Part shown: positions 1 through 34,920 of the stretch, one piece after another
How positions within the stretch are numbered: the stretch's first letter is position 1
Layout of the letters: each line of letters begins with the position of its first letter
Origin: Verrucomicrobiota bacterium
GTDB taxonomy: Bacteria > Verrucomicrobiota > Verrucomicrobiia > Limisphaerales > UBA9464
Assembly (NCBI GenBank): GCA_947454705.1
Contig: CANGKZ010000051.1
Location: 1-34,920 of the forward strand
DNA: 34,920 bases
Direction of reading: 5' to 3'
Made by a program: the position numbers and the translations under genes
Notes under the pieces: generated by a model
Told to the model about the DNA's origin: nothing
Database searches by the model: none
Seen by the model: only the letters and a program-made list of their open reading frames with translations

Positions 1-285
1 GCGATGTCACCGGTCGGTGCGACGCCACGAACGGTTTCGAAAGCGGTGTCGACGCTCCGCTTTGCCACCGCACTCCACAATCGCGCGGCTCGGCGTCTGT
101 GCGGTTGCTTCCACGTTTCGGCCGGCGACTTCACGCGGGGTCCGCAGACCAATATGGGGCGTGGGTGGATCCACGCCCTCCACCAGAGAAGAGATTCGGT
201 CTTCGAACTCCTCCCCAGCTGCCATCTTCCAACTGCCAGCTCCTTTGCGGTTTCTACAGGGTTCCCCTTCCCTCAACACGGAAGC
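1..285. repeat. Mosaic intergenic repeat region with strong hairpins, downstream of the giant glycosyltransferase
   Basis: No convincing gene lies here; the short frames on both strands have atypical Arg/His/Pro-rich translations. The stretch contains a perfect 8-bp stem (GGGCGTGG at 157-164, CCACGCCC at 171-178, 6-nt loop) and a second inverted repeat (GCGGTG at 43-48, CACCGC at 66-71). It also holds near-repeated blocks at 218-242 built on CCAGCTGCCA and AACTGCCAGC. From memory, similar segments (translating as VECGGKAERRHRF in one frame) recur between genes in Limisphaerales/Pedosphaera-type Verrucomicrobiota; that is recollection, not a search. The hairpins could also help end unit D transcription, but no T-run follows. 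Confidence 0.45.
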
Positions 286-3200
286 CTAAGCCACGACCGC
301 TTCGGCTTCCGGTTGAGAAGAGGATTCGAGCGCATCGGCCACCATGGGGAGCACGGGACGCAATCGGTCCGTCCGCTGCAGGACGGCACCGACGGTGTCG
401 CGGGCCCCGGCTTGGTACAGCCGCTGGCACGTTTCCAAAAAGGCGCGTGAGACCGCGAGGCATTCCTCCTCGGTGAGCTCCGGCAACGGCTCGTCGGAGA
501 GCAGCGACGTCATCATCCGCGCGGCCATCACCGGGGCGTCGGCTCGCGACGGGGCATCGGCCAGCGCTTTCGCGGCGTCCGCTACACGACCGCGCTGCAA
601 CAAGGCGGCACCCTGCGCGACGGCGAGATCGGCATCGGTGGGGTGATGCCGCCGGGCTTCGGCGCACCATTGTTCCGCCACGCCGGCGAGCTCGGGTCGG
701 ACCAACGCAATGTCCGCACCGCGCTGCCAGATTCGGAGACACTCGGGGCGACGCAGACCAAACTCGAAGAGCATGCGGAGGGCGTCGCCGTAGCGTTCCC
801 GCGCGGTGAGGAAGCGGGCGTATTCGCGCACCCATTCCTCGGAGTCGGGGTCGCGTTGGATCGCGGTGCGGTAGGATTGATCCGCAGCGTCAAATTCACC
901 GCAGCCTTCCAGGGCCTGACCCAATGCAAGATGCGGCATCGGTCCGGACAATTCCTCGGGGCGATAATACAGGGTCGTCTCCCCGGCCCGTGAGATGGCT
1001 TCGCGCAGGTCGCGTGCGGCCTCGGCGTGGCAGCGCATGCGGATCAACGCCGTACCCCGATTGAGCAATTGTCCGGCGGTGAGGCGTCCCGAGGCGGCCA
1101 GGGGCGACCGCAGCACTTCCACCACTTCGGGCCATCGACCCGCCTGCAGCAGATAGGTGCTGTACTGGGTGAGCAGCGCCTCGCGGGCTTCGGGCGTGAG
1201 GCTTCCGCTGGGTGCGGCTCCCGCCTGGGCGAGCGCGCGGGCGTACTCGCGCAGGCCGGCTTCGCGTTCGCCGGAGCGGACGAGTTCCAGTCCGAGCTGC
1301 GTTCGATAATTGAGATTCTGCGGATGCTCGGCGATCCCGAGTCGGAGCAGGCGCAGGTTGCGCGACTTCTTGTTGCGCTCGGCCACCACTTCCGGCGCGT
1401 AGCCGTGATGGATGAGGAGCGCTTCGCCGCGTCGATGCTCCATGCCCCAGGATTTTCCGAGCCGTTCCACTTCGGAGAAAGCTTCCTCGTGGACGCGTCC
1501 GTGGAATTGAATTCCCGGCGCGTTGCGGAAGAGACGCGGGACATAGGCCAGCGCGCCGTCGCCGAGAGTCGATTCCTTCAACGGCAGACGGAATCCCAGC
1601 ACGCCGGGGGTGCGCAGATGCGAACGCAGCTTTTGCACGTGGGCGGTGGAGAGTTCTTCATCGGCATCGAGGATCAGGATCCATTCCCCGCGGGCGTGGA
1701 GCAGAGATTCATTGCGGGCGGCGCTGAAGTCGTCGCACCAGGTGAAGGCGTGCACTTCGGCCCCGTGTTCATGGGCAATCTCCACGGTGCGATCGGTGGA
1801 TCCGGTATCGACCACGATGATTTGCGTGGCGACTTCGCGCACCGATTTCAAACAGCGGGCGAGGAACTTCTCCTCGTTCTTCGCGATGAGACACACGGTC
1901 AGGCGCGGTTCCACCGGGGTTTCCGGGAGGGCGGGCCAGGCGAGATCGGTCTTGGGGTGTTCCTTGCGGGACTTGAGTGCGTTGCCGAGTTGCTTCACCG
2001 CGGAGCAGCCGGGGGCCATCGCGGCGGCGCGTTTATGGGCGCGCACGGCGGCCACTTCGTCACCGGCAGTGCGGGCGACGTTGGCCATCAGCAGGTACGC
2101 GTCGGGATGGAAGGGACGAAGGCGGATCGCCTCGATGGCCGCAGACCAGACCCCCAACGGATTGCCCTCCTCTCGGCAAGCCAAGGCCTGGTCCAGCGAG
2201 CCGATCGAGGCGACCGCCGGTGGTCCGGATGTGCTCCGGTTTTGAGATCCGGACGACGCCTCACACGTCGCGCCGGGTTCACAAAATTCCAAATCAATCT
2301 TGAGCCGCTCGCCATCGGCCAGTCGGCGCGGGACGGCATAGCCCTTTTCTCCCGGGAATTCCGCGGGCAACGCCCACTTCTTGCGGAACACTTCCCAGTT
2401 GCGACGCATGCTCGCGGTGTAGTCGATTCCTGCGCCTTGGAAGGTTTGTCCTCCCACGTGGTGCACGAAGGAATCGCGGGCGATGCGGATCTCGAAACCG
2501 GCCACGCCGGCGCGGAGGCAGAAATCGTCGTCCTCGAAATTGCCGCTGCCGAAGCGCTCATCGAGTCCACCAATGCGATCAATGACCGCGCGACGCGCCA
2601 GCAGGCAGAAGCCGATGACGCGGCTGAGCTTCTCGCTGCGGCCTGCGTGTTCGCGCGACCACTTCGCAGCGAAGGCGGGAAGTCCGTCGAGATCGGTGTA
2701 ATCCACGGGCGAGACGAGCTGCGGCCCGGCGACGCGGTTGGACACGGGTCCGACGATGCCGGTCTCCGGATGCCGCTCAAACACGGCCAGCATGCGGGTG
2801 AGCCAGCCCTCGGTGACCACCGTGTCGTTGTTCAACAGCATCACAAACTCACCGCGCGCCACGGCGAGGCCCTGGTTGTTGCCGGCGGAGAAGCCGCGGT
2901 TTTCGGCGTTGGTGATCAGGCGCACTCCGGGCTTTGTGGCCGCGTAGTCGCGCAGGTACTTCGCGGTCTCGGGTCCGGATCCGTTGTCCACCAGGATCAC
3001 TTCGTGCGACTCGGGGGTGTGGCGTTCGATGCTTTCGAGGCAGCGGCGGGTGTGATCGAGCTGATTGAGGACGAGCAGGATCATCGACACCTTGGGCGCG
3101 CGGACTGCGGCTTCGGCGACGTAGGGGCGGATGCGCGAGGTCGGGGCGACGCGGAGGGATCCGTCCTTTTCGGTGATGAAGTCGGGCTGAACCGTTCCCA

Positions 3201-6200
3201 CCCAGCGGGCGTGCAGTCGGGCCACATTGGCCGCCGCGGCGCGGAAGCGTTCGGGTCCGCTCTGCGACTCGTGGTGCACCACCACGCTCTTCGGCTGGTA
3301 CACGAGGCGAGCACCGGCAGCGCCGAGGCGCAGGCAGAGGTCGATGTCCTCGTATCCGTTCCAGTAACCTTCATCGAATCCGCGCGCGGTCTCGAAGGCT
3401 TCGCGTCGGATGAGAACACAAGCCGCGGTGAGGGCCTGGTATTCCATCGCGACATTCACCGCGGGATCCTCGGACTTGCGCTTGTAGTAGATGTGTCGTG
3501 CGAGGAGCGGATCGGGCTGCTGACGGTCGTCGAACAGGGCCACGCCCGCGTGCTGCACGGTTTCGTCGGGAAAGAGCAGCTTCGAACCGACGGCCACCAC
3601 GGACGGATCGGCATCGAGCGTGGAGGTCATCGCCTCGAGCCAGCCGGCGCGCGGTTCGGTGTCGTTGTTGAGGAACAGGATCTCGCGTCCCAACGCCGCC
3701 GCCGCACCCTGGTTGCAGGCGCGGGAGAATCCGGCGTTCTCAGAATTGGTACACACCTTGAGCCACGGCTTCACCGCCTGCTGGGCGGCGAGGAATTCCG
3801 CGGTGCCATCGGACGAGGCGTTGTCCACCACCACGACCTCGTACTGTCCGGCGGGGGTGTTGGCCTCGAGGGCGGCGAGGCACTGGCGGGTGAGATCGAC
3901 GCGGTTGAACACCGGGATGACGATCGACACACGCGGGGCGACCCCGGAGGTGGGTTTCAATTCTGATACAGGCAACTCGTCGTGAACGGTCACGGCCGGG
4001 CGCAGCGTGCGTCCGCGGGCGACGAGGGCTTTCTCGTATCCGGCGAGGGTCTGCTCGGCGGCGGCGCGCCAGGTGTGGGTGTGACGGAAGAGTTCGCCGA
4101 GGCGGGCGCGCTTGGCGGAATCGGCGGCGTAGTTCTTGTGCGCGGAGACCACCGATTCGCGGATCGAGTTCACATCGGCCGGATCGCAGTAGTACGCGTC
4201 GTTGCCGAAGTACTCGCGTTCGGAGGTGCGGTTGCTGACCGCGAGGGAGCATCCGGAGAGGGCGGCTTCAATGTTCACAAACGCGGCGCATTCCATCCAA
4301 CTGGGAAGAGCGTGGACGCGTGCGGCGCGATAGGCGGAGGCGAGCTTTTCGTGCGAGAGGTGCTCAATGAACAGCGTTCCGCGCGGGGCGTGCTTTTGAC
4401 ACATCCGCAGGTAGGCGCGGTCGTAGTTGCGGCCAACCACCACCACGGGGAGCCCGGTGTCGCGCAACGCGTGAAGCAGCATGAGCTGGTTCTTGCGGAC
4501 TTCGACGAGACCGACGGTGAGCACGAAGTCGCGGACCTTGTAGGTGTCGACGAACCAGTCCGGCGTGGCCATGTCGAACACGCGCGTTTCCGCGGCGTTG
4601 AACACCACGGTGTGGGGCAGCGAGACGCCGAGGGTCTTCTGCAGGTTGACCATCTCGGCTTCGCTCTGCGGAAGGAGGTGGTCCACGCGTTCGAGGATCT
4701 GTCGCTGATAGGCCTCGTAGCCGTGGTAGTTCGGCTCGGCGGGGCGGGAGCGTTTGTGTCCGTTGACGAGCAGGCGGTCTTGGGCGAGTTGGACCAGGCC
4801 CTTCTCGATGGCCTCGGGCTGCGAGGCGGAGAACACGTGCGGTACGGCGCCTTCGGCCCAGGCTTTTTCCGACATGTCCCAATAGATCGTGGAGAGCACG
4901 ATGGGAACGTCTGGCGCGAGGGCGCGGATGGCCTTGATCTGCGGAAGGGTCTGGTGCGGGAACCAGAGATTCCAGACGTGGACGAGGTCGTATCCGCGAG
5001 GATCCGGCCGCGGGGTGCAGCAGACGTCCACTTCGACGCCGAGCTCCTGGAGATACTGCCGCGACTTTTTGATCTGGTGCATGTCCCCGCCGGCGACGCG
5101 CGACTCGAAGGAATTCACCATCAGCACCCGCAACCGCGGCGCGGTGCGCGAGGCGCTGCGTTGGGCGACGGACACGGATTCCTCACCAATGTGATCGGAG
5201 CGGTCGTTCGGGCGATTGGTCTGGACGGGTTCGGATTTCGACTCCGTCGTGGCGGGTTGAGTCGCGGCGAGCTTTTGAAGTTCGGGATCGGCGGGATACC
5301 GCATGAGGCCGCGGCGAGCGATGGATGCGGACGACTTGGGTTGTCCGAGATCCAGATAGACGCGTGCGAGGGACTGGAAGGCGTGCAGGTTCCCGGGGGC
5401 GAGATTGAACGCGGAGTGAAGCGTGTCGGCCGCGTGACGCGGCTTGCCGTCGCGCGACTGGGTGGCGGCGATTTTCAAGTATTCCTCCACCACGACGTGC
5501 ACCTCGGGACTGGCGGCGCGACGGATGATGGAATCGTAGATGGCGATCGATGGCGCGGCGGTGGCGGGCGACGGAACGGGAAGGGTCCGCGGGAAATCTC
5601 CCGGTGCAGGAGCGCCGGCGAGGAGCGGGGTGGTGTCCCCGGTGTCGGGAAGGATGCGTCCCTCGCGCGAAAGTTCGAGGGAGCGTTCGAGCACTTCGAA
5701 AATATCGGAGCCCCACTTGCCGTACATTTTTCCGCCGTTGCCCTGCTGATTCGAGATTGCGGCGCGGGAGCGGGCGAGGCCGTTGTTCAGCTTGTGGACG
5801 ACGCCGACGCGGCCTTCGTAGAGGACTTCGTACCCTGCATTGGCGAGGGCGATGTGATGATCGGGATCATCGAACTGGCTCGGGCTGTAACGAACATCGA
5901 AGAGTCCGCAGCGGGCGAAGACATCGCGCCGGTAAAGATTGCAGCATCCGCGCACGTGAATGGCACGGGCGAGATAATCGGCCTGGCCGAGATCGGCTTC
6001 GTCCTCGTGGCCGAAGAGTCCGGGGAAATGCCGGTAGGGTCCGCACTGGATGCTGCGGTGGGCATCGTCGTTGAGGATCTTGGGTCCGATGCAGCCGGCG
6101 AAGGGGCGTGCAGCGAAATCATTCACCATCACCTTCAGCCAGTCGGGCGGGAGGATGATGTCGTCGTCGAGTCGCGCAACGAGTTCGCCACGGCCCCGGC

Positions 6201-7365
6201 TGACTGCCCAGTTCAACCCGACCGCTGCGCCGGTGTTCACTTCGAGGCGCGAGACTTCGAGCGGGTACGGATAGGTCTTTTGCAGTTCCGCGAGGTATTC
6301 GCCGGTGCCGTCGGTGCTGGCGTTGTCGGCGATGAAGACGCGGATGCGGTCCTTCGGGTAATCGGTGAGGGCGAGGCTTTCGAGGCAGCGACGCAGGAGT
6401 GGAAGGGTGTTCCAGGTGACGAGGCAGCAATCGACGGTGGGAGTCTCGGACGACGGGCGATAGCGCGTGGGCTCGCCGATCTGCCAGCAGATCTCGGTGT
6501 TCGAGTAGAGACGGCGGATCTCGTTGAGGTCGGGCTGGAAGGGATCCCATCCCCACTTCTTTTCCCAATGCGGGGCCTTGGTCTTGAGCGCGGCTTCGCG
6601 GGCCTGCCAGGTGACGGCGCGGATCAGCGGCTCGGCTTCACCGACCATGTTGATGCTGGTCGGGGCCCAAGTGTTGGTGTGGTGCACGCCGGTGATGCCG
6701 GTGTGGACGAAGACCTTGAAGCGGTGAAATCGGGCGGCGATGCAGAAGTCGTCATCGTCCATCCACGCGGGACCGAACGCGGGGTCGAGTCCGCCGGTGG
6801 CCTGGAGGGCGGCACGACGGTAGTACGCAAGTGCGCCGGACACGGTGTCCACTTCACGCACGGCACCGCCGCCGGATTCGACGGCAAAGGCGCTGCGTTC
6901 GCGGTGCAGCGGATGCATGCCCACGCCGGTGATGATGTTGCGTCCCTCGGTTTGGACGCGTCCGTCGGGGAACACGAGTCGTGCGCCGATGACGCCGGCG
7001 GAGGGACGTTCCTGGGCCGCGGCGACGAACCGCTGGAGCCAATCGGGCGTGTCCACAAGCACGTCGGCGTGGAGGCGGACGACATCGGCCTCACCGGCTG
7101 CGGCGAACCCTGCATTGAGGGCGCGCGCCACGCCGCCGCGTGCCTGTCGGAGGACGCGGACGGTGGGAAATTGTTTGAGGACGGCGGCGGTGCCGTCGGT
7201 GGAGCCGTCATCCACCACGATGACTTCCCAGTTCGGATACTGGGTGTGGTCGAGCACGGAGCGGAGGCACGCGGCGAGGATGGCTTCCTCGTTGTGCACC
7301 GGAATGACGACCGCGATGCGGGGCAGCGAAGGCGTCCGCGCGGCGTCGGGAGGGTAGAAGCTCAT
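286..7365 (-). CDS. Giant multi-domain glycosyltransferase (five GT2, one GT4-like, TPR segments)
   Basis: This 2359-residue protein probably transfers several sugars to a surface or flagellar acceptor; acceptor and sugars are unknown. GT2 domain 1 spans about residues 15-230 (VIPVHNEE, VVDDGSTDGT, acidic WMDDDDF at 201-207). GT2 domain 2 is about 310-525 (ADNASTDGT, DDD at 400-402). A TPR-like stretch is about 620-705. A GT4-like domain is about 745-1115, with an E-x7-E pair at E1025/E1033 after PSWM. GT2 domains 3 and 4 are about 1144-1390 and 1424-1660, each with an NNDT motif (1233, 1512). A short TPR stretch is about 1730-1800. GT2 domain 5 is about 1820-1990 (VVDTGSTDRT, DADEE), and TPR-like helices run from 2005 to the end. 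No signal peptide or membrane segment is visible, so it is probably cytoplasmic. The ATG lies 6 nt after the glf stop and lacks a clear ribosome site, which suggests translation coupled to glf. Confidence 0.93.
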   Translation of the reverse strand: MSFYPPDAARTPSLPRIAVVIPVHNEEAILAACLRSVLDHTQYPNWEVIVVDDGSTDGTAAVLKQFPTVRVLRQARGGVARALNAGFAAAGEADVVRLHADVLVDTPDWLQRFVAAAQERPSAGVIGARLVFPDGRVQTEGRNIITGVGMHPLHRERSAFAVESGGGAVREVDTVSGALAYYRRAALQATGGLDPAFGPAWMDDDDFCIAARFHRFKVFVHTGITGVHHTNTWAPTSINMVGEAEPLIRAVTWQAREAALKTKAPHWEKKWGWDPFQPDLNEIRRLYSNTEICWQIGEPTRYRPSSETPTVDCCLVTWNTLPLLRRCLESLALTDYPKDRIRVFIADNASTDGTGEYLAELQKTYPYPLEVSRLEVNTGAAVGLNWAVSRGRGELVARLDDDIILPPDWLKVMVNDFAARPFAGCIGPKILNDDAHRSIQCGPYRHFPGLFGHEDEADLGQADYLARAIHVRGCCNLYRRDVFARCGLFDVRYSPSQFDDPDHHIALANAGYEVLYEGRVGVVHKLNNGLARSRAAISNQQGNGGKMYGKWGSDIFEVLERSLELSREGRILPDTGDTTPLLAGAPAPGDFPRTLPVPSPATAAPSIAIYDSIIRRAASPEVHVVVEEYLKIAATQSRDGKPRHAADTLHSAFNLAPGNLHAFQSLARVYLDLGQPKSSASIARRGLMRYPADPELQKLAATQPATTESKSEPVQTNRPNDRSDHIGEESVSVAQRSASRTAPRLRVLMVNSFESRVAGGDMHQIKKSRQYLQELGVEVDVCCTPRPDPRGYDLVHVWNLWFPHQTLPQIKAIRALAPDVPIVLSTIYWDMSEKAWAEGAVPHVFSASQPEAIEKGLVQLAQDRLLVNGHKRSRPAEPNYHGYEAYQRQILERVDHLLPQSEAEMVNLQKTLGVSLPHTVVFNAAETRVFDMATPDWFVDTYKVRDFVLTVGLVEVRKNQLMLLHALRDTGLPVVVVGRNYDRAYLRMCQKHAPRGTLFIEHLSHEKLASAYRAARVHALPSWMECAAFVNIEAALSGCSLAVSNRTSEREYFGNDAYYCDPADVNSIRESVVSAHKNYAADSAKRARLGELFRHTHTWRAAAEQTLAGYEKALVARGRTLRPAVTVHDELPVSELKPTSGVAPRVSIVIPVFNRVDLTRQCLAALEANTPAGQYEVVVVDNASSDGTAEFLAAQQAVKPWLKVCTNSENAGFSRACNQGAAAALGREILFLNNDTEPRAGWLEAMTSTLDADPSVVAVGSKLLFPDETVQHAGVALFDDRQQPDPLLARHIYYKRKSEDPAVNVAMEYQALTAACVLIRREAFETARGFDEGYWNGYEDIDLCLRLGAAGARLVYQPKSVVVHHESQSGPERFRAAAANVARLHARWVGTVQPDFITEKDGSLRVAPTSRIRPYVAEAAVRAPKVSMILLVLNQLDHTRRCLESIERHTPESHEVILVDNGSGPETAKYLRDYAATKPGVRLITNAENRGFSAGNNQGLAVARGEFVMLLNNDTVVTEGWLTRMLAVFERHPETGIVGPVSNRVAGPQLVSPVDYTDLDGLPAFAAKWSREHAGRSEKLSRVIGFCLLARRAVIDRIGGLDERFGSGNFEDDDFCLRAGVAGFEIRIARDSFVHHVGGQTFQGAGIDYTASMRRNWEVFRKKWALPAEFPGEKGYAVPRRLADGERLKIDLEFCEPGATCEASSGSQNRSTSGPPAVASIGSLDQALACREEGNPLGVWSAAIEAIRLRPFHPDAYLLMANVARTAGDEVAAVRAHKRAAAMAPGCSAVKQLGNALKSRKEHPKTDLAWPALPETPVEPRLTVCLIAKNEEKFLARCLKSVREVATQIIVVDTGSTDRTVEIAHEHGAEVHAFTWCDDFSAARNESLLHARGEWILILDADEELSTAHVQKLRSHLRTPGVLGFRLPLKESTLGDGALAYVPRLFRNAPGIQFHGRVHEEAFSEVERLGKSWGMEHRRGEALLIHHGYAPEVVAERNKKSRNLRLLRLGIAEHPQNLNYRTQLGLELVRSGEREAGLREYARALAQAGAAPSGSLTPEAREALLTQYSTYLLQAGRWPEVVEVLRSPLAASGRLTAGQLLNRGTALIRMRCHAEAARDLREAISRAGETTLYYRPEELSGPMPHLALGQALEGCGEFDAADQSYRTAIQRDPDSEEWVREYARFLTARERYGDALRMLFEFGLRRPECLRIWQRGADIALVRPELAGVAEQWCAEARRHHPTDADLAVAQGAALLQRGRVADAAKALADAPSRADAPVMAARMMTSLLSDEPLPELTEEECLAVSRAFLETCQRLYQAGARDTVGAVLQRTDRLRPVLPMVADALESSSQPEAEAVVA

Positions 7366-7371
7366 GGTCGT

Positions 7372-8478
7372 TCAGCAGGTGGTTTGTTGTTCCTCGAGCA
7401 CGCGTTCCGCGAGGGTGAGGGCGCGGGCGATGGCCTGGTCCATGTCGTAGTAGCGGTACTCGCCGAGGCGGCCGCAGATCATGACGCCGGACAACGCCGC
7501 GGCGCGCTGGCGGTAGGCTTCGTAGAGCGCCTGATTGGCGGAGTCGGGGAACGGATACTCGTAGCGGTCGCTGTCGGTGGGCGTGGTGGTGATCTCGCGG
7601 GTGAGCAGCGTGCCCCGAATTTGATGCGCGAAGGTGTGGGGCATCATGTGCTTCCACTCCAGGGTGCGGATGTGGGGGCCGTTGGCCGGATCGGGATTGT
7701 TCACCTGTCCGCAGGGCTGCGCGTAGGCGATGTCGGGTAGGTATTCGTGAACGCGCTGTTGTCCGCGGTAAACGAGGCGGCCGAGATCGTAGTCGAAGAA
7801 CTCATCGATGGGTCCGGTGAAGATGAGCTGCTTGCGGGCGCGGAAGGCGGTGCGGTTTTTCAGGTAGTCGCATCCGGTGACCACGGGGACGCCCTGGATG
7901 AGGTTGCGCGTGAAGTCGGCGTAGCCCTCGATCGGAAGGCCCTGGTACTTGTGGCGCATGAGACGGGGTTCGTCGTCGAGCCGCACATCGAAGCGTCGTG
8001 CGAGGGTGGGCGAGAGGCTGCGTGCGGAGACGCCCCATTGCTTCTCGGAATAGCCCTTCACGAATTTCTCGTAGATGGGCCGCGGCATCATGGAGAGCGA
8101 GGCTTCCTCAAAATTGGTCGGCGCTCCCTGGAATGCGGGCTGCCAGGATTCGCCGATGGTTCGGCGAATGTAGCTGCCGGCGACGGGCCAGTTCTCGTTG
8201 TGGCCATCGACCCAGGTCTTGAGCACCGCCTCGTAGGGGAAGAAGGAGGCGAAGCGATTGACGAACTCCCAGATGCGCTCGGAGCCGGTGCGAAAGTAGT
8301 GGGGGCCGTAGGTGTGGACGCGAATGCCGCTGGGGTGCGCGTGGTCGTGGACGTTGCCACCGACATGACTGCGCCGCTCCAGAATCAACACCTCGCATCC
8401 GGCATCCTGGAGGCACCGCGCAATGGTGCCGCCGGTGAGGCCAGAGCCCACGACCAGATAATCCGCGCTCAATACCAT
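7372..8478 (-). CDS. glf: UDP-galactopyranose mutase
   Basis: Glf converts UDP-galactopyranose to UDP-galactofuranose with a reduced FAD, in the cytoplasm. The 368-residue protein opens with an FAD-binding GSGLTG motif after a beta strand (residues 7-15), followed by LILERRSHVGGNVHD. The family segments TYGPHYFRT, the FTGPIDEFFDY region and the C-terminal GRLGEYRYYDMDQAI are all present. The usual GPHxFHT motif reads GPHYFRT here. The start at 8478 is supported by a GGAGG five bases upstream, the best Shine-Dalgarno in the window; the frame is open further upstream but only via a TTG. The gene is first in a two-gene unit with the giant glycosyltransferase, so UDP-Galf is a plausible donor for one of its domains (inference). 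Confidence 0.92.
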   Translation of the reverse strand: MVLSADYLVVGSGLTGGTIARCLQDAGCEVLILERRSHVGGNVHDHAHPSGIRVHTYGPHYFRTGSERIWEFVNRFASFFPYEAVLKTWVDGHNENWPVAGSYIRRTIGESWQPAFQGAPTNFEEASLSMMPRPIYEKFVKGYSEKQWGVSARSLSPTLARRFDVRLDDEPRLMRHKYQGLPIEGYADFTRNLIQGVPVVTGCDYLKNRTAFRARKQLIFTGPIDEFFDYDLGRLVYRGQQRVHEYLPDIAYAQPCGQVNNPDPANGPHIRTLEWKHMMPHTFAHQIRGTLLTREITTTPTDSDRYEYPFPDSANQALYEAYRQRAAALSGVMICGRLGEYRYYDMDQAIARALTLAERVLEEQQTTC

Positions 8479-8529
8479 GACATCCTCCGGTTGAGGATCC
8501 GAACCGCGGCCCAGGCCTTTGGGTAAGTC

Positions 8530-8551
8530 GTCCGGCAAAGAGTGCCCGGAC
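8530..8551 (-). other. Hairpin in the glf leader (proximal)
   Basis: GTCCGGCA (8530-8537) pairs with TGCCCGGAC (8543-8551) with one bulged base and a 5-nt loop. It sits in the predicted 147-nt leader of glf, about 50 nt before the start codon. No T-run follows, so it is more likely leader structure than a terminator. Confidence 0.4.
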
Positions 8552-8564
8552 GGGCCGAAGCCAC

Positions 8565-8582
8565 CCGGCAGAATGTTGCCGG
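8565..8582 (-). other. Hairpin in the glf leader (distal)
   Basis: CCGGCA (8565-8570) and TGCCGG (8577-8582) form a perfect 6-bp stem with a 6-nt loop. It lies between the predicted sigma-54 start site (about 8625) and the second leader hairpin at 8530-8551. Its function is unknown. Confidence 0.4.
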
Positions 8583-8636
8583 ATTCCCGAAAAAGGACCG
8601 TTTTTGGGCGGTTGAATCCATGTCCAACCCCTTCAA

Positions 8637-8651
8637 GCAACCGGTATGCCA
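8637..8651 (-). promoter_or_regulatory. Sigma-54 (-24/-12) promoter of the glf-glycosyltransferase unit
   Basis: The minus strand reads TGGCATACCGGTTGC followed by TT. GG and GC have exact sigma-54 spacing and both boxes match the consensus TGGCAYR-N4-TTGCW closely. The predicted start is near 8625, giving a 147-nt leader to the glf ATG. The site is downstream of the csrA-unit terminator, as expected for an independent promoter. It shares CGCGCTGGCAT with the fliO-upstream site. Confidence 0.75.
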
Positions 8652-8693
8652 GCGCGGTTTCAGACCCGGTTCAACGGGCTCCGGAAGACGTGT

Positions 8694-8737
8694 ATCTAAA
8701 ACGAAACGGGTCCCTTCCGGTGAGGAATGGGACCCGT
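8694..8737 (-). terminator. Intrinsic terminator ending the flgF-to-csrA unit
   Basis: ACGGGTCCC (8706-8714) and GGGACCCGT (8729-8737) form a perfect 9-bp stem with a 14-nt loop. On the minus strand it is followed at once by the T-rich tail TTTCGTTTT. It lies about 60 nt after the stop of the 83-aa gene. Confidence 0.85.
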
Positions 8738-8795
8738 GTTCAGCGACGCCTGCGGGCGTGCGGGCGTGCAGTCGGGCACGCGAGAGGATTCGGAA

Positions 8796-9047
8796 TCAGG
8801 CGGCGAGCAGGCGCGCGGTGCGGTCGGGATCGAGGGTGGCGAAGGCCGCGATGGCGGATTCGGGATCGGCGATCATGCGCGCGATGGCCGATGCGGCGAG
8901 CTCGGGAACCTGCAGGGCGTTGAGCGCGCCAACCACTTCAGCAGGTGCGGTGAGCGCTGCGGAGCCGTCGGCGGGACGGGCCGCGGGACGGACGGTCGCA
9001 GCGGGCGTCGGAAACGAAACGGAGGAGCCGCGTGATTCAACGAGCAT
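8796..9047 (-). CDS. Small uncharacterised protein after csrA (83 aa)
   Basis: I do not recognise a family. The frame runs from an ATG at 9047 that overlaps the 3' end of csrA by 11 bp, which suggests translational coupling; no Shine-Dalgarno is visible. The first 35 residues are rich in Ala, Pro and Ser. The rest (about 36-83) looks like an amphipathic helical domain rich in Ala, with a Pro-Glu-Leu-Ala-Ala-Ser stretch and a C-terminal Leu-Leu-Ala-Ala. Composition resembles neighbouring proteins rather than a shadow frame. It is the last gene before the terminator at 8706-8737. The same frame is open further upstream through csrA, but that part is an out-of-frame shadow. Confidence 0.6.
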   Translation of the reverse strand: MLVESRGSSVSFPTPAATVRPAARPADGSAALTAPAEVVGALNALQVPELAASAIARMIADPESAIAAFATLDPDRTARLLAA

Positions 9048-9321
9048 GGGAGAGCGGGATGGGGGGTTGGGGTGGGACTCCGGAGTTGCGATCCGGGAGG
9101 GCGGGTTTCGCAGGAAGGCGGGGCAGCGGAATCCGGCCGGGCGCGAGGGCCTGCTGGTTGTTGCGCTGGATTTCGAGATACACTTCCTCTCGATGGACTG
9201 GAACGTCTCCCGGCGCCTCGATGCCGAGTTTGACGACGTCCCCGTCAAGACGGACCACCTTGACCGTGATGCGGCCATCGATGATCAGGCTTTCGCCGGG
9301 CTTTCGTGAAAGGATGAGCAT
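9037..9321 (-). CDS. csrA: Carbon storage regulator CsrA with C-terminal extension
   Basis: CsrA is a dimeric RNA-binding protein that blocks translation at GGA-containing leaders; in flagellated bacteria with FliW it represses flagellin synthesis until FliW releases it. Residues 1-58 match the family: MLILSRKPGE start, then VKVVRLDGDVVKLGIEAP, and VHREEVY including the RNA-contacting Arg44. The remaining ~36 residues form a Pro-rich tail (PGRIPLPRLPAKPALP), longer than in short enterobacterial forms. FliW is known to act on the C-terminal extension of CsrA in Bacillus, so the tail may matter for that contact (inference). The ATG follows the fliW stop by 3 nt. Confidence 0.95.
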   Translation of the reverse strand: MLILSRKPGESLIIDGRITVKVVRLDGDVVKLGIEAPGDVPVHREEVYLEIQRNNQQALAPGRIPLPRLPAKPALPDRNSGVPPQPPIPLSHAR

Positions 9322-9324
9322 GCC

Positions 9325-9789
9325 TCACGATCCCACAGGGAGTGGGTGCTGAAGGTCAAGTCCAAGCGCGTTCAACGGGATCATTTGTTTGCCCGTCATG
9401 GTGTGCCGGTTGATCACGATCGGGCCCTTGAGATTGACGGTGGACTTCCCGTGCGCGCGCACGGTGACGATGTTGAGCAGCATCGCGTCCTCGGCGGATT
9501 CGAGTCCGATCCGCTCCACGTCGTCCGGCGCGAGGTCGGGCAAGTAGGTGCGGGTGATCTCCTCGGGCGCGATCACCACGAAGGCGAGGCGCGGATTGCC
9601 GGCGACCTGGAGCCACTGGAAGGGCGCCTCGTCGGGCACGGAGATCAACACCCAGTCGGTGTATTTCTCGAAGCCGAGCAGACCCTCGGGCAGTCGCACC
9701 GGCACCTCGGTGACGCGGGGAGCGGCAGTCATTGCCGGTTCGGATAGGGTATCGATCATGTGTGGGATGTGAAGCAGGCCGCGTACCAT
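9325..9789 (-). CDS. fliW: Flagellar assembly factor FliW
   Basis: FliW is a small cytoplasmic protein that binds either flagellin or CsrA and so couples flagellin translation to secretion. The 154-residue frame shows family motifs: LPEGLLGFEKYTDWVL (about 34-49), PFQWLQV, then the C-terminal TVNLKGPIVIN near 117. It sits directly before csrA, the classic partnership. Start choice is uncertain: the ATG at 9789 has GGAAGG about 12 nt upstream, while ATGs at 9759 and 9732 have no ribosome site. The conserved domain begins after residue 25, so any of them is possible. The 86-nt gap to flgL contains a perfect 6-bp hairpin. Confidence 0.94.
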   Translation of the reverse strand: MVRGLLHIPHMIDTLSEPAMTAAPRVTEVPVRLPEGLLGFEKYTDWVLISVPDEAPFQWLQVAGNPRLAFVVIAPEEITRTYLPDLAPDDVERIGLESAEDAMLLNIVTVRAHGKSTVNLKGPIVINRHTMTGKQMIPLNALGLDLQHPLPVGS

Positions 9790-9805
9790 TTATGATTCAT
9801 GCCTT

Positions 9806-9822
9806 CCGGAAGCGGGTTCCGG
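9806..9822 (-). other. Hairpin in the flgL-fliW gap
   Basis: CCGGAA (9806-9811) and TTCCGG (9817-9822) form a perfect stem with a 5-nt loop, ending 16 nt before the proposed fliW start. No T-run follows. It could influence fliW translation or mRNA processing; this is only a structural observation. Confidence 0.35.
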
Positions 9823-9875
9823 GCGTCATGGGGGATGCGTGGCCAGGGGTTCATGTGTGTGAGGGGAGTACCGGA

Positions 9876-10811
9876 TCAGTGAAGGTAATCCATGAGGGAA
9901 AGATTCAGGATCTTGGCCCCGGTTTGCAGGGCGACCTGATAGGCGGTCTGGGTCCGCGTGAGATCGGTCAGTGTTTCCGCGAGATCGACATCGGTGATGG
10001 ACGACGTGCGCTGCGCGACGGAGGCGGAGCGGCTCGCGTTGGCGCTGGTGGCGGTGTCGAGGCGGGCGATGGTCGCGGCGTTCATGCCGAGTTGATCGAT
10101 GAGATGATTCCCATCGGCAACGAGGCGTCCGGCGTCGGTGGAATTGATCGACGTAACATCCCCGGAACGCAGGTGGTCGCGGAGCGTGATGAGGTGCGCG
10201 AAGAGGTCGGCCCCGGTCCGGGTGTCGGCCAGAAGTCCGGTGGTTCCGCTTCCGGTGCTGTTGCTTCCGGGGATGCGGACATCGATGGATTCGCCCTGGG
10301 CGATGTCCACGTCGCCGGTGCCGTTGTTGCCCTGGTAGGTGATGCCGGTGATTTGTCCCGAGGAGTCGCGGGTGGCGGCGAAGGGTGCCTGGCGGGTGTT
10401 GGTTCCCGAGAGCAGGTAGCCGTCGCCGTACTTTCTGTTCGCCGTGTTGAGCGCCTGTTCCAGCAGCTGGTTCACTTCGGTGGCGTACTGGGAAAGATCC
10501 TGCGAGGCATTCAATCCCACGGCACGGGTGGCGATTTCTCCAGCGCGGTCGGCCACTGTTTGCAGGGATTGAATGGTCCCCTGAGTGACGGTGGCGACGT
10601 CGCGCTGGCGGGAGATGTTCTTCGCGAACTGCGCGAGCTGTTCGGTCTCGGCGCGGGAATCGAGCAGACGCTGGGCTCCGAGCGGATCCTGATCGGCGGA
10701 GGCGATGCGTTGTCCGGACGCGGCCTGACGCTGAAGGCGGACCTGGGCGGAACCGATATCGCCGAGCTGGCCAATGACCGTGTCGCTGAGTGCGTTAAAG
10801 CTGACCCTCAT
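9876..10811 (-). CDS. flgL: Hook-filament junction protein FlgL (HAP3)
   Basis: FlgL is an axial protein that joins the hook-side FlgK ring to the filament and is secreted by the flagellar export apparatus. The 311 residues have the flagellin-like N-terminal helix pattern (QRQAASGQRIASADQDP near 27-43). The C-terminal helix is also conserved (SITDVDLAETLTDLTRTQTAYQVAL). A Gly/Ser/Thr-rich variable middle is near 145-205. Length fits FlgL (about 300 aa) rather than flagellin, and it follows flgK by 5 nt. The start at 10811 has no clear Shine-Dalgarno. Confidence 0.95.
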   Translation of the reverse strand: MRVSFNALSDTVIGQLGDIGSAQVRLQRQAASGQRIASADQDPLGAQRLLDSRAETEQLAQFAKNISRQRDVATVTQGTIQSLQTVADRAGEIATRAVGLNASQDLSQYATEVNQLLEQALNTANRKYGDGYLLSGTNTRQAPFAATRDSSGQITGITYQGNNGTGDVDIAQGESIDVRIPGSNSTGSGTTGLLADTRTGADLFAHLITLRDHLRSGDVTSINSTDAGRLVADGNHLIDQLGMNAATIARLDTATSANASRSASVAQRTSSITDVDLAETLTDLTRTQTAYQVALQTGAKILNLSLMDYLH

Positions 10812-10816
10812 GAGTG

Positions 10817-12211
10817 TTAGCGTCCGAGGTTGATGACGGTGTCGAGCATGGTGGCCACGGTGGACATCACGCGCGCGGAGGCTTCGTAGGCCTTCTGGTA
10901 ACGGGTCAGATCGGAGAGTTCCTCATCCATCGACACGCCACTGACCGAGCTGCGTTGCTGGGTGAGCAGGTTGGTGACGGTTTTCTGATCCGCGAGATTT
11001 TGGGAGACCGACTGCAGGGAGCTGCCGATGCCGCCCACGGCGGCCGAGTAGCGCTGACCGAACGTGATAGATCCGAGCGAGGCCTGCGCCTGGTCGGCGA
11101 GGGACGCAATGGAGCGGGCCACCTGATTGTCGCCGGCGGCGCCGGAGGTTCCGGAGGCCTGGACCAGGGCGGGATTGGCGGCGAGTGCGGGATTCACCCG
11201 GATGTCCACCGCGGTGGATCCGCTGAAGAACGGCGCACCGGTGCTGCCGTCGAGCGCAAATCCCGGCCCATGGAGGGTGTTGACCTGATTGATCAGGCCG
11301 GAGGCGATGGCATTCACCGAGCTGCGGAGATCGGCGATGGCACCATCGCGGGCGGTGATGGTCCCGGCGAAGCGGCCGGAGGTCGGGTTGAGGGAAGTTC
11401 CCGCAATCTCGGCCCGGAGCAGGTTCATGCCGGAGCCGGGATCGTACACTTGAAAGCGGTCGGTGACCGAGGTCTCGGTGACGAGGGCGACTCCGCCCAC
11501 GCTGATGTTCACGCCGCCGGAGATTCCGGTGGAGGTGTCAAACTTCACCAGCGTTCCGAGTTCCTCGAGCTTCTGCTGGCGGGCGTCGCGGAGGTCGTTG
11601 GCGTTGCCGGAGGATCCGGATTCGGCGTTCTCGATCTGCCGGTTGAGCTTGGCGATGTCGGCCAGGAGGTCGTTGGCCGAGCTGACGTCATTGCCGAGCT
11701 GCGTGTTGAGATCGGACCGGAGGGAGCCGAGGCGCGCATCAACAGCTTGAAAGGTGTTGGCGAGGCTGGCGGCGTTCTGGACGACGGTCTGGCGGGCGGC
11801 GAGGTTGCTTGGATCGGCGGCCAGGGCCTGCCAGGAGTTGAAGAATCCGGAGAGACGCGCCGCAATGCCGGCGGTGGGAGTGCCGAGGGAATCGAGCTGT
11901 TCGCCGAGTGCGGATTGCGCGGTCTGAAGGGCGTCCTGTTGCGCGGTGAGCGAGCCCGTGTTGGCGGATTCGGTCACGATCTCACCATCGAGGATCTGAT
12001 CTCGGATCGAGGAGATCCGGGCGACGTACACTCCGCTGCCGACGGCGCCTTCCGAAGTCTGGATCGGCGAACTCGTCTGGAGCGACACGCGCTGGCGGGC
12101 GTAGCCGGCGTTGTTGACGTTCGCGATGTTGTGTCCCGCGACTTCGATGGCCTGTTGATTGGCCAGAAGGGCGCGTTGACCCAGGTTCAGAGTGGCGAAG
12201 AGTCCCAGCAT
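10817..12211 (-). CDS. flgK: Hook-filament junction protein FlgK (HAP1)
   Basis: FlgK forms the first junction layer on the hook. The 464-residue protein starts MLGLFATLNLGQRALLANQQ and carries the axial motif GHNIANVNNAGYARQRV (about 25-41). Its C-terminal signature is LTRYQKAYEASARVMSTVATMLDTVI. The frame is open 28 codons further upstream through a GTG-like start at 12295, but FlgK homologues begin at the chosen ATG and the upstream part overlaps the flgN end. No Shine-Dalgarno is visible before 12211. The chaperone gene flgN is directly upstream. Confidence 0.95.
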   Translation of the reverse strand: MLGLFATLNLGQRALLANQQAIEVAGHNIANVNNAGYARQRVSLQTSSPIQTSEGAVGSGVYVARISSIRDQILDGEIVTESANTGSLTAQQDALQTAQSALGEQLDSLGTPTAGIAARLSGFFNSWQALAADPSNLAARQTVVQNAASLANTFQAVDARLGSLRSDLNTQLGNDVSSANDLLADIAKLNRQIENAESGSSGNANDLRDARQQKLEELGTLVKFDTSTGISGGVNISVGGVALVTETSVTDRFQVYDPGSGMNLLRAEIAGTSLNPTSGRFAGTITARDGAIADLRSSVNAIASGLINQVNTLHGPGFALDGSTGAPFFSGSTAVDIRVNPALAANPALVQASGTSGAAGDNQVARSIASLADQAQASLGSITFGQRYSAAVGGIGSSLQSVSQNLADQKTVTNLLTQQRSSVSGVSMDEELSDLTRYQKAYEASARVMSTVATMLDTVINLGR

Positions 12212-12236
12212 GGTTGGATCGGGGTCTGGGGTGGAG

Positions 12237-12740
12237 TCAGCCGACGGCCTCGTAGATCCCGCGACACGGCAGAGCGAAACCGGGCCGGACACCATTGGAG
12301 CTGTAAACGGCCCCGCTGCTGGCGGAGTCGGGCGAGAGCGAGCGGATCAACCGCTGCATAAGGTCCATGGAACGGGTGAGCAGCAGGTGATTCTGCCGCG
12401 TGCGCTGCTGGACGCGATAAAGGAGCTGGTTGTTTTCATCGACCAGCGCCTGGAGCAATCCGCGGTAATCGCCGGGGGCAAGGCCGATGAGCTCGGTGAA
12501 GGGACACGAAGGCGAACAGCCAAGCTCAAGCGCGAGGCAGCAGCGCAGGCGGTCCCGGCGCTCGCGCAGTTCGTGGAGTGTTTCGGTCTCCGCCTCGATG
12601 CGAGCGACACAGCCGAGGAGATCCTCGCTGGCACGCTGCACAATGAGCCCCTGCTGCTGGTCGAGAAGCGCGAGCAGCTCGCCGTACTCCTTCAGCTCGT
12701 CGCGGAGGGCCTCAATCAGATTGGATAGAGTCTCGTTCAC
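12237..12740 (-). CDS. flgN: Export chaperone FlgN-like protein
   Basis: The 167-residue protein is almost all helical and charged (NLIEALRDELKEYGELLALLDQQQ), the pattern of FlgN-type chaperones that hold FlgK and FlgL before export. The assignment rests on fold pattern and on its place between flgJ and flgK, since FlgN sequences diverge strongly. The start is a GTG that overlaps the flgJ stop (GTGA), a typical coupled arrangement. A cluster of Cys (residues about 87-98) is unusual for the family. Confidence 0.8.
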   Translation of the reverse strand: MNETLSNLIEALRDELKEYGELLALLDQQQGLIVQRASEDLLGCVARIEAETETLHELRERRDRLRCCLALELGCSPSCPFTELIGLAPGDYRGLLQALVDENNQLLYRVQQRTRQNHLLLTRSMDLMQRLIRSLSPDSASSGAVYSSNGVRPGFALPCRGIYEAVG

Positions 12741-13090
12741 GGTGCGTCCTCAGTCTCGGAATGGTTGACGCCCAGCTCACGACCGAGCTGCGCCTGGAGC
12801 ACATGCGAGAACCCAAGCCCGCCCTGACTGCTGATTTGATCAGCCATCTGGGAGTTCATGAGATCCTGGTAAATGCCCGCAGAGGCCCCGGACTGGCCGA
12901 GGGACGTCTTGAAATGCGGTTTTTGCGCTTCGGAAAGAATCTGCCGGAGCAGGATCGACTCAAACTGACGCGACACTTCCTTGACCTTGTCCTCGGCCGG
13001 AATCGTCGAGCTGTGGGCCAGACGGTCGAGCGGCAGGTCCCGGACGGACACTGCGCGGTCGAGGGGCATCGGTTGGAATTCGATCGGCAT
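12737..13090 (-). CDS. flgJ: Rod-binding protein, FlgJ N-terminal type
   Basis: The 117 residues match the rod-cap domain of FlgJ: DKVKEVSRQFESILLRQILSEA (about 34-55), then DLMNSQMADQISSQGGLGF. The peptidoglycan hydrolase domain found in enterobacterial FlgJ is absent, so another lytic enzyme must open the wall for the rod. Its ATG overlaps the flgI stop (TGATG). It acts in the periplasm at the growing rod. Confidence 0.9.
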   Translation of the reverse strand: MPIEFQPMPLDRAVSVRDLPLDRLAHSSTIPAEDKVKEVSRQFESILLRQILSEAQKPHFKTSLGQSGASAGIYQDLMNSQMADQISSQGGLGFSHVLQAQLGRELGVNHSETEDAP

Positions 13091-14202
13091 CAGCGGAGGA
13101 TGAGTTCGGCCTGCAGGGCGCCGGCCTGTTTCATGGATTGGAAGATCGCCATCATGTCACGCGGTGTGACGCCGATCGCGTTCAGGCCCGTGGCGACGCG
13201 TTCAACCGTGGGCATTTCCGTGAGGATGATGAGGCGTCCCTTGGCTTCGCTGACCTTGGTGTCGGTCCTCGGGGCCGCGACCGTGTTGCCGGTCTGGCTC
13301 ATCGGGGCGGGTTGCGACACATCGGTGGACGAGGCGACGGTGATGGTGAGTTCGCCGTGCGACACGGCGCAGGCGGCGACCTTGATGCGCGAGGTGGCGA
13401 CGATGGTTCCCGTGCGTTCGTTGATGATGATGCGGGCCGGGATGTCGGGATCGACCTCGATGCTTTCGACGCGGGAGATGAAGCGGACCGGCGAACGTTC
13501 CTCGCCTTCGGGAACGCGGACCCGGACGGTCATGGCATCCATGGCTTCGGCGCTGCCGGGGAAGACCTGGTTGATCGATGCGGCCATTCGCGCGGCGGAG
13601 GTGAAGTCGGCATCGCGCAGGAGCAGTTCGAGGTGGCGGTCGCGAACGATCTCCGCGGGAATCTCTTTTTCAACCAGCGCCCCGCCGGGGATCTGCGCCA
13701 CGGTGGGGTGATTCTTCTGCACGGTGGCACCGCCCGAACCGGCGCTGCCTCCGATGAAGCCGCCGACCGCGAGCGGTCCCTGCGCGACCGCGTACACCTT
13801 GCCATCGGAGCCGATGAGCGGGGTTTGCAACAGCACGCCGCCCTGGAGGCTCTTGGCATCGCCCATGGAGGCGACGGTGACATCCATGCGTGAACCATTT
13901 TTGGCAAACGCCTTGATGTCGGCGGTAACCATCACCACGGCGACGTTCTTCGACGACACGGTGGTCGAGGGAACATTGATGCCGAAGCGTTGAAGCATGT
14001 TGGCCACGCTTCGCACGGTGTACACCTGGTCCTTGTCGCCGTCGTTGGCGAGACCGGTGACGAGTCCGTAGCCGAACAACTGGTTGTCCCGAGCGCCGGC
14101 AAACATGGCCAGGTCCTTGATGCGTGAGCCGATGGCGTGGGCAGCGGGAAGCGGTCCCAGCAACAGGGTCAGCAGAACGGAGACGAGGAGTCGAAGGCGC
14201 AT
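13090..14202 (-). CDS. flgI: Flagellar P-ring protein FlgI
   Basis: FlgI builds the P-ring bushing in the peptidoglycan layer. The 370-residue product starts with a signal peptide (MRLRLLVSVLLTLLLGPLPAAHA, cleavage near residue 23). It is followed by SRIKDLAMFAGARDNQLFGYGLVTGL, a strong family signature, and later NVAVVMVTADIKAFAKNGSRMDV. The C-terminal part includes RIIINERTGTIVATSRIKV and the end GVTPRDMMAIFQSMKQAGAL. Length is normal. It sits between flgH and flgJ, 42 nt after flgH. The ATG lacks a Shine-Dalgarno. Confidence 0.97.
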   Translation of the reverse strand: MRLRLLVSVLLTLLLGPLPAAHAIGSRIKDLAMFAGARDNQLFGYGLVTGLANDGDKDQVYTVRSVANMLQRFGINVPSTTVSSKNVAVVMVTADIKAFAKNGSRMDVTVASMGDAKSLQGGVLLQTPLIGSDGKVYAVAQGPLAVGGFIGGSAGSGGATVQKNHPTVAQIPGGALVEKEIPAEIVRDRHLELLLRDADFTSAARMAASINQVFPGSAEAMDAMTVRVRVPEGEERSPVRFISRVESIEVDPDIPARIIINERTGTIVATSRIKVAACAVSHGELTITVASSTDVSQPAPMSQTGNTVAAPRTDTKVSEAKGRLIILTEMPTVERVATGLNAIGVTPRDMMAIFQSMKQAGALQAELILR

Positions 14203-14244
14203 GGGATCAGAAGTTCGGACGTGAGGAAAAAAGGGCGGTCGGAA

Positions 14245-14892
14245 TCAGAAGGGAGCGACCTTGTCCCAGGCCTTGTGGAACCAGCCCTTGCCCTGGGAGT
14301 CGGAGACGGCGCCCTTGGAGATGTAGCGGATGGTGGCGTCGGCGATGTTGTAGCTGAACACGGTGTTGTTCGCGGCGACGTCGTCGGAGCGGACCACGCC
14401 GCGGAGGATTGCGTCCTGGGTTTCTCCGGCGAAGGAGGTCTTGCGGCTGCCCTCGATCACGAGGTTGCCGTTGGGCATCACGTCCACGACGCGCACAGAG
14501 ATGCGGGCGGTGATGGTTTCGGAATTGCTGATCTTGCCGCCGCCGTCGTAGGAGCTGCTGCCATTCACCTTGAGCGCGGGATACTGGCCGCCCTTGGTCA
14601 GGAATTTGTCCTGCGCGGCTCCGAAGAGGAAGCTGCTGATGGAGCTGTCGATGCCGGTCTTTTTGGACGTGGAGGTGCTGTTGTCCTTGCTGGCCGTGTT
14701 GCTCTCCTGCACGAGGATGGTGAGGATGTCACCGACGTTGCGGGCGCGGACGTCGGAAATGATCGAGCGGCTCGAGGCATCGTGCCACAGCGAGTCGCCG
14801 ACCGCCGGAGCGGCGAGCGTGATCACAAAGGCGGTGCCGACGGCGAGCGCGGCGCGGGTGAGATCAGAGCGTGACGATGACAGTGTCTGCAT
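14245..14892 (-). CDS. flgH: Flagellar L-ring protein FlgH, without a lipobox
   Basis: FlgH forms the outer-membrane L-ring around the rod. The 215 residues include SLWHDASSRSIISDVRARNVGDILTILVQE, the central GGQYPALKVNGSSSYDGGGK and the C-terminal DVMPNGNLVIEGSRKT, then VVRSDDVAANNTVFSYNIADATI. The N-terminal hydrophobic segment (about 14-32) is a signal peptide but has no cysteine, whereas enterobacterial FlgH is a lipoprotein. The start at 14892 has GGAAAGG six bases upstream, one of the few clear ribosome sites here, and overlaps the flgA end by 29 bp. The frame is open further upstream, but that part is a shadow of flgA. Confidence 0.95.
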   Translation of the reverse strand: MQTLSSSRSDLTRAALAVGTAFVITLAAPAVGDSLWHDASSRSIISDVRARNVGDILTILVQESNTASKDNSTSTSKKTGIDSSISSFLFGAAQDKFLTKGGQYPALKVNGSSSYDGGGKISNSETITARISVRVVDVMPNGNLVIEGSRKTSFAGETQDAILRGVVRSDDVAANNTVFSYNIADATIRYISKGAVSDSQGKGWFHKAWDKVAPF

Positions 14893-15883
14893 TTTGAACC
14901 TTTCCGTTGAATTCCTTTTGAGAGTGGGGATTGCGGACGCGGATGGTCTGGCCGGGGAGACCGTCTTCGAGAGCCAGCGCGCGGACGGAGATGGTGAGTC
15001 CGCCTTCTTGAACAAGGGCTTCGACCAGGCGCCCGCGGGCGATAACGGGGCGCTGCCGGATCATGCGGGCGGTGAGGACCGATCCAGGGAGGAGCGATTC
15101 GCCGAGTTCCAATCCTGAGGCATCCGGGGGGAGCGCTCCGACGGCATCGCGGATGGAAAGCACATCGCGACGTTCTCGCGCCCAGGGCGCATCGGTGAGG
15201 CTGGTGCCGCGCGGAATCGAGCTGGTGGCGATGTACAGCTCGCGCCAGACACGGGCCTGAAGCGGGATCTGCCAGCTGCCGAGGATTTCGCGTCCGGCCT
15301 TAAGTTCAAAGCGGACGATGAAGGAGGCGGAGAGTCCACTGGCGGGAAATTCCACGACGCGCAGGGTGCCCGGTTCGTCGGCAATCACCGGCGTGACCCA
15401 CGGGCGGGTGGGAATGAGTTCGAGTTCACCGCGGTCGCCCACGTAGGCCTTTTGCATGGCGGCGGTGAGGCGTTCGAGCACTTCGGTTTCCTCGAGCGGA
15501 CGCGAGCGACGGGAGACACTGCATTCGGCAGCGCCTTCCCAGCGGGGCTGCGGCGGAGCGGCGACGCGCTGACGGAGAATCGATTCAATGAACGCACGGC
15601 TGATGGCCGTGGCGTGTCCGACGGTCGGCGCGTTGGTGATCCGGAGCGAGGACAGCGCGGCGAAGTTGGTGGAGCTGCCGAAGTCCACGAGGTCGGAGAG
15701 CATCACCCCGGCGGTGCCGGAGGAGGCGAGGGGCCGAAGCGTCCACGCGGACGACGGGAGAGGCGCGGTGGAAGGAGCCGCAACCTCGCCCGCCGTCAGC
15801 GCGATCGCACCGCGGACGGCGAGGACCCCCAGCGCTGCGCGCCGGAAAGTCCGCGAAATCAAAGGAAGGAGGTGAAGGATCAT
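14864..15883 (-). CDS. flgA: P-ring assembly chaperone FlgA
   Basis: FlgA is a periplasmic chaperone needed for FlgI polymerisation. The 339-residue product has an N-terminal hydrophobic export signal (about 14-30). The C-terminal SAF-type domain is recognisable (RELYIATSSIPRGTSLTDAP, GESLLPGSVLTARMIRQRPVIARG, then GLTISVRALALEDGLPGQTIRVRN). The amino half is divergent and longer than in Salmonella FlgA (219 aa). I chose the ATG at 15883; an in-frame TTG two codons earlier (15889) is possible. It is located between flgG and flgH. Confidence 0.9.
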   Translation of the reverse strand: MILHLLPLISRTFRRAALGVLAVRGAIALTAGEVAAPSTAPLPSSAWTLRPLASSGTAGVMLSDLVDFGSSTNFAALSSLRITNAPTVGHATAISRAFIESILRQRVAAPPQPRWEGAAECSVSRRSRPLEETEVLERLTAAMQKAYVGDRGELELIPTRPWVTPVIADEPGTLRVVEFPASGLSASFIVRFELKAGREILGSWQIPLQARVWRELYIATSSIPRGTSLTDAPWARERRDVLSIRDAVGALPPDASGLELGESLLPGSVLTARMIRQRPVIARGRLVEALVQEGGLTISVRALALEDGLPGQTIRVRNPHSQKEFNGKVQNADTVIVTL

Positions 15884-15919
15884 CGACAAGGGGGAGTGGG
15901 CCGGCGGGGTCAGATCGAA

Positions 15920-16705
15920 TCAGCCCCGGCGGAGGTTGTTGGCCTGTTGCATCATTTCATCCGCAGCCTGCACGGCCTTGGTGTTCACTTCGTACGCACG
16001 CTGGGCGACGATGAGGTTCACCATTTCCTCCACCACCTTGACGTTGGAGAGTTCGAGGTAGCCCTGCTGGAGTTCGCCGAGTCCGTTTTCACCGGGGTTG
16101 CCCAATTCTGGTGCACCGGAGGAGCGGGATTCGCGGTAAAGGTTGCGGCCCGCGGCTTCGAGGCCGGCGGGGTTGGAGAAACGCACGAGCTGGATGCGGA
16201 AGTTCTGTCGTCCCGCGGATCCGACCGTGGTGACTTCACCGGTGGGAGCGATGGTGATCTGGGTGGTGCCCGGGGCAATGGGCTGGAAGCCGCCCTGGAG
16301 CGGGAGACCGTCGTTGGTGACGATGCGGCCGTCGGCAGCAGTCTTGAGTCCGCCGTCGCGGGTGTAAGCGCGGGTGCCGTCGGGCATCTGCACTTCGAAA
16401 AAGCCGTCGCCCTGGATCGCGACATCGAGTCGCTCACCGGTCTGGGTGAGTTCGCCGGGAGTGAAGATTTTCGAGGTCGCCACGAGGCGTGAGCCATGGC
16501 CGATCTGGACACCGACCGGAGCCTGGTTGCCGGCGCCCTGCTCGGCACCGGGGGCGCGGTTGGTTTGATAGAGCAAGTCCTGGAACTCGGGCTTGTTCTT
16601 CTTGAACGCGGTCGTGTTGACGTTCGCCAGGTTGTTGGCGATGACGTCGAGATTCACCTGCTGCGACTGCATTCCCGCAGCGGAAGAATAAAGGGCTCGG
16701 ATCAT
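15920..16705 (-). CDS. flgG: Distal rod protein FlgG
   Basis: FlgG forms the distal rod. The 261 residues match the family along their length: MIRALYSSAAGMQSQQVNLD, then IANNLANVNTTAFKKNKPEFQDLLYQ, and the central GDGFFEVQMPDGTRAYTRDG. The C-terminal end is VNLIVAQRAYEVNTKAVQAADEMMQQANNLRRG. Length equals Salmonella FlgG closely. It follows flgF by 28 nt. The start has no Shine-Dalgarno; a C-rich stretch precedes the ATG. Confidence 0.97.
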   Translation of the reverse strand: MIRALYSSAAGMQSQQVNLDVIANNLANVNTTAFKKNKPEFQDLLYQTNRAPGAEQGAGNQAPVGVQIGHGSRLVATSKIFTPGELTQTGERLDVAIQGDGFFEVQMPDGTRAYTRDGGLKTAADGRIVTNDGLPLQGGFQPIAPGTTQITIAPTGEVTTVGSAGRQNFRIQLVRFSNPAGLEAAGRNLYRESRSSGAPELGNPGENGLGELQQGYLELSNVKVVEEMVNLIVAQRAYEVNTKAVQAADEMMQQANNLRRG

Positions 16706-16733
16706 GGGCGGTGGGGATGGGGTTCAGTCGGGT

Positions 16734-17477
16734 TCAGGACGTGGCGGTGAGTTCCGAGATCGCCTTGCCCATGCGTTCGTCCTGCATCTGGATCACCTTC
16801 TGGTTGGCCTCGAAGGAACGCATCACGGTGATGAGGCTGGCCATTTCGGTGACCGGGGAGGTGTTGGACATTTCGAGAAATCCCTGGCGCACCGAGGGCT
16901 GCGCAACGTCGCGCGGGGCGAGGCTGGGATCGTTCGGCTTGAAGTATCCGCCGCCCGCAGCGTGGAGGACTTTCGGATCGGCAAATTCAACAATGTGAAT
17001 GCGGCCCTTGTTGTCGGTGCCCTGGCTGACTTCGCCGGAAGCAGAGACGGAGGGGGGAGCCGGATTGCGGGGATCGAGCTGGATCGGTCCGCCCTGCCCC
17101 ATTACCAGGTGTCCCTGCTTGGTCATGAGCTGACCCTGGGTGTTGACCTGGAATTCGCCGTCGCGGGTGTAGGCCATCGAGCCGTCCGGAAGCTGGATCT
17201 CGAACATGCCCGGGCCGTCGATCGCAATGTCAGTGCGGCCGTTGGAGGCCTTGATCTCGCCCGGCACGAAACTCGTGACCGAGGTGGCGGAGGGTAACGC
17301 GTAGGTGGATTTCTGCCCGCTCGGCAGGGTGAATTTTCCCGACTCGCTGGCGGAAATGGATATGTTGCTCTTCTTGAATCCCGGCGTGGAACTGGCCGCG
17401 AGATTCTCGGAGATGAGCTCCTGCCAACGCGAGTGGGCGTTCATCGCGGCGGCGGCCTGGTACAGGCTAACATTCAT
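16734..17477 (-). CDS. flgF: Rod protein FlgF
   Basis: FlgF is a rod protein of the FlgG/FlgE family. The 247-residue product starts MNVSLYQAAAAMNAHSRWQE, with the ENLAASSTPGFKKSNI segment (about 23-38), then GPGMFEIQLPDGSMAYTRDGEF. It ends with MASLITVMRSFEANQKVIQMQDERMGKAISEL. The N-terminal helix is divergent (ENLAASSTPG instead of ANNLANxxTxG). The start at 17477 is fixed by homology to family N-termini; the frame is open 32 codons further but that part is not flagellar. It heads unit C, and its predicted sigma-54 start site lies only about 2 nt upstream of the ATG. Confidence 0.92.
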   Translation of the reverse strand: MNVSLYQAAAAMNAHSRWQELISENLAASSTPGFKKSNISISASESGKFTLPSGQKSTYALPSATSVTSFVPGEIKASNGRTDIAIDGPGMFEIQLPDGSMAYTRDGEFQVNTQGQLMTKQGHLVMGQGGPIQLDPRNPAPPSVSASGEVSQGTDNKGRIHIVEFADPKVLHAAGGGYFKPNDPSLAPRDVAQPSVRQGFLEMSNTSPVTEMASLITVMRSFEANQKVIQMQDERMGKAISELTATS

Positions 17478-17490
17478 GCCATCCGGTGAA

Positions 17491-17505
17491 GCACCGGCCG
17501 TGCCA
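17491..17505 (-). promoter_or_regulatory. Sigma-54 (-24/-12) promoter of the flgF-csrA unit
   Basis: The minus strand reads TGGCACGGCCGGTGC followed by TT. The -24 box is a full match to TGGCACG, and the -12 box GTGCT differs from TTGCT at one base. GG-N10-GC spacing is exact. The predicted transcription start is near 17479, about 2 nt before the flgF ATG, implying a leaderless message or a start site slightly different from the rule. Confidence 0.75.
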
Positions 17506-17568
17506 CGCTGAAAACGGGCGTTTTTGCTCAGGTTTTGCGGGCTTTTTCCATTTTTGGAACGCGCGCAC

Positions 17569-17604
17569 GGCAAATCCTGCCAGAACCACCGGGGGGATTT
17601 TGCC
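17569..17604 (-). other. Inverted repeat in the motB-downstream gap
   Basis: GGCAAATCC (17569-17577) pairs with GGATTTTGCC (17595-17604) with one bulged base. It lies in the 166-bp gap between the 105-aa gene and flgF, after the hairpin at 17613-17638. No T-run follows on the minus strand, so termination of unit B here is possible but unproven. Confidence 0.35.
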
Positions 17605-17612
17605 GACTGGAT

Positions 17613-17638
17613 GCACCGCGGGAGGACCCGTCGGGTGC
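17613..17638 (-). other. Compound hairpin just after the 105-aa gene
   Basis: GCACC (17613-17617) pairs with GGTGC (17634-17638), enclosing an inner CGGG/CCCG stem. It starts 4 nt after the stop codon. It may terminate unit B, perhaps Rho-assisted, since no T-run follows. Confidence 0.4.
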
Positions 17639-17642
17639 GATC

Positions 17643-17960
17643 TCAGTACGAGCAGGCGATGCGATGCACCTCGCCGCAGCCGCATCGAACTTCGATGTGG
17701 GTGATGCGGTCGCCTTCCCGGATGACGTTGAGGGTCGCGGGGGCGTGTTGCGAGGGAGCCGGAGACGTGGCAGCGGGTTTTGGAAACTCGATCTGCGACG
17801 ACGCGGGGGAGGAATGCAACGCAGGCTGGGGTGCAGCGGCACCGGCGCCAGCGAGCGGGGAAAACGAGGCGCGTCCCTGGGCTCCAGGAGACGGGGATGA
17901 GGCGGGAGTTGCAGGACGCCCGCCGAGCGGGACGAAGGTGGATGCCGGGACGATTTTCAC
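17643..17960 (-). CDS. Small uncharacterised protein with a Cys-His motif (105 aa), downstream of motB
   Basis: No family is recognised. The frame starts best at a GTG (17960), 14 nt after the motB stop. Residues 1-75 are Ala/Pro/Ser-rich and likely disordered. Residues 76-105 form a compact segment, NVIREGDRITHIEVRCGCGE, followed by VHRIACSY. Cys93, Cys95, His99 and Cys103 make a C-x-C-x3-H-x3-C pattern that could bind a metal (inference). The same frame is open upstream across motB, but that part is a shadow with no flagellar similarity. It is the last gene of unit B. The tail's regular beta-like pattern and the clean stop argue that it is real. Confidence 0.65.
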   Translation of the reverse strand: MKIVPASTFVPLGGRPATPASSPSPGAQGRASFSPLAGAGAAAPQPALHSSPASSQIEFPKPAATSPAPSQHAPATLNVIREGDRITHIEVRCGCGEVHRIACSY

Positions 17961-17974
17961 TTCAGCTTCAGCTT

Positions 17975-18718
17975 CTACTTTTGCTTCTCGTTGCGCATCC
18001 GCAGCAGCACGGTGACGCGGCGGTTGCGTTCGTCCTCGGGCTTCATGCCGGGCAAGGGATCGGTGTCGCCGAAGCCGGACACCATGCGGATCTGATCGGG
18101 CGGAACGTCGTGTCGCACGAGTTTGCGGCGGGCCTCGTTGGCGCGCTGCGTGGAGATGTCCCAATTGTCGAGGCCGTCCTTGAGCGGGGCGTTGCCCGTC
18201 TCGGTGTGGCCTTCGAGTTCGACGCCGAAGTCGTTGGTGAACCGGCCGAGATGCCACGCGAGGGTGGAGAACACGAAATCGCCGTAGGGTGTCAGCGTCG
18301 AGGAATCGCGCTCGAACAGGGGCTTCTGATTGCGATCGAAGAGGCTGAGTCGAAGCCCGTCGGGGATCACGTCCACCTTGAGCGGCGTATCCGTCATCTT
18401 GTCGTTCGGATTGCTCTGGATGGTGCGGATGATGTCCTGGGCGATGCGCCGGAGGACGTCGAGTTCCATGGCGGCGGGAGAATCGAAATTGCCGCCGTTC
18501 TGCCGGGTGGCGAGCGCCTTCTTGCTGGGCATGAGGCCCATGGATCCCTGGGTCATGGCGGAGAACTTGTGCCGGAACGATTTCGCCACGGCATCCTTCA
18601 CCGCCTGATCCTGCGAGGTGAGCCACAACACGAGGAAGAGCGCCATCATCGCCGTCACGAAGTCGGCGTAGGCGACCTTCCAACTGCCACCGTGGTGGGC
18701 GTGTTTTTTTAGGGCCAT
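17975..18718 (-). CDS. motB: Stator protein MotB
   Basis: MotB anchors the stator to peptidoglycan and carries the ion-binding aspartate. The 247 residues start with the family N-terminus (SWKVAYADFVTAMMALFLVLWL). Asp19 is the expected ion-binding residue at the start of the single membrane segment (about 20-36). The C-terminal OmpA-like domain (about 140-240) has EGHTE (169-173), a QRANEARR helix and NRRV (232-235). The ion (proton or sodium) cannot be told from this. It follows motA by 36 nt. Confidence 0.97.
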   Translation of the reverse strand: MALKKHAHHGGSWKVAYADFVTAMMALFLVLWLTSQDQAVKDAVAKSFRHKFSAMTQGSMGLMPSKKALATRQNGGNFDSPAAMELDVLRRIAQDIIRTIQSNPNDKMTDTPLKVDVIPDGLRLSLFDRNQKPLFERDSSTLTPYGDFVFSTLAWHLGRFTNDFGVELEGHTETGNAPLKDGLDNWDISTQRANEARRKLVRHDVPPDQIRMVSGFGDTDPLPGMKPEDERNRRVTVLLRMRNEKQK

Positions 18719-18754
18719 GAGGTGTCGAAATGGGACTGCAACCGGAACGCGCGC

Positions 18755-19612
18755 TTACTTGGCTGCGGCCTTGAGCATTTGCTCGAACTCCTCGCTGCCG
18801 GGCTTCATGTCGCTGGGCAGACTGCGTCGCGCGATCTCCACCGCCATCATCGGAGGCGCACCATTCGCGAAGCCGATGAGCGACGAGGAAATCGAACGCA
18901 GATAACACATTTCCGCCTGGCCGAGCAGGGTGAGCTTGCCGGCGAGCGGGCTGATGAACCCGTACGCGATCAAGATCCCGAGGAAGGTACCGACGAGCGC
19001 CGCTGCAACGTGGTGACCGATTTCATCGATCGGGCCGTTGATCGCGGACATGGTGTTCACGATGCCGAGCACCGCGGCCACGATTCCGAATCCAGGCATC
19101 GAGTCGCCGACCTTGGTGAGCAGTTCGACGGGTTGATGATGCTCTTCTTCGTAGGAATTCAATTCGGCATCAAGCAATGCGCCAAGCTGGTCGGGCTTCA
19201 CGCGTCCGTCCACCAGCGGGCGGATGGAGCTGCAGAGGAGTTCCACCGCGTGGTGGTTCTTCAGGAAGAGCGGGTACTTGGTGAAGATCGAACTGCCGTT
19301 CGGATTGCTGACGTGATCTTCGAGCGCGATCATGCCGTTGCGACGCGCGAGCATGAAGACTTCGTACAGGGCCTTGAACAGATCGTCATAGCCGGCACGG
19401 GTCACCCCGCCGCCCTTCAACGCCCCGAGGGTTTGACCGATCGTGTCCATGAGCACCTTCTTCGGGGCCATGATGATCATCGCGCCGACACCGGCGCCGA
19501 TGATGACCACGAATTCAGAGGGCTGGATCAACCCGGCCGGATTGCCACCGGCGATCATGAAGCCTCCGAGCACGGAGACGAGCACGACAATGGAACCAAT
19601 GATAATGGTCAT
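18755..19612 (-). CDS. motA: Stator protein MotA
   Basis: MotA forms the stator ring around MotB and pushes on FliG. The 285 residues show four membrane segments (about 2-22, 33-50, 173-192, 203-226). Charged residues Arg90 and Glu98 of the cytoplasmic loop and Pro173 (SMPGFG) fall at the same numbers as in E. coli MotA. The gene lies 9 nt after fliA and is upstream of motB. No Shine-Dalgarno precedes the ATG. Confidence 0.97.
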   Translation of the reverse strand: MTIIIGSIVVLVSVLGGFMIAGGNPAGLIQPSEFVVIIGAGVGAMIIMAPKKVLMDTIGQTLGALKGGGVTRAGYDDLFKALYEVFMLARRNGMIALEDHVSNPNGSSIFTKYPLFLKNHHAVELLCSSIRPLVDGRVKPDQLGALLDAELNSYEEEHHQPVELLTKVGDSMPGFGIVAAVLGIVNTMSAINGPIDEIGHHVAAALVGTFLGILIAYGFISPLAGKLTLLGQAEMCYLRSISSSLIGFANGAPPMMAVEIARRSLPSDMKPGSEEFEQMLKAAAK

Positions 19613-19621
19613 GGGAGGAAA

Positions 19622-20425
19622 TCAGGCTTCCACCAATCGGCGGAGTCGGGCCCGGAGCGTGAGAATGGCCTGGGCGTGGATCTGACAGATTCGGGATTCG
19701 GTGACGTTGAACACCGCGGCAATTTCCCGGAGCCGGAGGTCTTCGAAGTAATACATGGCCATGACCTTCTTCTGCATGTCGGGCAGTTGGTCCAGCTGGT
19801 CGGTGAGCATCTCGGCCATTTCGGATCGCTCGGTGTCCTCGGAGGGATCGGCCTGCGTGGGATGGGCGACGATCTCGTGAAGCGTGCGGTCCGGATCATC
19901 CTCCGAATTCATCACGGCATCGAGGCACACAAAGGTCGCCGGCCGGATTTCATCGAGCAGGCGGAGATACGCCGTGGTGGTGAGTCCGAGTGCCTGGGCG
20001 ACTTCGGCTTCGGAGGGGGGTTCGCCCTTCGCGGTTTCGAGTTCGGCGATGACGGACTCGATTTTGCGCGCCTTTTCGTGGACGGATCGGGGAACCCAAT
20101 CCATGCGGCGGAGCTGATCGAAGATCTCTCCGCGGATGCGAACGCGGGCGTACGAGCCGAAGGAGCTGCCCGCGGCGGGGTCGTACTGGCGGACAGCATT
20201 CAACAGGCCGACGAGGCCGGCGCTGTGGAGATCGTCGACATCGATGTGCGATGGCAACGAAAGGGCGAGACGGCCGACGATGTGTCGGACGAGCGGGAGG
20301 TTTTCTTCAATGAGCTCCGATTCCTGGGAGGAACCCATGGCGGATTGACGGTACCGAAGCGACGCCTGATGGACGTTTCGGGCCGTTGGAAACGGGCCTT
20401 GGGGTGGAGCGGCTGGGGGGGCCAT
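19622..20425 (-). CDS. fliA: Flagellar sigma factor FliA (sigma-28)
   Basis: FliA directs RNA polymerase to late flagellar promoters. Region 2 (about 40-112) is clear: LPLVRHIVGRLALSLPSH, then VDDLHSAGLVGLLNAVRQYD and SYARVRIRGEIFDQLRRMDWVPRS. Region 3 (113-160) follows, and region 4 is 205-262 with the helix-turn-helix LREIAAVFNVTESRICQIHA. I kept the ATG at 20425, 14 nt after the upstream gene (267 aa). An ATG at 20338 would give 238 aa, closer to the usual length. Neither has a Shine-Dalgarno. No sigma-28 promoter was found in the window, so its targets lie elsewhere. Confidence 0.95.
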   Translation of the reverse strand: MAPPAAPPQGPFPTARNVHQASLRYRQSAMGSSQESELIEENLPLVRHIVGRLALSLPSHIDVDDLHSAGLVGLLNAVRQYDPAAGSSFGSYARVRIRGEIFDQLRRMDWVPRSVHEKARKIESVIAELETAKGEPPSEAEVAQALGLTTTAYLRLLDEIRPATFVCLDAVMNSEDDPDRTLHEIVAHPTQADPSEDTERSEMAEMLTDQLDQLPDMQKKVMAMYYFEDLRLREIAAVFNVTESRICQIHAQAILTLRARLRRLVEA

Positions 20426-20439
20426 AGGTCAGAAAAGGG

Positions 20440-20655
20440 TTAATTCTTGGCCGGTTGGCGAAGGCGTGCGGCCTCTTGCGCTGCACGGAAGCCGACGAGC
20501 CACTGGCGCATCCACCAACGGAGCATCAAGCCACAGACCAACGCCGACGCGGACGCTCGCCAAAAGACGACCGACCAGGGGCAGCGTTGAACCAGGGCAA
20601 GACTCATCCCGAGGAGGAATCCAACCAGTCCGCCGAGCATCATCGATTTCTTCAT
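20440..20655 (-). CDS. Small uncharacterised membrane protein (71 aa) between flhF and fliA
   Basis: I recognise no family. The product has two hydrophobic segments (about 7-22 and 28-47) and a basic, Arg-rich C-terminal tail, so it is probably an inner-membrane protein with both ends cytoplasmic. It overlaps the flhF stop by 4 nt (ATGA) and lies 14 nt before fliA, so it is translated within the operon. AAGGTGA about 5 nt upstream is a weak ribosome site. It sits where flhG is found in many polar-flagellate clusters, but it is not an FlhG ATPase. Confidence 0.75.
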   Translation of the reverse strand: MKKSMMLGGLVGFLLGMSLALVQRCPWSVVFWRASASALVCGLMLRWWMRQWLVGFRAAQEAARLRQPAKN

Positions 20656-21881
20656 TCGATCACCTTCGGGTTCGGCACAGCAGCCGGCTTGCCAGCCATC
20701 ATTTCATTGGGGTTTTCGCGGGTTCGGCCGCCCACAGAGGGCAAAAGACGCTGAACCAGGCCCCGGGCGTCGGCCCGGGCGAAGTCACCGGGAATATTCT
20801 GCCCACCCGCCAAAAAGCCCGGTCTGCAATTCGTGCCTAGTAACAGATTCCAGATCTTCCCCGCCCGGGTCTCCTCATCGAGGTGGGTGAAACTGATGTC
20901 CACGAGGGGCAATCCGGAGAAGGCGCGCACCTGTTTCTGCAGGATTGCCGCGTCGTAAGAGGCGTTGAGCACCAGATGCAGCCGGGGCGAGGGGAGGCGC
21001 TGAAGCAGGGCATCGAGGGAGGCGAGCCACGAGGCGTCATCGGCCGCACCCCCGGGGAGATCGATCAACACCAACCGACCCGGATCGAGCCCGATGGCAT
21101 CCTCCGGCAGGGTGCGGAACACCGGCACGGAGAGGATCTCGCCGTAGACGCTGAGCACCTCGGCGGTGTTGGAGGTGGAACCGTCGAGGCGCCACACTTC
21201 GGCGGGACGCCCCTCCACAAGCACGGCTTGGGTGAGCCATTTGCAGACGCAGGTGGTCTTGCCCACGCCTGGAGGTCCCACGAACACGTGAATGCCCGAC
21301 TCGGGCGAAACCGGGGCCGGATGCAGCCTTGGGAGAATCAGCGTTTCGAGCGCTTCGGCGACGGCTTCCAATTCCTCCTGCAGCGTTGCGGGGGGAACTT
21401 CGCCGAAGCGGCTTCGCACCTGGTCCATCACGCGATGCGCATGGCGGGGCAGCAACCCCGCGCGCTCGAGCACCGCGCCCGCGCGCCAGCCACCGTGCGC
21501 TGGGGCCTGCGCGACGCCATCACCACCGGTGCCTTCAGAAAACGGTTCGCGACACGCGACGGATCTGCGGATCTCCGCGAGTTCATCGCGAAGTTTGGAA
21601 AACATTTCGTCACGGACCGTGGAACCTCCAGCGGTGGCGGAGGAAGCCGCCGCGGCAGCCAGGCTTGGCGCGCTGGGCAGAACCGGAACCGGAGGCGCGG
21701 GAGGCGGCGTCGGCTCAGGGACGTGGGCCAGCACCTCGATGCGCGGGCGACGCCAGATGCGCGCGAGGCCGTCCACCGAGAGGCGTCGCACGCTCAACAC
21801 CACGGCATCCGGCCCGAGCCGGGATCGCACCTGGGACACCGCATCGGCCGCGGAATCAGCGATGAAGGTATGGAGTTGCAT
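20652..21881 (-). CDS. flhF: Flagellar SRP-type GTPase FlhF
   Basis: FlhF controls the site and number of flagella in many polar-flagellate bacteria. The 409 residues have the B-domain start (MQLHTFIADSAADAVSQVRSRLGPDAVVLSVR), a Pro/Ala-rich linker (about 54-85), then the N- and G-domains. The P-loop GPPGVGKTT is at 202-210. The motif equivalent to DTAGR reads DLPGG (about 274-278) and the region normally TDTYRIGA reads WRLDGSTSNTA, so nucleotide hydrolysis motifs are degenerate. A THLDE motif replaces TKLDE. It lies 29 nt downstream of flhA. No flhG is present in the window. Confidence 0.9.
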   Translation of the reverse strand: MQLHTFIADSAADAVSQVRSRLGPDAVVLSVRRLSVDGLARIWRRPRIEVLAHVPEPTPPPAPPVPVLPSAPSLAAAAASSATAGGSTVRDEMFSKLRDELAEIRRSVACREPFSEGTGGDGVAQAPAHGGWRAGAVLERAGLLPRHAHRVMDQVRSRFGEVPPATLQEELEAVAEALETLILPRLHPAPVSPESGIHVFVGPPGVGKTTCVCKWLTQAVLVEGRPAEVWRLDGSTSNTAEVLSVYGEILSVPVFRTLPEDAIGLDPGRLVLIDLPGGAADDASWLASLDALLQRLPSPRLHLVLNASYDAAILQKQVRAFSGLPLVDISFTHLDEETRAGKIWNLLLGTNCRPGFLAGGQNIPGDFARADARGLVQRLLPSVGGRTRENPNEMMAGKPAAVPNPKVIE

Positions 21882-21910
21882 GGGATGAACTCAGGACTCT
21901 GGAGAAAACC

Positions 21911-24019
21911 TCAGGCCTCGGGGAGTGCGAGCAGACCAGCGCTCTTGACCTCCACCTTGGAAGGCACCTCGGCGTACGAAATCACGGAAAGATCGCTGAA
22001 CGTCGCCTCAAAGAACCGGCGGAATGCGAGACGTAGGTTCGGTGCGCAGAGCACCAGCGGCGGATGTCCGGCGGCGAGCATCTGCTGGATCAATTTGGAA
22101 AGATTATCGACCACCGTACGGGCCATGCGCGGTTCGAGCAGGAGCGCGACCTCGTTCGAGGACTGCCGCACGCCCTGCAGGAGCTGTTGTTCCAACCGGG
22201 GATCGAGGTGGATGCACCAGACGGCACCATTGTCGCCCTGGAACGGCTTGATGATCTGCGAGCACACGGCACGACGCGCCTGCTCGGAGAGTTCATCCGG
22301 ATTCTTGGTGATGGTGGCGTAGTCGCTGACGCGCTCGAGGATTCCGGAGAGGTTCCGGATTGAGACGCCCTCGGTGAGCAGGTTCTGCAATACGCGCTGC
22401 ACTTGGCCGACGGTGAGCTGGGCGGGGATGAGTTCATTCACCACCGTCGAATGCGTCTGCTTCAAATTGTCGAGGAGCTGCTGCACGTCCTGCCGGCTGA
22501 TGATCTCGGCGCAGCGGCGGCGGACGGTTTCGGAAAGGTGCGTGACCAGCACCGCGGCGGAATCCACCACGCTGTAGCCGCTCACTTCGGCGGCACGGCG
22601 TTCGGTCTCCGCGATCCAGGTGGCCGGGAGTTGGAACACCGGCTCGACCGTCGGAATGCCCTTCACCTGCACGCGGCTGCTGGTGGCATTCATGGCGAGG
22701 AAATATCCCGGCATCACCGATCCCTGCGCGACAGGCTGGCCCTTCAACAGGAAGCGATATTCGTTCGCACCAAGCTGCAGGTTGTCGCGAAGGCGGATCG
22801 GTGGAATGAGGATGCCGATCTCCTGGGCGAAGGTGCGTCGGACGCCAGTTACGCGCTCGAGCAGATCGCCGCCGCGGCGCGTGTCGGCCAGGCTCACGAG
22901 TCCGTATCCGAGCTCGATCTGAAGCGGATCCACCGCGAGCAGCGACTCGATCTTATCCGATCCCGCCGCTGCACCCGCGCCGGCTCCGGCAGCCGCGCCT
23001 CCTGCGGCCTTCTCCCCTGCCCCGCGGGCGGGTTCAGCAGCGGTGCCGGTCTTGGCCTGTTTTTTGTTCAGCTTCTTGGCCAGGTAGCCGGTGGCAACCG
23101 CCATGAGGCCGAAGGGAATCATCGGCATGCCTGGTACGATGGCGAAAATCACCATCATCACGGTGAGCAGCGTGAGCGCGCGCGGATACGACAGGAGCTG
23201 GTTGCCCAGTTCCTCGCCAAGACTGGCCTTCGACGCGGCGCGGGTGACCAACATACCGGCCGCGAGCGAGATGATCAGCGCGGGCACCTGCGACACGAGA
23301 CCGTCGCCGATCGACAACAGCGTATACCGTTGGAGCGATTCGGTGAGACTCATCCCGCGCTGCGCGATGCCGATGACGAATCCGCCGACGATGTTGATCA
23401 GCGTGATCAACACGGCCGCGATGGCATCGCCACGGACGAACTTGCTGGCACCGTCCATGGCGCCGTAGAAGTCGGCTTCCTGCTCCACCTTGCGGCGGCG
23501 GGTGCGGGCCTGTTCCTCATTGATGACGCCTGCGCCGAGTTCGGCGTCGATGGCCATCTGTTTGCCCGGCATGGCGTCGAGGGTGAACCGCGCCGCGACT
23601 TCCGCGATACGGCCCGCGCCCTTGGTGATGACCGAGAAGTTGATCAACACGAGGATGGCGAACACCACGAGACCGACCACGTAGTTGCCCCGAACGACGA
23701 ACGTGCCGAAGGCCTCAATGACGTGACCCGCGTTGCCATCGAGCAGGATCAACCGGGTGGAGGCGACGTTGAGCGCAAGTCGGAACAGCGTGACGAACAG
23801 CAATAGGGACGGGAACCCGGAGAACTCCGCGGGTTCACGCACGTAAAGGATCACCAGCAGGATCAGCAGTGACACGGCGATGCTCACCGTGAGCATCAGA
23901 TCCAGCAGGAATGGCGGTACCGGCAGGACCAGCAACATCACCGTGCCGAACATGCCGGCCACGAGCCAGAGATCGCTCTGCTTGAGGCGGGCGGAGATGG
24001 CGGCCATGAGGCCGCTCAT
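21911..24019 (-). CDS. flhA: Flagellar export gate protein FlhA
   Basis: FlhA is the large ring subunit of the export gate. The 702 residues carry about eight membrane segments in the first half. The FHIPEP family core is present (GFPSLLLFVTLFRLALNVAS, then VVFAILVLINFSVITKGAGR and EQEADFYGAMDGASKFVRGDA). An Ala/Gly-rich linker (AGGAAAGAGAGAAAG) joins it to the cytoplasmic domain, which contains the GLVSLAD region. The start at 24019 gives a family-typical N-terminus (MSGLMAAISARLKQSDL); the frame is open 36 codons further, overlapping flhB. An ATG at 24007 is an alternative. No Shine-Dalgarno. Confidence 0.97.
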   Translation of the reverse strand: MSGLMAAISARLKQSDLWLVAGMFGTVMLLVLPVPPFLLDLMLTVSIAVSLLILLVILYVREPAEFSGFPSLLLFVTLFRLALNVASTRLILLDGNAGHVIEAFGTFVVRGNYVVGLVVFAILVLINFSVITKGAGRIAEVAARFTLDAMPGKQMAIDAELGAGVINEEQARTRRRKVEQEADFYGAMDGASKFVRGDAIAAVLITLINIVGGFVIGIAQRGMSLTESLQRYTLLSIGDGLVSQVPALIISLAAGMLVTRAASKASLGEELGNQLLSYPRALTLLTVMMVIFAIVPGMPMIPFGLMAVATGYLAKKLNKKQAKTGTAAEPARGAGEKAAGGAAAGAGAGAAAGSDKIESLLAVDPLQIELGYGLVSLADTRRGGDLLERVTGVRRTFAQEIGILIPPIRLRDNLQLGANEYRFLLKGQPVAQGSVMPGYFLAMNATSSRVQVKGIPTVEPVFQLPATWIAETERRAAEVSGYSVVDSAAVLVTHLSETVRRRCAEIISRQDVQQLLDNLKQTHSTVVNELIPAQLTVGQVQRVLQNLLTEGVSIRNLSGILERVSDYATITKNPDELSEQARRAVCSQIIKPFQGDNGAVWCIHLDPRLEQQLLQGVRQSSNEVALLLEPRMARTVVDNLSKLIQQMLAAGHPPLVLCAPNLRLAFRRFFEATFSDLSVISYAEVPSKVEVKSAGLLALPEA

Positions 24020-24053
24020 TGCGGTGGCTTGGGGAGGATTCACGAAATCAGTT

Positions 24054-25133
24054 CTATTGGCCCGCCGTGTAGTAGCGGTACCGGTTGGTGCGATAGACGA
24101 AGGCCAGGATCTCGGCGACGGCCGCAAACAGCTGGACCGGGATCTCGCCGCCCACGCGGCCGTGCTTGAACATGAGCCGGGCCAGCGGTTTGTTTTCCAC
24201 GATCGGGACCTGGTGCTGCTTGGCGATCTCGCGGATTCGCAGCGCGTTCAAACGGGTGCCCTTGGCGATGATCATCGGAGCCTTCATCGCCTTCCGGTCG
24301 TACCGGAGCGCGACCGCGATGTGCGTGGGGTTGGTCACCACCACGTCCGCCGTCGGCACATCCTGAAGCATCTGGCGCTGCGTCCGCGCGCGACGGCGGC
24401 GACGCTGCTGGGCCTTGACCTGCGGATTGCCTTCCGAGCTCTTGTTCTCTTCCTTGACCTCCTCACGGGTCATCATGAGCTTCTTGTACCGGGTCCAGAA
24501 TTGGTACCCGTAGTCGGCCGCCGCGATCACCGCGAGGGCCACCAGGATGCGGGTGACCAGGCTCTCGGCGGCGCTCATGAGGAAGCGGCCGATGCGGAAG
24601 AGGTCGCCGGAGGTGTAGAGGATCGGGTCCTTCAACAGCTCCTGCACCTCGGACCAGGCGAATCCCCCGATGATCGCCAGCTTGATGACCGCGTTGAGTG
24701 CGGGGACGAGTCCCTGCACGGAGGCGATGCGGGTGAAGCCGGAAACGGGATTCAACTTCTCCCAATTCAAACTGAGCGCCTCGCTGGCGATGTTGAACTG
24801 GTTCTGCGCGGCACTGACCGCGGCCCCCGCGGTGCCCACGGCGAGCACCACCGGGCCGGCGCAACCGGTGACGGTGAGCATGGCCTGCGCGGTCTGACCG
24901 GGAAGCGAATCGCGCGTGATGGTCACATCGTGCAGATGGTACAGCACGCCGGACATGACCTCGGAAAACTGAGTCCACATGGTGGGCCCGAACATTCGGA
25001 TCGCCCCCAGCCCGGCGAACATCACCGCCACGGATTCCAGATCGGGCGTGCGAGCGATGTCGCCGCGATCGGCGGCCTCACGCAGCTTTTTCGCTGATGG
25101 GGCCTCTGTTTTCTCTCCTGCATCTTCAGACAT
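24054..25133 (-). CDS. flhB: Export specificity switch protein FlhB
   Basis: FlhB controls the switch from hook to filament export. The 359 residues begin SEDAGEKTEAPSAKKLREAA, have four membrane segments (about 35-55, 85-108, 142-162, 188-210) and a basic stretch (QQRRRRRARTQRQ). The autocleavage motif NPTH lies at 268-271 with the usual flanking VVVTNPTHIAVALRYD. It is downstream of fliR by 27 nt. The cleavage residues suggest normal switch function together with FliK. Confidence 0.97.
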   Translation of the reverse strand: MSEDAGEKTEAPSAKKLREAADRGDIARTPDLESVAVMFAGLGAIRMFGPTMWTQFSEVMSGVLYHLHDVTITRDSLPGQTAQAMLTVTGCAGPVVLAVGTAGAAVSAAQNQFNIASEALSLNWEKLNPVSGFTRIASVQGLVPALNAVIKLAIIGGFAWSEVQELLKDPILYTSGDLFRIGRFLMSAAESLVTRILVALAVIAAADYGYQFWTRYKKLMMTREEVKEENKSSEGNPQVKAQQRRRRRARTQRQMLQDVPTADVVVTNPTHIAVALRYDRKAMKAPMIIAKGTRLNALRIREIAKQHQVPIVENKPLARLMFKHGRVGGEIPVQLFAAVAEILAFVYRTNRYRYYTAGQ

Positions 25134-25160
25134 GCGCGTGAAGGTTCGGGTTCAGGAGGG

Positions 25161-25919
25161 TTAGGTGCCTCCGATGAGGCTGGACACCTTCGCCAGGTCC
25201 TCGGGGAGGCGGCGGAGCAGGTTGGAGATGTGTTCCGCGGTGAGAAACACCGTCATGCCGAACACGCTGAGTCCGGTGAGAATCCGGATTGCGAAACTGT
25301 CGGTGAACACGTTCAACGCCGGGACGGCGCGACTCAGGAGCGCGAACACCATGGTGATCACAAACGAGACCGCCATCAGCGGCGTGGCCATCTCGACACC
25401 AATGGAAAAAATCACGCTCGAGCGACGGATCAGGTCGTTGGCCAGCGCCTCACTCACGTGGAATCCGCCAATGGGCACCAGGGTGTAGCTCCGCACGATC
25501 GCGGCGATCATCCAGTGGTGGAGATTGAGGGCGAACATCAGCATCAGCCCGAGCCACTGCAGCAGCGTGGTGGGGACATTGGTGGCGCTGTTGGTCAGCG
25601 GGCTGAAGGCGGAGGACATCTGCAAGCCGATGTCCGTGGTGATGAGCGCGCCCGCGACTTCGATGGTGAACACCATCATGCGGCAGACGAATCCCAGGAT
25701 CAGTCCGACGCCGAGCTCCCCAGCCACCGCGGCCACGAACCGGTGGTCGCCGACGGGGGTGGGTCCGGTGGCAATGGGTCCGGTGACAAGCGACAGCACC
25801 AGCGCCAGCGCCACACGGACGCGAGGTGGGACATTGGTCATGGAGAATGCGGGCAGGACCGCCATCAGCGCGCCCACCCGCACAAACACCACGAACCAAT
25901 GGATCAGAAAATCATTCAT
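25161..25919 (-). CDS. fliR: Flagellar export gate protein FliR
   Basis: FliR is an inner-membrane part of the FliPQR export channel. The 252 residues are very hydrophobic with about six membrane segments. Family features include VRVGALMAVLPAFSMTNVPPRVRVALALVLSL near the start, ELGVGLILGFVCRMMVFTIEVAG in the middle and VFALLSRAVPALNVF near 203. It follows fliQ by 46 nt. The ATG has only a weak AGGCG upstream. Confidence 0.97.
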   Translation of the reverse strand: MNDFLIHWFVVFVRVGALMAVLPAFSMTNVPPRVRVALALVLSLVTGPIATGPTPVGDHRFVAAVAGELGVGLILGFVCRMMVFTIEVAGALITTDIGLQMSSAFSPLTNSATNVPTTLLQWLGLMLMFALNLHHWMIAAIVRSYTLVPIGGFHVSEALANDLIRRSSVIFSIGVEMATPLMAVSFVITMVFALLSRAVPALNVFTDSFAIRILTGLSVFGMTVFLTAEHISNLLRRLPEDLAKVSSLIGGT

Positions 25920-25965
25920 GTCGCCTGGTCACATCACCCACGTCATGCAGCGAAGCAGCGCCGCA

Positions 25966-26235
25966 TCAGCGGACCATTTCCGGCAGCTTCTGGAGCATGG
26001 CCTGGGTGAAATCGAGGATCGACCGGGTGAGCCACGGCAGCAGCACCAGCAGCAGCCCGCTCACTGCGAGGGCCTTGGGGACGAAGGAAAGCGTTTGCTC
26101 ATGGATGGACGTCACCGCCTGGAAGAGGCTGACGGCGATGCCGACGGCCATGGCAGCGGACAACAGCGGCGTGGCGAGCGCGACGGCCTGGACGATGAGG
26201 CCCTTGATGAGTTCGATGGCGAGTTCTGGAGTCAT
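25966..26235 (-). CDS. fliQ: Flagellar export gate protein FliQ
   Basis: FliQ is a small two-helix subunit of the export channel. The 89 residues contain two membrane segments (about 13-38 and 53-73), with SLFQAVTSIHEQTLSFVPK between them, which is the family signature. Length matches the family. It lies between fliP and fliR. Confidence 0.97.
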   Translation of the reverse strand: MTPELAIELIKGLIVQAVALATPLLSAAMAVGIAVSLFQAVTSIHEQTLSFVPKALAVSGLLLVLLPWLTRSILDFTQAMLQKLPEMVR

Positions 26236-26268
26236 GAAAAGAAGGGGATGAAAAGATGCGGGACGAAA

Positions 26269-27057
26269 TCAGCCGCCGAAGCTGAGGACGAGCGACCGGA
26301 CCACCAGCTGCCAGCCATCCACGAGGACGAACAGGAGCAGCTTCAGCGGAAGGGAAACGGTGGCGGGCGGCATCATCATCATGCCGAGACTCATGAGCAC
26401 TGCGGACACCACCATTTCGATCAGCAGAAACGGCAGGAAGAGCAGGAAGCCCATTTGGAACGCGGTCCGGAGCTCGCTGATGATGAAGGCCGGAATGCAC
26501 ACCTTGAGCGGAAGGTCTCCGGGCGAGGTCGCGCCGATTTTGGCCAGATCCCCGAAGAGCTCCACATCCTTGGGACGCGTCTGGCGGAGCATGAACTCGC
26601 GGATCGGACGCGAGGCCTCGGCCATGGCGCGCTCTCCGTCGATGCGTTTTTCCATGTAGGGCTGGAGCGCGTTGGTATCGATGCGCGACCAGACCGGCTC
26701 CATGATGAAGAAGGTGAGGAACAGGGAGAGGCCGATGATGATCTGGTTCGACGGCGTACCTGGCAGCGAGAGCGCGGAGCGGAGGAAGGAGAGCACGATC
26801 ACGATCCGCGTGAAGCTGGTCATGAGCAGCACGATCGACGGGGCGAGGCTCAGGAGCGTCATCGCGAACAACACCTTGATGGCGCTGTCGAGTTCCGCGG
26901 GCTGCGTGACGCTGCCCGGGTCCATGGAAAGTTTAACCGCGGGGATGCTCAGCGTCTGCGCGGACGCGGTGGAGGTCGCCCCGCCCCACGCGAGCATCGC
27001 GAGGACGAGCACGATCCACAGGGAGAACCGGCTGGAGAAAGTGGGGGAGGGCTTCAT
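26269..27057 (-). CDS. fliP: Flagellar export gate protein FliP
   Basis: FliP forms the core of the export channel with FliQ and FliR. The 262 residues start with a signal peptide (cleavage near residue 33, STASA), a known feature of FliP. Family segments follow: LLSLAPSIVLLMTSFTRIVIVLSFLRSAL, then TPSNQIIIGLSLFLTFFIMEPV, and the C-terminal FLPFLLIEMVVSAVLMSLGMMMMPP. The ATG overlaps the fliO stop by 4 nt (ATGA). Confidence 0.97.
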   Translation of the reverse strand: MKPSPTFSSRFSLWIVLVLAMLAWGGATSTASAQTLSIPAVKLSMDPGSVTQPAELDSAIKVLFAMTLLSLAPSIVLLMTSFTRIVIVLSFLRSALSLPGTPSNQIIIGLSLFLTFFIMEPVWSRIDTNALQPYMEKRIDGERAMAEASRPIREFMLRQTRPKDVELFGDLAKIGATSPGDLPLKVCIPAFIISELRTAFQMGFLLFLPFLLIEMVVSAVLMSLGMMMMPPATVSLPLKLLLFVLVDGWQLVVRSLVLSFGG

Positions 27058-27572
27058 GAACGAAGGGGCATGACGGCCGGAGTGGAGGCATTGACGCTGC
27101 CGGGGAATTCAGCGACGCCGTCGAGATGTTCCTGAAATGAGGCACCCCGGGAGACCGAGCCGAGACTCGCGGAGGGAATCGGGGCAAGCATCTGGATGCC
27201 GGCCGGGCCGACCGCGAGGAGCCACTCGCGCTGGTCGCAGGCCACGAGACACAACGCCTGGCGCTGGCCGACGGAGCGGGTTTCAACGATTTGGAGTCGG
27301 GCCTGGGAAGTCTTCCAGCTCCCGAGCAACCGCGAGCGGCGCAGCCAGCGTCCGCCGGCCATCACCGCACCGATGATCACAAGCAGGCCTCCCAGCATCC
27401 GAATCGATGCAGCCGCCATCGAAGGGGCCCCGGGCGCGGCCGCTGCGGCGGTCGTGGCGACGGGGTCCGCGGCAAGCAGGACGCCCGCGGGGAGGAGGGC
27501 GAGCACCGGCAGGCAGCGCATCACCGTGGAGCGCAGCGACCGGATCAAAAAAGAGGCACGAGGACCATTCAT
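27054..27572 (-). CDS. fliO: Export apparatus protein FliO
   Basis: FliO assists FliP assembly. The 172 residues have a signal-like hydrophobic segment (about 18-35) and a membrane segment (about 55-73, SIRMLGGLLVIIGAVMAGGRWL). A FliO-type cytoplasmic beta region follows (ARLQIVETRSVGQRQALCLVACDQREWLLAVGPAGIQML). The ATG at 27572 was chosen over an open extension to 27785, which would run through the fliN terminator. An internal ATG at 27521 (MRCLPVLALL) is possible and would have a normal leader. It heads unit B, right after the sigma-54 site. Confidence 0.9.
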   Translation of the reverse strand: MNGPRASFLIRSLRSTVMRCLPVLALLPAGVLLAADPVATTAAAAAPGAPSMAAASIRMLGGLLVIIGAVMAGGRWLRRSRLLGSWKTSQARLQIVETRSVGQRQALCLVACDQREWLLAVGPAGIQMLAPIPSASLGSVSRGASFQEHLDGVAEFPGSVNASTPAVMPLRS

Positions 27573-27591
27573 GGTACGTGCCCACCTGCAA

Positions 27592-27606
27592 GCAGGGGGG
27601 ATGCCA
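27592..27606 (-). promoter_or_regulatory. Sigma-54 (-24/-12) promoter of the fliO-motB unit
   Basis: The minus strand reads TGGCATCCCCCCTGC followed by TT. GG-N10-GC spacing is exact; the -12 box CTGCT has one mismatch to TTGCT. The start would be near 27580, about 8 nt before the fliO ATG. It begins only 7 nt after the fliN terminator stem ends and shares CGCGCTGGCAT with the glf promoter. Confidence 0.7.
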
Positions 27607-27613
27607 GCGCGAA

Positions 27614-27637
27614 AAAAGGCCCATTTTTGGGCCTTTT
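27614..27637 (-). terminator. Intrinsic terminator ending the fliK-fliN unit
   Basis: AAAAGGCCCA (27614-27623) and TGGGCCTTTT (27628-27637) form a perfect 10-bp stem with a 4-nt loop. On the minus strand it ends in a run of six T. The sequence would also work on the plus strand. A further perfect 8-bp hairpin (GGGCGGAA/TTCCGCCC, 27644-27664) lies just upstream. Confidence 0.88.
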
Positions 27638-27643
27638 CGACGT

Positions 27644-27664
27644 GGGCGGAAAGTTCTTCCGCCC
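27644..27664 (-). other. Hairpin preceding the fliN terminator
   Basis: GGGCGGAA (27644-27651) and TTCCGCCC (27657-27664) form a perfect 8-bp stem with a 5-nt loop, 33 nt after the fliN stop. It may stabilise the 3' end of the unit A message or form part of a tandem terminator. Confidence 0.5.
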
Positions 27665-27696
27665 CCGTCTCCTGTCCGATCGGGAAAAAAGATCTC

Positions 27697-27969
27697 CTAT
27701 GCCGCCGCCGCGGGGGCGTTGCGGACCACCTCGGTGAGTTTGAAGCCGAACCGGTTCTCCACCACCACCACCTCACCCCGGGCAACCAGCTTGGAGTTCA
27801 CCAACAGGTCCACCGGCTGATCCGCGGTTCGGTCCAGTTGGATGATGGAACCCGATTCGAGCCGCAGCACCTCCCGCATGGGAAGGCTGCTGGTGCCGAT
27901 GCGAACGGTGAGTTGCACGGGGACGTCGAGGACGACGTCGAGATTCGGCATGGCGGTGTCCGGAGTCAT
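27697..27969 (-). CDS. fliN: Motor switch protein FliN
   Basis: FliN forms the lower part of the C-ring. The 90 residues are the SpoA domain alone: LDVVLDVPVQLTVRIGTSSLPMREVLRLESGSIIQLD, then PVDLLVNSKLVARGEVVVVENRFGFKLTEVV. Length is shorter than Salmonella FliN (137 aa) because the N-terminal extension is missing. It follows fliM by 55 nt. An ATG at 27951 is an alternative start. It is the last gene before a strong terminator. Confidence 0.96.
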   Translation of the reverse strand: MTPDTAMPNLDVVLDVPVQLTVRIGTSSLPMREVLRLESGSIIQLDRTADQPVDLLVNSKLVARGEVVVVENRFGFKLTEVVRNAPAAAA

Positions 27970-28024
27970 GAAAGCGGCGGGTTGGGAGTCAAAATGGGGG
28001 TGAAATCGTACAATCGCCCGGGGC

Positions 28025-29029
28025 CTAGCGTCGCGCCCGGCCGGTGATCTGAACGGCCCAGCGCCCCTCGCTGCTGCCGAGATTGCCGGTGAATTTGGGG
28101 ACGCCCCCCACCCTCAGGGTGAGCAGGCTGTTGAAATCGGGCGGGAGATCGATGACGTCGCCCACGTCCAACTGCGCCGTTTCCTGCGCCGTCAGTTGTA
28201 GTCCGTGCACCTCGGCCGAGACCGAGATCGGAACCTCGGCGTATTCCGGCTTCCACTGGCTGGCCGGGGTGGCCTCGGGAGCCTTGGGGGTCTCCATGTG
28301 GTCCGAGGCCGCACTCATGCGATGAAACAGGGGTTCCACCGAGGAATACGGCAGGGCAATGCGGATGGTCTCGGCGCATTCGCCGATCTGCGTCTGGATG
28401 CCCACCACGAGCAGCACCGTGTCGGGCGCGGCGGTATTGAGGAAGGCCCGATTGCTTTCGTAGCCGAGCGAGATGGCCTTGAGATCGGCCACCTTGGACC
28501 ACACGCCGCACCATTCGCCGGCGATGATCTGCAGGGCCTGGTCCAGCAGCGCGACCTCGATTTCACTGAGGTCCCGCATGATTTCCGGCATGCGTCCGGC
28601 GCCGCCGAGGAGGCGTTCGACCATGATCTGGCCGAGGTTCGGATGCACATCCACGAGGCAGGTTCCGCGGAGCGGTTCCACCTTGAACAAACTCACGTGG
28701 CAGGGCTCCGACAACTCCTGAAGGAAGGCCTCGTAGGTCTGGGTGACGAACTGCGAGAGCACCATGCCCACTTCCGATCGGAGGTAGTTCGACAGACGCG
28801 AACCCAGCGAAAGGACGAAGGATTCGTGATGCTGTCGCAACCGGCGGAGGTCGCCGGCGACCAAGTGAACGGGATTCCGGAAATCGTGCGGCACGACATT
28901 GGCAACCGGCATGCGCCGGCCGCTTCCATCGGGCAGATACGCCATGGGCAGAGCCTCCGCCACCTGCGGAGCGTATTCCGCATCGGGCGTGGTCTCCTCC
29001 ATGGGAGTTGGATATTCCGGTTCGTTCAT
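28025..29029 (-). CDS. fliM: Motor switch protein FliM, atypical N-terminus
   Basis: FliM is the middle C-ring protein that binds FliG, FliN and, in chemotactic species, CheY-P. The 334 residues contain HDFRNPVHL...LRRLRQHHESF (about 48-72) and the middle domain with LLGGAGRMPEIMRDLSEIEVALLDQAL (about 140-165). The C-terminal SpoA domain follows (VDLPPD region, about 260-330). The N-terminus lacks the LSQxEIDALL motif that binds CheY-P and is instead an acidic Pro/Glu-rich segment. It lies between fliL and fliN. Confidence 0.95.
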   Translation of the reverse strand: MNEPEYPTPMEETTPDAEYAPQVAEALPMAYLPDGSGRRMPVANVVPHDFRNPVHLVAGDLRRLRQHHESFVLSLGSRLSNYLRSEVGMVLSQFVTQTYEAFLQELSEPCHVSLFKVEPLRGTCLVDVHPNLGQIMVERLLGGAGRMPEIMRDLSEIEVALLDQALQIIAGEWCGVWSKVADLKAISLGYESNRAFLNTAAPDTVLLVVGIQTQIGECAETIRIALPYSSVEPLFHRMSAASDHMETPKAPEATPASQWKPEYAEVPISVSAEVHGLQLTAQETAQLDVGDVIDLPPDFNSLLTLRVGGVPKFTGNLGSSEGRWAVQITGRARR

Positions 29030-29068
29030 CAGATTCCGGGCGTGGGTGGGGGTGGGGGCGGACTCGAC

Positions 29069-29608
29069 CTACTGGACCGCAAAGTCCGAGAAGTAGATTT
29101 CGTCCACGGCTCCTTCACCCAGGATGGGGGTGAAGGCGGTCATGAGCTCCGTCTTGATGATATTGCGGGCTCCGGGGCGTTCCAGGTCGGCAAGGCTCTT
29201 GTTCGCCAGTACGTTCGAGGCTGCATCGCGCAGCTGCGCATCATGCTTTTCGACCAATTCCTTCAATTCATCCGAGGATCCCACCAGCGTCACCCGGGCC
29301 ACCAGATAGCGGGTTCCCAGGCTGCCCGAGACATTGACCACCAGCTTGTCGGTCAGGCTGACCGAGATCTTTTCCTTGGCGGGTGCGTGTTTCCCGCTGG
29401 CGTGGTGGCCAGCGGCAGGCTTCGCGGTGCCGCCGCCCTCCTGGCCCATGCGCGCCTCCAATTTTGGGAGGATCACATAGACCGCCAGGACGTAGGCCAC
29501 GCAGGGCATGATCACCAGATTGGCGACCAGCGGCAGCCAGACCTTGGCGCCGCCCGATGCCGGCGCGGCGGCGGGCGCCGCGGCGGTTTCCGGAGTGGGG
29601 GCAGACAT
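29069..29608 (-). CDS. fliL: Flagellar basal-body-associated protein FliL
   Basis: FliL supports stator function near the motor. The 179 residues have an Ala/Pro-rich N-terminus and one membrane segment (about 23-47). A His/Lys/Ala-rich linker (AKPAAGHHASGKHAPAKEK) comes next, then a periplasmic domain with the family pattern VNVSGSLGTRYLVARVTLV and the end TPILGEGAVDEIYFSDFAVQ. It lies between flgE and fliM. The ATG lacks a Shine-Dalgarno. Confidence 0.92.
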   Translation of the reverse strand: MSAPTPETAAAPAAAPASGGAKVWLPLVANLVIMPCVAYVLAVYVILPKLEARMGQEGGGTAKPAAGHHASGKHAPAKEKISVSLTDKLVVNVSGSLGTRYLVARVTLVGSSDELKELVEKHDAQLRDAASNVLANKSLADLERPGARNIIKTELMTAFTPILGEGAVDEIYFSDFAVQ

Positions 29609-29628
29609 GGGAAGGCGAAGATTAGGGA

Positions 29629-30465
29629 TTAGCGCTTCAAGCTGACGATTTCCTGCATGAGTTCGTCACTCGTCGTAATCACACGGGCATTCGCCTGGAA
29701 GCCACGTTGAGCGATGATCATGTTGGAGAATTCACCGGTGAGATCGACGTTCGACTGCTCAAGCGCGCCCTGCTTGATGTCGCCGACCCCGAGGGTGCCC
29801 GGGGGAACCGCACCGGAGACGAGACCGGCACCGAGCGGCCCGGCATTCGCGAGACCACTGTACAGGTTGTTGCCCGCCTTGGTCAGGTTGTCGGGCGTCT
29901 CAAAGCGCTGGAGCAGCACCTGGCCGCGCACGAAGCTCTGACCGTCGGTCAAGTGAACGGTGATCGTTCCCTGGGCGTTGACACTAAAGCTCTTGAAGTC
30001 GCCGGCACCCACGGGCTTGCCGGTATCATCAATCTTGATATCGCCGCGGGTCGAGAGCGTGGAATCGGTGAAGCCCTGCACGCGCTGGCCGCCGGGGGCG
30101 GTGAGGTAGCCGCTGGTATCGAGCGAGAAGTCGCCCGCACGGGTGGCGTACACCTCGGAGGTCACGGAATCCTTCACCAGGAAATAGCCCGAACCACCGG
30201 ACACGGCGAGATCGCCTTCGATGCCGGTGTTGCTCAGCACGCCGTCGGCCTGATTGGTGCGGATGGTTCCACTGCCGACGCCGGTGCCGATCTGAATCGG
30301 GCCGGAAGTGGCGGCGGACAGGGTCCGACTGAAGGTATCGGCGGAGTCCAGACGGGCGGACTTATAGCCGACCGTGTTGGCATTCGCGATGTTGTTGCCG
30401 AGGACTTCGAGACGGTTCTGGTACTGCTGCAAACCGCTCACGCCGGTGTTAAGGGATGGAATCAT
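29629..30465 (-). CDS. flgE: Hook protein FlgE, short form
   Basis: This is an axial protein of the FlgE/FlgF/FlgG family. The 278 residues begin MIPSLNTGVSGLQQYQNRLE, with GNNIANANTVGYKSARLD (about 23-40), and end FSNMIIAQRGFQANARVITTSDELMQEIVSLKR. Its position after flgD and before fliL argues for the hook protein. It is much shorter than Salmonella FlgE (about 400 aa), so the surface-exposed domains are reduced. A FlgG-like paralogue cannot be fully excluded, but flgG and flgF are already present in unit C. Confidence 0.88.
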   Translation of the reverse strand: MIPSLNTGVSGLQQYQNRLEVLGNNIANANTVGYKSARLDSADTFSRTLSAATSGPIQIGTGVGSGTIRTNQADGVLSNTGIEGDLAVSGGSGYFLVKDSVTSEVYATRAGDFSLDTSGYLTAPGGQRVQGFTDSTLSTRGDIKIDDTGKPVGAGDFKSFSVNAQGTITVHLTDGQSFVRGQVLLQRFETPDNLTKAGNNLYSGLANAGPLGAGLVSGAVPPGTLGVGDIKQGALEQSNVDLTGEFSNMIIAQRGFQANARVITTSDELMQEIVSLKR

Positions 30466-30500
30466 AGTGCGTTTTGTTTGATGAGTTTAAGTGAATTGCC

Positions 30501-31031
30501 TTAGGGGATTGCCGTGCTGGGGACTGCGCTGCTGGGGATTGCCGTGCTAGGGACTGCGCTGCTGGGAACCGCGGCGCTGGGGTTGGCCGCGCTGGGATTT
30601 ACCGTGCTGCCGACGGGGACGCTGACCTGGGTGACCTGGTCGAGAGTGTACGCCTTGCTATTGACGACGAGCTTCGCACCCGCGGAGGTCGTCTGCACCG
30701 AGGTCACTACCCCTGTCACGGGAGCGGAACCATCTCCGGGGTCCACGGTGACCGTCTGTCCAAGCATGGCGCCTGCACGGGCCAGCTGCTGGTCGCTGCG
30801 GAGACCGGAGAGATCTGCCTGCATCACCTTCGACTGCTCCAGCGTGTTGAACTGGGCCATCTGGGCGATGAAATCGGTATCCTTCTGGGGATTCAGGGGA
30901 TCCTGGCTCGACATCTGAGCGACCAGGAGCTTGAGGAAATCATCCTGCCCCAGCGTCTTGGTCGGAAGCCGGGACGAACCGGTCAACGCCGGATTGATCG
31001 CCGAGGAGGAACTGATTGCGTCGGTGGGCAT
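30501..31031 (-). CDS. flgD: Hook cap / scaffold protein FlgD, short with C-terminal repeats
   Basis: FlgD is the scaffold that guides hook assembly. The 176 residues contain the conserved N-terminal domain (LGQDDFLKLLVAQMSSQDPLNP, about 27-48, then DTDFIAQMAQFNTLEQ). A short beta region follows (about 90-140). The last ~33 residues are a five-residue Pro-Ser-x-Ala-x repeat, encoded by 15-bp units. The full Ig-like/Tudor cap domains of longer FlgD proteins appear reduced. It follows the fliK frame by 27 nt. Confidence 0.9.
   Translation of the reverse strand: MPTDAISSSSAINPALTGSSRLPTKTLGQDDFLKLLVAQMSSQDPLNPQKDTDFIAQMAQFNTLEQSKVMQADLSGLRSDQQLARAGAMLGQTVTVDPGDGSAPVTGVVTSVQTTSAGAKLVVNSKAYTLDQVTQVSVPVGSTVNPSAANPSAAVPSSAVPSTAIPSSAVPSTAIP
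30504..30596 (-). repeat. 15/30-bp tandem repeat at the 3' end of flgD
   Basis: The first 30-bp copy (30504-30533) is followed by a second (30534-30563) that differs from it at one base, and then by more diverged 15-bp units to about 30596. The units encode about six copies of a Pro-Ser-[Ser/Thr/Ala]-Ala-[Val/Ile/Asn] pentapeptide. The frame is kept, so copy-number change in 15-bp steps would leave flgD intact. Confidence 0.9.
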
Positions 31032-31058
31032 AGGTCGGTGGATCCTGGGTTAAAAGCT

Positions 31059-34000
31059 TCAGGCCCAGTATTCGGCAACGCGTGGGGTCACGCGCCGGCT
31101 GGGTCGCCGGGAAACGGTTTCCTGCGGGGCTTGTTCCAAAGTTGGGCGACGGCCAGATGAACTGTCGCGTCGCGCGCCGTCACGGTCGTCGGAGCCCGAC
31201 GCCCCGCCCTGCGAGCGCGGCCGATCGGAATCGGTGCCTGTACCAAATCCGGTATTGGAGCCGGTGCCACGCCCTCCCACTTCGAGGGGCTGCAACACCA
31301 CGCCCTGGGCGCGCATGCGCTGCTGAAGATCGCTCCACGAGGTCTGCCACGCTGCGGCATCGTTTCCCTGGCAGCGGGCCGTCATCTCGATGCGGTCCGC
31401 CTCGCGACGGACGTGAAGGTGAATCTCGGTGCCGGAATCGGGACGAAGCACTGCACGAAGCTCGTCGGAATGGCCGGCCACCACCGATGAGGCATGCGCC
31501 GACATCATGGTCTGCAGACGGTCCACGGTCTCCTGCACCCGATCACCATGGCTCGCCCCGGCTGACTCCGACCGTGTTGGCAGCTCCAGTCGCGACGGGG
31601 CCACAGCTCCCGTACTGGCCGCCGCAGCCGCCACGTTCAGGGAACGATCCACTTCCGGTGTCGACGTTCCCCGGGGGGAAGTCTCACCCGGCAAACCTTG
31701 CGCGGTGTTTCCGGCAAATTTGTCCGTTGTAGGCTCGTGTGCCATGTCCACAGCTCTGAAAGCAGCAGGCATGCCGAGTTGTAACTCACGTGTTTCCAAC
31801 GGATGACGCGCCGCCGAACCTTTGGATTCCGACCGATTCGACTCCACGAAGCGGCTCGAGGTGGAGCGCACCGAAGCCAACGGGTCGCTCTCCACGCGAA
31901 CTGCGGAGGGTTTCGCCGCGCGTTTCATCACCGGCTCGGACGAAACCGGTGCCATCGCAGCGACGGGCACTTCAAAGGAACGTTCCGATTCCTGCGCCGG
32001 CAAACCGGTCTCGCGGCGCGGATCCCTCGAATCACCACGGCCGGAATCGCCTTCCCCGGAAGTCTCCGGTTGGGCCGACGGATTTGGCATCACGGGTTCC
32101 GACGAGGGGACGAGTGCGGAAATGGATTCCTCAACCGCTCCGGATCGAGTTTCTGATTCTGATTCGGTCGCCGATTCCGGGGAATGCACGCCGGCTCCGC
32201 TCACTGCAGCCATTGCACCTCCTTCAACCGTCCGCGACGCCATTCCGCCTGAGCCACGCGCTGCGGGAGCGAGGGAGGGTACCAGCGGCATCATCGCTCC
32301 GAACGCGGGATTCGCCATCATGTCCGGCGTCAGCCGTGCCAGGGGTGCACCTTCGAACGGAGCAGAACTTTCCTCCCGATTCGCTTCCGCTGACGGAAAC
32401 GCGAAGGTTGAAGCCATCTCCTCGGTCTCAACCGGGACTCCGGCGCTTGAACTCGGCACGGAAGGAAGGGAATTTCCGGTAGGGCGGTTCGACGCAGTCT
32501 GCGGTTCGAAGGCTTCCGGCCGGGCTTCGATTTCCGGATTCGCCGGAACGTCCGAGCGGATCATCTCAGGCGCCGACTTGGCCGAAGCGCTCTGCACCGC
32601 AACTTCCGGACGAGTGACCGAGCCGAAATCCGCCGTGGAAGGAGGCGTGGGTGTGGAAGCGAGGAACGGAGTCGGCTCGTTCGAGAACGCGGCGGGACGT
32701 GCTTCGAATTCGCGTCCGCCGCCCAACACGACGGGACGATCCACAATCTTCTCCGAGATGACGTTCGATGCGGTCTGCGGAGCCGAAATCACTGATTCCG
32801 CTTCGAACCGCACCAGAGTCTCCTCACGCCGGAACGGACTCTCCACCGGGGCGGGCAGATTTGATTCCGCGCGATCGGTCATCGCGGATTCAACCTTCGC
32901 GTCCGGTCGACGTTCCGCCACCGGGGCCTGAACCTCGGAATTCATACGCGGGGCGACCGTGGCTTGCGGAGCGAACTGCGGCACCGCGTTCCGGCTCGCG
33001 GGTGCTTCGTCCCGGGGGGCCACGACGGGGCGATTCTGCGACTTCGGTGCCGCATCGGCGTGCCGAGCTGAAGGAAGGCCAACGAGGACTTCTTCGCCCG
33101 TGGATTCGGTTTGAACCGATGCTTGAACCTCACGCCCGTCCGCACCGAGACGTTCCGGCTTGGACTCCATCGAAATCGCCTCTGGGTACGCAGCCACCAC
33201 GGGCTCCTGGGAAGCCTTCCCGGCGACACGCTCCGGCACGATCCCGGATTCGGGCGTCGGTATCCTGGCAGGAACCTTTTGGGCAACAAACGCGCCAAGA
33301 TTAGCACCGCCTCCCGTTTCGAACTCCGCCTTGGATTCGACTTTGGATTCGCCCGGAATCGAAAGGCGGGATTCATCGGACCCACGGGACACCGAAATTT
33401 CCGGAGCGAATTTGGGAGCAACCGAAGCAGACCCGGAGTCCACGATGATTCGTTCCTGCGGCGGAACTTCGGCGCGCGGCGCATCCACCGAAGGATGCGA
33501 TGCGGGAAGCACGGGCTGCTCGACCACGGCGGATGGCGTGAAAGCCGGAGCGCTCGAAATCATCTGCGATTGTGTGCGCGCTGCAGGAATCGCGGGATTC
33601 GCGGGCTGTTTCACATCAACGGACTCCGTCGGGAACCGGGCCGCAGACGATGCATCGGGTGAAGCGATGGGATCGGCCTGATCTGGTTTCGACACAACCG
33701 GCTCCGAAGTGGAAGGCGTCGGCACCGGAGCCGAGGAAATCCTCGGAGCGACGATCCTGGCCTGAAACTGCACTTCAGCTTCGACCTCGGGGCTCTGCGC
33801 AGGGGTCGGAGTCGTCCCCTGGATTTCGGGGCGATTCACGGCCGTCGGTGCGGCGGAAGCCGTGGGAATCGCTTTCAACTGTAAACGTGCAGTCTCGCTC
33901 TCCTCGTTCGGAGACTGCGCATTCGACACCCGGGATTCCACCGTGGGCGTGGCGTCGCGCGAAGTGGACTTGATGACGGGTGTCTCAACGCGGTTGAAGG

Positions 34001-34919
34001 CAACCTCGGGTGCGACGATCGCCTCCGGTTGGGAATTCTCCTCGGGACGGGACGGCCGGGCTGCGGACTCTTGCTGCGGAGCACCCAAGGGATTCTGCTC
34101 GGAAAGCGGAGACTGAATCAGCTCGGAGGAGAGTTTTTCCGGAGAAACCGAAATCGGCGCGCTCAAGTTTTTCGCGTCGCCCGCCGATTCCTTCAATGTC
34201 GAAAGCGAAGATGCAGTGCTGCGGAACGTGAGGTTCGAAGGCAGTGCGAGGGGCGCTTGTTCGGCAGATGCAGCTTTGGAATCTGTGAGGGATTCTGAGG
34301 CAGCGGAAGGCCGTGAGGAGGCCTGATTAGAAGAGGATGAGGAAGGCACCGTAGGAGTGAATGCCGCACGGTGAGTCGTCGGCTCGTTATCGCGAGCTGC
34401 CCCACTGAATTCAGGAACTCGTCCCTCGACGCGAGAATTGAAGATCTCTTCGGCACGTGGACGTGCACTCTCCTGAATCGTCGGCGACTCCAGCTTCACC
34501 TCCACCTCGTTTCTCGAAACCGAGTCCGAAAGCGAAGAATTCACCGCGTCGCGTTTGGTTTCCACGACACTTCCCCCGATCCGCTCTGCAGGTCGTTTCG
34601 AGTCGGCGACAAACGAAGGTCCAACCTCCGCAAACGCCTCCCCTGAAACCGGTTTAGTCTCTGCTCGAGCGATCGGCGTCTCCGTCTGCGGAGAGGGCGC
34701 GGGAGCCGATGCGAGCGAATCCACCTTCGCGCGCGATTCGACCTGGGGCTGCGTCACCGCAGGCTCACGGGTCACTTCACGCGGCTCCTTCGATTCCACA
34801 CGCACCGGGGTTTCAATCTCCGCGTTCGGCTTCGAAGTGGGGATCGAGCTGGATACCGACGCCTCGCGGGCTGCCGGTGCGGGAGCGGGAGTGTTCTCAC
34901 GCTGCTCCGTCGAATCCAC
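31059..34919 (-). CDS. fliK: Very long FliK-like hook-length control protein (5' end outside the window)
   Basis: At least 1286 residues lie in the window; no start is visible and the frame reaches the edge. Nearly all of it is low-complexity and rich in Ser, Pro, Glu, Ala, Val and Arg, with recurring VESK/VESR-like words, and is likely disordered. About 1125-1216 resembles the FliK C-terminal domain (LRAVLRPDSGTEIHLHVRR, then WSDLQQRMRAQGVVLQPLEV). A Gly/Ser/Arg-rich tail follows. Position directly before flgD supports FliK. Salmonella FliK has 405 residues, so this is at least three times longer. Confidence is high for a real gene and moderate for FliK. Confidence 0.8.
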   Translation of the reverse strand: MDSTEQRENTPAPAPAAREASVSSSIPTSKPNAEIETPVRVESKEPREVTREPAVTQPQVESRAKVDSLASAPAPSPQTETPIARAETKPVSGEAFAEVGPSFVADSKRPAERIGGSVVETKRDAVNSSLSDSVSRNEVEVKLESPTIQESARPRAEEIFNSRVEGRVPEFSGAARDNEPTTHRAAFTPTVPSSSSSNQASSRPSAASESLTDSKAASAEQAPLALPSNLTFRSTASSLSTLKESAGDAKNLSAPISVSPEKLSSELIQSPLSEQNPLGAPQQESAARPSRPEENSQPEAIVAPEVAFNRVETPVIKSTSRDATPTVESRVSNAQSPNEESETARLQLKAIPTASAAPTAVNRPEIQGTTPTPAQSPEVEAEVQFQARIVAPRISSAPVPTPSTSEPVVSKPDQADPIASPDASSAARFPTESVDVKQPANPAIPAARTQSQMISSAPAFTPSAVVEQPVLPASHPSVDAPRAEVPPQERIIVDSGSASVAPKFAPEISVSRGSDESRLSIPGESKVESKAEFETGGGANLGAFVAQKVPARIPTPESGIVPERVAGKASQEPVVAAYPEAISMESKPERLGADGREVQASVQTESTGEEVLVGLPSARHADAAPKSQNRPVVAPRDEAPASRNAVPQFAPQATVAPRMNSEVQAPVAERRPDAKVESAMTDRAESNLPAPVESPFRREETLVRFEAESVISAPQTASNVISEKIVDRPVVLGGGREFEARPAAFSNEPTPFLASTPTPPSTADFGSVTRPEVAVQSASAKSAPEMIRSDVPANPEIEARPEAFEPQTASNRPTGNSLPSVPSSSAGVPVETEEMASTFAFPSAEANREESSAPFEGAPLARLTPDMMANPAFGAMMPLVPSLAPAARGSGGMASRTVEGGAMAAVSGAGVHSPESATESESETRSGAVEESISALVPSSEPVMPNPSAQPETSGEGDSGRGDSRDPRRETGLPAQESERSFEVPVAAMAPVSSEPVMKRAAKPSAVRVESDPLASVRSTSSRFVESNRSESKGSAARHPLETRELQLGMPAAFRAVDMAHEPTTDKFAGNTAQGLPGETSPRGTSTPEVDRSLNVAAAAASTGAVAPSRLELPTRSESAGASHGDRVQETVDRLQTMMSAHASSVVAGHSDELRAVLRPDSGTEIHLHVRREADRIEMTARCQGNDAAAWQTSWSDLQQRMRAQGVVLQPLEVGGRGTGSNTGFGTGTDSDRPRSQGGASGSDDRDGARRDSSSGRRPTLEQAPQETVSRRPSRRVTPRVAEYWA

Positions 34920-34920
34920 A

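Follow-up and report, generated by a model that had tools for sequence, protein, structure and literature searches.

The window, which is the whole stretch of 34,920 nt that was analysed, comes from a MAG lineage of the Verrucomicrobiota with a genome of 5.45 Mb and carries flagellar and glycan genes on its minus strand (Table 1). The fliA and motA genes were assigned by Pfam, and fliQ and motB by position together with tblastn to relatives. The flgF equivalog model scored under its cut-off (158.6 of 178.5), and the naming of flgF leans also on position. Gene X, which heads the X-fliA-motA-motB unit, gave nothing above cut-off in Pfam and no family among the NCBIfam matches listed. No Rfam match was found in the window at gathering thresholds. 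Contig C67, which overlaps the window, carries the flgB unit and an NtrC-type activator gene.

Table 1. Features of the window and of contig C67 (window positions unless the contig is named)
Feature	Position	Strand	Details
Site 1, sigma-54-like -24/-12, before fliO	27590..27606	-	TGGCATCCCCCCTGCTT; also present in congeners G001 and G007 (L078, L079)
Site 2, sigma-54-like, before flgF	17489..17505	-	TGGCACGGCCGGTGCTT; C of -12 lies 14 nt from ATG 17477
Site 3, sigma-54-like, before glf	8635..8651	-	TGGCATACCGGTTGCTT; kept in congener G001 (L210)
Site 4, sigma-54-like, inside flhF 3' end, before X-fliA-motAB	20678..20694	-	TGGCAAGCCGGCTGCTG
fliO fliP fliQ fliR flhB flhA flhF	20652..27572	-	fliO begins at 27572 or further in
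Gene X, orphan ORF of 71 aa resembling a membrane protein	20440..20655	-	
fliA motA motB, 3' of gene X	17975..20425	-	fliA start 20425 or inside
flgF flgG flgA flgH flgI flgJ flgN flgK flgL fliW	9325..17477	-	Pfam
flgF, heads the rod/ring/junction unit	16734..17477	-	FlgE/F/G domains; NCBIfam FlgEFG subfamily above cut-off
csrA, 94 aa, 3' of fliW	9037..9321	-	
glf, UDP-galactopyranose mutase-like	7372..8478	-	Pfam GLF over cut-off; TIGR00031 under (215.9 of 303.75)
2359-aa multidomain glycosyltransferase, second in glycan unit	286..7365	-	
Intrinsic-terminator-like hairpin and T run, between fliN and site 1	27613..27638	-	-18.9 kcal/mol, z -3.9, 0/200 shuffles
Intrinsic-terminator-like hairpin, upstream of site 3	8700..8738	-	-25.1 kcal/mol, z -4.6, 0/200 shuffles
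Variant dyad, 54 bp upstream of site 1	27647..27661	-	CGGAAGAACTTTCCG; PWM 9.6 (null 95th percentile 7.9)
Weak dyad, 109 bp upstream of site 4	20790..20804	-	GGGCAGAATATTCCC; PWM 10.8
Dyad, putative activator site, 76 bp upstream of site 2	17569..17581	-	GGCAGGATTTGCC
Dyad in glf leader, 105 bp downstream of site 3 start	8534..8546	-	GGCACTCTTTGCC; first base changed in G001
Inverted repeat GGCA-N6-TGCC in glf leader	8567..8580	-	G001: arms identical, spacer differs
Exact window/C67 overlap, 123 bases	34798..34920	.	window end is the start of contig C67
NtrC-type response regulator gene, directly upstream of flgB	contig C67 12010-13563	-	Pfam

The sigma-54 consensus resembles TGGCAY-N5-TTGCW, with GG at -24, GC at -12 and 10 bases between them. 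The first-pass annotation placed three such sites on the minus strand, and direct reading of the sequence bears this out: sites 1, 2 and 3 show TGGCAY, the GG-N10-GC spacing and a TGCTT end, all three lie at unit boundaries as described, and the fliO and glf sites do have a word in common, CGCGCTGGCAT. The division into three sites and four units, with export and motor genes as one unit, had to be revised. The export unit stops at flhF, and X-fliA-motA-motB is separate with its own site 4, which had been overlooked because it reads TGGCAA instead of TGGCAY. A fifth flagellar-linked site in the genome lies before flgB on contig C67. The sites of the window carry the GG at -24 and the GC at -12, and the -12 elements of sites 1, 2 and 4 read CTGC, GTGC and CTGC in place of TTGC. 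A sigma-54 promoter is further defined by a transcript that begins about 12 nt past the -12 element and depends on RpoN; rpoN, which the first-pass annotation had named as a check, was found in the genome.

The consensus separates these sites from background only within the window. TGGCAYN6TGCTT and TGGCAYN6TGC each occur three times there (shuffle means 0.05 and 0.68; 0/100 shuffles reach three in either case), and TGGCACN5TTGCT with up to two mismatches is not enriched (9 vs 7.8). Across the 5.45 Mb, the TGCTT form has five matches, three of them inside the window, vs four for the reversed control, and the looser form has 67 vs 113, so neither is enriched genome-wide. Sigma-70-like promoters numbered 0 in both 7300-20700 and 20600-34920, where 1.4 and 1.6 were expected. 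The evidence for the sites is thus their position and conservation, not the consensus.

In related loci, a site stands before flgF in 23 of 28, before gene X in 24 of 25 (the sole exception is L039), before flgB in 6 of 6, own genome included, and before flhB in 10 of 40. No site was found before motA (0/61), motB (0/63), fliR (0/40), fliA (0/38), flgG (0/26) or fliN (0/25). This bears out the expectation that such sites are found again at the starts of homologous units and only very rarely ahead of genes inside an operon, as flgF (23/28) and motA (0/61) illustrate. The flgF loci without a site belong to Opitutaceae/Opitutia MAGs (L045, L052, L053, L055) and to Candidatus Synoicihabitans (L058). 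Close before fliO a site occurs in one of six placeable loci, and further loci have one at other spacings. The base after TGC, a position that the search pattern left free, was T in 47 of 47 sites (22 flgF and 25 gene-X sites); the searched positions were fixed by the pattern itself. Ten more sites in the relatives lie some 650-760 nt ahead of flgD and probably precede a fliK-like gene. The claim that such sites occur only before flagellar units did not survive: in the genus, sigma-54-like sites also precede glnK-, glnA- and pilin/prepilin-like genes (names read from sequence).

The activator was expected outside the window, and a candidate does lie there, beside flgB on contig C67. It has a receiver domain, a Sigma54_activat (AAA+) domain with GAFTGA and a Fis-type HTH, as NtrC-family proteins do, and by these domains it is an NtrC/AtoC-like response regulator. 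Its assignment to the FlgR type was not borne out, since it scores well under the NCBIfam cut-offs for FlgR (337 of 750 bits) and also for FlbD (388 of 750 bits). Orthologs track flhA, being detected in 61 of 66 flhA+ genomes vs 8 of 79 flhA- genomes; the counter-cases are these 8 flhA- genomes and 5 flhA+ genomes without a detected ortholog.

An exhaustive scan for arms of 4 or 5 bases separated by gaps of 0-15 revealed an upstream dyad, GGCAA-N3-TTGCC, with a 15-bp form (C)GGCAA-N3-TTGCC(G), and a PWM was trained on 18 of the scanned sequences. Circularity is lower for two tests described below, the scores of promoters that lack an exact dyad and the composite scan of 145 genomes. GGCAN5TGCC was present in 23 of 77 promoter upstream regions vs 0.35 expected from resampled sequences. 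The dyad lies upstream of the flgF, flgB, fliO and flhB sites of the promoter set, as an upstream activator site would. In the window this likeness is weak for site 1, absent upstream of site 3 and confounded by coding for site 4. The corresponding fliO position in the congeneric loci L078 (4.6) and L079 (6.5), which stand outside the set, falls under the 7.9 line. The dyad upstream of site 4 encodes the FlhF residues GQNIP, so its conservation may be coding and it offers no independent evidence. Among the distal flgD sites of relatives, 3 of 10 dyads exceed the null 95th percentile. Dyads downstream of sites were weaker.

The distances between dyad and site follow a helical period of 10.8 bp. 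Twenty-one promoters of the flgF, flgB, fliO and flhB sets lack an exact dyad; all of them exceed 7.9, the 95th percentile of the null, and their distances give a period of 11.0 (R 0.76, 0/5000 simulations). The phasing P was 0.0032 for unique distances, and 0.0004 for distances outside 62-69, reduced manually to 14 by merging close relatives. The period was picked from 9.5-12.5, and the simulations were given the same choice. Gene X (FlhF coding overlap), the flgD set (no signal) and glf (no upstream dyad) were left out of the test. Distances at whole turns would be about 54, 66, 77, 88, 100, 109 and 119 bp.

A composite of dyad and sigma-54 site was scanned in 145 genomes, including some that supplied promoters. 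In the own genome, gaps of 40-70 returned flgF and flgB only, with 0 in the reversed control. At spacing 64-68 there were 38 matches in 66 flhA+ genomes vs 3 in 79 flhA- genomes; the 38 come from 13 genera, one of which contributes 19, and at least three lie inside called genes (L238, L242, L243). Over gaps of 40-70 the counts were 62 vs 31 reversed in flhA+ genomes and 24 vs 38 reversed in flhA- genomes, and over gaps of 71-101 in all genomes 68 vs 67 reversed. The composite totals are mostly chance, and only the 64-68 peak stands out. Phasing of the 60 other composite matches in flhA+ genomes was weak (mean cosine 0.27).

Together these data suggest that the sites probably serve as promoters for sigma-54 (RpoN) in a flagellar regulon, on which the C67 response regulator would act via the dyad. 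Read from the computed features, the order of events would begin when the NtrC-type regulator is switched on through its receiver domain. It would then bind the dyad about 54-119 bp upstream on one helix face, and its AAA+ domain with the GAFTGA loop would remodel RNA polymerase-sigma-54 across a short linker with many A/T tracts. Transcription from the sites would start the flgB unit, fliO-flhF, X-fliA-motAB and flgF-fliW/csrA, several of these transcripts beginning almost at the start codon, with the glf-glycosyltransferase genes as a probable fifth unit. FliA from the X-fliA-motAB unit would then presumably serve the flagellins. The two flagellin genes on contig C1 have no sigma-54 site near their starts by a simple pattern, except for a poor CGGC match lying 310 nt upstream; the filament is therefore probably built later, in a step that depends on FliA. 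Neither the stretches before the flagellins nor the minus strand of the window gave a match to a simple sigma-28 pattern.

In 21 loci, 14-19 nt separate the flgF site from the start codon, a geometry that predicts a leader of 2-7 nt, and because of this spacing the flgF mRNA should be nearly leaderless. In archaeal usage, at least in the part of the source consulted, a leaderless mRNA has a 5' UTR of <8 nt (PMC10783764). For the glnK- and glnA-like genes of the genus, leaders of ordinary length, about 85-92 nt, are predicted from sites for that sigma factor. It is possible, but rather unlikely, that the sigma-54 sites only boost read-through, the main flgF and X transcripts starting upstream with an ordinary leader and nothing being leaderless. 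Gene X starts at the end of flhF, and the stretch before site 2 folds into no terminator-like hairpin (z -0.5) where sites 1 and 3 have such folds, the one at site 1 with a similar hairpin in L078 and L079. Against this, the tight spacing between site and flgF suggests that the start codon is used from the promoter. The idea that unit-leading genes are poorer in Shine-Dalgarno sequences was rejected, a 4-base match being present at 26 of the 57 starts that have a site vs 80 of the 337 that have none. The flgF matches lie mostly upstream of the predicted +1 and say little.

It is unlikely that the promoters, though sigma-54-dependent, are driven by one or more other enhancer-binding proteins, with the flgB-adjacent gene serving a different regulon. 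The genome holds nine further strong Sigma54_activat matches (>160 bits) and four weak ones, glf has no upstream dyad by PWM, and orthologs persist in genomes without flhA; the C67 gene, however, lies directly upstream of the flgB promoter and co-occurs with flhA. The glf site is only weakly tied to the C67 activator. Since the dyad is missing upstream, the proposal that the glycan unit fires together with the others is unproven. The ATG at 8478 predicts a leader of 147 nt from site 3. A coding uORF in this leader (8621-8469, 50 codons and stop, equal length in G001) was rejected because its differences from G001 are spread evenly over codon positions (20, 16, 18; 20 of 51 positions identical, stop included); the first 150 nt of glf give 0, 2 and 22.

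Chance consensus matches in a G+C-rich genome are a highly improbable explanation: the deficit of loose matches against the reversed control and the location of 42 of 65 placed matches inside genes (simple codon-score caller) point that way, but dyad and phasing speak against it, and site presence and spacing are kept at homologous starts and nearly absent before other genes. This conservation counters chance strongly at flgF, gene X and flgB and leaves a weak form of it for site 3, kept in one congener.

In Pseudomonadota (FleQ/FleR, FlrA/FlrC), Campylobacterota (FlgR) and Caulobacter (FlbD), mid-level flagellar operons are switched on by RpoN together with an enhancer-binding protein, and FliA acts downstream in several of these regulons. 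The logic proposed here is the same; the phylum is different, the activator falls under the FlbD and FlgR cut-offs, and gene X has no family match. As far as the consulted part of the report goes, Desulfovibrio vulgaris has sigma-54-dependent flagellar operons and, as activators, the response regulator DVU1063 and the FlrA/FleQ-like DVU2894; the motif of the latter, yGTCA-N6-TGACr, differs from GGCAA-N3-TTGCC, and the phylum is a different one (PMC4641369). In the portion seen of a sigma-54 survey that includes Opitutia, no activator, dyad, phasing or start-codon spacing is given for these genes (PMC12316311). In leaderless mRNAs of Deinococcus-Thermus, according to the part consulted, the -10 region abuts the ORF, whereas here the sigma-54 -12 element adjoins the start codon (PMC12340547). 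Sigma-54 motility control in the phylum is already published, and the activator, dyad and spacing are refinements. The literature search found no experimental work on this flagellar regulation in the phylum.

The likely activator, a probable DNA site and the target units can now be named for the flagella of this phylum, and the phased dyads form a natural series of enhancer spacings for the helix-face rule of short sigma-54 enhancers. We propose tentatively that sigma-54 flagellar promoters abut start codons lineage-wide, with a 2-7-nt flgF leader, a dyad at whole helical turns and gene X as a flagellar gene. If so, the orphan membrane-like X, which heads the fliA-motAB unit, would count as a new flagellar protein, and short leaders would link flagellar output with the leaderless-mRNA mode of translation initiation, a layer of control not found described for sigma-54 flagellar systems in the literature consulted. 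The predicted short leaders pose a testable question on how flagellar operons are translated.

Flagellar genes form a supercluster on the minus strand of the window (contig C51, 34920 bases), as assigned by Pfam searches. The genome comprises 5.45 Mb in 80 contigs. Its closest MotA relatives lie on two 'Verrucomicrobia bacterium' contigs (92% identity), followed by other Verrucomicrobiota MAGs (62–63%) and Opitutales-type ones (about 50%). The fliK-like frame of the window had no Pfam match, and fliQ and motB were named by position and tblastn matches to relatives. The end of C51 is identical over 123 bases to the start of a second contig, C67; the break in the assembly apparently falls within the fliK-like gene. 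Family searches confirmed the C67 activator, FlgB, FliH, and FliJ; flgC, fliE, fliF, fliG, fliI, and the MotE-like and fliK-like genes of C67 are presumptive names given by reading of the sequence.

Features of the window and of contig C67
Feature	Strand	Position	Detail
fliK-like frame, flgD, flgE-like, fliL, fliM, fliN	minus		first block of supercluster
fliO, fliP, fliQ, fliR, flhB, flhA, flhF	minus		second block
gene X, fliA, motA, motB	minus		third block
flgF, flgG, flgA, flgH, flgI, flgJ, flgN, flgK, flgL, fliW, csrA	minus		fourth block
glf, then 2359-aa glycosyltransferase	minus		last block
2359-aa protein		286-7365	single protein with multiple glycosyltransferase and TPR domains; possible enzyme of flagellin or surface glycans
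Gene X		20440-20655	
Site 1 (fliO)	minus		variant dyad at -54, scoring under the null 95th percentile in both congeners
Site 2 (flgF)	minus		dyad at -76, strong
Site 3 (glf)	minus		no dyad upstream; one at +105 in leader
Site 4, TGGCAAGCCGGCTGCTG		20694-20678	25 nt ahead of the 71-aa gene X; dyad at -109, codes for FlhF GQNIP
Fifth site, CGGCACGCCTGCTGCTT		contig C67	27 nt before flgB; dyad at -67, strong
Inverted repeat in glf leader		8567-8580	GGCA-N6-TGCC; arms identical in congener G001, spacer changed
C51/C67 overlap		34798-34920	start of C67
activator, flgB, flgC, fliE, fliF, fliG, fliH, fliI, fliJ, MotE-like gene		contig C67	
Frame cut by contig end		contig C67	may be start of fliK-like gene

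The first-pass annotation described sigma-54 promoter-like sites before fliO, flgF, and glf, and direct reading of the sequences agreed exactly. TGGCAYN6TGCTT occurs three times in the window, versus 0.05 in shuffles, and five times in the whole genome. The remaining two matches, located 458 and 205 nt upstream of called frames that presumably encode RCC1-type repeat proteins, probably arose by chance. For the bare consensus there is no genome-wide enrichment (67 matches versus 113 for the reversed pattern), and 42 of the 65 matches that could be placed lie inside genes; on its own, the consensus would therefore not have been convincing. Two expectations of the first-pass annotation, that matches recur only before flagellar units and that they are not equally common within genes, do not hold for this loose pattern. 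The list of three sites was also incomplete, as it lacked site 4 in the window and the flgB site on C67. With these added the flagellar-linked sites number five and the units at least five, instead of four units from three sites. Sigma-54-like sites were also observed in locus L015 (G000:C3) of the same genome, before a glnK-like gene (97 nt from the start codon) and a prepilin-like gene (87 nt).

The genes of the window and of C67 were traced in loci of relatives by tblastn, and [TC]GGCA-N7-TGC was searched around each start, over a span reaching from 100 nt before it to 30 nt into the gene. Gene X, an orphan membrane-like protein of 70–93 aa with a conserved RWW motif, adjoins fliA in loci where it is found; for the window copy, Pfam gave no match above cut-off and NCBIfam none at all. 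A site precedes it in 24/24 loci, or 24/25 with L039, which the length filter had left out and which has no site in 128 upstream bases. TGGCAA instead of TGGCAY is typical here (20 of 25 gene-X sites). Sites also precede flgF (23/28 loci), flgB (6/6, one being this genome), and flhB (10/40, seven of them at 19–24 nt). Six fliO loci passed the length filter and one had a site; the fliO site is found in the closest congeners and some other loci, with CGGCA forms near fliO in a sister genus. Unit-internal genes gave almost none: motA 0/61, motB 0/63, fliR 0/40, fliA 0/38, flgG 0/26, fliN 0/25, and flgI 0/22. Lone matches precede fliQ (1/39), flhF (1/41), fliI (1/6), and fliW (1/6). The sites are credible because they recur at homologous unit starts and are practically absent before unit-internal genes.

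Site 3 is kept in G001 as TGGCATACCGGCTGCTT, preceding a glf of 94% identity and the glycosyltransferase start. Folding of the stretches ahead of sites 1–3 gave terminator-like hairpins before site 1 (z -3.9) and site 3 (z -4.6) and none ahead of site 2 (z -0.5). A simple pattern found no sigma-54 site near the starts of the two flagellin genes on contig C1.

Leaders were predicted on the textbook geometry, in which a sigma-54 transcript begins twelve nt after the C of the -12 element. The predicted flgF leader is 2–7 nt in 21 loci; two further loci, from Candidatus Eisenbacteria, have site-to-start distances of 56 and 60 nt. Predicted leaders are 8–17 nt for gene X, 7–12 nt for flhB in seven loci, 13–22 nt for flgB, and 147 nt for glf, which has GGAGG before its ATG. 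Ordinary leaders are predicted in the same genus for genes that we read from sequence as glnK-like (distance 97–103), glnA-like (104), and prepilin-like (86–87). A presumed rtcB-like gene beside another activator has a distance of 14; close spacing is therefore found outside flagellar units too. Among starts without a site, 80/337 have a 4-base Shine-Dalgarno match; the lineage is sparing with such sites anyway, which agrees with the term 'SD-scarce' applied to Verrucomicrobiota members in PMC10783764.

The likely activator, the 517-aa C67 protein, combines a receiver with a GAFTGA-bearing Sigma54_activat domain and an HTH of the Fis type. Among the 25 NCBIfam matches listed it is closest to the AtoC and NtrC models and below cut-off for every one. 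With an ortholog line of 460 bits, chosen by us, 69 of 145 genomes pass; a partial 70%-identical match in genome G077 was left uncounted. Orthologs occur in 61/66 genomes with flhA versus 8/79 without (Fisher p 1e-25, relatedness ignored). rpoN is present in 136/145 genomes and is thus not flagella-specific; in three relatives (G003:C72, G005:C6, and G026:C233) about 17 kb or less separates it from flhA. In six sister-genus loci (L089, L090, L094, L096, L098, L103), another enhancer-binding protein, 65–67% identical to that of L128, is encoded in the region around flhA. FlhA has two or three matches in several of the genomes concerned, perhaps reflecting a second flagellar or secretion system.

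When the surroundings of 77 promoters were scanned for short inverted repeats, GGCA-N5-TGCC ranked first among the upstream signals (23 regions versus 0.35 expected): flgF 9/22, flgB 4/6, flhB 5/7, fliO 2/6, gene X 2/25, flgD 1/10, and glf 0/1. The fuller form of this dyad, a putative activator site, is CGGCAA-N3-TTGCCG. In this genome, the dyad and site composite at gaps of 40–70 matches twice (flgF, flgB) and its reversed control never; at 71–101 there is no match and one reversed. Most composite matches over the 145 genomes are chance, since, for example, gaps of 71–101 give 68 versus 67 reversed. The signal is a peak at 64–68, holding 38/98 matches in genomes with flhA and 3/56 in those without; the 38 span 13 genera, one of which gives 19. 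In 41 flgF, flgB, fliO, and flhB promoters, the best dyads lie at about 54, 66, 77, 88, 100, 109, and 119 bp, with a period of 10.8 bp (R 0.81, 0/5000 simulations). The linker region, a 50-bp stretch that stops 5 bp short of the site, contains 44 A4/T4 tracts over 40 promoters versus 17.7 in resampled sequences (at most 31); over its last 25 bp the G+C content drops to 0.44.

Among the literature titles listed, none dealt with the C67 activator, the dyad, or the spacing, which does not establish absence from print. PMC12316311 describes motility in Opitutia as being under sigma-54 control.
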